From the NCBI GenBank assembly GCA_033439295.1, contig JAVTLE010000017.1:434001-498000 (forward strand): 64,000 nt of DNA, read 5' to 3'. Position 1 is the first letter of the stretch; each line of letters starts with the position of its first letter. A program made the position numbers and the translations under genes. A model generated the notes under the pieces. The model had not been told where the DNA came from, ran no database searches, and saw only the letters and a program-made list of their open reading frames with translations. Of the stretch, positions 1 through 64,000 are shown in pieces. This DNA is from Deuterostichococcus epilithicus. Its lineage: Eukaryota; Chlorophyta; Trebouxiophyceae; Prasiolales; Stichococcaceae.

Positions 1-681
1 TGCAGCTGCTGGACCTGCGCGGCAACAACGGCCTGGTGTGTAACGACGAGGCGCTTGTAACTGCCGGCCTTGATCACCTGACAGCCTGCCGCACCGTCGA
101 CCTCCGCATCGGCTACAGTGTTGTACCATTTGGGTGAGGCACGCTTAGTTATCCTTTGATATCTGACTCCTACCCAAAGCTGCATCTTGGGAAGCTGCAT
201 CGGAGACTTGGATGTGCTCTGCGCAGGGGCTCACATGCTGCTCCGCCATGCCTCTAGTATTATTGCATGACAATTGGCGCACAGGCTGCGTCAGCGCAGG
301 GCAAACACGCATTTTTAGGCGGCCTGGTGGGCGCACCCTCCTTGTAAATCGTCTAACATGTGAAATGGCACCATCAGTCGGAATCTGGCATGTGCATGCA
401 GGCCCGGCAAAGTGGCGGTGCTGGCGCGCATGCCTGCACTGGAGGTAGTTGTGTCCGCGGGGTCCACGCATGGCGCACACGAGGTGCCGATGGCGGAGCT
501 CAATGCGCTGCGCGCCGCGCGGCTGCCGGTGCTGCCGCCGGTCCGACTTGTCGCGGACTGCGACGAGTCGTGCGTCTGGGGGCGCGTCGACGTGAAGCTG
601 CCCTTTGAAGCGGCGGGGCCGCTGCTGAGGCAGCAGCTGACGTGCGACGTGCTGCAGACCGCGAATGATATCCATTATTGA
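1..681 (+). CDS. F-box/leucine-rich-repeat protein, 3' end only (left tandem copy)
   Basis: Last two exons of a gene cut by the window edge. The coding exons are about 1-133 and 402-681, joined by a phase-2 intron (GTGAGG donor, CAG acceptor). The first encodes a leucine-rich-repeat stretch beginning QLLDLRGNNGLVCNDEAL. The second encodes VAVLARMPALEVVVSAG and ends ...TANDIHY. Both exons match the last two exons of the complete gene at 3345-6325, with the same phases and stop region, at an offset of about 5650 bases. The F-box and most repeats would lie left of the window. F-box/LRR proteins usually act as substrate receptors of SCF ubiquitin ligases; that role is inferred from the family, and the target is unknown. 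Confidence 0.75.
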
Positions 682-1194
682 GTTTGACTCGGTTGCCGGT
701 TTCCGGTTGTGAAGATGACTGGGGCCTGGAGGAGGAGGCCGATGGTCGCACGAGTCGGACTGTGACTCGTAGATGTCATAGAAGTAGGTACTTGCCAAGG
801 GAGGAAGCTGCAGTGGCGGCTGTTGTTCTTACCTCGGACAATATTATAGGGGCTGGCTACGGACCACTAGAGGGTGTTTATGCTGCCTTGGAGAAACTGC
901 ACGACGATGTGCTCCTGCAATTGACATTTGCCTGCGACCAAATTGAGCGCCAAGGTCACATGCATCGATCGCTGCCTTGACCCATCTCACACGCGCCGCT
1001 TGCTTTCAAGAAAAGGGATTGTCTTCACATTTCGTGTTGGCATCTGCTGCCCTACTGGCAACGTTGTTTGCCATGTTTGTGCGCTTACCGAGTCCTGCTA
1101 GACATGCAGGTATGTCCGTTCCCCCCTGTACCACCAAACATTGTAACTGCACCGCTTGAGCCTCGCCGCACTTTTGATCCCCTCCGCTCCCTCT

Positions 1195-2500
1195 TTACTC
1201 ATCATCAAAATTGCCCCGAAACCGCCGCCCTTGAACACGGTGCAGGGCATCCTGCCACAGCCGCTGCGTTTTGCGCACCTGCAGGAATGACGCATCGTTC
1301 CATCAGTCGCGACCGGCTCAGTCGCCAAGGAGCACAGGGCTTGGTCCATCGGATTCTTAAACGACACGTTGGAAGTGGAAAGACGCCTGGAGTCCTGCGG
1401 TATTGCATGGCAGCCAAAGTGCACATGCGCAGCATGGCCAGCGCTTTCCAAGACACAGTGCCAGTCGTCGCAGTAGGACTGGCTGCGCTGGTGATTGGTC
1501 GAGCACGAATTGCAATGCGCGACACTGGGATAGCGAACAGTTGGCTTGCCCATTGGGCATGCGGCCCGCTGTCTTCATGCGCATTTGGGACTTGCCCAGA
1601 ACGCCCCACGCCTGCGCATAGCACAGGAATGATAGCCTGTAGTTGGTGTGCACGCCAGCTCATATCAGGTTGTTGGACACCTCATTCGCACTCGGAGAGG
1701 CCAATCTGGCACCGACGCGGCCGCAAGCAGGCGCTTCCCTCCTTGCACTGCGCCAGCTGCGCGCAGCGCATGCTCCTGCAGCAACGCCTGCGTCGGCCGG
1801 TGGCGGCACCGCATACCGCATCATGCAGTCGCTCTCAGGCTGAGAGCATTCCGTCGTGCACCTGGCCGGACCTGAACACTCTCAAACAAGCGCACCTTGC
1901 AGGAGGGACAGGCCCTGGTCCTGCTGCCCTTGCACTTGATGCATATGGTCGGTCCCCGCTCCAGTCGTGACGCCGCCTGCGCAGGGATACAAGACCATGT
2001 TGTCAAACCTGGCGAGCAGGCAGCTGCCGAGAGCTTGCAGCAGGCCAGTGCTGCTACCAAGCGCGCCGGCCTGTGAGACGTTCGGGATCAGTGGGGCCTA
2101 CGCAGTCTGCAGAATGCCATGTTGTTGAGCGCAGGCGCATGGTGTCACAGGAGGCACCATGGCGGGGCTTCAACGCCAGGTGGCTGAGTCGCATGAGCCG
2201 CAGCACTATTGCGCACCCCTTTGAGGAGGCTGCTGACAACGTTCTGGAGGATGCCGCCCCCGCGGCTCATCACAATGATCATGTGAAGGCACATGGGCAC
2301 CATGGCACACACGCAGCGGAGAGCTGCACAGCAGAGGCGGAGCAGGCTCACACAGCTCGTGAAAACGCTGTGCGTTGCTCAACAGCCAACATAAGCGCAG
2401 GTGCTGGACCTTACATCAGAAGGCGGTCAATGCCTGTACCAACAACCCCGTGCCTCATCGCTGATGCTGCTGCTGCTGCCGCTGCCCGCTGCCTCCCGCT
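1195..2500 (-). pseudogene. Decayed copy of the DnaJ-type cysteine-rich zinc-finger gene
   Basis: Left tandem copy of the gene at 6865-8386. Matching exon segments lie near 1195-1292, 1413-1472, 1566-1632, 1870-1973, 2190-2270 and 2450-2510. The intact copy has the pairs CIKC/CPSC and CAKC/CTVC. Here the last exon reads CAKR and CTVF, so two zinc ligands are lost. The first CxxCxGxG has become CIKCKGSR. The exon matching YCEDIILRALAVLRM carries a net 7-base insertion. The last exon is one base short, so its DFDDE end is read out of frame. The GTAAGT donor after the first exon is also gone. This pattern fits a redundant tandem copy that lost selection. It could still be transcribed. Confidence 0.75.
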
Positions 2501-3344
2501 GCACTCTAACGCCATCTCCCATGCTGCAAGTCCAGCGGCCGACCTCCTGGCGGCGCTGGCGCACATGCCAGCGTTGGAGACGCGGACGCCGCTGCCGAGG
2601 GACAGCGCTGCATTGCGCGCCTTTGGGGATTGCACTCTGCGTGGCCATAGGCGCTGCTGCCTGCGCGGCAAGCGCCCGGCTGTAGTGAGGCGGAGCAGTG
2701 GAGCTACTGGCTGTGCACCACGACTTTGAGGCAGTCAGCCCGCTGATGGCAATGCGGCTCGATCACCAGTTTTTGTCGGATGCGCGACTGGCTGGAAGCT
2801 GGTGCTAATCTCGATGGCAACGGTGTTGGCGAAGGCGCTTGGTGGGGATGCTTCCCCAACCAAAGTCTGGTTCTCAATGCTGGCGCACCCAATCTCGGAA
2901 TATGCGGAGGACAACGAGGATCACAAATGGTCGAATTTGCCTGAGTGAAGGAGATGTTGTCAAGATGTCAGCGGCAGCGCCAGATCACTCTTGTTGTCAA
3001 AGCCGCCACCATCGAGCATCCTCACCATCTTGCCAACAGATAATCAGCAGAGGCCACAGAGACAGTCTTTCAGGCGAGAATGTGCTGTGCCGGAGAATGT
3101 GAGTGTGGAGCTGCTTGCTATCGACACGTGCTATGCGTGCTGAGCTCTGGTATACATGTACAGGGCTGCTCAAATTTCGAGGCACAGAAAGCCCTGGCTT
3201 GGCGGCGCGGCATGCACAGCAGCACTCACAACCTAAATTTGCACGAATGATGGGCCAGGTCGCTGCAGACAGATCCGGGCCGGATCATCAGCTTGAGATC
3301 CCTGCATTGCAGCATTTGCGCTGGCCTGTGACCTGCGACACGCA

Positions 3345-6325
3345 ATGCAGACTCAGCGTTATTGCTCACAAGATGCGGTCGTTGCAGAAGATGAAACGTC
3401 TGTCAGTCTTGCAGAGCTGCCTGGCCACGTCCTCGAGCGCATCTTGGCGCGGCTGCCCGTGCGACAAAGGTGTGCATGGCTTTCTGTTAACAGACCGCAG
3501 CAGAATGCTATTTGCTGTTGCAATACTCGCCAACGACCGTACCTGCATGCAGGGTACAAGCCCAGGCGGTATGCCAGGCATGGCGCGAGCTGCTGGCGCC
3601 GGAACACAGCCCACTGTGGCAGGCGCTGGTCTTGCCAGCCTCATCCAACACACATAGGATAGATCTTAATTTGGACTATGAGGAGTTCGCCTCGATGCAG
3701 CGGTGGCTGCGGCGCTGCTCGCCGCGGCTGCGCCAGCTGGAGTGCAGCACTCCTTGCATGGCATTAGAGGTGCGCGCACTCAGGCACCGGCACTGGCTCG
3801 TGCACCGCATTCCGCGTTTCAGTCGTCCTCAAAACCATGCTGCCGACTATGCTGCCGGCAGGACTGCCGAAGAGTGCACGTGCAGCGGTGGCATTGCGGC
3901 TTTGGATGCAGCCTAAAACTCGGCCATTGACAGGATAACCCGTGCCCCCAAACGCAGTTCGAGGAGGAGGTGAGCCTGCTCAACACGGTGCTGGTGCCGC
4001 TGTGCTACGCTGGGCTGCTGGAGGCCCTGCGACTAGACGGCCTGGCGGGCGCAGCACTCAACGGCGACAGCCTGTCGTGCATCAGCTCCTTTCTCGGCGG
4101 CAGCCTGCGCCAGCTTGCCATAATTGATATGCAGCAAGTGCCGCACAGCGCCGCACTCAACCTTGTCAGCAGCCTGCCACTGCTGCAGGTATGACATACT
4201 GCTGCTCACTCGTCGGGCACAATACACTCAAAAGTTCGTTCGTCACGAGCTCCGCTGCTATGCCACTCATTTGCGTGTTGATTGAGCTGCAGCCTGCCGG
4301 CCGAAGTGCAGACGGTATTGCACAGGAAGACATATTCGTCCTTCAGCCAACGACCCAGTCAAGGCCATCCACCTGCAACTAGCCATGCAGATGAACACCT
4401 CATATCTCGATGTGCAGGAGCTGGCGATGACTTCCAAACAAAGCACAACTCTATGCACAGGACCTGGCAACCGCCGAGATGCTGGGGAAGGATGGCGTCT
4501 GGGCGGAGGACCCGCCGAGGGAATCACTCGCCTTCTGAAAGTCTGCAACGATTCGTGATCTCTGCCTGCAATGGTGTCCAGGACCTGGCGATGACTTTCA
4601 ACAGGCTGGAGGACGATGAGAGCGTCTGGGTGGAGGACCCGCCGGAACTGGTGCAGCTGCTCGCCGCCGCCGCGGACCACTGCCCCGCGCTTCGGTCGCT
4701 CGCGCTCGCGGTTTGCGACGACATGGGCTACGACCAGCCCTCCGCCAGGCGTCTGCCAGAACAGCTTTCGGCGCTATCGCGGGTGACCGCCCTGGCGCTG
4801 CACGGCGTGCCGCTGACCGGCTTGGGCCCGCTGACGGCGCTGACCGCGCTGAGCCGGCTGTCGCTGGTCGATTGTGCGCCGACTGGCGTGCCTGGTGGCC
4901 AGCCGCTGCGGCATTCGCTGTCGGCGCTCACAACCCTGCACACCCTGCAGGTGCGCGGAAATTGCGTGTAAGTGCTGTCCTGCTGATCATTTCTCAAGCC
5001 TGAAGAGCCGGAAACCAGCGCTGCACGAGTTCTATGCCTGCAACTTGGATCAGCCATTGACTCCGGGCGTCAGCCACACACAGCTGTCATGTAGCCTGCC
5101 ATCCAATCAGTGCCGGCATCCGCCATCCACTGACCAACCTCATGACCATGCCGTAGGCCAGTGGCCTCTCCTGGGATGACGATCTGCCATCGAGCCTGAC
5201 CAAGCTGGTACTGCTGCAAGACAGAGTAGACCCATGGCAGCAGGAGGACCAGCAGCGGCTGTTTGGCGGCTTTGCCAAGGCGCGGCTGCCGGGACTGACG
5301 GCCCTGCACCACCTTGCCATTCGTAGCGCCATTGGGTGGCTGCAGCCGTACGTGTCCGCTATTGTTGCTGCGGTTGGCGCCATGCCACAATTGCGCAGCC
5401 TGCACCTGGTGAGTCACCGGTGGGCATGCCTGCGTCATGCCCCGCGCTGCTGTGCCGCACAGCGTCATGCCACTGCTCAGCTCGATGATTGGCAAAATGC
5501 TCATCCTGCCTTGCTGTCTGCAAGCCAAGTGCAGCCGCGAGCTTACGCAGAGTGGCACCTCCACGATAGATGGCTGAACCGTAGTGCTGGCCGCAGGTGA
5601 AATGCCGACTCACGCAGCTGCCGCCGGACCTGACAGGCCTCGCGCGGGTGCAGCTGCTGGACCTGCGCAGCAATGCGGAGCTGGTGTGTGACGACATGGC
5701 ACTTCTGACCGCCGGTCTGGATCACCTGACAGCCTGCCGCACCATCGACCTTCGCACTGGCCGGTGTAGATATCCCTTTAGGTATGTCGCACAGTGTTCT
5801 CCTATGTTTTCTGACTCATTCCTTGTGTGAAGCCGCGTCTTGGGAAGCTGCAGGCTGGGATGTGCCCTGTGCTGCGGCCCATGCGCTGCACAGTCAGGCC
5901 TCTAGAACGTCGCATGTCAGTTGTCGCACAGGCTGCTTCAGCGCTGGGAAACACACGCTCCAGGCGATGCGGTGGGCACACCCTTATCCATTGCCTGCCC
6001 CGTGAAAGGGCAGCATCTGTCGGACATTGGCAAGTGCAGGCCCGGCGCCGTGGCGGTGCTGGCACGCATGCCCGCACTGGAAACAATTGTCTCCGTGGGG
6101 TTGACGCGCGGCGCACACGAGGTGCTACTGGCTGAGCTGAATACGATGCGCGCTGCGCGCCTGCCGCCGCCGCCGCCGCTGCGGCTGGTTGCGGACTGCG
6201 ACAAGTCGCGCGGCTGGGGCCGGGTCGACGTGGAGCTGCCCTTCGAGAAGGCGGGGCCGCTGCTGGGGCAGCAGCTGACACGGTCTGTGCTGCAGGCAGT
6301 GAGCGATTGTCACTATAAGGTTTGA
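3345..6325 (+). CDS. F-box/leucine-rich-repeat protein, complete, seven exons, 554 residues
   Basis: Exons 3345-3469, 3553-3769, 3958-4188, 4582-4950, 5157-5408, 5597-5781 and 6040-6325; all phases close and give 554 residues. An F-box starts near residue 20 (LAELPGHVLERILARLPVRQ, continuing VQAQAVCQAWREL across intron 1). Leucine-rich repeats follow (LEALRLDGLAGAAL, LTALTALSRLSLVDC, VQLLDLRSNAELVCDD), then a C-terminal domain ending DCHYKV. The family links substrates to SKP1-cullin ubiquitin ligases; the role here is inferred. The start at 3345 gives a short leader before the F-box and no better ATG is seen. It is the right-hand member of a tandem pair and faces the zinc-finger gene at 6865-8386. 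The intron before exon 4 holds a decayed copy of the start of exon 4. Confidence 0.85.
4418..4520 (+). repeat. Decayed copy of the 5' end of F-box/LRR exon 4 inside the upstream intron
   Basis: Begins right after a cag (acceptor-like), as the real exon does at 4582. The starts match (gagctggcgatgact against gacctggcgatgact), and so do stretches further in (gcgtctgggcggagg against gcgtctgggtggagg). The middle has extra bases, so the copy cannot replace the exon in frame. See the general finding on exon fossils. Confidence 0.75.
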
Positions 6326-6864
6326 TTCGGTTGCCGGTTCTGGTTGTGAAGGGCTGGGGTCCGGAGGACGACGAGATGGTCATGCTTAGCATGATTTGAA
6401 CTCTGACTCGGAGTCGTCACATGCCAGTGACGAAGGATGATGGCCGCGGTGGTGGCTGGCGAGTGGTAGCTGTTGGACAACTTCCTAGGAGTTGGCTGCG
6501 GACCGCTACAGTAGAGGGTGTTTCTGCTGCCTTGCGAGAAGTTGGACGACATTGTGCTCCTGCAATCAACGCTTGCCTGCGGCCACATCGAGCCCAAGGC
6601 CACACGCGTTGGTCACTGCCTTGATCCGTCTCACATGCGCCGCTCGCTGTTAAGATCGGAGGTTGTCCTCATGTTTCATTTCGGCATCTGAAGCGCCACT
6701 GCGCTGCTGGCGACGCTCCTTGCCATGTGTGTGCGCTGATCAATCCTGCTGAACATGCAATATCTCCGCCGCCCCCTGCTAATCCGTCTACCATCCACAC
6801 ACCAGCATATGCAACTACACCGCTCAAGCCGAGCCGCACTCCCAAGCTCCCTCCGCTCTCCACA

Positions 6865-8386
6865 TTACTCGTCGTCGAAGTCACCTCGGAAGCCGCGGCC
6901 CTTGCACACGGTGCAGGGCGTCCTGCCATAGCCGCTGCACTTTGCGCACCTGCAGATATGATAGCATTGTTTCAGCAGTCGTGACCACCTTCGACGCCCA
7001 GCAGCACGGGCCACCAGTTTCGCAAATGACACGTTTGAAGGTTTGCACATGGCTGGAGTCCGGCGCTTTTGCACAGCAGACAACGTACGTGCACATGCGC
7101 AGCACGGCCAGCGCTCGCAAAATTATGTCCTCGCAGTAGGCCTGGCTGCATTGGCAAGCGGCCGAGCACGAATTGCATAGGCGATACTGGGGAAGCGAAC
7201 GATGGCTTGCCTGTTGGACACACGGCCCGCTGTCTTCATGCGCATCTGGGACTTGCCCAGGACGCCCGATCCCTGCTCGCAGTACATGAAAGACGAACTA
7301 TAGTTGATGCGCACGCCAGATGCAATCCACTTCTTCACCACTTGTTTCGCTTCTCGCCAGGAATCGAATCAGCTGCTCCTCGCCAGGAATCGAATCAGTC
7401 AGCTTTGGGCACTGGCGCGGCCGCAGCAGGCCATGCCTCTGCATCCTACAACGACGCCTGCGCCATTGGGCGGCGGCACCGAATATCGTATCAGGCGGTC
7501 GCTTGTAGTCGCCTGGAAGCTGAGACCTTTCCGTTTTGCATCTTGCCGGACCTGGACACTCTCAAACAATCGCACCTTGCAGGAGGGGCAGGCCATGGTG
7601 CCGGTGCCCTTGCACTTGATGCACGTGGTCGGTCCCCGCTCTAGCCGCGATGCCGCCTGTGCGGGAACACATGATTTTGTCGTCAAACCTGGCGGATAGA
7701 TACATGCCGAGACTTCACGGCAGGCCACGGCTGCTGGGTACGCCGGCCTGTGAACTCCGGGTTCAGTGTGGCCCAGCCGCTCTGCCGATCGCTGGGCTGC
7801 GTTGCGCAGGCGCATTATGTCACGGGTACAGGCACCATGAACGGGTATCTCGTCAGAGGCTGAGCCGCGTGAGCCGCAGCGTTATTGCGCACCCCTTTGA
7901 GGAGACTGCTGACAACATTCTGGAAGATGCCGCCCCGCGGCCCGGTGGCCTCCTGTCCCGCCTGCGCCACCGAGCAGGCCCGCCAGTCAGCACACGATGT
8001 GCAGGCCACACTGGAACAGTCGCATCGGGTGATCTGACTTCCATCACGGGCTTCTTCAGGCTCCTCACAATGATCCATCAAAGGCGCGCGGGCGTCGTGG
8101 CACATACTGGCAGTATGGTCCACTACGGTGTGACAACACAGCGGGGAGCTGCACAGCAGAGGCGGCACAGCCTCATGCAGCTCGCGGAGTCAAAAGTCGA
8201 TGCCAAGGCTGGTGCTGACATTCATACTGCGTCAGAACGCAATCCAATGCAGGAGGTGCCACTTACCTGTGCCTCATCGCCGCTGCTGCCGCTGCCCGCT
8301 GCCTCCCGCTCACGCTGCGTCGCGCTGGGAGTCGCGCTATTATTCCTACAGGTGCAGGAATCAGTCTCTCCGGGATGGCGCAGCAT
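6865..8386 (-). CDS. DnaJ-type cysteine-rich zinc-finger protein (BSD2/LQY1-like), intact tandem copy
   Basis: Firm exons, in transcript order: 7552-7656, 7211-7272, 7089-7145, 6865-6949, with phases closing to TAA. Upstream, 8267-8386 (MLRHPGETDS... to SGDEAQ, GTAAGT donor) and an exon near 7850-7955 (GGIFQNVVSSLLKGVRNN) are likely, but the splice between the latter and 7656 is unresolved. Four CxxC pairs are visible: CIKC and CPSC, then about 40 residues later CAKC and CTVC, followed by KGRGFRGDFDDE. This is the zinc-binding pattern of DnaJ cysteine-rich domains without a J-domain. In plants such small proteins (BSD2, LQY1 and relatives) act as chloroplast or thylakoid folding helpers; the location here is not proven, and no clear transit peptide was read. 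The intron after 7211 appears to use a GC donor. Confidence 0.72.
7353..7398. repeat. Two copies of a 26-base unit in a zinc-finger gene intron
   Basis: ctcgccaggaatcgaatcag occurs at 7353 and again at 7379. It is a short intronic tandem repeat; no function is suggested. Confidence 0.8.
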
Positions 8387-9141
8387 CGGCCGCCGTGTTG
8401 CGCTGTGCCGCCGCATCTCTGGCGGTTGTCTGCCGCTGACTGCTGGTCTGTGACTGCATGATACCGTGCAAACGTTTACTGGAGACCGAGCACTGGCAAC
8501 TGATTGCATGACTGCGGCAGCAGGCAACGCTGGCGGATTGGTTTCCCACTGCACGCAGGTGTGATTGGTACAGCAACGAGTTGCTGGACACACTTTCGGC
8601 CTGCTGTGCTTTTTACGACGCTGCGGCGCGGCACATGCACCAGAAGCGATGCAGTAGCACAATTGCATGTACTCAAGGTCTGTAGCGGACTGGAAAGTGC
8701 GATCACTGTGCACACAAAGATCAATGAAGATCGATTCGGGGGCGATGATGCGGTGTGCGGAATATGCGATGCTGCGACCCTTGCCCGATGCATGGCGCTA
8801 ATCGGCGCTGCAGTGTGGAGTCCCTCTGTAATCTGTGCGAAGTTCACTTTGACATTGCGAGCATCCATATTCCAGAGGGTCAGCAGAGTGCGGCACTAGA
8901 TTGAGCGTGTCGGTACTTGCCATGCAGTAGCACGTTCACTTCGTGACACGCAGTCACAAATCGAAATGGGGACGGTTGCGACTTGAGAAACCACTTTGAG
9001 TGAATATCCAATCGCAACCGGACGGAAGCCCAGTGAGTGCCCAGAGATATCCGAGCGGTGGCCCGCCCTGCCGCTGCTGTGGCGGTACTTATCTGTCAGC
9101 GCGGCGCACACAAACCCGACCTATCGCCTCGCGGGTGCGAA

Positions 9142-12100
9142 ATGGCAGAACAGGGTGGCGCGCAGGGCTCGTCAGGCCACCACAGCGTCGTCATCATCGG
9201 CGGCGGCCTTGCAGGCCTGTGCGCGCCTCTCACATGACGATATGCATGCGGGCTCTGCAGCTAGGTTGTCCAATACTGCCGACATCCGTGGGAAAGTCCT
9301 GCGGGAAGTTCCTACGGTGGTCAGTCGCTCCTGGCGCGGCACCAGCAGCCCACCTGGCCTGGAGCGCGCCGGCCGTCAGAGTCGCTGCTAATGCTGCCGC
9401 GGCATAGCCGGGCTTCCGCCACAGCCTTCCTTGTCCTCGCTGCCTGAAGCCAGATTCTCAAACGACACCATCAAAACATCAAAAACCTACTGCAAACACT
9501 CTATTGCGCCTGCAGGTATGCGGCCCGGCTGCTGCTGCCGCATTTTCCAGACCTGCTGCTGGTGGAGGCGTCCCCCCAACCCGGCGGCCGCATCAAGCAG
9601 GTAGATGATCTGCAGAAAATATCCAGATTGCATACCAGGAGACTCTAGGCACGGTTCTCCTGTACAGCACCCACATTTCCGGCCGCATCAAGCCAGAGGG
9701 GCGCACTGGACCAAGGCGCAGTCTGCACCATGTGCATATGGGCGCGGTCACCAGCCATCCAGCTGCCGAAGTGCAACGTAGGCTCAGCAATTGAGGTAAT
9801 GTTGAAGCTGCCCGTTCTGCTGCCGTCAGGTTGAGGGCATTGCGGAGTGGCCAGTGGAGGCTGGTCCAGAGTTTGTGCACGGCGGCAACCAGCTGCTCAA
9901 GGTCTGTAGATCATATTTTATATATTATTATGTGAAGTTATATGTGTGTATCGCTGGTGTACAAGAAAACTGCGAAACACGACAACCGACGACATCACGT
10001 TTGCATCCTCGCAATGCACACCCGGCTTGGCTGTTGCTGCAATGTATTGGGCATCGCCCTTGGGCATCCCAAGACTTGTCTCGCGGCGGCCTCAAAGCGG
10101 GTCTGGTGGCCACCACAGACCCGTTGCTGCCAGTCACCCTACCATTTCCAATTTTGGGGGAGGTGGCCTGCAGCCACAGGACCATGCGCACATGACCCAT
10201 TGGGCGTGGAATCAGCGAAGTGTGGCTGGGGTGCAACCGAGGCGTGCTCCGACTCGTGTTCGCCTTGCTGCAGGGCCTGCTGGCGGAAATGGGATGCACG
10301 CTGCGCGGGCTGGCGTGGCCTGACCACTGGTGGTGGCCTGCTGATCACCGGCTGAGCCGGCCTGGCACACAGGCATGCGTTTTGCACAATACGCTCGAGA
10401 CTGACGCTCAGCTCCCCTAACATGATGAGGCATCGGCGAGTCCCGCCAGGCGCCGGCTGAATGCCCCTCATGCCTACGTGCAGTTGCTTGAGACTCTCGC
10501 ATGCTGCACCAGCCAGCTTGCGAGGGGAACTGCACGAGGAAGTGTTTCATCTTTCTCACAGGATGCAGAGCTGGAGTGGCTGGAGGAGAAGTTTGGCGGC
10601 ATCGGCGAGTCGGCGCTGCCGACGCCAGACATCTCGGCAGAAGCCTGGCTGCGGCTGCAGGTGCAGATGCGTATTGGGATCGAAACATCTACTCTACCAG
10701 CAACGCACATTGATGCTGCATCACGTACCAGCGATGTTGCGCCCAACCTGAAAAGCGCAACAGCTGCTGCTGCCCCTGGGGAAGCCGGTAATTGCTCGCC
10801 GCAGCCTAGCAGCAAGGGCATTGCGGTATCGTGCAGCAAGCATTGCGGTATCGTGCAGCGGCAGATAGATGCTGTCGTCAGCCCAGCTCACCCAGAAATG
10901 GCAGACAGGCGCCAACGCACCTAGCTGAGCCGACCAACTTTCTGCTACAGGGTGCCAGCGGGCGGGCGCTGGCGGCGGCGGAGGCGTGCTGGGCTAACGA
11001 CTTTGGGTGCGGCCTGAGGGAACTGGGCGTGCGCGAGTTGATCGCCGAGAACAGGGCTTGGGACGCCGGTGCGACCCAGCTGACCATTCGATGTTTGAAA
11101 TGCTTCGCGCTGCCGGGCGCTGGCAGCGGTCTGCCGGGACGTACTCTTGCTCTCCCTGCACACACACTGTGGCATGAGAGGGTGGTCGCGGATGCTCTGG
11201 GACACCTTAGCCACAGTGCGGACCTTCACCCGAATCAAACGAGCAAGCCGGTGCCCACTGGTCGCTGCGCTCTGTTGACAAGCTTGTCCAGTCATCGTCC
11301 CCTGCAACACCGCCACGTCTTGAACTTCAAGAGCGTCTGGTAGCATGCTCCGTGGCTGCACCGAACTCCAACTGCCAGCCGCCAGATGCCGGGCCCGCAG
11401 GCGAGAGCCATCTGCTGGTGGACTGATCGTTGGAGCACAATGCCAGTTGACCTTGCAGCACGATCAGTCCACTGATTCCATAGTCCCCGGCCGCTCCTGC
11501 CGCAGGCAGGAGCCGCCGGCTGTGTGTCAGTCTGGTGCGGGACATTGCGGCAATTTTGTTGATAATTCATTGTTACGGACCTTCAAACCCTGCACCCAAC
11601 CCTCACCCCTGCAGGTGAGAGCTACCTGCTGCTCGACAAGTCGCTGCGCAATTTGGTGACACACCTCGCAGCGCCGCTGGCGGGACGTCTGCGGTGCAGC
11701 TGGCCAGTCAGCACGGTGGCATGGCGGCCGAGGGAGGGGCGCGGCGGCGGCGGCGGCTGCGCATCCGCGACGCTGCACGGCCCGGCCGGCCAGACGCTGC
11801 GCTGCGACCGGTGCACCGCCTCTGTCCAAACCCGGTGTCCGCTCGCTGTGAGGAGCTGGGATTTGCGGCGGCTGCACCATTGCCTCGCGTGCAATCCTGA
11901 TGTATGCCAGTGCTTGAAGTCTGTCAGCACATATGTGCATTGCATCTTGCATCTGCAGGACCCTGTGCCAAGCTTCGTGCTGGAAGAGTGAACCTGGCGG
12001 GTAAATTGGGTCTGGCAGAGTCTGGACGTCAAACAAAATCATGGAAACAGAGGAGCTTGTGCAGCAATCCTGGTGAAAATGCCCCTGTGTTCGCTGTAGA

Positions 12101-14479
12101 GTGCTGGTCACTGCGCCGCTGACGGTGCTGCAGTCTGGCGACATCCGCTTCCAGCCGCCGCTGCCACCGCGGAAACTGGTACGGTGATTCTTTGGGCAAT
12201 GCTGCCGCCTAGCCTCTGGCGCTGGCCATGCCTGTTCCTTGCCTTCTGTAGCACTGACAGCGCTGTGAGCGGTGGTCTGGCATGTCCTCGTCAGACAGCG
12301 AACATGATAACGACTTCTTTTGACGCCATCGCGCACTCACCCGCCTGCAGGCGGCCATTGGGCGGCTGCGGATGGGGACGGCGGTCAAGCTCCTTATGGG
12401 CTTCTCGCATCCAGGTCTGCTGCCGCCTCTCCTGCACTTCTGGGCTCCAACCACGCCGGTGCATTCGGTGCATCACTTGGCAGCCGCTCCCAACACGAAG
12501 GTGGCTCCTCGCTCAGCAGACCAGCCAGCACGAGGCCGTCAAGTTGGAGTGTGCAGTGTGGCCGGAAGGATTCTGGGACGCCATTTGCCCCAGCGCCTTC
12601 CTGCCGGAGCTGTGGGTCACATCCTACCCCGCGCCAATGCACCCGGCCGTCACCCAGGTGCGGCAGACCAGCAGCGGCGGTGCCGCCACCAGCAGCGGCG
12701 GGAGCGGCGGCGGCGCACGTGACGCCTCGGGAGCTGCAGATTCATCTGGTGCAGCGGCGGGTCAGCCGGGCGCCGCGGTCGTGACAGCAGCCGACCTGGC
12801 GACAGCTCCAGCCGGAGGGGGTGGACATGACCACGGCACCAGCAGCGGCGGCGCACAGCCCGCGAGCGGCGGCGTCAGCGGCGCGCTCAGTCCCAGCGGC
12901 TTTGCGGCTGTGCCGTGCGGCGCTCCAGGCGGCAGCAGTGGGTCGGCGCCGGCGCCGGCGCGGCACTGCGTGACGGGCTTTGCGTGCGGCCCGTCAGCTG
13001 CGGCGATATCGGCGCTGCCGCCAGCGGAGGCAGTGCGGCGCGCGCTCGCTCAGCTGGACACCATGTTCGGTGTGCATTCCCTGCAAGTATCCCCTCGTAC
13101 ACAGGGCTTGGAAGTTGCTTCACTTCCTCAGCTGGTGCCCTCCTGTGCATTTCAGCATGCGCCAGTCGCCGCCAGGCGCTGCCCAGCCCACGCCGCCTGT
13201 CCTGCGCCCACTGCCACCTACCAGCACCCGCATCATCGCTGCAAAGACCATGGGAGTGCTGGGTTCCATTCATACCTCGATCGGTCACTGCAGGCACTCT
13301 GGAGCGACCGCGTCCGGCGAGCGACGCCTTCACCCATGCTGCTGTCGTGGACTGGAGCCAGCAGCCCTACATTCGCGGGGCCTACTCCTACCCTACTCTT
13401 GGTATGGCGACCGAGGTGCCAAGCCTCCTGATCAGAACTGACTTGCCCATGTACGCCGCCGCGGTCGTGGAATCTGGAAGCCGCACAATGGAAGGGCTGT
13501 TCCTGCCGCATGCTAGGCGCACACCGCCACTTGTCTTGAGCATATTACCAAAGAGCAATCTGCTCGATCATCTGGCTGGACTCGGACATGTGGGGCGCCA
13601 GATAGCTCTGACGCTGTGGTGGCTGCTCCTGCCGATTGTGGCCGGCTGGTTCAGCCGACCTTGGACGGTGGCACCGCATCTTTCGGCCTTGGGGTCCCTG
13701 CCGAAGCAGCTGCTTGCCAAATCAGTCATTCATGAACGTGCGTGCTATCAGAGTCCGCCAAGAGCATTTTTTGGTTCTTGAACCTTTGGTTTTGGCCTGT
13801 GGGCGCCGAGCTGCGGGACCGCGATGCGCTTTCGGCGCGCCGGTGGGCCGGCAGTCTCTGTGTTCGGAACCGAATGTTGTGTCCTGTAGAGTGGGGAGTG
13901 GTCGGCGAGCATTCGTGTTGACCCGAGCGCAGGCGCCGAGCCGGGAGACCGCGAAGCGCTCGGCGCGCCGGTGGGCCAGACGGTGTTCTTCGCCGGCGAG
14001 GCGACGCACCCTGCCGTCAACCCCTGCATGCAGGCGCGCTCCTCGCCCTCACACATGGGAAGCGGCTGAGACGCTTCATGCTCAGCAGCCACCCCGGCAG
14101 TCCAGGAGCGACACTCTGGCATCGTTGCACTGCGCCCAGCTGTCGGGCATGTCGACTGGTTTGTGGACCCAACAGATGTGCCAAGGGCGGGTGCCGAATC
14201 AGTGAGGATGCAGCCCGACAGCAGGGCTGGCCGCGCAGCGCGCACACATCCCTTTCTATCCACTAACCTAAGATGAGGCGCCCATAAATTGCAGTGTGCA
14301 CCGCCTCGGCATCTTGCACCAGCATCACTGCAGTTCGCAAGCTTGCATGCCGCTGAAGGGAACCACCGTCATCGTATTCGAACATTGCAGTTGCTGGCGC
14401 GCAGGCAGCCCTGGAGACGGGGCAAACGGCAGCGGCACAGATCATTGCGGCCGCCGCTGCGCCGCGCAGCGCGCTGTGA
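9142..14479 (+). CDS. FAD-dependent amine oxidase (polyamine oxidase/LSD-like fold)
   Basis: The start ATG at 9142 is followed by a dinucleotide-binding motif, SVVIIGGGLAGL. Exons: 9142-9218, 9516-9600 (LLVEASPQPGGRIKQ), 9830-9901 (EAGPEFVHGGNQLLK), from 10274 (GLLAEMGCTLRGL; 3' end unsure), 10562-10660, 10951-11068, 11615-11810, 12100-12178 (LVTAPLTVLQSG), 12351-12414 (AIGRLRMGTAVKLL), 12557-13069, 13294-13401 (QPYIRGAYSYPTLG), 13933-14033 (TVFFAGEATHPAVNP), 14405-14479 (ALETGQTAAAQII). Phases close except around exon 4, where a small exon near 10448-10475 may be missing. The motifs are those of flavin amine oxidases, which oxidise polyamines or similar amines; the substrate is not deducible. 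Exon 10 carries a Gly/Ser/Ala-rich insert of roughly 100 residues. The second-to-last intron seems to use a GC donor. No SWIRM domain was seen, so a histone demethylase is less likely. Confidence 0.85.
10818..10861. repeat. Two copies of a 22-base unit in an amine-oxidase intron
   Basis: gcattgcggtatcgtgcagc is repeated at once after 22 bases, between exons 5 and 6. Short local duplication. Confidence 0.85.
11418..11472. repeat. Inverted repeat, 13-base perfect arms, in an amine-oxidase intron
   Basis: gtggactgatcgt at 11418-11430 and its reverse complement at 11460-11472 enclose 29 bases. Looser complementarity continues outward. It could fold in the transcript; no function is shown. Confidence 0.7.
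13802..13858 (+). repeat. Decayed copy of the 5' end of amine-oxidase exon 12 in the upstream intron
   Basis: ggcgccgagctgcgggaccg... parallels the exon start at 13933 (gcgccgagccgggagaccg), and both contain gcgcgccggtgggcc. Offset about 130 bases. The copy breaks off before the FAGEATHP codons, so it lacks the FAD-contact motif and is unlikely to be a usable alternative exon. Confidence 0.75.
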
Positions 14480-15287
14480 TGGTTCGGTAGCTGCGGCCCT
14501 CGTTGCAGGACACTGCAGCAATGCGGGAGTTGGGATGTGGGAAGATCAGCTGGGGTGGTGAGAGGCAGTGCGCTGAATGGTGGTATGAATTAAAGTCGGG
14601 CATGTAGCAAGTTTAACACAGTTCAGTCAGCTTGCTCCGAACAGTGACGAGGAATGTTGTAAAATTGGAAATGGGAATGGTATCAGGCCAGTGCCCAGGT
14701 CTCTGGCTGTGGCAATTGAGTCGAGATGTTTGCATGAGTGTGCGCCCAACACAACTTCGAAAACCCCACAGGGCATCGTCTCCATATGTACCACAGAGCA
14801 ACGCGGTCAGACGAGCTTGCTGTACCAAAATAAAACCTATGCAGATTGTACAAGGCCCAAAACCGATGGCGGCGACATGCGCACCGTCATCTCGCAGCTA
14901 AGATACTTCGAGGCTGCTGTCGCCAGCTACGCCGCGGCCGTGCGTGCCGCACGGCCGCGGCAAGCGGCGACACAAGATGTGCAGGAATGGACAAGCTTCG
15001 AGAAGCGAGTCACAAGCTAGTTGTGCGACACCAATAAAGCGAGCGTCTACCCGGATATTGCTGCAGATATTCACGTGTGATTCGAGGAACTGGCTGACTT
15101 TCAGCCATCTGCTGGCGAAGACTGTGCCACCCAGCATCGTTAAGATGCGAGACGCCGAGAGGCCGAGGAACCTGCAACCTGCAGTCCCCGAGGCGTGAAG
15201 CGGTTCGAAAGTCTGGGTTCCAGACGCCCAATGCAAGGTGGATCCGAAGCTGCGGCTGTGGCGGCTGCACAGAGTCCAGGAGGCGCG
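14480..15287. other. Convergent intergenic stretch with a probable poly(A) signal
   Basis: Lies between the stop of the amine oxidase and the stop of the minus-strand gene ending at 15288. TGTAA, the usual poly(A) signal of green algae, is at 14658-14662 on the + strand, 179 bases after the amine-oxidase stop. No convincing coding region was found. Confidence 0.5.
14658..14662 (+). promoter_or_regulatory. Candidate TGTAA poly(A) signal of the amine oxidase gene
   Basis: Position and strand suit the chlorophyte TGTAA signal. A five-base word is common by chance, so this is only a candidate. Confidence 0.4.
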
Positions 15288-17750
15288 TCATCGCAGCAGC
15301 TCCTCGTACAGCGCCGCATTCTGAGCCATGACTGCTTCCTGTGCGCAGCCCAGAGAAAGGAGTTTGTCATGCTGGGCGAGTCGGGGCGAACCACACGCAG
15401 AAACATCGATCCAAAGCACTTCCAGCTGGCAAAGGGTTTCGCAACGATGATCCCAGCACCTTGCGTCTCGAGACAGAACGCTGAGGTGGCCGGCTGTCAT
15501 GCTGGGCGAGCAGAGGGACAGCCGCGGGCTGCGGTGACGGCTTTGTATATTGCCGGCATTGCTCTCCTCGCAGCCGCAATTCGTCGAACAGCCATGCGGC
15601 TCCTGTGTTGGAAAGACATTGAGAGAAAGGGGCGGCACCTCAGGTTTTGAAAGGTCGAAGACAGGGTGTTGGGCCGCCGCCGCGCGCCGGCTGAAGCTGA
15701 GACTGCTGGTGTCCACGCCGGCGGGTGGGCAGGCGGCGGCTTGAGACGCCAGGTCCGCGCCGCTGCCTGCACGGCTGCCGGCGCCGCCAAACGGCTGGCG
15801 CTTGAATGCCACCCGGCTAGCGAGGTGACCCCAGAAGGCCTCAGAGTCGCTGTCCGAGTCGTCTGCGCCACAGCAGATCAGCACTACAATCAGGGCGGCT
15901 GGAGAGGCAGAGCCGGGGTGCAGTCACAGCCGAGCAGCCGGGACCATTGCAACAGCCACCGGAAAGTGCCCGGCATCACGTGTTGCGCTGCGCTCGCGCT
16001 CATCAGGCGTGTTCAGCAGGAGGAAAGTGACACGAGGGCGAGACAGGGATACGGCCGTAGCCTGCGGCAGGTGGTACCGAAGGGCCTCGATCCGAGGCAG
16101 AAGATGTAGCGCGTCAGCGCTTAAAAAAGGCAGCGCACCAGTGTCCTGCTGCCGCCAGCTCAGACGGCGCGGCACCCACGCCCGGGCCTCGAACGCTGGC
16201 CAGTCGGAATCAGAATCGTCACCGCACAGCGGCCCCGGCGCTGCAAGCCAGCCGCTCTCCGTGCTGGCCTGCAGGTCGCAGGCAGCGCAATTTCGTGTTT
16301 CGTGCGACGTGCAATGTCAGGTGCAAGCTGCAGGCCTTTTCTGCGTGGGACAAGTCCTACTACCGGCAGGCCTGTTCAGCGCGGACTTGCAGAGAGCAAA
16401 CCCTAAAGACACACCGAAGGGCCGCGTCAGCAATGCACTGCGCCCCCAGCCCTTTGTAAGATGTGCGTGGCGCCGAGGTCCACACGCGATGCGTGATGTG
16501 CAAAGGTTGCCCACCGTGGCGAGGCGGCCGGTGCTGGGCCAGGCGCCCAGCGGCGGGCGGCGCACAAGTGATGCCGGAGTGCCGTCCAGGGGGTGCGACG
16601 CGGAGTGGCGCCGNCNNNCCGGCGTGGCGGCGGCGCCGTCGCGCCGCCGCCCGCTGCCGCCGCTCGGGCGCCGNCGCCGGGCCGACCAGTCCTTCGGGTT
16701 GTCGCCAGCACAGCAGCCGGACCCCGGCTGCGGGTGCAGCGGGTGCGGGCGGCCGGCGTCGCCCGTAAGCGGCGTGCTGGGCGGCAGGCCTGCAGGCAAT
16801 GACACGGCATCGCCTCTTGGCAAACGTCCACCCGCTGACAACAGCGGCTTCCTCTTGGCGACCATTACGAGGTTAGACAATTAGGCCCCAACGCTCCGAC
16901 CATAGCGTCAGCAGCGTCCAGTGCACAGTGCACCTGCGGCTACCTCACTGGCAGGTGACGCACCGTCTTCTGCAGACTTTCCGGTGGAGGCCGTGGCAGC
17001 TGCCGCGGCGCCCGCAGGGCCGCTGGTCAGCGGCGGGCGCGGGTCGTCAGACATCGACATGACATCCAGTCGGCTCGCAGCTTCTGTCGCGGGATCGGTC
17101 GCGGCAGTGCGCGGAGTGGCGGGAGCGCTGCCCGCCTGCATGCTGCTGGCCCAGGAGGTGCCGACTGCGCCGCCGCCGCCGCCAGGGCGGGCGGCGCCAT
17201 TGACGCCGCCACTGCCGAGGCCATGCAGCGTGGCCGCCATGCTTGATGCGCCTGCGCTGCTGCCCAGCACGCTGCACGGCTGCGGCACCACGCATGCGCC
17301 GCCCTGCCGTGCCAGGCACGGCTGGGTACCCGAGGGCGGCCCGCCGTCAGCGCAGGCGGCTCGCGCAGCCTCTGTCAGCGCCGTGGCGGGCGTCGCGTGC
17401 CTCACCAACTGAGACGCCCGGCTCTGCCCCGGCTCGCACTGCCGATCGCCGGCGGCGGCGCCTCGCCGCTGCTCCTGCTGCTGCTGCTGCTGCTGCGGCG
17501 GCGGCGGCGGCTTGTCAGCAGGCACGCGGGCGCCCGCGGCCCTGCTGGGCTTTGCCGCCGCTGCATTGCCGCGCTGTGCCGCAGCCGCCGCCGGCGCCGC
17601 CCCGGGCAGTTCTGGGGCGGCGGCGGGCGGGTGCCGGTGCTGTGCGAGGGAGGGCAGGTGGTGCCCCCGCCGCCGGTCCTTCCTGCCCCGAGTCGCCGCT
17701 GCAGCAGGGTGGCAACGCCCGTTTCAGCGAATTGAGATTTCAGCACATAT
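15288..17750 (-). CDS. Unidentified protein with a long disordered, Gln/Ala/Pro-rich middle
   Basis: The last two exons are well supported: 15639-15862 (DDSDSDS acidic start, ...HPVFDLSKPE) joined in phase 0 to 15288-15338 (EAVMAQNAALYEELLR, stop). Upstream, about 16908-17720 is open in one minus frame for about 270 codons and reads as low-complexity protein with a run of seven Gln, Pro runs and Gly/Ala stretches (PPPPPQQQQQQQEQ). That composition is typical of disordered algal protein regions. The link between the two parts, and the 5' end, are unresolved. Possible further exons lie at 17945-18030 (WRDADAIFLTLQ) and 18800-18880 (MPGSVAALVTFVGRHL). I do not recognise a domain. Undetermined bases fall inside (16614-16618, 16674). 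Confidence 0.35.
16614..16674. other. Undetermined bases
   Basis: N at 16614, 16616-16618 and 16674 in a very GC-rich stretch; a sequencing or assembly weak spot. Confidence 0.95.
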
Positions 17751-18879
17751 TGGAACAGCCAGCACAGCGTCCGCGGGCCTGTAGGGCTGCCTCCTACGTG
17801 CCCAAGGGCGTCAGAGCTCGAGTGCGTGCAGCAGTACTGCCAGAGCGTTGCAGTGCATAAACGAAAGAAATGGCAGACCTGGCTCGTGGCCTGTGCGGAT
17901 CGACAGGTGCTTCACCGGCAGGCTTGCCGCCTTGAACACTGCCACGACCTGCAGCGTGAGGAAGATGGCATCAGCGTCCCTCCAATCCACATTTGGCCTT
18001 GAAGCATGTCGGGGACACAGCGGTAAGTCCTGCCTCAGGGGCAGCCACAACAGGCTCAGCTCGCCTGACAGAAGCACCAGCACACAACTGCAGACACTCA
18101 GGTGACTGCATTCTCACAGCTCCACACAGTGAAAGTGTGACAGGTGCTCATGCCCTTGCCTCGGGAGAATCAGCCCAGTCTGCTGGCAGCGCCGCTTGCT
18201 GCAGCTCCTGCTGTGCGCCGCCTGCTGCAGCCTGCAGTTCAGCAGCCCGGCCGCTGCCCTGCAGTCAGCCGATCCGGCGTCAAGGTCGACTTCGCCATCC
18301 CAGGCGCGGGACGCAACGCACATGCCGAGCTTCCAGCGCAAACTGCACACGCCGACAGGACACAGGGCACAAGCCAGCGGTGCTGCGTCCTCCGTCACTT
18401 GCTCGAAGCTGCATCCCTCCCCAGGGACTGCCTCAAGCCCACAACGCCAGTGCGACCTCCCAGCCTCCAATGGGGCAGCGATGTTGACAGGACGATGTTG
18501 ACAGAAGAGAACCGACCAGAACCGGACAATAGCCACTCTTCCCGTGGAAGGTCGCAGCTATAGGTGGGCACACGGACCTTACTGCTGGAGGAGGCACGGC
18601 CGCTACGCCGCTGCCGCGCTGCGGAGGCTGCTGGTTCGCCAGGCCGGCGCGCTGTCTTTGAGCGCACGCGGCGAACCACGCCGTCCGACGCCGCCGACTG
18701 CGCAGGCGCCCGCTTGTCGCGCGGCGTGGAAGTGCCCGCCGCCGTGGACCCGGGGCCATGCCGCTGCCATGCATGCCGCCCGCTCGGTTCCTGCAGGTGC
18801 CGACCAACGAACGTCACGAGCGCTGCCACAGAGCCAGGCATATTCGTCCGCAGTATGGCTGCGGAGTTGGAGCGAAGAA

Positions 18880-20208
18880 TGCGAGTCAAAGCCAGTAGGA
18901 CACCGGGCTGGGTCGCAGCAGTGGCATCCGATATGTCGTGGGCAGGCGGTCACCGACTGAGCTGAAGTCATCATAAAACACGAGCCGCAGCCGTCACACT
19001 CAGCCCGTTATACATGCCTAGATGGCCGGAGGGTCGGCCGTGCAGATGGGACCATCCGAAATGCAAAAATGACTTTCGGCGGGGCAGCGGGGGTAGCACC
19101 GGCAGCAGATAGATCAGCTTCAGCACGGACAGGAGGGTTGGACGCCAGAGTTCCTCGGACGCAGCCGGTGATGTGACACCGAACAGTCGGCTTTGCCACG
19201 TCACAGAGGCCCTCTGGTACTGTGCCCGCCAGCGCGAAAGGACGGTGGGCCCCGACCACCGGGGGGCACCGACCAATGCAGTGTTACCGTGTGTCCTCCC
19301 AGCTCGGGCGACGGGCTGCACAGCCGAGGAAGGCATCCCAAGCGACTCTGCTGTTCACTTCGTAAGCGCAGCTTCCGCCTCGGGTAAGCCCCAGACAGGT
19401 GTAGGCATCCAACCGCTAGAGGGCACATTGGGTACCTTGTGGGGATGCTCCGCGTCGCCGGTCGCCTGGACCGAAGCGCCCGCGCCCATCAGCGAATGTT
19501 AATGACGTCCCGGTCAGCAAGCCGCGTCCCCCTGGTCTCCCAAGTCAACCGTCGGCAGAGGGGTCGCCGCCGCCTGCCCGTGCCGTCTCAAGTCTGATGG
19601 CAGTGAGCTCTGTGTCACCACAGCTGGTTTGTCGTCCAGATTGAGCCGGCCACGCCCAAATTTGAAGCCTGAAGACCTCCAACACGGCTGGATGGCCCCT
19701 CCGGCGTGCCTCTTGGTGCAAGTACCGCAGCTGCACAATTGCAGGTGGAAGCGGAGTTTACGCCAGCGCTTGTAGATGGGCAGTGCCTCGACGGCGTTGC
19801 CTCGGTTGACAACTCAGATTTGGCTGCAAACTTGTATTGGCTCGTTGCGCGGGAGCTCGATGTTGTTTGCCGCGTGCGCTCGATTTCATGGTCTCCCCGC
19901 TGCGACTGTGTATTGATTCCCAGTATACCTCCCCTGTCTGACGCCTTATCACTACCCTTGCAAGCTTGCACCCAAACTCGAAGAATTTCACCTCTCATAT
20001 TTAATTTTGATGCACGCCGTCCATCTTTAGCTCGTGAGCTCATCGCTACCGCAGTCACGAGACCGACACCTGCCTTAAGTTGTTTTGCATTTCTGCAAGT
20101 CACGGGAGTCCCGTCACTTTGCCGAAAAATTGCCAGTCCAGTCAGTCAGGCACGCTGGGCCGTTACACGACAAAAGCCATGTGACGGCAGGCTGCTGTAT
20201 CACGTCGC
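18880..20208. other. No convincing gene seen; probable upstream region of RRP40
   Basis: About 1.3 kb between the unresolved minus-strand gene and the RRP40 start. Open frames exist on both strands (for example near 19173-19502 and 19706-20100), but none shows a family motif or exon pairs with matching phase. Part of it (19706-20340) is less GC-rich. It may hold the promoter of RRP40. Confidence 0.5.
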
Positions 20209-22911
20209 ATGGCAGCCGCGCAAGCGGACCCCAACGTTGTTGGCAAGGTGCTGGCGGCCGCTAAACCGCATGCGACGCTGCAGTCCGTTCAAGAGTGTAT
20301 AAAAATGCTATTTGTACATGTCTGATCACCGCAACGGACCCTCTCGTGAACTGAACCTGGACAGGTGGTCGTGCCGGGCGATGCGGTGCTGCGCCTACCA
20401 GAGAAGGGCCAGGCGCGTCAGCTTATGTGTGCTGTCAAATCAAACGACAAACCTAGTGGAATGAATTCCACTCTTGAAATTCATGTCCTGCGACAGATCG
20501 GAGCGATCAGAGTGAATATGCCGAGCACTCCACCCAGAACTCTCTGGTAGAATGGCTCCGCTGTGAAGACTGCGCACAGCCTTCCGCGGGGCAGGGCTCC
20601 AGATGGGAAGGGTGCCAATGCAGCCTGAACAGCTCCCACCAATGTGCTTCCTACAGGTGCGGATAGGTCCCGGGCTGCAGCAGTCTGGCGACCACATCGT
20701 GGCGAACCGCGCGGGCGTGCTGCGCTCGGCGCAGGGCGGCAAGCTCTGGCTGGATGGGCGGCAGAAGCGGTGAGCGGCCTGTCTTGAAACGCTGCCTGAT
20801 GTCGCCGGCCCCAGAATAGTGGCTCGAAGGAGGAGGTCACGATGCATGCCGAGGCATGCCTGGCAGGGAGGCGGCTGCTCCCTGGCCGATGCCCGGAGTG
20901 CAGTTACAACGGGAGTGCAGAGCTCACAGCAAGCACAAGATGTAGCACGCTGCGGACCGCGCTGCAGCCGGTGCCGGCCCAGCAGTCCGGCCCAGCCGTT
21001 CTGAGCCTTGGGGCGCACTGTCGAAAGGAGCTTGGAGGGAGGTGGAGGGCTGGCCCGGCCTGTTTCCTCTGGGAATGTAGCCGCTGACTGGCAAAGGTGG
21101 GCAGGCCGGCAGCGGCACCATGTCTCGGACCAGCCGCAGGAACCCGCCGACTGCCAGCGAGTCGGCAGCGGGCACCGAAGCACAAAGCGACACGGCGAAA
21201 CTGTCAGCGTGCACGCTGTAGGACACGGCCCGCACACGGCATTTGTGGCGGGCTGTGCACCAGAGCTGCTCGCTGGGGACGGCAGAGTGGCGTAGACATG
21301 GTGACAGTGTCTCCGCCCTTGTCATGAGAAAGTCGCTACTCCACTCGTCCCTCCGTCCTGTGCTGCAGCTACACGCCGGCGGGCGGCGAGGCGGTGGTTG
21401 GAACGATCCTGGAGAAGCATGGGGAGAGCTTCAGCGTGGACATCAACGGGCCGTGCGCCGCAGTTCTGCCCGTCCTCGCCTTCGAGGCCGCCACGGTGCC
21501 GCTCTGCACCTGCCCACATGCGCGTTTGGGAAACCTTCAAAACCAAGACAGTACAACTTCCACCAACGCTTCGACCCCTGCGCACTCTGGTCGGCATGCG
21601 TTGGGAGGCTCCCTGCCCTTTAGGGTGTGCAGACGGCAGCCTGATGTGTTCTCATGTATCATAGCCGACTCATTATTCCTGCGCTGCCTCTGACGCCGTC
21701 GGGTGGATCCCGCTCCTTGCTCCTGCGCGGCACGGTCCCACCCTGCATGGACTTCACCGGAGGTCATCTTCCCTTCTCCCCCCCCCCCCCCATCCCCCTC
21801 CTGGCCGAGGACCTTGTCTGTGCACTATGCTGCAGCGGCGCAACCGGCCCAACCTCTCTGTGGGCGATGTGGTGTACGCACGTGTGGCGGTGGCCAGCCG
21901 CGACATGGAGCCCGAGCTCGCCTGCACGGACGCCGCCGGCAAGGTGCGGGGTCGAAAAAGTAGAAGAAGAACGGAAAGAAAAGAAAATTCAGGGCTGGAG
22001 TGCAGCGCGGGCGTTTGACCCGAGACCGTCCGACCCAGAGTCGATGGCTGTGCATGCATGGGCCGATTATTGGAACTTCGGCCGGCGTCTGCGCCCCGAC
22101 ACCGCGTAGCCCTGCTGATCTGGCGGCGGAGTCTGGGAGACGGCTATGAAGCCAGAGTGCGCACGAGGCTGTGGCGGCACGCCTGCCGTGGCATCAGAGC
22201 GGCAAGGCTTTGGTCTCAAGAAATGTGTGTTCTGGCGGTGCGCGGCTCTGCAGACAGTGAACCCTCGCCCGGGCGGTCCGCTGCCCGGGCTTTCGTGCAG
22301 GCTTCCGGCTTCCTCCGCAGCTGGCGAGCGGATGAGCATTCTCGGTGCCGGCATTGCAGACGCGCGCCCCAAACCCCGAACTCTGACGGCCCAGTGCGCG
22401 CTCTCATCGTGCAGGCGTCGGGCTTCGGCCCCCTGGCGGGCGGCTACGTGTTTTCAGTGCCGACATCGCAGGCGCGAGCCCTGCTAGGCTCGCCGCGGCC
22501 GGCCGTGCTGTCGGCGCTAGGTGCGTGCCGGCGTGGGGAGAACCCTGTCGTCGTGTGCTACCCGCCCTCCCCCTGGCCTGCCGCATCCCGCCCTGCGCAC
22601 ATCGCTGGCAGCTTGCCTGGGTGTACCAGGCAGCTGCAACAGCGCACAGCGTGGAGGTCGAGGTCTGTGTGCTGACACGCTGCAGCTCCCTGTGAAGACC
22701 CGCAGCAAGTGCATTGCGAGACCCTGCGTCGGCACCCGCAGGAGCGGCGCTGAAGTTCGAGCTTGCCGTGGGGCTCAACGGCCGCGTGTGGGTCGCCTCG
22801 GCCGACGTGGCGACCACGATCGTGGTGGCCAACGCCGTTCAACAAAGCGAGGCGCTGTCGGAGGTGCAGGCGAAGGTTTTTGTCAAGGTGCGCAGCGCAG
22901 GTCTGGTATGA
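20209..22911 (+). CDS. RRP40: Exosome complex component RRP40 (EXOSC3 homologue)
   Basis: Seven exons: 20209-20247 (MAAAQADPNVVGK), 20365-20412 (VVVPGDAVLRLPEKGQ), 20657-20769 (VRIGPGLQQSGDHIVANRAG), 21369-21495, 21836-21943, 22415-22520, 22742-22911. All phases close, giving 236 residues, close to plant RRP40. Order: N-terminal domain with the PGD and GPGL motifs; S1 domain (VVGTILEKHGESFSVDING to LSVGDVVYARVAV); KH domain (ELAVGLNGRVWVASADVATT). RRP40 is one of the three S1/KH cap subunits of the RNA exosome, which degrades and trims RNA 3'-5' in nucleus and cytosol. Intron 2 needs a GC donor (CAG|GCGCGT). The intron before exon 6 contains a decayed copy of that exon's start. The last codons VRSAGLV run directly to TGA; a further 3' exon is possible. 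Confidence 0.9.
22301..22374 (+). repeat. Decayed copy of the 5' end of RRP40 exon 6 in the upstream intron
   Basis: Starts after gtgcag, like the exon at 22415. gcttccggcttcctccgcag parallels gcgtcgggcttcggccccct, and gtgccggcattgcagacgcg parallels gtgccgacatcgcaggcgcg. Offset about 114 bases, roughly a quarter of bases changed. Confidence 0.75.
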
Positions 22912-23709
22912 TGCCAGAGGTTGTATGGGGCTGCTTGTTTGGAGTGAAGAGGCGTTCCATGAGCTGGATGCCTGCGAGCCTAGCTCGAAGGCGCCCGGGT
23001 GCTCTGGCTGACAGACATTCCTGGCGTGTGGTGCCGTGCCATGCACACCTGATGCACTGTACCATGCCTCTGCGCGGCCGCCGCAAGCTGCCCTTCCGCT
23101 TGCATCAGAGCCTTCGCAATGGCATCTCGTGCACTGGCCTGCATACTGCCATGGACCAGTGGAGCCGGATATACTTGGCAGCCAGGTTGACGTGGTGTCG
23201 TGTCGCTTTTTCACAGGGCCTACTGGAGCGGATACCAACTGCTGAACCCTTGGAGGCATAGATGCGCGCTGCAGCAGCAGCGTTGCAGTTTGCAGCTCAT
23301 AAAGGATGTGGGTGTTTCGGGGGAGAGAGGGGTTCAGCCAATGGCGGGCTTGTTGACTTTGTCGCTGACACCGCTGCCAACAGTGGGCATGTGTGGGCGC
23401 GGGCGCAGCGGTGGCATATTGTGGCTGGGCGTGAGCGCAGCGGTGGCATATTGTGGCTGGGAGCGGGCGTGTTGGTGGCATATCGTGGCGCTGGCAGGCA
23501 CACTGCAGCTGGCTGCGACTACTTTCAATGCTGCAACGTCAGCAATATGTGTCATGGCGACCAAGCTGAGTTCCAGCACGTGCGCATAATTTGCCAGTAC
23601 TGCCAGCAAAGCACACCTCGACGAAGTTGTCGGACAAGTCTCCAACCGACGCATCGCCATTCGCCGGTCAGCGACAGTCCGTGCCACTATCGAGTCAGGA
23701 TTCGCCGTC
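22912..23709. other. Intergenic stretch between RRP40 and the SpoVS-like gene
   Basis: No gene recognised. Holds the 32-base minisatellite at 23395-23490. Probably the RRP40 3' UTR and the promoter of the next gene. Confidence 0.5.
23395..23490. repeat. Minisatellite: three copies of a 32-base unit
   Basis: Unit around agcgcagcggtggcatattg. The first two copies differ at two positions (gggcgcgggcgc against gggcgtgagcgc); the third is more diverged. It lies about 220 bases upstream of the start codon of the SpoVS-like gene. Confidence 0.85.
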
Positions 23710-26569
23710 ATGGCAGCCGACAAGCTGGGCATGTCCCTGGAAGAAATCATCGAGACAAACGCCCAGCCGCGGGCCTCTGGGCGGGGGAGGCGGGGAGGTG
23801 CAGCAGCAAAGGAGACAGACGGCACAGCGCCAAAGACGCGGGGCGGCGTTCGCAAGGCAGCAGTCAGGCAGCAGCCTCGGAATGCAGCAGCAGCAGAGGC
23901 CAAGGACGGCGGCCGGACGCTACGTCCCAGGCGGAGGCGTCGAGGGTGCGATCTGAGTTGCACACCCCCAGTGCAGCACTTTGTACGTCACGCAGGCGGA
24001 CGCGTCAGAGCTGCATCAGCTGGAATATCGCGCACGCTGCAGAAAGGGACGTCTCTGGTAGGCGGTCAGCTCGTCAAACGGTGCTGCACATGTGCTGAGG
24101 TGGCGCCGCAGCTGCGCAACCCTGGCCCATAAGATCGCTCAGTGCAGTTTGCACACCGCCCGAGAACATGCTTGATGTTAAACTCCATGAGCAGTGCTTG
24201 TCAGAGCCCTGGAAGCACAGCACACGCAACTCCCCAATCTGCGCCTCCGCCAGTGTGGGGTGCCCATATCGGCAGGTTTTCGAATATCCTTGAGAGGTGT
24301 CGAGCTGTTCAACGGCAGGAGGCTAGAGGCTGGATGATATGACGGACGAGACACCTAAGGTGGCCAGTGGGGCTCGCTGGTATTTCCAACTGCGGCATGC
24401 AGACGCATGCACAATGCGCCCCGGAAGACAGAAGGCGCATTTGCCCATTGTTGCAGGAGCCAGACGGGCGAGGACGACGACCTGATAGAAGACGGCCTGA
24501 AAAGCGGCGAGTTCATCAAGGTGGGGTTTCTGACGCATTCTTGTCTTCCTGGGTGTCGGAACTTGCAAGGGTGGCCGCTGGCTCTGGCGGAAGGGCCTGG
24601 CGGCGCGGCCACACTTCGGCGCCGCAGCAGGAAAGCCTGACACCGTGCCGTGCTCGAAGCGGGTGCAAGATGGGCCAGCAGCCACCACCCTTTGCCTGCA
24701 GCTCAACACGATGCAGCCAGGTGAGTGCATACATGCACAGAGCCGCTCAGATACCCTGAGGCGGCCCGTCACGTGCAATTCCTGTCGCAGGTGAGCGGGA
24801 GCAGCCAGACGAAGGCGGTGGCCGGCAAGATCGCGCACGACTCTCGGACGGGCCAGCCGCCGGCGCTGCTGGCCAAAGGGCCTGCTTCCCTGAACCAGGC
24901 CATTAAGGTGGACGCTGGATCATGGCATCTGTTCCCCTGGTGTCGCCCCTGTCTTCATGCACGAAGGCTGGACGCGGAGGCACTTGCACCCTGTTGCATG
25001 CCTGTGATGCACGGCGTGCCGCGGCACCAAGGCAGCAGCAGTGTGAGCCGTCGCCGCCGCCGTCACGCGCCCGGCAAGCCGGCTGCAGCTGCACATGCGG
25101 ACACTGAGCGCAGGACTCGTTAGGCACTCTGACACCTGCAGGCGGTCGCAGTGGCGCGGCAGTACCTTCGGGATGACAACTCGGACCTCACCTGCCAACC
25201 GGCCTTCCGCGACGAGTGCGCTTTGAACCTGTCCTACGATTTCATTGTAGCTTGCCCTTCGCCTGCTCCGCATCTCCAGCAACGCCTTGCCACCGATCGG
25301 CTAACGAGAGTCGCTGCCAGGGCCAGGGTGTTGTTTATGGCCATCAATGCCTCTCGACCATGCGGCAAGGCTGTTGGCATTGTTGATGCCTCCAGACACG
25401 TGCTTCCAGCGCTCTCCAAACGATCGCCCATCCCTGCGCGCAGCAAGCAGATGGCGAGCCTAGCGCTGTACCTGGCCAAGCGGCGGCCCGTCACCTTCCC
25501 CAAGCGAAATGTGCGTGCGCAGATCCTCCGCCACCTCAGCCATGCAGCACCGCCCTGCATTCTGCACTGGCAACGGCAAGCTGACTGCGTTGCCGCAGAA
25601 TTTTTTGAAGTGTCTAGTTTTTAAAATACCAGCCCCTCTGCCGTCCCGTCGACCCGCCTCCTGTCATCCAGGACGAAGCCCTTGTCACACGCGTGAATGA
25701 GATTGGAACGGCAGTCGCCCCTGCACTGCAGGTTCAAGATCTCACTGTGGGCAAAGACAGCAACCCGCACCTGATCGCCGGCGCGATCGCCGCCCGGGTG
25801 AGCGCCTGGCTTGGTCCCTTCCCGATGCTGCTGCCGGCATCTACGACTTACGGCATGTTGAACCCTACACTGGGCGCTGGGCGGTAATTGCGCTGACTAG
25901 CAAGCGTTCAACCAGCGTTTCAAGGGCAGAGACCAGTGCTGCCCGCGGGCATCGTGGGCATGGGGTTGCAGCGCTGACGCCCACTGTAGTGTCTTGTTGC
26001 TCTGGAATGAGGCCCATCCGGTTTTGTCCAAGGTTATTGGATGCAAACCGAGATATAGTGCCGGGTGCAGGTGCGAAAGGACAAGCCAGGGGCGCCAACC
26101 GACGTCTTTCTTCATGATTTGTGAGATGAAGTCCTAATTCACTGCTGGCGCAGGTACGTGAGGACAAGCCGGTGGCGCTAACTAGCATTGGTGACCAGGC
26201 GGCCACGATCGCGATGCGTGCCATCTGCAGCGGCCGCCTGTACCTCGAGGTAACATCCATTGCTGCTGCCACCATGTATGCGCCTTGCCCACACAACAGC
26301 TGGCAGCCGCTGCAGCAGCCCGCAGCGAAACGCACGATCTGCCGCAAGACTGGAGCAATCATGTCACATGCGTGGTGCAGCGTCCAGTGCCGGGTCATTC
26401 GCGCTGTCCCCGCCAGGTTGCCAGTGTGTCTTCTTTGCTCTATGTGCAGGATGACAAGTGCGACATCAAGGCGCTGATCGAGTTCGAGAGCGTGGAGAAG
26501 GTCGCGGGACGGGGCAAGGGCTCGACGCTGAATGCGCTGCGCTTCAATATTCTGGTGGAGGATGTGTGA
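23710..26569 (+). CDS. Protein with two SpoVS/Alba-like modules and an ALY/REF-like N-terminal motif
   Basis: Eight exons: 23710-23945, 24457-24520, 24791-24907, 25142-25215, 25444-25510, 25672-25797, 26154-26249, 26450-26569. Phases close exactly, giving 299 residues. Residues 1-20 (MAADKLGMSLEEIIETNAQP) resemble the UAP56-binding motif of ALY/REF export factors, followed by an Arg/Gly/Ala-rich stretch like RGG regions and an acidic linker (GEDDDLIEDGLKSGEFIK). Module 1, about residues 100-190: VSGSSQTKAVAGKIAHDS, GPASLNQAIKAVAVARQYL, DLTCQPAFRDDKQMASLAL. Module 2, about 200-299: VGKDSNPHLIAGAIAARV, ALTSIGDQAATIAMRAICSG, DDKCDIKALIEF, ending NALRFNILVEDV. SpoVS proteins are small Alba-related nucleic-acid-binding proteins known mainly from bacteria. 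RNA or DNA binding here is inference. The intron before exon 7 holds a decayed copy of that exon's start. Confidence 0.8.
26071..26100 (+). repeat. Decayed copy of the 5' end of SpoVS-like exon 7 in the upstream intron
   Basis: After gtgcag, gtgcgaaaggacaagccagg parallels gtacgtgaggacaagccggt at the real exon start (26154). Both continue with gcgcyaac. Only about 30 bases are recognisable. Confidence 0.65.
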
Positions 26570-27549
26570 ATTCCTTTTCCAGTCCTGATGGGTGGAGCAG
26601 CACGCTGTGGGACACTGAGAGAGCAATGATAGTGCGCCCAGTATGCCATCTGCTATCATGGCACTCGACGAAATTTCCGCTGCCAATTGCGCTTGCGCAA
26701 CACGCTGCACCAGAAGTAGCTGAGCAAAGCCCAAAATACTCGGCGCAGGACATCTGAAGTGCTCAAGCCTCCTGACTATGTATCGTCTGACTTCTTCTGT
26801 ACAGGTTGATTTGGTGGTTTCGTGGTGTGTCTACGTGACGTTGTAGCCTTGAAGTTTAGGGAGGCAGCCATTGGGTTTGGGAACAAATTGCTAAGGAATT
26901 CATCTGTTGAACAGGACCGTCAATCACACATACGCTCAGCAGTTAGACCTGAAACTGCCCGCGAAGAGTCCGGCATTCACCAATCCTCTAGCTCGGATGG
27001 AAAAGCCGGACGAAATGCGCTCGGCGCTGCCGAAGGCAGCCGCACTGTTTGCAAACCCGCTGTTAGCTTACTCAGCTGGCCAAAGCTGAACTCGTGGTAC
27101 CCTCCCGATAATGCAGCAGTATCATTACACTGGCGAAAGGTACCTGTCGAATTTCATAAGGGCACTGTCAGCGTCGCCGGCTCCGCCGCCCCCATATTGG
27201 CACAGACCAGCGCTACCTAGGCTATGCCGACTGCAGTGGCGGCACCCTCAGACGGTCGGAAAGCCTTCATCCTGCGATGCCACGATGGCAGCCTCAGATA
27301 AGGCAGCCATCCCTCTGTGGATGGCCGCCGCTGGCCAGTCAGCATAGGCAGTGGCAGTCTTGAGCCACCAGGAGCCCATCGCTCCACGACCCCCGTCCTC
27401 CATGACGGCGTGAAGACCGTGAAGTGGGAGCCGCTATGGTGGCTAGCGGTGCGACTGCCGTCCAGCCGGCACAAGATGTTGCAGCCCCGCAAGCTGCTGC
27501 CTGAGCGCCGCCAGTGCTGCCAGAGCCGGCCTCCGCCGCCAGATGCGCG
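26570..27549. other. Convergent intergenic stretch
   Basis: Between two convergent stops. No gene seen. At about 27405-27460 there is a degraded copy of the last kinase exon (gtgggagccgctatggtggc against gtgggaaccgccatggtggc at 27580). This copy lies downstream of the stop, unlike the other exon copies in the window. Confidence 0.55.
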
Positions 27550-30500
27550 TCACTCAGTGACGGTGTGCAGGTCCGTGTAGTGGGAACCGCCATGGTGGCT
27601 CGCAGAGCTCAGGTGGCGGCTCTCGTACTGGTCCAAGTGGTCGGTGCTGCCCACGTGCAGCAGCCGCAGGAAGCCGTCAAAATCGATCTCGTCCGCGTCT
27701 GCGCAGGCAGAGGAGGATCACAGCATGACTTGACGCTCGGTGAAACTGCAACAAACGAACAATGGAAGGGGCTGTCTCCACGCAGCAATCGCAGGAAGTC
27801 ATCGACATACAAACTTGCTTCTGTCTGCGGGGCAGGCAAGGCGTTTCAGGTGGTGCAAGGCAGGCACGGCTGTTCAGGGTGCTGGTAAATACATAACTGA
27901 GATTTCAGGCATTAGTGGCGCCAAGGCTTCGAACAGCGCGCCCAGCATGGCGCAATCGACTTTGGCGCGCAACAGGTCTCCATGATATACTCATGTTTTG
28001 GCGAGCAGCAAGACATGCCATCAGCGCCAGCCTCGGCAGGGTGGCTCCATTGGTGCGGTCGACTTCCGCACTCGGGATTGTCAAAAGATGAGGAGTGTAC
28101 GGGAAGCAGACAGCATCAGTCTGATGGGAAGCACACCAACAGCGCCGGCCTCCAGGAGAGCGTCTTCGACTGCGTAGTCGACCTCCGCGCACGGCAGCCG
28201 CGTGCGCAGCATGTCGATGAGGTGGGAGGACCGGACGGTGCCGCTGCCGCTGCTTCCGCCGCCGGCTCTGGCATCCCTGCCGTCGCCGCCGGCGCGCTCG
28301 ATCTCATCGAATGCGCGCTTGGCCGCTTGCAGCCACTGTTCCCTGCGGGGGTGGCACAACAGCACAGCCGGATGAGCGGTCGCAGCACGGACGACGCGGT
28401 ACTGTGTTGAGAGTGACAGGCGGCCGTGCACGCCGCCGGCTGCGCTGGCAGGGAGCACCACCGCCGCTGTGTGCACTTCCGGTCTGCCATGCCGTAGGTG
28501 CTGTCGGTGAGCCCGCCAGCTGTCATGCTGGCCGAATCAGTGCACACGTCCACGTTCAGCATGGCGTGTTGTTTGCTGGCAGGACGCAGGACGATTGGCA
28601 GAGGGATCAGGATTCAGCAGAACAGGCGCACCTGAAGTCGACCTGGTAGGCGGACCAGTCAATCTGGGACGCCAGGAAGCCGGACTTCTTCACGAGCCCA
28701 TCAGAGTGCATCTGCTCCAGCAGGCGCGCCACCTCGGACGGCTCCAGGGCGTACCCGAGGCGCGCCAGGCCCTCCGCCAGCTGCTCCACCGCGACGCCCT
28801 CCTGCCCGGATGCAGCACTGAACCCGTGACCCGAACAGCAATGACAATGAAACCAGGACGTGGACAAGCGGAAGGTGACAGTGGTGCACCTGCTCGTCCG
28901 GCAGGCAGGCGGTCTGGACGGCTCCAGGGCATATCTAGCCAAGCCCAGATGCAGAATCTCCATACTAACAAAGGTTTAAATTTTCAAGAGGTGATACTAC
29001 TAATGCTCTTTTGATTTTGGATGAGAGGGACACATGGCCAGCCCATCCGCCAGCTGCTCCACCGCAACGCCCCTGCGGAAGGACAGAAGGCAAACATGTC
29101 AGAGGCGCAGTGGAGACTGGAAGGGGCAATGCAGGCCTGCATGGTGCTGCTTCCGTTGGCTCCAGCACATGGCGAAGGCGCGGCAGGGCCCCTGCCTGGG
29201 CGGCCTCCTTGGCAAATCCCCCCCTTCCCCTTTTCCCCCTTATCAACGGAAAGGAGCGACGGGGAGGGACAGGAAGTAACACCAGCAGGCCTGCAGGGTA
29301 ACCTGAGACCACATCATCGATGCAGGGCCGAGCCCAGGCACAGCCGGCCCCTGGAGGCTGCTTCACCGCGACGCGCTCCTATCTCGTTTGGCAGCCTTGC
29401 GCATGTGGACTGCCGCCGGGAGTGCTTGTCAGCAGCCCAGCCGCGTCAGGCCCGCCCTCAGCAGCAACACCATTGCAAGGGTGGAATGTACTGCCAAGGA
29501 AGACAACATAAAGGGGCCAGTGGGCGGGACTACAGCGCATACTGGGTCGCACCATCCCTCCCAGCAGTCACCCTTCAACAGTGCTAGAAGCAGGATCAAT
29601 CTTTCAGGCTCAGCATGTGGCCGCAAGCAGCGACTGCGCTCATCAATGCGTTCGACCACACAGCACTGCAAGGAAGGCTGCAGTGTTAGCAGTGCATGGT
29701 GGATTTGCACGGCGAAGTGCAGAGGCAGACTGAAGACACTGCAGAGCCGGCGCCGGGACATCTCACGCCTCGCTGGACAGGTCGCCATCCAACGGCAGTG
29801 AGGGACACTGAACAGAAGGTCGAAAGGCACATGCAGCAGCAGACAGCCTGTGGTAATCCATTTGAGACTGCAAATGAACGACCTGCAGAGGGACAGGCCC
29901 AAATTCAAATATCGGTGCAATGCTGGTGCATTCCTTGCACCCGACAGCCTCCACCCAGCCAGGTGCTTGCCAACCTGTCTGAATGTCTCTAAACCCACGG
30001 TGTGAAACAGACCTTCGAGAGGGCTACACTTCAGGTGCGCACCTCCTCGCGCGAAAAGTGCAGCCGGCGCATGACGTCTCGGATGTCCTGCGGGAAGGTG
30101 CTGCCGGAGAACGCGGCATCCAGCTCCCGGGAGTGAAAGCTGCCCTCCGCGCTGCTGGCGTTGCTCTGCATTCGGCAAGCACGGAACAAATACTTTCCGG
30201 TGTCATGTCGCAGAGAGAATGTTGCAATATGGCCTCAGGATGGCGGGGTGCTCCGCCAGCACCGCCCGCCTCCCGTAGTGGAACTGCCCTTGACGCAAGG
30301 GCCTCCATTTCTCTACATGTTCAGTGTAAACTCAGTCAGGGATCCGTTTTGACTGAAAAGTAAACGGTCGGTCGGTTGCTTCCTTGCGGGTGCTCGGTCA
30401 CGGCTGGCAGCAGCGGGACCCCCCGCATCCAGTATGCACGTGCGGGAGCTGCCCTCCTTGTGACTGGCGTTGATCTGCGGTCAAACGCAAAGCTTGGATG

Positions 30501-33500
30501 CGAGGATCTGTACGCCAACCTAAGCATCGCAGTAGCAGTGTTCAGGTCCGGTGAAAGTTGCCCTCAGCGCTGCTGGCATGCTTGTGCAGGCCAGCTGTCC
30601 TGGCGGTCAAGGAAGTGTCTCTCACTTGCCAGAGCGAGAGCTCTGCAACTGGAAGTGCACTGACGCTGCAGCAGCCAGAGGCCGCCTGCGAGGTCGTCGT
30701 CAGACTGTCCTGCATGCGACGCACGTCATAGTGCGTGGGCAGGTGGCGATCGTCTGACCGGCCGCCGCAGCCAGGGGGCTGTGTGCATAGGAGAATAAGG
30801 TGCAGGGGTGTGTGCGACTGCGCATAGCACCCAGAGCAGACGACAGGACGACGGTTGATCCACAGCCTGTGAGCAAGGGCTCAGTGCTGCAGGCTCTTCA
30901 GGCATCGGCCGCCTGCCCGCTGCAAATGGGCGCTGCATCTAATCGCACACACCTAGAGCGCATCCCCCAGAAGTAATGGCCTCCTCAGTTCCCCAATGTA
31001 TTCGCTGACAGGCACTCCGAAGACCATCGCAAGTCTGACAGAAACCATGTCATCAGTGCTCTGTACGATCTGTGTGTGGGACTCAGGAACTGACGAGGTG
31101 GAGTCCTTCTCAAGGCTTTTTGGGGTTCTAGGATTGTCGGCTGCTGGCCCAAGTGGAGTTGGCTGTGTTGACGCGGCTCAAGCAAGCAGAACATCGAGCA
31201 CGTGGCAGCCAGCAAGCTGCAGCACTGATGGCACCGATCTTCCTGCTTGGGCAAGTCAAGTCAGCGATAGCGAGCCTCGGAGATCTCCAGCATTATCTGA
31301 GCAGCAACGCTCTTGAGTCGCACCCTGTGGGAGGCGTCATCGTCCCGGGAGTGCTGCGACGCGTCCTCGTCAAAGCGCACATGGCGCTCCCGGGAGTCAC
31401 CGCTGCCGCGCCGCACGGCGGCGCTGCCGCCGCCTGGCCGCTCCGGGCTGTGGCGGCTGCCGCCAGCCAGGCAGCCCTCCAGCGGCGAGCCGGCGCCAGC
31501 GCCGCCGCGGGTGCGCCCGCTGCCGCTGCCGCTGCCGCTGCCAGACCGTTCATCGGCTGGCGCCGCCGCCCGCAGCCGCGGCAGCGGCTGCGGCTGCGGC
31601 TGCTGCGATGGCTGCTGGGCCTCTGCAGCAGCACAGGAGCCGCGATTTAGATGTCTGGCGCCCTCTGCATGCTAAATGCCGCCGGGGCGGATCCACAGGC
31701 AGTCTGCCATTGGTGCATTCCTGTGATGCGCTTTGCCAGGGCTGCAAGACCCCCAAGCCAGTCCAAGGGCAGCTCCGTTCTTCTGTCAAAGCAGCGTGCT
31801 ACACGAAGGTCCGATGCCCAGCTAGCAGAGACAAGAGCGTGCCGTCAATGTCCATGAGGTCAGGCGCCGATGCCCGCCGCCTGCCAAAGCCGCTGCCGCT
31901 GTTGTCGGCGCCACCGCTGCTCAGGTCAGCAGAGTTGCGCCGCTGCCCCTCCAGGAACGCCTGAGAGCATTCGGAATAGCAGGTTTAATTCCCGAGCCCA
32001 GACTGACGGTCGTGCGCGCCAGTCGCGCAAGCTGGCGTAAGACGGCCCGTCCGTCAAGACTGCGCCATGGTCCAGACAACTTCCAGAGCCACCCGACTCT
32101 GGTGATACCACCCTGCGGCCGCTGCACTCCTCTGATTCCCATGGGAGCAGCTCAGCAAAGGCGCTTCCTCAGGGCAGGCTGCATCAGACTGTGGGGCTCA
32201 GTGGCCAGAGCTCGAGCTCGCCTTGTACAAGCCGGCGTCGCCGCGTCGGCCGCGGCCCTCGCTCTCCGGTTCCGCGGGTCCTGACGCCTGCGGCATTGGC
32301 GCTGCCGCCGCTGCTGCCGCAGCAGCCAAGTCCGTGCCCGAAACTGACTGCGAGCGTCGCGGCTGCAGCACTTGCGGTGCTGTTGGTATGACGCGACCGG
32401 AGGGCACATGGCGTGCCCAGCGACCGCCGGCAGCGGGCTGCTCCGGGAACGCTGTCAGGTCCACCTGCAGGGGTCCAGGATGCCAGTCAGCACATGGCCG
32501 GGTCATCAGGCCATGCAGTCAAGTGGCTGCAGGGCGATTGCTTCAGAGGGTCTGCCCCTTGCAGCAGGGTTTACACAGGGTGGACTGCAGCCAGTAGGGC
32601 CCAGTGAAATCGCTCGCCTTGCTGTGGGGATCGACAGCATGGCAGTGTGCAAGCTGGCCAGCTTCATTGTGTCCATTGACTGGGGTCTAGTAGAGTGCGT
32701 GCAGTGCTGAGCAGATGTCGTGCAGTGCTGTGCGGCATCCGCATCATAGCCTCACGCCGTCTCTGCAGGAACAGCGCTAGCTCACATGGCGCAGACACTG
32801 CAAGCAGCAACCAATACCGACACCAACACCGATGTCGGAGACAGCGGTGCGCAGCGGCCAGCGGCCTCGTGTGGCAAGCCAGGTGTATGCATCATGCAAA
32901 GCACAGCATGGTCCCTGCCGCAAGGTGCAATACGTGGCAACGGTCGAGGAGCTTTACCGCTGGCAGAGTGCCTGCCATATGCAGCGGACTGGCCAGCCAC
33001 AAAGAAGATGTGGGCAGGACGATTGCAGTGCTGGTCAGTCTTCACCGCTGCCGAGGATACTTCGTCAAGGCGATTGCACAGGAGCGGCGCAGGGCCTCAT
33101 CGCTGGTCTAAGCAAACTGACACACAAATGTTCACTGCTGCCAGAGTCTGAGCGGCGAGTTGCCGTCCCCAATGACCATTGCACCTGCTCGATCCATGGT
33201 TGGACGGACACGCTGCCATCGCATCACTAGAGAGCAGAAAAAGAAAATGTGGGCGAAGGGCCGAAAGACTCACATGCAGCCTGCCGCTTCCACCGCCGCC
33301 GACGCCGGGGTGTGCCGGCGACGCCTTTTGCGCAGCCCACATGCCATGCAGGTCGGGCGCGCTCTTGGAGTGCGCCTGTCGAGAGCAGCAACACTAGAAG
33401 CTTCGCGAAGTGCTTGATTGGAGCTGAAGGAACATGTCAACCTGCTCCAACTTGTTCACCTGCGAAATATCTTCGAAGCACAACGCACAGTGCCTCCTGG

Positions 33501-36500
33501 CGCTGGGCTGCTCCTTGTTATTGTGCAAGCGTCATTGTGCAGGCAACTATTTGGAACTCTCATCTCGACTGTTCACCTTGACGGAGAAGGAGCTGTCCAG
33601 CGCCAGGCGGGCGGCCTTGCGCTGTTCCCGCCGCTCGGTGTCGTTCCGCGGCGCCACGTGAACATAGTCCGGCTCCGCCCACCGGCCGCTGCCTGTAGGT
33701 TGAGGATAGTATGAGTAAGTGTTCGGGCACCCTCAAAACCCCACGCTTGGCAGATATCGTTCCATTCCTCACGCGCCGCCGCACCAGTGATCAGCCCTGT
33801 GCGCACTGCCAACTGGGTTGAAGCATGCACCTTCAGCTGAAGTTGTCGCATGCCAGCGGTTCCGCTAGCCCATGTTGCAGCATTTGACAAGGCAATGCTA
33901 CCTCAGTGCGCAATGACGCAAGCATATGCGTCTTGTGCATGTGCCACCTCGTAAACTGTGCAAAACGTGTAGCAGATCAACCAGCGAGGTGGGCACTCGG
34001 CTTGTGCAGATATTACACATCGTCAAGGACACTGCATTTGCCGAGGTTTGCTCACCAGTCAGCGGCAGTCCCAGTTAGCAAGGCAGTCCCAGTCAGCAAG
34101 CCATCCTGCCTTCGTGCAGGCTTGCTCACTGGTCAGCTGCTGTGCCCGTCAGGAAGCCATCCATCCTAGCCATCCTGTGGCTAGAATCATGCGAGCTGTG
34201 CAGTGCCTGCTGCTGCCACAAAAGCAGGATACTCTACAGCAGCAGCCTTCGCGACCCAGCTGCTGGAATTGAGTCGGCAATTGAGGACTATTTTGAAAAT
34301 TTGTAAAATGTGTTTGGTAGCATTTGAAAATCGCGCACTGCCGTCAAAGGACAGCCGCCCGGCGGCGGCGGCGGCGCGCATGAGGCGGAAGCGGGAGGAG
34401 CCGACCAGTGGCCCCAGCGCAGGTCCCCGGAAGTAGGAGCGTCCCCCGTGCACGCTCGCCGGCCGCTTCTGCCCCAGCAGCTGCCGCAACGAAGGTTTGA
34501 AACGTTGTTCAGTGCACGTGTGCAATGCGGGACACTGCAGAGCGGGCACATGCGAGTGCTCGGCATGCGACTACTGTGTTTGGGCGCCTGTGCTATTGGG
34601 GACGAAAAGCGCGGCAGGCGGACAGACCGCCCTTCAGGCATAACATGCATCATGCACAGGCGTTTGCAAGGGTCAGAGTCCGTGCTTGCACACCCGCCGC
34701 TGGCTCAATCTAGTCGTACTGTTTGCCCGAAACCAACTCTGCTGGTTCAGAGCCAAGGAATAGCGCGCTCACACTTGGCAGCGATGGCCTGGGCCTGTGG
34801 CACTGCACGGTTTCATGAGAGCTCTGATATGTACCTGGCCCTGCGGACTGCCGGTGGAGGTGTGCCGCCCAAGGGAGGTGGTGGCGCCTGGGTACCCCTC
34901 GATGGGGCTGTAATACTCCATGCCTGCATGAGCGCTGCCGCCGGCCGTGTTTCCAAGCTGCGCTTGCGCCTCCTGCGTGTTGGATATGGAATATGGACAA
35001 GGGCTGGCTGGCTTGGCAGCTGGGAAGTGCAATGGGAAGCCGGGAAACACGTGCATGCTCTCTCGGTCTTGCACGCGCACTGTCGTTGCTGGTGTCGCCC
35101 AGCGGCGCCTGCGCCTACAGCAGAGTCCTGCTGCATCGCGGTGCTGCGCGGCGGGGAGGTGGCAGGCGGCGAACGGTACATTATGTACCGTTATTACCAT
35201 TTGCCGCCTGCCATCTCCCCGCTGCGCAGCACCGCGATGCAGCAGGACCCTGCTGCAACAGCGCAGGACACGGCGTGCAAATGGAACCTGGGCTGCAGCA
35301 CACCGAAGGAGCAAGCAGAGCCCGCCGTGTGCATGCCCGCAGAATACAAAGAGCGCAGGGCGGGCTCGTGCGCGCCATGCCCAACGTGGTGCAGTGCAGC
35401 AAAGGATCGATCCTTGCCGCCTTGCAGGCAGACAAACACGGCCTGCTGCAGGCTGCAGGTGTCCTTTGTTGCAGCACGGGGGTCATGCCACACCAGCAGG
35501 GCTGGCATGCCACAACTGCCACCGTCCCATGCAGCACCCTACCCGCCCAGCCCGCTGCAGAAACAGGGGAAATTTTGAAATCAGATATCACAGATTCGAC
35601 AGCCGTGATCACGCGCTGTCGCCCTTACCTCGAACATGCGCCGTTGGCGTTCCGCTCGCACCCTGTCCTCTATCCGCCTGCTTCCGCTACCGCCGCTGCC
35701 GCCGCCGCCTGCGCCTTCGTCACCCCCCGCTGCGCCGCCGCTGCCGCTGCCAGAAGGGCCGCCACCGCCGCTGCCGCCAAAGCTCGGCGCGCCACTTGTC
35801 GTGGCAAGCATTGGCGCAGGCGTTGACCCCGCCAGCGTGCCGTGGCCTGCAGCCAAAGCCCACATTAAGGAAATGATTTCGGATCTGTCTTCGTATGGTG
35901 AGTGCATCGCATTCATTGCCGCGAAGGTCCGACAACAGCCCACATGTGTCGCAGGGGAACAGACTGCGTGTGAGGGCATTTCTAGGCGGCATACATCCAC
36001 CATGCAGACGCTGATGAGGACTTGTGCGGTGAGCTGACACATAGCCGCTGTGCACGCTGAGCAGATGCATTGCCTTTGCCATGTCCATTGCAGCGGCAAG
36101 CCCCTGCGCATGTCCACTGCTACAATGCGCAGGGTGGTGGAGAAAGGATGTCGACATGACCAGGCCAGTCTGTCGACGAGCAGTGGCAGCTGCACAGGCT
36201 GCTCCGCCCCCGTTCCCAGCAACATTATGAACCCACAACCCCGTGCTTGCACTCCTCCGAGAGCTGCTGGCTGCAACATCACCTGTGGCAGAGTCGCTGT
36301 CGTGTGCGGAGCGTGGCCGACCCAAGCCGCCGCTGCCGTCGGGCGTCAGGCGGCAGAGCGCCGCTCTGCGGATTGGCAGCGTGAAGCGTGACACATCCGT
36401 GCCACGGGCAGCCGAACGGTCAATGATTGGCAGAATCGCAGGGCGATCCCAAGCCCGCAGTTGCAGGCGTCGCACAGCAGCAGCAGCATGCCAACAAGTG

Positions 36501-39500
36501 CCGCCACTACGCAGACGCCCAACCATGTGTGCTGTGCGGTGGAGGCCGTCCGACAACTCCTACTGCCAATGCGAGTTATATAAAAGCTCGGCAACAGACC
36601 TGAAATGGCGCATGCCGTGCCCAGAGCCCGTGTGTGGGCTGGCCCTGCCGTCGCCAGCACCGCCGCCGGAACCGTTTGCCGCCACCGACTCAGGCACCGC
36701 GGCAGCCTTGAGCAGCTCGCCAGCAATGAGCTCGAAGATGGTTTTCTTGAGCACGTTGCCTTGTGAGAAGCGCTGCAGGCACGACAGCGCAAGTCGGCTG
36801 ATCTCGCAGGTCTGATAAAGGTCGATAGCATAGTTCCAAGGGCGACAGTCAGCAGTCACCGCTGGCATGGCTAGCTGGCCGGGCTCCAAGCATTACGATG
36901 ATCTGTGTTATCTGGGAAGGTTCTGCATCTTTGGGAAATACAGATGCAACGAAAACCTATTGATGCTGCCTTGGAAAGCGTCGCAGGGTGGCAGACTTGC
37001 ACATGGCTGTACCCCGGCCTGGTCCAGCGGCATTCCGTAGCGAGTAGTACTTGAAGATTAACCACCCGTAATCTGCCACACCTCATCCTGGACTCGGTTC
37101 CATGGTCAAGGCAGCTCACCTGCACCCGTTGCACGACGGTCTGGTCCAACGGCTTGCCCGTGCCACGGTCAGCGCTGGTGCCGCGCAGCCAAGGGTGCGT
37201 CAGCGCCTCCCTTGCCGTTGGCCGCTTCGTCGGGTCCCTGCATGAAAGATATGTCAAAACTTATGTTCGAGCTTATATGCGAGGTCCCACTCTTGATGTC
37301 GCCAGCACCTCCCTCGCCGCCGGTAGCTGCGCAAAACCCTGCTAGAACACATTTGCGTCGGTATCGAGTCCACCCTGTGTCGCCAATGTCTCCACTTGCA
37401 GTGCTGCCAACGCCTCCCTTGCCGTCAGCATCCTTTTTGGGTCCCTGCCGAGACCTCATGAAATCATCAGATACTCTTCGATGTTGCTTACTATGACACC
37501 GCTCTGGATCCAGGGTTCGGAGTACAGAGAAGGTTGCTGCCCAGACTTCGCAGTACACGAGCCCCGCTGGCTGAGCTGAGGGCAGCACTGGCAAGGTGCC
37601 AGATGTCCCCTACAGCTGAGCACCAGCACAGCTCGAGCGCTGCGAAGGGATATGGGAACGTTCAGTGGAAAAAAGGATCAGGAGAGTGACAGAGCAACCG
37701 CATAGGTGTGCAGGGTTCACGGCAAAGTCACACCAGGAAACAAGCCAAATCATCAAGAGCAGCAGACCGTTGCTCAGCAGGATGCACGAGCGGGGCAGAC
37801 GGAAAACCGCGCGTGTCGAGACGCAGGAGTACGGCCATGCAAGAATACGAAAGCGCACTTGTTGAGCAGCAGCAGCACGAAGTTCTTTGCCTCATCCGAG
37901 ATGTCTGCCCAGGCGTTGCCCGTCAGCTTGGGCTCCTGCCCAAAGATCGCCTGCCTGCGGCGGCGGCAGGAGAGAAGGTGTCTTAGGGTGGAATGAACAA
38001 GCTGAATGAAGGACTGCCATCTTGGCCTCCTGCCTACAGTTCGCCTCCTAGCGGCGGTGGCAGCACCCGGTGAGGCATCCATTGATACCCTTCAGCCTGA
38101 GAGACGCAGCACTGCGCGAGATCTAAAACGTCGGCGTCGGCACTGGCGTGCTGAGGCGGCCGAGCCACGCAGCCGACCCCGAAAGTCAGGCTGCTTCCCA
38201 AGCCTCCGATGGCAAGACCCAAGGCGGCGACGCAGAAGCGGCGCACTGCATGTCCTCGATCCTCAGCCATATCATCGAAACAGAATTCCACCCACATCAA
38301 CAACACTTATGACTCATCATCCAAATGCCGCCGAGATAACTTGACGCCAACAGCACAAGACGAAAAGACGTAGTTCGGGGTTTAGACCGACTATTTGACT
38401 GTGGGGCGCACCAGATCTTGGACACTGCGGGCGCCCGTGGGTTGCTGCGATCGTCGAAGGGCAGGTACCCCGACAGCAGCTGGTATGCCATCACGCCGGC
38501 GGCCCACACATCCGCGGGGGGCCCCACCTCGCACTCCAGCACCTCCGGCGCCATGTACCTGAACCGGCATGTGCATTCTGTGCATATTCCTGCAGAAGTT
38601 GTAGATCTCGTTGCACCGCAGCGCTATCTGAAACCGGATGTCCCACCTCACAGTCCAGCATTTCCAGCGCCGTGCAGCTGGCTTTTGGGTGTCATGGCTG
38701 TCCACACAAAATCGAGTCGTCGGCACGCGATCTCCCCCTCCCCCCCGGCCGCCCCTTCTCCCCAGCAATGCCGCAACCCGTCTGCAGTGGCCTCTGAGCG
38801 GCCTCCTGCAGTGGGTGCCCGCCACCGACAGTTGTGGACGCCAATCCACAACCCGGTTCAGCCCTGGACGGAAGGAGCCAGACAACATGACAAATTTTCC
38901 GGGTTTATCAGGTTGGACCTAAACCCTGAAGAGGCGCACCAGGGGGTACCCTCCAGGCCTAGGTCGGTGCGCGGCAGCGCCTCCGGGTTGAAGAACACCG
39001 CCAGCCCAAAGTCTGTGGCGCAAGCGGGACACACATCGATTTGACGCACAAGATACCCGAGGAGTCTGCACATGCGAGAAACGACAACGATGTACGTTTG
39101 TAAACACACAGAACAACACTGCCAGCCCGAAGTCTGCGGCAAACGAGGGACAAGGTATTGGTTGCGACGTGTCGAGATGTCGCGGGCGGGAAGCCGGCAG
39201 CTCTTACAGTCTCAGAGGCAACGAGATTCGAGGCAGCACTGCAAGATTGAACAGAACGTGCGAGGATTCGTCGGGGTTTTCCAAGGCACAGCTGACTGTC
39301 AGCCAGCAGGATCTCAGGTTACAGTTGTAGAGCGCGATCAGTATGTGAATACTTGCCAATGGCCTTGAGCGGCGCCTTGGGCGAGTCGGACAGCAGCATG
39401 AAGTTGCCGGGCTTGATGTCGCGGTGCAGGATGCGGTGGCTGTGGCACTGGCTGATGGTGCGCATTGTTGCCCGCATGTAGCTGGACACCTGTGCGGGAC

Positions 39501-40748
39501 AGACGAACAGGAGTCAGCTGTCTGAGCCAGTCATGTGTTCACTGTCGCGACTGGCTGATGTAGTGGTCGCTGCCCCCGCGCTGCCCCCATGCAGCTGGAC
39601 GCTTGCGTACGACATGGGAAGCATGTCAAGGAATTCCAATTTCGAATGTTTTCCAAGGAAGATTTCGTCAGGCAGTCGTGATTTCGGTTTTGCCAGTGCG
39701 TGCCGTGACGCATGCAATTGGCCAACCCCGGCGGGAGCTGCCCTACGCCTCGACTATCATGCAAAACGCGGCATCATGCTGACCGAAATGACAGATTGCC
39801 GGGGGGGTCTGGCAGCCTGTCTAGCGCATGCTACAGCCAGAAGCACATAGTTTGGACAAGCCCCCGATTACGAACAAAGAATGGGTGGTGATATGCCTCT
39901 TGACTGCAGCAGAGGAGCGTTGCGAGGCACTCCACGGAACCAGCAACTTGCCGTCTTCTCGGAGTAGTGGGCGCGGCCGATGCGGTGCCACAGCTCGCCG
40001 CCCTTGCACCACTCCATGACGATGTGAATGTCCGTGTCGTCTTCATAGGCGCCCTTGTACTGCGCCACATTCAGGCTCCCCCGCAGCCGTCGCAGCACCT
40101 GTGGAGCGCGATGCTGCGGTTGTGTACAGCGTTGCGCAGGAGGCTCTCGGAGCGCGTGGCATGGCTGTCCAGCTGTAAGAGAGCGGGCTGAGGCGGCGGC
40201 CCAGCATGCTTTCCCCGGAGCATTGCAATGAATCAGCATGTCGACATTTGGCTTCCAGCGTGCTGGAAGCCGCCAGCGCCGCAGTGGAGAGAGGCTGCTC
40301 TCTGGCATGCAGGGCACATCATGCAGCTGACCTGAATGCGCCACGAGATGCCGACACAGCACTGCCATGCAGAACGGTTTCAAAATCGCCGCTGCCGCCG
40401 CCGCCGATGGGCCGCGGTAGCAGGCAAATGTTGCATCTGTATCGAGCGAATTGCAAGCCCAGCGATGATTGTGGAAGCCTAATCCCCTACCTCCAGCTCC
40501 CGTTTGACCTTCTCCAGGTGCTGCGCCTGCTTGCCGGCCGACAGGTTGGGCACCGCCAGCCGCTTAACGATGGTCTTGCATGCCAGCTGTTCCCCAGTGC
40601 TGCGGTCCGTCACCACGCGCACAACACCGAAACCGCCGCGGCCCAACTCCTCGCCGAACGTATAACGGTCGTGGAACGTGCGCGGCAGGCCGATGGTAAC
40701 CTCCGAGTCGTCATGCGTTTTGATGTCCCACGCATCCACGCGCGGCAT
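27550..40748 (-). CDS. CDPK-like Ser/Thr protein kinase with long disordered linker and degenerate EF-hands
   Basis: Kinase exons, in transcript order: 40491-40748 (MPRVDAWD start, GRGGFGVV loop, LACK lysine), about 39955-40099, 39362-39487 (HRDIKPGN loop), 38940-39022 ([16 protein letters not shown]), 38413-38560 ([18 protein letters not shown]), 37858-37955, about 37122-37240 ([18 protein letters not shown]). Then [19 protein letters not shown] near 36777, as in CDPK junctions. Disordered or unusual exons follow (35633-35850, 34855-34966, 34330-34475, 33581-33697, 32226-32472, 31820-31960, 31260-31630). C-terminal exons near 30040-30170, 28640-28810, 28100-28480 and 27550-27710 carry poor EF-hands; the last has [14 protein letters not shown]. 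Exact splice sites in the linker are only approximate. CDPKs couple Ca2+ to phosphorylation; Ca2+ binding is doubtful here. An upstream ATG at 40802 is in frame; 40748 is chosen by match to the neighbour. Confidence 0.8.
28886..29080 (-). repeat. Decayed copy of a kinase EF-hand exon in the upstream intron, split by unrelated bases
   Basis: 28886-28960 parallels 28705-28770 (both contain ggacggctccagggc). 29046-29080 parallels 28780-28810 (both contain ccgccagctgctccaccgc). About 85 AT-richer bases separate the two parts. The copy lies on the 5' side of the exon in transcript order. Confidence 0.7.
30428..30585 (-). repeat. Two decayed copies of the kinase exon at 30040-30170
   Basis: 30428-30478 (gctgccctccttgtgactgg) and 30548-30585 (gttgccctcagcgctgctgg) both parallel gctgccctccgcgctgctgg in the exon. 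On the minus strand the last reads [12 protein letters not shown] against [12 protein letters not shown] in the exon. Confidence 0.75.
35111..35263. repeat. Long near-perfect hairpin in a kinase intron
   Basis: 35125-35149 and 35224-35248 are perfectly complementary over 25 bases. Moving inward, the next 27 pair with about three mismatches (ggaggtggcaggcggc against its partner). The centre is aacggtaca-tta-tgtaccgtt, with about 10 unpaired bases on the right side. Weaker pairing continues outward to about 35111/35263. No transposase is nearby. It may be a small inverted-repeat element or a hairpin RNA precursor. Confidence 0.8.
37298..37449 (-). repeat. Two decayed copies of the kinase exon that encodes [13 protein letters not shown]
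   Basis: Copies at 37298-37342 and 37401-37449; the real exon starts near 37240. All three, read on the minus strand, begin after gcag and contain ggcaagggagg or ggcgagggagg. In one shared minus frame they read [15 protein letters not shown] (exon region), [11 protein letters not shown] and [14 protein letters not shown], which shows the triplication plainly. Confidence 0.85.
38637..38680 (-). repeat. Decayed copy of the kinase APE-motif exon start
   Basis: cccacctcacagtccagcat parallels cccacctcgcactccagcac in the exon at 38520-38560. It sits upstream in transcript order. Confidence 0.7.
39111..39150 (-). repeat. Decayed copy of the kinase DFG exon start
   Basis: gaacaacactgccagcccga parallels gaacaccgccagcccaaagt; both then share agtctg near the acceptor. 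The neighbouring kinase gene has no such copy at its DFG exon. Confidence 0.7.
39547..39605 (-). repeat. Decayed copy of the kinase exon preceding the HRD loop
   Basis: gactggctgatgtagtggtc and cccccatgcagctggacgct parallel cactggctgatggtgcgcat and gcccgcatgtagctggacac in the exon at 39425-39487. Confidence 0.7.
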
Positions 40749-41709
40749 CCGATCCCGGGGTCCTAGCACGGATCTGGGAGTTGATGCCAGACAAGTTGAC
40801 ACTCAATCGTCTGGGTTGTACAAGCACCAAGATGGAGTGCCTCGGCTGTACAAATGCATATGCTGCGAAAGTGCCTGGCCGCGAAGGTGAATGTGCAAGT
40901 CAACAATGAAGCTCATGTAAGTCGGGTGTGAGAGTGTTGCTGGCAAGTCTCCAGCCAACGCGAAATACGTTCAGGGACCCTTGCCTGCTGCTAAAGGGCA
41001 GGCTGACTAAGCCGTGCTGCAGGGCGGGCTGACTGCACAAGTGGGGAGACCAGTAATCTGAAGGCCATACATGACTGCATTATCTACTTCGAGAGGCAGA
41101 GCTGTTCTGAGGCTGAGGTGTTGATGCATACCAAAAGGACACCATCCAAAGTTGCTTGCTGGTGGCCTCGAAAATATCTGACATGTGGGAGGTGTGCCGA
41201 ACGAGTCCAGCCATTCCTGGCTGTGTTGAGCGGCTCTTGAAGTTGCAACAGAAGCTACCTACCAAACAAGATTTGACTCAGCCACACATCAATACTAACA
41301 TCAACGTCGACTTCAACAACCATCCATCAGCACTTCAGGTTTTGTTGCAGTTTGCGTGTCGAGTTGCCAGTTTGAAGAAGCGCTGCCACTGCCGGTCTGA
41401 TGAACTGCCTGCGTGTTGTGAACGTGCCCTGCCAAAATTGCGCGGTGCTCCGCCAGCCACGCGATGCACCCCACTCCGTTCACATCATTCATGTCTGCCT
41501 AAGCGGTGATTTCCAGTCATGGTTGTCTACTACCAGTCTGAAGATCGCCAGACCCAAGTTGCCGCTGCCGCTGCAGCTCAAGAGAAACACACTGCATCCG
41601 AGCGTTTGCAAGGAAAGAAAGATGCCTACTTTGCCCCAGGAGCTTCCCGGTTTGGGACTTTTGCCCCTCGAGGTGGGGACACCACTGCCTGATGCAGTTC
41701 TGTGCTAGT
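40749..41709. other. Stretch between the two kinase genes
   Basis: No coding exon recognised. It separates the stop of the upstream kinase (41710) from the start of the next one, and must hold a 3' UTR and a promoter. I saw no EF-hand exon here, which supports the view that the right-hand kinase ends without EF-hands. Confidence 0.55.
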
Positions 41710-41893
41710 TCAGCGGACGGACACCGGCATGTGCGCCTCGCATGGCGCATGCGCCGCCAGCAGCCGATGCGGCGGGGTGGCAGAGTGTTGACGGGCGGCG
41801 GCGCCGGCCAGGGTGCCAAACCGTCCAGCGGCCGCATCGGGCAGNNGNNNCCNNNCCCGGCGGCCGCGCAGCAGCATCGCCGGCCACGCAGAC

Positions 41894-41933
<40 letters not shown>

Positions 41934-44900
41934 ATGCGTTGGCCGCGGCTGTGGCGTCTGCGGCCGCCGCAGCCTCCCCGGCCTCGGCAGCCGGCAGCAG
42001 CTTGTGAGCTGGCCCGCATCCCGCCACCGCCTCCTGCCACAGTGGCTCCTCGGTTGCGGGAGCTCCCAGCGGCTGATGGCCGGGCGCTGCGGTGGGAAGC
42101 AGCTGGCTGAAGGCACGGCGTCCGGCGCCGTCCCTGTGGGTGGCCTCCTGGTCGAAGAATGCCTGCTCCTCGAGGAGCGCCGGCAGCTGGCCCCGGCCGG
42201 TGGGGCTGGGTACGGGCGGCGCAGCTGGCTCGGCGTGCCGCGGGCTGAGGGAGCCGATCCGCCGCGGCTGCTGGTGCGCCTGCGGCTGCTGCCGCGCCTG
42301 GCGCAGCTGCGCCGGCTGCGGCGCAGGGCTGCCAGGGGCTGACGGCCCGCGCTGGTCCATGAATGCCTGCGCATGTGGTCAAGGGCAGCGTGGCAGACGA
42401 CACGCACACACGACAGTCATGAGGCCTCTGACATTGCACATTGTCGAGCACATTGTCAAGAACAACCACGCCTGACATGGTTGCACGGCATGATGGAAAC
42501 ACTGACCCACCTTGTACAGGCCGGCGCTGCCGCGCCGCCAAGCCGCCTCGGTCTCAGGCGCCGCAGGGTGACGCGCCAACGACACCGGCGGCCACCGCTG
42601 CCGCAGCACCGCCCCCGGCGCAGCCGCCTGCTCCCCTGCGCCGGCCAGGTCGCCGCAGCTGGCGGCCCGGGCGGCGGCCATGACCAGCCCGCCGGCCAGG
42701 CGGGCAGACTTGGGGCCGCGCACGCTGCCGTCGCAGCCGGCGTGGCCGCCGTCGCTCAGCAGGAGGTTGGCGGTGCTGCCGCCGCGGACGGCGCCCGCGA
42801 GCCGGTCGTCGCCCGAAGGCGGCGCCGCCGCTGAACCACGGAAGAACTCCACCCCACCGTGCGCGCTGCTCGCCGGCCGCTTCTGGCCAGTGACCTGCGC
42901 ACAGCAGATGCAGTGTGTCAACAAGCTTCGTCAACCCTGCACCAATTTGTCACACCTGCAATATCCTTAGGAAAAGCCAGTTGTGTCAGGGGTTGCCGCT
43001 GGCAAATGCTGGAAACGCTGGAGCTGAACCCACAAGGATCATGCCGTACGCACTGAAGGGCAGTGGGGAGGTTCACTGAAAGGAGTGGTAAGAACCTGGA
43101 CTCGCATGTGTCATGCCGTACACATCGAAAGTCATGCCGTATATAGCAAAAGGCAGTGGTATGGTTCATTCCCACCTGGCTGCGGGACGTGCGGCGGCCT
43201 AGCGAGGTGGTCGCGCCCGGGAAGCCGTCAATGGGGCGGTAATACTCCAGACCGGCATGCGCGGAGCCGCCATTCGTCACGCCCAGCAGCGCCTGCGCCT
43301 CCTGCGTTGCACAGATGATACAAAAGGGTGTCCAATACCCGTGTCGAGCAGAGACGAGGATGTCAGTGGTAGACCTGGAGTCCAGCATGTGCGCACAGCC
43401 GCCGTCGGTGTCACGGACTTAAGGTTGGGGCCGCAGCTGCGTCTCCTCTGGAAAGCGGCAAGCCTACATTCTCAGCAGTCTGGACGCGAGATGAACCGAG
43501 GTGCAGTGCTCCCACTGTGTGATGCACTGACCATCGGTCCCAGCCTGTGCGTCTTCTGGAAGGAACAGAGATGCGAGATAGGCAGTCATGGTCTTCCTTT
43601 CCGAAGTCGCGTCTGTTCTCCCCCCGCCAGAGCAATGGGCCATGGTCGTGTCGCTGTGCAGGCCCTCCAGTGCCACGTCCCCACGTGCGCCCATGCCTCC
43701 AGCTGCTGTAGCATCGGGAGTGAAACCCTCTGCGCACCTCAAACATGCGACGGCAGCTGGCGGCCCGCTCCCTGACGGCAGCCAGCGGCACGCCACCGCG
43801 CACGCAGGCGCCGCCGATGCCGCCGCCAAAGCCGCCCCCATGCGCTGCGTGGGGCGGCTGGGACAGCAGCTTGCCGCGGCTCCGCTGCCGGCTGCGGGGC
43901 TCGCTGGCCGGCAGAGCATGCGCGACAAGGTTCCTGCATTTGGTGAAGCAGCCACGTTGGTACGGCCCGCCACAAGGATGCAACCCTACAAGTGATTCTC
44001 GGATTGTTGCTGAGGGGAAGCTTGCACGTGTGGCGTCATGCAGTACCCTTCGACCGCCAGCAGTCTCAGCCTCATGCGCACTGCTACAAGGGGGCAAGCG
44101 GATCAACCAGACAGAAGGTTCTTGTCGAGTTGCTTCTCAGGATCTGCTCCACTGGGCACCTTGGGCGGCGCTCGGTGCCCTCACGCCCGCCAGCCGCCTG
44201 CTCCGCGGCCACATCGCCATCGTCGCCGTCGAAGCTGCCTGAAGCCGCTGCCGCGAGCGGCTTGCTGCCGAGTGACGGGCTCCGAGGCAGGATGTTGCCG
44301 TGCGCGTGTGCCTGCACCTGCAACCAGCGCCACGGCATCAGAGACGCTGCTGCAGGTGCTGCTGCAGCAGATGATCGAGGAGGCACTGACGATCCCTTCA
44401 TGAGTGCATCGTGAAAGCCAGACTGACCAGCAGACCACCCAGGAGCAAGAATACGCAAGGATTGTGGACATGGACATGATGAGTGGATCGAGCTTGTGGC
44501 GCAAGTGAGCCAGAGATGCGGGCACTTTAGGCCTGCGAGGGCGCACACTGACAGGATGTGGTTCTGTGCCTACCTGGATGCGGTGAACGACGGTCGGCTC
44601 ATGCGGCTTGTCGGCGGCAGGGCCGCCGCGCAGCCACGAGTGCGTCAGCGCCTCCCTCGCTGTTGGCCGCTTGCTCGGGTCCCTGCGGAACGCCACCAAT
44701 CAGAGATAGCGAATTCTGCGGCAGGCTCACAGCCTTGCCTAATGTCGCTGCTGATTGACAGACCGTCGGAATCAGCGCTGTGCGTCCAGGAACAGTTGGA
44801 GACTGATCAAATCTGCAGCTCAGGCGGTGACAATGCCGGCGCTGACACTGCCCCCGACGACGGCACTTGGAGACGCAAGCAGGCATGCGACAGTAACACA

Positions 44901-47175
44901 ACCCCGGGGGGGTGAGTGGCGGGCTGAGGCGCACTTGTTGAGCAGCTGCTGCACAAAGTCCTTGGCGTCGTCCGAAATGCCATTCCACATGGCGCTCTTC
45001 ATTGTGGGCTCCTGATCCATGATCGCCTTCCTGCGGCACAGCGCATATTGACCTTTAAGCGTCAGGAGTCCCGGCCGGCTGCCTTAAGAATCCTTGTGCA
45101 GTCCACAGCGAGACGGGCCTGCTGACCTGGACTGACGCTGGGACTCGAACAGCCATTTGCAGCGAGCCTGGCAGACAGGCGGCAGCTAGGAAACCCGCCG
45201 GCATGTGTCCATGTGCTTGCAAGATGAAGCTGTCAAGAGAAGGTTCGACGCACCATATGCGAGCAACGGAGGGCCCCTTGGGGTTGGTGCGGTCGTCGAA
45301 CGGCAGCTGCCCAGACAGCAGCTGGAAGGCCATCACGCCGGCGGACCAGACGTCGGCGGGCGGGCCCACCTCGCACTCTAGCACCTCCGGCGCCATGTAC
45401 CTGTCGCATTTTTCGCACCATATCTCAGTCCGAGCTTGGATCTGCACGCCTTCCAATGTTGAGAAGGCACAACCTCGCACTGCAGCACCTGCGGCACCGT
45501 GTGCCTTCTGCCCTGAACAAATGGTATGTCAAATGGCGAGCAGCGGCAGGGTGGGCGGCTGAAGGTGGTGTGCGCGGCGAGAGCAGCCACACGACAGTGC
45601 GCATCAGACCTGACAAACGCGTGTGCTGGCAGACAAAGCGTAGGCGGAGGCGGTTCAATATCGTCGACGACTCGCTTTGTACACCCTGTGAGGATCATGG
45701 AGGGTGAACAGACACACCATGGCGTGCCGCCCAGGCCCAGGTCGGTGCGTGGCAGCGACTCCGGGTCATAGAACACCGCAAGCCCAAAGTCTGCATCGGC
45801 AGCAGCAGCAGCGTTAGCAGCAGCAGGGGTCAGTTCCCATGATGAGGAGGCACTGACAGCAAGGGTGTCTGGAGGCTCAGGAGGGTTGTTTCGGGGCAGG
45901 TGCAAGGAGCCAGCGCCGTCTTAGGTGCCTCTGTCTGGCGGCACACCTGGCGAGACCGGCAGCACACCAGGCCTGGGCTCCCACAGGAACCACTGCTGGC
46001 TCAGGGCAGGATCACGCGTTTCGCGTCGGCAAAAGACTCACCGATGGCCTTGAGCGGCGCCTTGGGCGAGTCGGATGCCAGCAGAAAGTTCCCGGGCTTG
46101 ATGTCACGGTGCAGGATGTGGGCATTATGGCAGCGAGCCACCGTGCGCAGCACCGCCCGCATGTACCTGGCCACCTGTGAAACAGCCCACATACAGACGT
46201 CGGCTGGGTGCGACAACAGTGCGCTGAGTTGTCATTCAGCGCGACATGTCCACGCATTGGCGCCTGCTGCTCCTGATTCGCCCTCTCAGCTTTGGGTCGA
46301 AGCGACCCGATCCTGAAGCCGCCCGCTGTGCCTCCTGCCTTGCATTCGCCGAGGTATGAGAAGCGAGTCGAAAGGCGACTAAATGCGACTCACCGTCCGC
46401 TCGGTATAGTGCGGGCGGCCCACGCGGTGCCACAGCTCGCCGCCAGTGCACAGCTCCACAAGGATGTGGATATGCTTGTCGTCCTCGTAGGCGCCCTTGT
46501 TGCGCGCAACGTGCGGGCTGCCCCGCAGCCGCCACAGCACCTGCGCAGCGGTAGCGGGCCTGGAATTCAGCACGCCTTGAGCTGCCCGTACCCGTGTCAG
46601 CCTGCTCGGTAGCTGCCTGTCCGCAAGGCAGCATATTTCCAGGCAGGTTCAATGTTGAGGATGCAAATTTGACACTTCGCAAAATTGATCACGCCGCCGG
46701 GACACCATGCTCTACAACATGCTTGCAGGCACATGCCACATGCCGGCTGCGTGTGCGAGTCTGTGGCTGCTATATGCAGGTACTGATGCCTGTTCAGCGG
46801 TACCCCGCGGCTGTATCTGGTAAAGACTGGGCTCACAGCCGCTGCTGCAGCGCAGCTTCAGACCGCGCGCAGCCTGAGCTGTGCAGCCGGTCTGGCGTAC
46901 GCTTCGAGGTAGCGACCCACCTGCAGCTCCCGCTGGATGGTGGCCAGGTGCTGCGCCTGCCGCCCGACGGTGATGTGCGAGCCCGGAGGACGCTTCGGGA
47001 TGCTCTTGCACGCCAGCCGCTCGCCGGTCAGCCGGTCTGTCACAACGCGCACAATGCCAAAGCCGCCGCGGCCCAGCTCATCGCCGATCACATACCGCTG
47101 GTGGAATGTGCGCGGCAGCTCCAGGGTGACCTCCGCATCAGCGGTAGCCACTTCCCAGGCATCCACTCGGCCCAT
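41710..47175 (-). CDS. CDPK-related Ser/Thr protein kinase without EF-hands (tandem paralogue)
   Basis: Start MGRVDAWEV at 47175. Exons, in transcript order: 46921-47175 ([12 protein letters not shown]), about 46394-46541 ([14 protein letters not shown]), 46029-46174 ([11 protein letters not shown]), 45719-45799 ([16 protein letters not shown]), 45262-45402 ([18 protein letters not shown]), 44930-45022, 44566-44690 ([18 protein letters not shown]). All kinase landmarks are present and match the neighbour exon by exon. Further exons match the neighbour's linker (MFEV near 43750; [16 protein letters not shown] near 43210-43300; QKRPAS near 42500-42880). The segment equal to [16 protein letters not shown] is replaced by [16 protein letters not shown], so the junction helix is lost. 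The last exon, 41710-42360, is Gln/Pro/Ala-rich with a GCC-encoded Ala run and ends PVSVR. An active kinase is likely; Ca2+ control is unlikely. Confidence 0.8.
41845..41855. other. Undetermined bases inside the last kinase exon
   Basis: N at 41845-41846, 41848-41850 and 41853-41855, next to the GCC repeat; the reading frame here is uncertain. Confidence 0.95.
41896..41934. repeat. GCC trinucleotide tract (poly-alanine coding on the minus strand)
   Basis: About 13 uninterrupted gcc units. On the minus strand of the right-hand kinase it is read as an alanine run. Length variation between strains is likely. Confidence 0.9.
43039..43169. repeat. Imperfect intronic repeats of about 20-40 bases
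   Basis: tcatgccgtacgcactgaag (43040), tcatgccgtacacatcgaaa (43111) and tcatgccgtatatagcaaaa (43132). The first and last are followed by ggcagtggggaggttca and ggcagtggtatggttca. Confidence 0.75.
45470..45504 (-). repeat. Decayed copy of the right-hand kinase APE-motif exon start
   Basis: cctcgcactgcagcacctgc parallels cctcgcactctagcacctcc in the exon at 45370-45402. Separate from the similar copy in the neighbouring gene, because the flanks differ. Confidence 0.65.
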
Positions 47176-48235
47176 GGTCCTTTGCCTACCCCTGGACTCT
47201 CAATCGCTCGCGCCGTGCTAAAAAATAATAGACACCACCATCCACTGCGGCACTGCAGCGGCTCAGCCACTGCAGCGCACCAATGACAGCGATGTAAGCA
47301 GATACCAAAGGATATGCGTTGGCGCGCCAGTTGGCCCCGCCTGCTATGCGCGCCCCTCAACGCTGTAGGGACGCACGGACAGATCTGGCGTATGTGGCGG
47401 CTTACAATGCTCTCTGGGAGAGGCGGCGCCACTCATAGACCGCTCGCTGACTGGGCTAGCGTGTCACCCGATGTGCGAGTGCAGATCTCCGCCGCACGTC
47501 CGCCGATTGCAGTAACGCCGATCCATCCAGTTCAGGTCAGCAGGCACAGCATGGTGAGCACCGCCGTGGGGCCCCTGTAGGCCAAGCAACCGAGCAAGCA
47601 AACGGGGGCAGGAACTGCTGTGTTGATGATCCTAGCAGAGGAGTCCAACACAGCTGAACCATCGGCTTTCAGATGCATCATCGCCATCCTGCCGCCATGG
47701 GGTGCGGCGATGTCGACCTGGCGCCGCCGGCGGTACAGTACAAGTCACAACATGTCCTTACAGGCAGCAGGTGGGCAGCGGACACAATGTTATAGTGAAG
47801 ATGTCATTCGTCCACACATGTCTACTTCTAGGTGCCGCAGGTACGTGCCTGCGCAGGTGCGTGCCTGCGCCACTCTCCTGCCTTGCAAACTTCCCACTGT
47901 CAACAACATACTACGGCCTCGCCCTCCAGTCGCAGCACGAAAACCCTTTGACAGCTGCGTTGGCGGAAGCCGGTGCAGTTGGGCGGTTGCGTCTGCCGCC
48001 ATGCCCAATCGTGATGGCGGAGGCGTTTGGAGGTCCCAAGCTTTTGGCAACTGGCGGCAGGCCACGCATCAACATACAGGGCGTTTTGCCGGCTGACCCG
48101 GCAGATGAGCAGGGCTGCCTGTAACACCAGCAATCGGCCAGGCTCTGTACGATCAGGCACCGCCGCTGTGCCGCCCGAGCTGCCTGCCGAGCTGCCTGCC
48201 ACTGCCGCCGCGGCCATGAAAACAGAGCAGGCACG
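47176..48235. other. Upstream region of the right-hand kinase; no gene certain
   Basis: A + frame at 47902-48124 and minus frames near 47911-48217 are open, but have no family match and no phase-matched partners. Probably the kinase promoter and the F-box 3' UTR. Confidence 0.45.
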
Positions 48236-49214
48236 TCATGGCGCAGTGTTCAGCAGGCTGCCTGCTGCCGGCGGGTGTGCGGCAGGCGCGCCTCTGCCTG
48301 CAGGCGCCACTGTGCCTCCGCACGCTCCGCCGCCCTGCGGGTGCAAGGCGTACGACCCGGGTGCATTGATGAGCTCTACTAGCATGGGAAGCCGCATTGG
48401 AATCAGTCAGCAGGTTCCGACCCTACGAGCTCTGCATAGGCGGAGCTCAACCGCAATACCTTCTGCTCTCAAAACAGACGGGATGCAAGGTAATAGGGGA
48501 TGTCTGACAGTGATTTTTTGCTGACGGTGAGATATCAACAGAGCATTTTCATCCTTCAAAAGCGCACCGGAGGGCATGCATCATGTGGGTTTGCCACGGC
48601 GCGCTGTGCATGCGGCTCTTCCGCACTGGCAGGCTCTGACGCAGCCAGTGTTGCATACACCTGCGAAGGGGTGATGTAGATCGTGTGAGTCTCCAACCGA
48701 CATGAAGCACATGCTGCGAAGAAAATCCGACCGACATGCAGGGTTCACGGGGTCGAAACCATGAGGCGCATGGCGCCATGAGCGAAGATGTACATACAGC
48801 ACTGCACGCTGATCGAAAGCGATGGGCCCAACAGTGTGGCTGAGAGCAGCACCAAAAGTCGCGGCACGAGGTGGCGCCGCGTGCCGCCACCGCTCGCAGG
48901 TTCACTTTCTGCTGTGGCACTTCCGCCAGCCGCGGTGCCCATAGCTCATTGCCGGACGCCAAAACTCGCCTGCGTCCAAGGGCTTTCCAAGGCATGAACG
49001 AAGCGGGTCGGGGCACCAAATTCGATCGCCAGCCGGAATGAGCTGATGGAAGAATCCAGCAGATGAAAGCCCTGCGTGACTGGTGGGGAGGACAGCGCAC
49101 ATGCGAAAGTGCGCACCAGCGGGTGCAAACGCATGCGGCCCGCAGCAGATCCGGCGCGGGCAGGCGCTGTAGCACCAACCGCAGCGCGTCGTCTGGCAGG
49201 TCGGCGAGCCGCAT
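48236..49214 (-). CDS. F-box protein
   Basis: Starts MRLADLPDDALRLVLQRLPA, then PDLLRAACVCTRWCALSH: a clear F-box of about 38 residues (49101-49214) directly at the N-terminus. A following segment near 48840-48975 (NELWAPRLAEVPQQ, TSCRDFWC) fits the part usually found after an F-box. A last exon near 48236-48360 (MLVELINAPGSYALHPQGGG, stop at 48236) looks coding. Splice sites between these parts do not close in my reading, so the middle of the model is uncertain. The expected role is as an SCF ubiquitin-ligase adaptor. It is not closely related to the F-box/LRR pair at the left of the window. Confidence 0.55.
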
Positions 49215-49935
49215 CAGCGGCTGTGTGTGCGAAGGGTTCTTGGCGCCGCAGAACCTCGTGCTGCGAAGCCTTGGGCTGGTGTCCAGCTGGCGCCAGTGCA
49301 CGGGTTGACCCAGCCTGCATGAACGTGGGCGAAGTCCAGATCTCACCCCCTTTTTTCCGAATCCGGTTTTTGAGGGCAAAGAACACGTTGGTCAGACACT
49401 GCTCAGTGCATTTGCCCATGCACAGTGCATTTGCTCGTGCATGCAATTTATAGCGGTGCACGTACTATGCGCAATTTCCATCAGCAAGCAAACGCTTCGG
49501 GTGGGACAGGCGTTTGATCCGACAGCATCATCTTCATGATACAGCTTGCTGGTCCAACTTTAGAAAGTTTGCCTGTCTATTGGCGCTGCAGGTGTTGGCT
49601 GTTCACTTTCGGAGGTTCGTCGCGCGCTCAAGAATGTACGCGAGCCGTGAGCGTCTTGCATCAGGTGAACCTACTTCGGCAGTTTCCGCGGGTTACTGGT
49701 GGGACAGGTCCTGCAAACGACTTTCGTACAGCAGTGCCAAGTCAGCCTGATGAAGCTGTGCGGAAAGCTTGGCGGTGTAGGGTTTACCCTTCCAGCTGCA
49801 TTTCGAAGCACAACAGCATGTACGCCCCTTCATGCGCAGGCGTCAAACTCTCAACTTGCAGCGAAATAGACTCCGTCATGCTTCTTAACCTTCAGGCGGC
49901 TCTGCCGCTCATTCTGCCTAGGCGTTGGGCACCGC
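49215..49935. other. Intergenic stretch between F-box gene and protease gene
   Basis: Contains the promoter side of the minus-strand F-box gene and the 3' side of the minus-strand protease gene. A small repeat, cagtgcatttgcccatgcac and cagtgcatttgctcgtgcat, lies at about 49405-49445. No gene seen. Confidence 0.5.
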
Positions 49936-52900
49936 CTAGGCTTCAGAGTCCCTGGGCAGGAACGCCAGACGGCGTCGCCCATAGTCCAGCAGCAGCGTGC
50001 CGCGAGCCATCAGGTCCGCGCACAGCAGACCCCTGCACAATCGGCCACTTTCAAATCAGTGACGGCGGGTATATTCTATGACTATGGACACTGCACCAGG
50101 GTGCGTTGTGGGCAGTGCGGCACCGGCAAGCTCCAATACCGATGGAGACAGGAACACAGGACCTATGCAGCAGAAGCAGCAAACACATGGACGCAGATCT
50201 GGGCATCAGTGAGGCGCGTAAAGTCCTGAAGTTAACCGACATGAAAGCCACAAAAACCTTGGTTCAACGAATTGCAAAGCGGACCTGGAGTAGCACGACA
50301 GCTCGAAGCCGGTGTCCACAAATAGGCAGCCTATATCGCGCCAGCGGCGGCCCCCGAGGCCCGCCCACGGCAGCCGCCCGGTGGTGGCACGCGTGTTGGG
50401 ACCCGCCTCACCGCCCACGCCCTTCGCAGCGCACGTGCAGGCAGGTCAAACAGGTCAACTCACACCACTGACAAGGACTGTAACACCCGACAACCGTCGG
50501 TATTCATGCTGATGCTGTGTGTTGCGAGCGCAGCAACCCAGCCCGCCCATCCCGGCACGCTTGTGTACAGCTATGGCCCTCCAGAGCGTCCCTCAGCTGA
50601 GCGTGCATTGCTGTCACCTTGATGATGCGGTAGCTGCGGCTGCCATTACACGGCGCCGCCAACGCGAGGCTGTTCTGCGCACGCAGCGGCAGGATCATGT
50701 CGGCCCCGCCAGCGCCTGCAAAGCGGACACGACGCGTCTTTGACAAACAGGCTGAAATGAGCTGTATGCCAGAAGACGCCCTGCCCCTACACGACGATAA
50801 GGGACATGGCTGAAACGAGGATGCATGGCCGGAAAGAGTACAGCGATTGATGCAAGCCCAGTGCAGGTTGCGGGCGATGATGTGCAACGAGTGCGATGTG
50901 CAGCGCCTCCGCTGCCGAGGCAGCGACTGACCCGAGTCCAGCAGCAGCAGCTCGGCCTGCTCGGCTGGGCTGCCTCCCGCCGCGGCGCAGCCGCCTTGCT
51001 CCCGGGCTGCGTCAGCGCCATTGCCAACGCGCTGCGCGGCGGGCGTCACCTGTATGCCGGCATACATGCGGCGCGTCAGCTGCAACCGCCTCCATGAGCC
51101 CGATGTGTGTGGTTGGCGACTTGACCTGTCCCACCGTAGCTGCGCCATGGTGCCCTGGCTGTGATGGCCACAAGCTCAGGCTCGCACCAGCCCTACACAG
51201 TCACGGACTTCCGCTACCTCAGAATGCTCTTCCGTGGGATGCATCCACAGCAGTCGCAACAAGGCGTGGCGGGCAACCAGCCAGTCTGGACAGAGCTGCG
51301 GCATGATAAACCGCAGCAGGGGATGCGCATGCTGATGCAGCCAGCCTCTCCCTGCTGCAACGCCTCACCGGCAGCGTGACAAGCACATGCGGCAGCGCCG
51401 AGATCATGTGCATGCGCTGCCATGCGGCCGCCGGCGCCGCGTCGCCGCCGCCGCAGCCGCCGCTGCCGCCGAAAGCCGCCGGCGGGCGCCGTGGGTCGTG
51501 CAGCCGGATGCAGTAAGGCGCCGTGCGGTCCTTTGGCGGCGGCGGAATCTCCACCAGCGCCCTTGCAGGGGAAACGTGCACAATCAGCAGGCAGGTGCAC
51601 GCTGGACGCGTGCGCTCCGATGCAGCAGCGCGGCACGTCGCCGGCAGCCGACCACAGGCAGCCTCACCAAGGAGCTCCCGAGGTCTGCTCGTTCATAGAC
51701 ACGTCCTGCGGGAAGCAACCGCTGCCAGCGGAGGCAACAGATGTGCACCTGCGCAGGACGTCGTAGCCGATGACGCCGACGACGGGGCCTGGCGGCGCCG
51801 CCACCAGGCCGCCAAGGGCCATCTCCATGAACAGTGGCGACTCCAGCGTTACGGGGCCGAGCTGCAGTGCGCAAGATCATTTGGGTGTGTCAGCATTTCG
51901 CGGACAGCTCGACAAACTGCTCGACAGCGTTCGGGCACACCGCCGTGCGCCACCTCACGCGAGCAGCGGCGCCGGCTGCGAGACATGAGATCTCGAGGAC
52001 CCGGTGTTGTCCTGGGCCGGCTGCCGGGATCTGCGACGGCATTAGTCCCTGTATGCCCGCGCCTCCTTGGAGGCCGCTCACCAAAAGAGCCTCGCAGCGG
52101 CTGGCAGAAGTTTCGACATCAGCCCTGGTGCTGCCTTGCCGCAAAGGCGCCTCGGCAGAGCCTCGCTGAACGGCTTGCCAACCCCGCAGCACTGGCGCCG
52201 GCACGCCGGGACAATCCCTCAACCGCCGCTGATGCCGCTGGCAGATCACGCCGCCGTCTCGTCACATCACAACTCGCCACAATTCCGCACCTGGATGCTG
52301 GATGCGCGGCGGAAGCAGGAGCGCGACTTGCCGGCAACGCCGCTGACGTGGATCTCACCAATGCCGCGCAGCCCCAGCCGATCCGCCGCCGCCTTCTCGA
52401 TGACCAGCCCGCTGGCGCCTGGCGGGATCAAGGTGTCATATGCAATCAGCCTCCACGGACAAGACTCTGCATAATCCGTTTGGGGGACGAGGCGGGGCTC
52501 AGCTGCCAATCGGCGAGCTGCAGCGCATGCATGCGGAGTCTGCCCTGTATTATGCGGGTAGCACACTGCACGCCCGCACGGCAGCCCGTCCATTGCGTAT
52601 GAACTCTGACATATGTTGATATAACATTACATCTTCCTGCAACGCCTGTGTCCTGTGTCCAACAAACCTGTGTCCAGTATCATGAAGCCGACCTCTGTGC
52701 CGTCCACCAATGGCTTGACCAGGATATGCCCGCCAGACGTTTTCCACGCCTGGTGACGCACAGCAGCCACATGAGAACTTGCGTCAGCGCCGCCTGTGCA
52801 GCCGGCTCGTGAGCTCGTGCACTCGAAGAACTTTGGCCTGCCCTGCGGCGCCCCTGCACCAACCGGCTTGTGTCACATGTGTCTTCCTCCCAGTCCACAT

Positions 52901-55684
52901 TGCCACTGGCAGCAGCGCACAGGGCACACATCTACAGTGCAGCACGCGCCTTGGTGTCTGGCGGCAGCAACGCGTCAAAGTGTGTGCCCGGCGGCAGCAC
53001 AGGCCACGGCGGCGCCCGGTAGGCCGCCGCCCTGTCTGATGGGCTGCCGTCGCTGTCCAATGATGCTGCCGCGCCGCCAGCTGCTCTGCCGGCAGCACCG
53101 CCTGCGGCAGCGCCATCGCAGCCGTCGCTGTCTGCGCTGCCGTCGTGGCCGCCGCTGCCGGCCCCGCGGCGAGCGGCGGCGGCGGACGACACAGTGTCGA
53201 TTGTGCCGCTGCCGCTGGTGGTGCAGCCGCCGCCAAGGGGCCGCACCACGGTGGAAACCGCCCTGAAGCTGTTGTCGCCGCCGCCTGCCGCCGAGTGCAC
53301 CACCGCCTCTGGCAGCAGCACCCTGCAGGGCGGGAGCGCACATCATCAAGCGGCATCTCAGACCTCCCGTGTTTGCGGGCATGAGCCTGTAACTGCATGG
53401 CTGGCGGAGGGAAGGACGAAGGATCATCAAGCCAGGGCCAGTCTGGCCGCGCAGCAGCGAAAACAACCCCAGACGAAGCAAGCTGCCAGAAAGCACTCTC
53501 GATCGGCGCAAGCACAATAATGGAGACTCGCACAGGTGCCATCGGCTACTTCGGAGTGCCAGCTGCGACTGTCAGACGCACACAAACTGCATGGACACTT
53601 ACCCTGGAGCCGATGGCTGCTGCGGCCAGCTGAAGTGCCAGGTCTCCAGGTCGCCACACAGCTGCAGCGACAGCGCTTTCGGTCGCCAGGAGCGGGCGCA
53701 AATGTGCAGCTTCGCCACCACCTGCACGCCAGGCTTTCCAGGCTGAATTCGCGATAGTGGACGTCTGACGGCGTAGATTTCGCCGCCGCAGCTATCCCAC
53801 CAACTTTTGGCAGATGCGGTGCTCACATGGCAGATAATGCAAGTCTAACGGCGCAGCTGCTGGCTGAAATGACAGGTTAGGTATGATGGGAACTTCTCGC
53901 TACCCCTTCCTCGGAGTAAACAACTGATTCTCGAAGGACAGCAATCTTGCGTGCACATCATCGGTCCGGCCCATGCCGCAAGGTGGGGGCAAGGGCGGTG
54001 GAAACACAGCTGGGTCTCACCCGCCCGCCTTGCAGGGTGAGGGCCAGAAACACATCATCAGGACCATCTGCAGTTGGATACGAGCTGCCAGCCGCTCGCG
54101 GTGCTGCGCTCCTGCCACCGTCGCCGCCGGCGTGGCCTGCCCACTGCAGCGGCAACTGCTCTCCCGGTGCCACCCCCGAAGGCTGCTGCCCCCCCGCAGG
54201 CGGCGGTGCCCGGCTGCTGCTGCCACTGCTGCTGCAGTCGCGACCGCTCCCAGTGCCGCCGCTGCAGTCGCCAAAGCTGCCGGCCCACACAGCGGCGGCT
54301 GAGCTGCCCCACTGCGCATGGTCTGCAGCCTCTGCGGCGGTGAGCCGCCGCACACGCAGGCGCCGCAGCAGCGGCGGGCTGAGCCACAGCCCGCCTCGCA
54401 CCCAGGTGGTCAGCAACGCCGCCTGCACATGAATTGGGGTCGGCTTTGGATCACGAAAGAAAGCACTAGTAGCTGAGAAGATTGGCCGTTGACGGCATTG
54501 CGGCGTCTCACATCTGCAGACGTGGTATGCCAATGGACATATCTTCCCGCGCTGCACTTGCGCACCTCGAAGTCATCCAGTTCCTGCGGCCGTGCTACGC
54601 CGCTATAATCCACCTGCAGAAGCGATGCTAGAAAGATCATCCCAATATCGTGCCTGTTGAGCTCCTCCTCTGACAACAAGTCCGCTGGGTTGCCAGATAT
54701 TTACTACGGCCTTATCAGAGGCAGACAGTCATAGGCGGGAGAGACTTGCACAGCAACACTCGTGAGTTGGCGAATCGATGTCACCTCCCATGCCTCTGTG
54801 CGCGACTGCCCATCATAGCCGCCACGGTGTACGATGTCCGAGGAGGCATACTCCTCGTGAAAAGCGCCATTCGCCTGCGAGGATGAGTGAGGCTGTCTCC
54901 AGCGGGCGCTGGTGTGTGAACTACATTGGTGCTGCATGGTGGCGGGCTGAGACGTGCCGGCTCACACAATGCTCAGGGTGGGGTCATCAACAACAGGCGA
55001 AACCCGAGAAGCATCATGCAGTGTGCGACTAGGAGCGCGCTATTCGCAGGTCCTGTGTGATCATTGCAACCAGCTCCATACCTGAACGCACAGGCGCCAG
55101 CGGATTGCCATGCCGAGGTATCGGCCGTCACCAGACTGGCACACCTCGCAGCCAGCCGGAATGTGCAGCCCGTACGCGTCGCGGGTGCGCTGTAGCAGCT
55201 GCGATAGCGCATCTGAGGTGTCAACTCCGGGCATTGCGGTGGCGTCACTAATCTGCTCGGATGGCCCCGCCACCGCCGCGGCCGCTGCGCTTGCGGCGGA
55301 CTTGCCGAGGCTGTGGCACGCAGCGAGATTCCGTAGCGCTCTAAGGCCCTCCAGCTGCGGATGCACATGGCTTCGGAGTTCAAAGGTCCGCGGCGCTTCC
55401 ATCTGGTGCCGTGCGCGCAGCGCACATGCCGCAGCCTGAAGCGGTGAAATAGACGCATGGCGCAGCCTGGTCTCCGTGTGCTGCTGCAGCCGCATCCAAG
55501 CGCCGGATGCGGCCAGCCTGCGTAGCGCTATCTTGTACGACGGAGCGGGGGATCGTGGATTGGACGTCAAGCGCTGAGCGGCGTTTGCAGCAGTAAGGGG
55601 ACTTGCAACCCTGTTCAGTGGGAAGTCTGAAAAGGCGACGGCGTCAGCGTCAGTGCAATTCGTTGCAAATCGCGAATGCACCAT
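49936..55684 (-). CDS. Two-domain retropepsin-like aspartic protease, bacterial-type architecture
   Basis: Start ATG at 55684; a long N-terminal exon (about 55082-55684), Arg/Ala-rich at first, may hold a targeting peptide. Then about 54783-54872 (FHEEYASSDIVHRGGYDG), 54568-54615, 54034-54438 (GGLWLSPPLLRRL), 53600-53745 (LSLQLCGDLETWHFSW), and about 52950-53330 (GVLLPEAVVHSAAGGG). This order recalls the LolA-like N-terminal part of bacterial proteins with a C-terminal aspartyl protease. First catalytic site: VGFMILDT (near 52680) joined to GASGLVIEKAAADRLGL (near 52400). Second: ELLLLDS (near 50930) joined to GAGGADMILPLRAQ (near 50720). Both are cut by a phase-1 intron at the same codon. 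Other exons: LESPLFMEMALGG (51770-51870), VEIPPPPKDRTAPYCIRL (near 51550), GPNTRATTGRLPWAG (near 50400), and the last, 49936-50040 (GLLCADLMARGTLLLDYG). Some middle exons are unresolved. Confidence 0.72.
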
Positions 55685-55974
55685 TGCTTTTCATGCATGC
55701 CCTGTGCGGATCTTCAGATCAGCTCGCGAATGCTGTGCTCCCGACTCTCACATCACTTGGCAAACCCCGTCATCTTTGACTTGAAACAAAAGTTCGAGTA
55801 ACATCCTGTTGCTGAGCGGATTGTCCTGGACATCGGCCTGATCGACTATTCTTCACATATTCACAGTGCACAGCCCGCGGGCACTGCAGCACCGTCTTGA
55901 TTGCTCTGCATTGGAGAGCTCCATCCAAATCCATTAACACGGTTGCGTTAATCGGAGCTGCTGCCGGCGCAGTA
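55685..55974. promoter_or_regulatory. Divergent promoter region between protease and lipoate-ligase genes
   Basis: 290 bases separate the two start codons, which point away from each other. It must contain both promoters and 5' UTRs. No clear TATA element identified. Confidence 0.5.
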
Positions 55975-58704
55975 ATGGGCGTGCCCACGTTCAAGCTGCT
56001 GCGACTGGCGCGCTTCCCAATATTCAAGCAGCTGCAACTGGAGCAGGCGCTGCTGCGCTGTGATAGCAGCAGCTGGCTGCTGGTCAACGACGGCACGCCT
56101 GACCCCGCCATCGTGATGGGCATTTCCGGGTGAGGCGTCTCAGTATGCCGCTCGCTTCCGCCACCCGGGTGCATGCATGCACGCTGAGAGCACAAATGCC
56201 GCCAGCGCGGCCAGAGGACGCCGACCTGCCTTCTGCACCTGCTTGCTCGGTCTGCACAGGTCGATCCGCCGATGATATCTGTTTTCGAGCCCTTAGCATG
56301 ACATGCGTGCATTGACTTGCAACGCGCTGTAGCTCATGCATAGGCCCATGCAAGGGTGCAGACATGGTCCTGGAGGGTGATCCAGCGGTGGTATGCACCA
56401 GCATCCACCGAGTTCTGCTGTGTGATGCAATGTGAATCGTCTGGCAAGTGCAGGAAGCTAGATGAGCTGATACATGCGATCGACGCCAAGCTGCCCGCGC
56501 GGCCGGCTTCCGGCGCTTGAGCAGCGGCAGTTGAATCCCTTCGAAGCTCGATTCAGCACGTCAAGACGTCGTCCGAAACCTCTCCAGGAAGTTGGATGAG
56601 CTGGTTCACTGGCCAGACGCCAAGGTCGCGGGTGTGGCCGTCATCCGGCGCTCCAGTGGCGGAAAGTGAACTCCTTTGACATTCTCCATACCTGAAAACT
56701 CCTTCGACATACCTGAAGACGGTGTCCGATACTCCTGCAGGAAGCTGGATGAGCTGGTTCATGGTCCAGACGCCAAGGCTGCGGGCATGGCCGTCATCCG
56801 GCGATTCAGCGGCGGCGGCACCGTCGCCGTGGACGGCGACACCGTCTTTGCGACGCTCATCTCCGACGAGGTCACGCTGCCAGAGGTGAGCGATCCCGAA
56901 CGAGCATGTCCAGATGTGGACCGCCAGGGTGAGATGGTCTGGCACGCCGCTTGTCCATGGTGGTGGTCCTGTCGGGTTCAGGGTGGGCAAGGGGTGTGTC
57001 CAGCGCTGCTTGCAGCAGATGCCTTGCTGCTGTTACACTACCTCATCACACGAGCTAGGCGCCCATTGCGTTTGTTGCGCCTGACCACTCGGAGTCACAT
57101 GACGAGTGCAGGTGGAGGCGTATCCGCGGCCGCTCATGCGCTACACGGAGCAGCTGTACCGGCACGCCTTCGGACGCTACGGCGATTTCAGGCTCAGGGA
57201 AAACGGTGAGGTTTTTTGAGCTGCTATGCATCTGTCAGGTCCGGTCTTGCTGCTTGAAAGGGTGTGCAGGCGCGAGGCAGCCGTGCGCGGCCGTGTGCTG
57301 CGGCTGGATGATGAATGTTTCAGGCAGCGTGCAGGCGGTTGACCAAAATTAACGGCTGCGCCCACATCGCCCCAGCTGACAAGCCAAGATTGATGCCCGT
57401 CAACTGAGGCGTTCCATGCCCCGCCGCAGATTACTGCTTTGGGGAGACGAAGTTTGGCGGCAACGCGCAGGCCATCACCCGCAAGCGGTGGCTGCACCAC
57501 ACCACCTTCCTCTGGGACTTTGACGCCGCGCGCATGGAGCTGCTGAAGCACCCGGCCAATGCGCCCGCCTACCGTGAGGTGGGCTATCTTTTGAGTTACC
57601 TGAGGTGGGGCACACACCTCGGCCTGGTGTGGTCAGCTACATCGCAGCCCAAAATGTGCCAGTGAGCTTCAGACGCTACCTCTTTGGCCGCCATGCCGTC
57701 ACGGGCACCTGCCTCAGCGGCTGTGCGCTCACGAGTGCCTGCTCGCTGCCCGCTGTCCCCAAACCTGCATCCTGCCGCAGCAGCACACCCCGCCTGCGGC
57801 AGCTGCTCCACGTCCAGGGCCGCGAACGACTGCCGCCCCGCCAACCGACACTGCTTGTGCTCAACGCTGGTGCACCCTGCCGCAGGGGCGCGGCCACCTG
57901 GAGTTCGTGTGCCGGCTGAAGGAGCGGCTGCCATCGCGGGGCCACTTGCTAGAGGCGCTGCCCCAGGCGCTGCGTGACGCGGGGTACCAGCTGCAGGTGA
58001 TTTCGGATGATTTGTTGAGTTCTGGGCGGTAGTTGCGGCGAAATTTTGCACCGTCATGTCGCCGCATGCGCCGTGGGATGCCGGCCACAAGCTGAAGGTG
58101 AACTTAGTCACGCTGAGCACAGCATCGAACCTCATGGCTTGACAGCATTTCGTGACAGGACTGCACCAGCGAGGTGGAGCCAGACCCATTGAGGTCCATC
58201 TAGAGGTTGCGGGAGAGCTCAGGAGTGAGGCGATGAGAGTCGTCACACTGTGCAGCAGGGTGCGACATGCAGAGAGTGTCTGCATTGATTGCGCAGCCGG
58301 CGAGCATGGGAGGCGGCGCAACAGACGTTGCCTATGTGGGAGTCTCAGCGGCTGCATTGCGCGTCTGACCTCCTCCCGCCGCCGCAGCAGGCGAGCCTTC
58401 AGGCGGCGCGGAAGGTCAGCAGCGCCGCAGCAGCATGAGCAGCGCTTTCTCAGGGTTTCGCCAGTGCTCCCGCTCACACGGACGTACCTGCTCGGCAAAA
58501 GGGGTCAAGACGCGGGCCTGGAGGAGGCACGGCAGGGGGCACTTGCGCGCCAAGCGGCACAACGGACGCCTCATTCACGGCCACTGCCGGGGCCAGTGCT
58601 CAGCGGATCCTCCTGTCGTCGTTGTGCAGGAGGCGAGCCTGGAGGAGGCTCAGGAAGCGCTGCAGCATGAGCACCTGAAGACGACGCGCCTCGTGGACCT
58701 GTGA
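55975..58704 (+). CDS. Lipoate-protein ligase A-like protein (plant type)
   Basis: Six exons: 55975-56129, 56741-56885, 57112-57205, 57430-57578, 57886-57996, 58630-58704. All phases close, giving 242 residues. The start MGVPTFKLLRLARFPIFKQL matches the N-terminus of plant homologues, followed by NDGTPDPAIVMGISGK. Core motifs: AVIRRFSGGGTVAVDGDT (the RRxSGGG lipoyl-AMP binding loop), then DYCFGETKFGGNAQAITR with the KFGGNAQ lysine and RWLHHTTFLWDF. The family joins lipoate or octanoate to E2 and H proteins of the pyruvate and 2-oxoglutarate dehydrogenase and glycine cleavage complexes; the plant branch is less well characterised. No transit peptide is obvious, so the compartment is open. Exons 2 and 6 are each preceded by two decayed copies of themselves in the upstream introns. 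Confidence 0.9.
56455..56667 (+). repeat. Two decayed copies of lipoate-ligase exon 2 in intron 1
   Basis: Copies at 56455-56520 and 56588-56667, exon at 56741. Each follows a cag: gaagctagatgagctgatac, gaagttggatgagctggttc, gaagctggatgagctggttc. The second copy runs on to gtggccgtcatccggcg and then departs inside the SGGG codons. The intron bases before the acceptor are also shared (acgtcgtccgaaacctctcc against acggtgtccgatactcctgc). Confidence 0.9.
58389..58556 (+). repeat. Two decayed copies of lipoate-ligase exon 6 in intron 5
   Basis: 58389-58450 (aggcgagccttcaggcggcg ... gcagcatgagc) and 58511-58556 (gcgggcctggaggaggcacg) parallel the exon at 58630 (gaggcgagcctggaggaggc ... gcagcatgagc). 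Confidence 0.75.
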
Positions 58705-59601
58705 CTAAAACAGGGTTTAGGGTTTTCTGCCGGGGAGGGGACGTGGTGCGGGGCATGCACTGCGCACATCCGGCGCCGCCCACGGCGAGCGACTCGACGT
58801 TCGGCGGATTCGGCTGCCGCCACTTGCGCGTCAGTGCCGCCAAAAGCCTGAGGTGCTCTTCTCGAACTCGCGTACCATATCTCTGCACCATATCTGAATT
58901 ATTTGCAGGGAAAATGTGGTGGGCAATGTCCGTGTGTCGTCACACATCTCCTGGTGTTGTTGTATCGCGCACCATCGGGATTAGGAATCGAACATGACCG
59001 CTCAGTAGGTACTGACAGCACACCACGTCTTTCGCCCTGCAGGCGAGCGATTGTGCAGACGCTGCTGCTTGGCATGCATTGCCGCTCGGGTACCTGGACG
59101 ACAGGATGCACACCCTTTCCAGCTGAACCCAATAACACCTACTACCTAGGGGGCAATCTGGCGCTGCAGGAGTCCCGTTTTGCTTCTGCTGCACGCGTTG
59201 ATGTAGTTGTGATTCTGCCCTGGCGATTGGTCACCCGCCTAGTTTCTTATTTGGCCCCTAGTGGTCTCGACCCATCAATGACATACTGAATGACTCAGAT
59301 CACCTTCGGTGATTTCAAACTTATGCACTCAAGTTTTCCGCTTGGCCGTAGTAAACCCTAAGAGTCGTCGACGGGAAACCTCTCATTTATTTATACATTC
59401 ATAAATTTAAACATTCATATTCCTGTTGTGACGAATTGTGGCATTTTGGCAGAAGCTGAGTAGGTCTTGCAGCTGCGAGCCGAAAAGTCAGGGCAAGTCG
59501 CGTGGAGATCGCGGTCCTTTGCGCTGGCGAACAGGCATTTTCTGCAAGAGAGCATGGATCTGTTGTGTTGACAAAGTCCTGGACGGCTCGTGATCGCGAG
59601 C
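58705..59601. other. Intergenic stretch with AT-rich patch
   Basis: No gene seen. 59388-59424 is strikingly AT-rich for this window (atttatttatacattcataa and on) and lies about 180 bases upstream of the next start codon, so it may belong to its promoter. Confidence 0.5.
58713..58726. repeat. Two telomere-like TTTAGGG units
   Basis: gggtttagggtttt, two copies of the plant-type telomere unit, just after the lipoate-ligase stop. Too short to exclude chance. Confidence 0.5.
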
Positions 59602-62600
59602 ATGGTCACCACAAGGTCTCAGTCAGAACCTATATCAGCAGGAGGAGCCAGCACAGTGCCCCGAAGCGTAGCTGGCGGCAGCAGTGTTACGTCCAGCCTC
59701 CCACCCAGCAGGAGGAGCGTCAGCAGCGGCAGGAGTCGCATGTCACCGGGGCAAGCCCAAGCCTTGGACCAGATCCAACAGCTTGTCTCCCAACACTTCG
59801 GCAACGTCAAGGGCGCCAGCGGTGCCAAGGTGCTGCTGCTGCTGCTGCTGCTGCTGTGGCGAAGGTTGCGGCAGTCTTCAGCTTGAAAATGCCGCATTGG
59901 TACAGGTGGTTTTGATGGTGCTTCTCTGCTGGACGACAGGCCTTGAAACGGCTTGCCGAGCATCTCGGCGGACCATCCGGCTTTAGCTCCTCAGTCGCCT
60001 TGCAGCGCTGGCACAGCCACTACGGACCGCTGCTGGGGATCGGGTCTGACATCCGCGACAGCGACTGCCGCATCGCACTGCCACTCAATTGCAATGGGCA
60101 CTTCGAGGCCACACTGCCGACACCGGAGGTATGTTGCGCTGCAGTTCTGGCTCTTGCAAACGTCTCGATTGCCTGTGAAAATGGGCTCGAATGCTAGCAT
60201 TGAGCTGATTCATCAGTCACTGTTCATTCAGTCACACATTGTTGCGCGTGCAGCTGCCAGCAGAGCTGGTCGCAGCCTTCGTAAGCCTGTTCGCAAAGGC
60301 GCTCACGAACGCCGAAGCGACGTTTTGCGAGCCCGCCGGGCTTGAGCGCGATCTCTACTGTCGCTTCTTCTTCTTGCTGCACGAGTTGCTGTCGGTGGCG
60401 CGGGGCTGCGGCTACGAGCTCAAAGTCGACACGCGCCCGCTGCTGGTGAGCGACTGTGCAAGCGTGGCCGACATGTGTGGGCCTCCTTCTCTCGCAGCTG
60501 TACATCAAGCAAGCATGATGCCATGTGTGCTTAGGTGGACGCAGCGGAACCTTTGAGCGCGGCATCATTCGGGCTGGCGGCAGCGCAGGTGCCAGATATG
60601 TCCTCCAATTGTGCAATCGTCCTCTGCTTGTACTTGCTTACGTGCTCTTCAGCCCTGCGTAAGGGGTCGTGTCATTCCTGCATAAGCGGGTCGTGGCTGG
60701 GCATGACCTGTTCATCAACCACAGTGCGGAACCAATGTCAGCCGTGGATGGACAGACCCTCGCTGCCTGGTGTGCTCTGACAGTCATCTCAAACTCAGCT
60801 TTCATGGGGCCCGTCAGGTGCACAGCAGACCACCTGGCTGGATTCAGCTCCATGTGACCCCGACAGTGTGTTCCGACTTGTGGACCGCTGTCCGCTGGCG
60901 CGGAGCCCACCTTCTGGCAACTCGACCCTGCTTGATTCGGCTGCTCAGGCTGACGGCGCTTTGGGGATGCTTTCCATCGTTGCTGGGAACATGCGTGGAT
61001 GGACAGCCGCCGTGCACAGATTTTGAAGAAATTGCTGACCCATCCTCCTCACATGAGCGGACAGGCCCACGATGAGGACGTCGACAGCGCAGACGCGGCA
61101 GCTGTCTGCACCCAGCTGGGGGACCGGCTCGCAGCTGTGGCGCTGTCATGCGGGATGGACAGCATGGCCAGCCTGGGCGGTTGTCTTGCACGCTTGGAGG
61201 CCGCCCACAGCGACGCCTTCGACAGCGGCGAACGCCCATCGTCACAATGGCTCCACGACCAGCTTCAGGCAGTGCGGGAGGCCAGGCAGCTCCAGGGCGC
61301 CGCCGCCGCCGAGACAGCGCAGCCGCAGGACGAGTATCAGAGCACCTGGTCGTCGCCGCAGCGGCTGGCGCCAGAGACGGATGCAAAGGCAGAATTCGAG
61401 CGCTGTCTGGAGGGCGCAATTCTCCGTGGTAAGCAAGGTGCCTGTGTCTTCCCACCACCTTCTCACCGTGCCGTACCTACACTGACTCCGCAATGCATGA
61501 GATTTGCCATGTATGTGTACTGTACTCTGAACCACATGCGCAGGCAACGTCGAGTTCATCGTGAGGCGTGGCCGCCGGGTCGCCGCTGTGCTGGAGCTCA
61601 AAACCACCAGTGACGAATGGAGCGTAATGCAGCTTGCCGCACAATGCGAGGCCGCCGCTCTGCGCAACAGCCTCGAGTCACCAGGCAGCGGCCCCCAGAA
61701 GGTGAGCAAAATTGGACCCGCTGATGCTGACCGCCAGCTGCCTCCCTTCCCCTCTGATTAAGGTTGAGAGCAAGTTGAGCATTTAGGCAGTGCTTGCTGA
61801 GCTCTAGAGCACAATGGTTGTCAATCTACAGAATGGACCCCACAGAGTTCGACACCATGCAGCTCAGATGCCGCTGTTCTCTCATGGTCGCCTTTCATGC
61901 CTGCCAAACAGGTACATGGGCTGCTGATCGACGAGCTCAAGGTGATGCACCTGCAGCTGGAGGCAACGTATGGCGGCGACGGGCAGCTCATCAACGGCAG
62001 CTATCAGTCGTCCGGCTTCCTTCAGTTCATGAAGGGCCCGAGCGCCGACTTCGAAGTCGGAGCCCCGTACCTGACAGAAACGCAAGCTGCCATGCAGCAC
62101 TTTCTGCAGGTGCCCCATCCCTGCTATCTCGATCGGTCACCCACGCCCCTCCCTCGGCCTGTGGACTGTGACACCTTGTTGGGGCCCTGAGGACGGCGTA
62201 CCCATTCATTCATTCATTACCGCAGTCCTTGTTAGCTGTAACATGGCGACATGACTTCGTGACGCAGCCGCGTTTCACTTGTAGGGCTCCGGTTGCAGGG
62301 TCCTGACCTTGCTGATGACAGTTGCTGGCGATGGCGGCCAGCGCCAGATTTTGCATCCAATATTGCTGGTGAGCCGACTCGAGCGCAGAATTATGTTGTA
62401 GGTCGCCCCTCAAGATGTCACTTTTCTGCAGGTGCTGCTGATCAACCTGGTGCCAGAGGGCATGCTGGAGACGGCGGACCAGCTGCTGTCATACCGGGAC
62501 AACGACGAGCGGGAGCTGCAGAAGCGTGCAGCCATCAAAGTGTCGCGGTACGTACCCGTCTGCCTGCTTACTGGCGCTGTCATGCTCACACCGGGTTTGA

Positions 62601-63494
62601 CACTGACAAGCAATGGCGCTTGGTGACAGAACTATGGGTGCATCCGCGCACTTGCACGCCCAGATGTTGAGATGTGTGGCCTTCGTACAGCCTCACAGAT
62701 GCGCTGGCCGCGGAGGAGCGCGAGAAGGCCTTGGTGGAGCGCGCGCTGGCAGCGGAGGAGCGCGCGCAGGCAGCGAAGGAGGACGCGCAGGCAGCGAAGG
62801 AGGACGCGCAGGCAGCGAAGGAGGACGCGCTGGCCATGGCGAAGAGCGCCCTGGCCGCGGCGGAGCGTGCCCTGGCCGCGGAGAAGGAGCTCGAATTGCT
62901 GAGAGCGAAGGTATACTGGCCAGCCACTGTGGGCCGCGTGCTTCTGCACTGCCTGAGGGAACCGATTGCAGTGCACTGAGCATTGCTTGGCATCAAGTGA
63001 AGGGCGCCAAGGCAATCGAATATTGGACCGTAGCCATGCGTCGTCATCTTTGCCAACCTCTAAGATGCTGCGTCTCAGGGGTCGAAGGGCGGAACTGACA
63101 GCAATGCTGCGGGCGCTGCCGAGGCCAAGCCGCTGTCGCCGGCGAGGTCGCCCAACAAAGGTGATCAATATTTCGAGTGTGTGCATGATCTGCCTGAGGC
63201 GGCTCCCAGACCGCCATGCCGCCCTGAGCGCGCCCGTGGCGGAGCGCTTGCCCGGGGGAGGGCAGGGGAAGACCTCTGCTTCACATCGGGCTTCTTGTCT
63301 GCATCTTGTTGAAAGTGACATCGTTCAGCAGGCTGTCCAGACTGTTCACGATGTCCTTGCATGTCCTGTAGTGTGGAGGGCGGGGGCACCAGGGGGATGG
63401 CGTGTACGCAGCAAGAAGTGAGTATTGCTGCCCTCGTCACCTTCAGACAGAAAGGAAAGCAGCTGGAGCGAATTTGCAGGAGGATGTCGCCTGA
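59602..63494 (+). CDS. Probable PD-(D/E)XK nuclease-fold protein with a coiled-coil C-terminus
   Basis: Exons: 59602-59829 (Ser/Arg-rich start MVTTRSQSEPI), 59940-60128, 60254-60445 (LPAELVAAFVSLFAKAL), 60535-60588, 61065-61428, 61544-61701, 61912-62109, 62432-62547, 62691-62910, 63079-63160, and probably a last exon ending at 63494. Phases close through all of them, giving about 615 residues. 61544-61701 reads GNVEFIVRRGRRVAAVLELK, an acidic residue and an ExK motif on strands as in PD-(D/E)XK enzymes. The next exon begins VHGLLIDELK and has GQLINGSYQSSGFLQFMKG, like the QxxGY/T-rich part after the ExK in such proteins. The tail (LAAEERAQAAKEDAQ) is a regular heptad repeat. I do not know a named family; the nuclease fold is inference from motif order. 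Confidence 0.55.
59833..59856. repeat. CTG trinucleotide run at the first donor of the nuclease-like gene
   Basis: Eight ctg units start three bases after the exon 1 boundary (AAG|GTG). If the intron is retained, the reading continues as a run of leucines, then WRRLRQSSA and a stop. Confidence 0.85.
62764..62826. repeat. 21-base coding repeat, three exact copies
   Basis: Unit gcgcaggcagcgaaggaggac, encoding AQAAKED heptads in the coiled-coil exon. Less exact copies flank it (ALAAEER, ALAMAKS, ALAAAER). Confidence 0.95.
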
Positions 63495-64000
63495 AACACA
63501 GTTGGCTAGGTCCTGGGCGGCGAGGCCCTACTGCTGGGTCGGGCACCTTATGTGCGCCACTGCTCACGGTGCATACAGACCAACATGTTGCCCTGCCTAT
63601 CTAGGCAGGGAGCCTCGACAGGCACATACATGCCTCCACAGCGAATGACGTGTCTCCGTATTCTCATTGCAGGCCCGGCACTTGTGCACGCTAGGTTGCA
63701 TCAGTGGCATTTCAAGGGGCGGCAGAAACTGATCCGAACGTGCAACGCTGTCCAAACGTCATGGCGTAGACCTGTCATATCTTGTATTTCTTGGCCTCGT
63801 TCGACATCTGGGAATTGGCATGCAAGCCGGTCCTGCCTGTGACACTCAGGGACTTTAGCAGTTGGAACGTCATGACTGAGATTGCGACACCCCTGTAACC
63901 CAGCTAGAAGAGTTGCTACCTACAGCACACACTTTTTAGCGGCAACCTTCTTTGCGAACTCCTGATCAAGGCAGGCTGCTCAATTGTTTGAGTGGCCGAC
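63495..64000. other. Right end of the window; no gene recognised
   Basis: Probably 3' UTR and intergenic DNA. A TGTAA word is at about 63894-63898, roughly 400 bases after the proposed stop. Confidence 0.45.

Follow-up and report, generated by a model that had tools for sequence, protein, structure and literature searches.

Decayed copies of exon edges in introns of Deuterostichococcus epilithicus, probably left by old small tandem duplications across splice junctions

Genes of the window and copies of their exon edges

The window is the whole stretch of 64,000 nucleotides analysed here, with a G+C content of 59-67% per 4-kb block, and it comes from a genome of 46.8 Mb assembled in 21 contigs. 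It carries an F-box/LRR gene, an amine oxidase, RRP40, a SpoVS-like gene, two kinases (left and right), exons encoding EF-hands and a lipoate ligase. Pfam searches of five gene models from the whole analysis recovered the domains of amine oxidase, RRP40 together with SpoVS, lipoate ligase, PFK and an MRS2-like protein; the search of the model that contains the F-box/LRR gene found neither F-box nor LRR. The kinase motifs are visible in the translations, and the kinase names are those of the first-pass annotation of this DNA. SpoVS, which Pfam lists as a stage V sporulation protein, is a domain of a multi-exon gene adjoining RRP40 (24457-26569), and the gene model fuses the two genes. Isolated N bases at 16614-16674, in a G+C-rich predicted coding stretch, suggest low-quality base calls of the assembly.

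Exons and introns are predictions of a self-trained gene finder, retrained once, which gave 736 exons and 719 introns (median lengths 106 and 218) in the 337,262 bases that were scanned. About 9% of the predicted donors have GC instead of GT, a figure that the gene finder may inflate.

The first-pass annotation had claimed, for 13 exons of the window, that the preceding intron holds a decayed copy of the start of the exon. Eleven of them hold in at least one test; the copy near the HRD exon of the left kinase is weak, being seen only in a looser scan and absent from both stricter lists, and the second EF-hand exon is ambiguous in that the gene finder calls both copies exon. Moreover, the window has cases beyond these 13, for example at exons 37859-37954 and 30043-30165, the latter with two copies. 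All are collected in Table 1. The tandem kinase paralogues had also been said not to share their copies, which does not agree with the copy of the APE exon found in both (spacing 119 and 104); the introns of the two kinases are too diverged to tell a shared copy from independent ones.

Table 1. Exon-edge copies in the window, with the exons they resemble (positions in the window; spacing in bases)
Feature	Position	Strand	Spacing	Remarks
Shorter second repeat, F-box/LRR exon 4582-4950	4411-4437	+		
Copy of the start of F-box/LRR exon 4582-4950	4454..4517	+	121	Found in several scans
Real F-box/LRR exon	4582..4950	+		Gene finder; paralogous stretches 77-81% identical
Weak copy, start of amine oxidase exon 11615-11810	11360..11461	+	215	Score 117; exon identity 0.63
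Copy, start of amine oxidase exon 13933-14033	13786..13851	+	126	Pfam Amino_oxidase
Copy, intron end and RRP40 exon 22415-22520	22293..22402	+	114	Pfam RRP40_S1, KH_6
Copy, start of SpoVS-like exon 26154-26249	26062..26099	+	83-85	Pfam SpoVS
Copy, start of EF-hand exon 27550-27698	27771..27848	-	125	
Copy of the end of exon 28137-28342, in the following intron	28014..28077	-	118	Opposite polarity
Two copies, start of exon 30043-30165	30410-30482, 30551-30595	-	~310, 418	
Copy, start of left-kinase RDP exon 37120-37237	37401..37509	-	206	
Copy, start of left-kinase exon 37859-37954	38012..38065	-	94	
Copy, start of left-kinase APE exon 38412-38558	38634..38680	-	119	
Copy, intron end and start of left-kinase DFG exon 38940-39012	39111..39152	-	121	
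Weak copy near left-kinase HRD exon 39357-39489	39552..39620	-	115	Looser scan, score 111
Copy, start of right-kinase APE exon 45254-45400	45466..45506	-	104	
Two tandem copies, intron end and start of lipoate ligase exon 56741-56885	56449-56530, 56582-56662	+	134-153 per step	Pfam LplA-B_cat in the model
Two weaker copies, lipoate ligase exon 58630-58700 and intron end	58311-58423, 58506-58578	+	241, 121	

Frequency of the copies and their position around exons

The scanned set was composed of the window and 32 other loci: 25 random stretches of 10 kb (20 and then 5, taken from one random list and falling in 16 of the 21 contigs) and seven loci from a kinase search. Locus L006 was left out of the scans because it lies within L024, and three further loci (L034-L036) served only for the comparison of the F-box family. 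The main scan looked for local direct repeats under a low-complexity filter, at a score of at least 110, and its controls were dinucleotide-shuffled sequences whose pairs were refined like the real ones. It found 99 pairs in the 337 kb against 8.5 per shuffled set, and at a score of 150 there were 45 against 1.1; decayed copies of exon edges in introns are therefore real. A gapped, banded self-alignment scan was discarded, since even under its strictest filter, at score 85, it gave 431 real against 646 shuffled pairs.

An exon edge in the expected direction is present in 52 of the 99 pairs, and in 46 of these the second copy is intron-only. Identity and polarity figures rest on those 46; the remaining 53, which were excluded, are of mixed, exon-exon, intron-only, both-edge, reversed and intergenic classes, together with six that have exon on both sides. 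As for introns, 44 of the 46 copies fall in 678 interior introns, 35 of which carry a recognisable copy, about 1 in 20 in the sampled parts of the genome. These are 12 of 116 introns within the window and 23 of 562 elsewhere, so that copies extend beyond the window, as had been supposed. No dispersed family was found among the copies: 44 of the 46 have no match in the 337 kb outside their own neighbourhood, and two do. When introns were compared between loci, three pairs passed E<1e-6, each of them linking L023 to the F-box/LRR-like part of the window.

The polarity of the copies had been described as almost always the same, with the copy upstream of its exon in the sense of the transcript. 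This stands within the window, where exons with an upstream and with a downstream copy are 12:1, and it fails in the random stretches, where they are 13:14, the kinase-search loci giving 0:2 (Fisher p=0.013 for the window against the random stretches; p=0.006 against random and kinase-search loci together, 13:16). Copies in the random stretches thus span 3' and 5' splice sites about equally, and since the window differs from them, its polarity is a local or chance feature; outside the window copies lie on both sides of exons. A looser repeat scan counted 17:4 upstream to downstream in the window and 18:10 in 200 kb.

The same was seen with a junction test, in which each exon edge was compared with its own intron and with the intron on the opposite side, 200 unrelated intron pieces being the control. 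At z of at least 4, an upstream match was found for 13 of 97 3' sites in the window (control 1), 16 of 398 in the 25 random stretches (control 3) and none of 41 in the seven kinase-search loci (control 1), giving 29 of 536 over all loci (control 5). The corresponding downstream matches of 5' sites were 0 of 100, 13 of 393, 2 of 43 and 15 of 536, each with a control of 0; comparisons with the wrong side gave 1 of 450 and 5 of 450 over all loci (controls 0 and 3). The downstream copy of the window in Table 1 is not among these matches. Of the 15 downstream matches, one of the 13 in random stretches (L011, at 1790) is a decayed copy that was wrongly predicted to be an exon, and two (L004 and L005) are in kinase-search loci. 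A differently scored version of the test, which served for the unit boundaries, gave at the same threshold 4 and 0 matches at 3' and 5' sites in the window and 7 and 16 in the sample (controls 0, 0, 2 and 2).

Two other approaches bear on the two sides of the exon. In an exon-only test at score 100, run with no complexity filter, upstream matches were 36 of 553 in real introns, 30 of 1659 in unrelated and 5 of 553 in reversed ones, and downstream matches were 22 of 553, 55 of 1659 and 3 of 553, respectively: an excess upstream and almost none downstream. A first spectrum of spacings came from self-BLAST of the whole window and from exact 11-mer recurrence; in the latter, repeats between exon and intron were present on either side of exons, with a peak at 100-160 bases.

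Both flanking exons are copied in five of the 35 copy-bearing introns, namely L011:4139-4647 (in eRF1), L016:7210-7756, L017:2667-3262, L018:2178-2681 and 27699-28136 of the window. In all of them except L018, the order by coordinates is exon, its own copy, the copy of the next exon and the next exon.

Gene models were checked against solved relatives for RPA1, eRF1 and a PolA-type polymerase. At two exon ends that have a downstream copy, in RPA1 and eRF1, the protein continues into the next exon with an alignment gap of at most one residue; for the PolA-type protein the alignment with the solved structure stops a few residues before the tested exon end and speaks for frame and strand alone. 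Strand errors do not explain the downstream cases tested, and the eRF1 and RPA1 alignments support upstream as well as downstream copies. In the eRF1 model, 55 residues (98-152) have no counterpart in solved eRF1 and look like the following exon repeated twice in decayed form. The gene finder had called these decayed copies exons (L011:1790-2219), and repeated peptides in the PFK (L032:1609-1850) and MRS2-like (L030:6001-6212) models look like the same miscalling.

Anatomy, decay and age of the copies

The spacing between copy and exon has a median of 128 for the 44 copies assigned to introns, and 30 of them are between 90 and 170; in the window, 15 pairs with an upstream copy range from 83 to 418, ten of them between 83 and 153. 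The alignments take in 15 to 131 bases of the exon. Of the exon, upstream copies mostly contain just the start and downstream copies just the end.

The median identity of the exon part is 0.77 over the 46 pairs with an intron-only copy, and its divergence goes from 6 to 37% in the 45 pairs that have 20 or more exon bases. Of the 46 pairs, 31 contain an indel whose length breaks the triplet frame. By codon position of the real exon, divergence is 24.0% at first, 21.5% at second and 28.2% at third positions; the higher value at third positions is what protein selection acting on one of the copies would give. Repeat-induced mutation is unsupported, as 162 of 640 changes are C to T or G to A.

The intron half of the inferred unit is alike between the two copies (mean z 1.37, SEM 0.35, n=33), compared with the flanks outside the unit (mean z 0.17, SEM 0.20, n=32), which weakly supports tandem units. 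Nine of the 33 units exceed z of 2 and most intron halves are too decayed; in one unit (L029:7735-7958) the alignment runs across the full 112 bases. The strongest repeat made of intron only, at L022:8219-8592, has 173 aligned bases at a spacing of 201 and 81% identity.

Introns with a copy have a median length of 420 against 214 for those without, and 282 after one unit is subtracted, with the caveat that long introns offer more room for matches. This agrees with the stepwise lengthening of introns that had been proposed.

The age of one copy can be followed in the F-box/LRR family. Three paralogues (L034, L035 and L036; two on the same contig, one on another) have the copy of the exon start in the same position, with a spacing of 120-142, and the matched stretches are 77-81% identical; most simply, the copy predates the split of the four paralogues. 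The third of them, L036, has only short predicted exons and may be a decaying gene. Within the family the stretch between copy and exon is the least conserved (identity 0.51), the copy itself being at 0.69 and the upstream intron at 0.67. Gene conversion from exon to copy is disfavoured here, as none of the four copies is most like its own exon.

Young copies are scarce. None of the 93 pairs at a spacing of at least 60 reaches 95% identity and one reaches 92%; for the exon part, 1 of the 45 pairs having 20 or more exon bases is at 92% or more, and the 46th pair has 15 exon bases, all matching. In simulations of tandem duplications arising at a constant rate, about 20% of the detected junction pairs are expected at 92% or more. 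The copies are of different ages, as had been said, and the idea of a steady habit of the present-day genome is not supported. Either the process slowed down, or near-identical units were lost in assembly.

Origin of the copies and comparison with known systems

The best explanation of the copies is, in our view, that they are the remains of old small tandem duplications across splice junctions (probability about 0.6). Many tandem duplications, mostly of 90-170 bases and each straddling one splice junction, would have occurred in this lineage, probably by repair of staggered breaks or by replication slippage. A unit across a 3' splice site would leave a spare intron end and exon start just upstream of the exon, and a unit across a 5' splice site a spare exon end and intron start just downstream. 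If splicing uses the site that is attached to the complete exon, as is presumably the case in vivo, the mRNA would be unchanged and the spare copy free to drift in the lengthened intron, where it would gain frameshifts and end unrecognisable. The duplication rate would have been higher formerly than now. Most likely, then, the mechanism of the first-pass annotation is correct in outline, at both splice sites and mostly in the past: the data support duplications across 3' splice sites of which the one retained copy is that continuous with the remainder of the exon, as well as lengthening, different ages and spread, and they do not support one-sidedness or the steady habit.

Besides the scarcity of young copies, the relation between exon edges and introns fits a steady and blind process poorly, in that intron-only duplicates are too few and the intron halves of the units have decayed far more than the exon halves. 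For 32 junction pairs with a spacing of 80-170, a simulation of blind tandem duplication at equal rates predicts about 23 intron-only pairs, and two are seen; it also predicts a median z of 6.3 for the intron half, against an observed 0.2. This mismatch calls for very fast intron turnover near intron ends or for a process that favours exon edges. With simulated intron turnover 1.5, 2 and 3 times faster, 13.3, 8.6 and 4.0 intron-only pairs are expected, and the threefold value alone fits the two observed (P(<=2) 0.23), the median z falling to 0.4. Threefold turnover is an assumption of the model, and the F-box copy diverges like the upstream intron and not more slowly.

The near absence of intron-only duplicates of the same size leads to a reading that we hold to be possible though rather unlikely, in which copying was tied to exons or junctions and placed exon edges in the neighbouring intron, often without any intron half, for example through nearby-templated insertion during break repair or through breaks concentrated at exon edges. 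A past wave of exon-edge duplication linked to junctions on both exon sides, with a preferred unit of about 125 bases, might have left single-locus relics in many introns of this genome and have nearly stopped since; this, too, we can only put forward tentatively. Besides the deficit of intron-only pairs, such edge copying would account for the intron half being undetectable in most pairs and for the introns with copies of both flanking exons. Against it are the duplicated intron halves in nine of 33 units, one of them across the full unit, and the fact that threefold intron turnover gives both anomalies with no targeting. An error-prone birth of the copies is disfavoured, since it would leave the intron half no more diverged than the exon half.

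It seems improbable that a function, such as that of decoy or alternative 3' splice sites, has preserved the copies. Of 24 upstream copies with an aligned junction, 21 retain the AG, and certain copies have the score of a good acceptor. Twenty upstream-copy pairs extend 12 or more bases into the intron; their last three intron bases match at 52 of 60 positions, compared with 369 of 500 for the exon part next to them (p=0.027), a comparison of small numbers in which one exon is counted repeatedly and alignment is biased towards a matching AG. On the other hand, most pairs have frameshifts, the F-box family copy changes as fast as the intron upstream of it, and GT is kept in only 5 of 11 copied donors.

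Decayed duplicates of whole exons, chance and assembly error deserve, taken together, even less credit. In tandem exon duplication, as with mutually exclusive exons, an exon-like copy lies beside its source, and some of our copies do keep a good acceptor and were called exons by the gene finder; yet mostly one exon edge is copied, and the non-triplet indels of 31 of 46 pairs also speak against duplicated whole exons. Chance is expected to produce about 8.5 of the 99 pairs, far from all of them, and the divergence of 6-37% in the exon parts of 45 pairs is unlike that of assembly duplicates. Least credible of all is an origin in intron birth, with the copies as what remains of an exonic AGGT stretch duplicated in tandem, a process to which the first-pass annotation had linked them: the kind of mutation is the same and is described in other eukaryotes (PMC3443670, PMC2891723), but the spacing (median 128) is far below the length of copy-bearing introns (median 420) instead of equal to it, and the copies lie inside introns at existing splice sites, many copied stretches including an existing intron end.

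If splicing neutralises duplications at intron ends, this is a concrete and datable route to longer introns without transposons, and intron growth would become countable event by event in one genome; whether the process is linked to junctions or blind is now a sharply posed question. There is also a warning for annotators, in that a gene finder trained on this very genome took decayed eRF1 copies for exons, and similar false exons are likely in any ab initio annotation of it.

Among the literature matches listed, in a search that left key older genome papers outside, none described decayed copies of exon edges as occurring throughout the genome of an alga, and the available part of the Coccomyxa genome paper (PMC3446292) does not mention them. 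Introner elements (PMC9860276) resemble our case in that intron content is spread across many genes, but the copies described here have no repeat family, and the 44 of 46 without a match beyond their own neighbourhood in 337 kb rule such elements out. Tandem exon duplication (PMC6071210) also gives an exon-like copy adjoining its source, whereas here one exon edge is copied and the frame is usually broken. In intron gain through tandem genomic duplication (PMC3443670, PMC2891723) the duplication is neutralised by splicing, as we propose, but here an existing intron grows and neither a new intron nor a new pair of splice sites appears. The closest known process would be the short tandem duplication that arises from break repair (PMC8355091), here perhaps neutralised by splicing: both show direct repeats, here probably adjacent, that measure tens to hundreds of bases at a single locus, with no element involved. 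That paper speaks of insertions of less than 100 bp and of fresh events at breaks induced in human and mouse cells, whereas the class visible in this alga is old, mostly of 90-170 bases and found chiefly over splice junctions.
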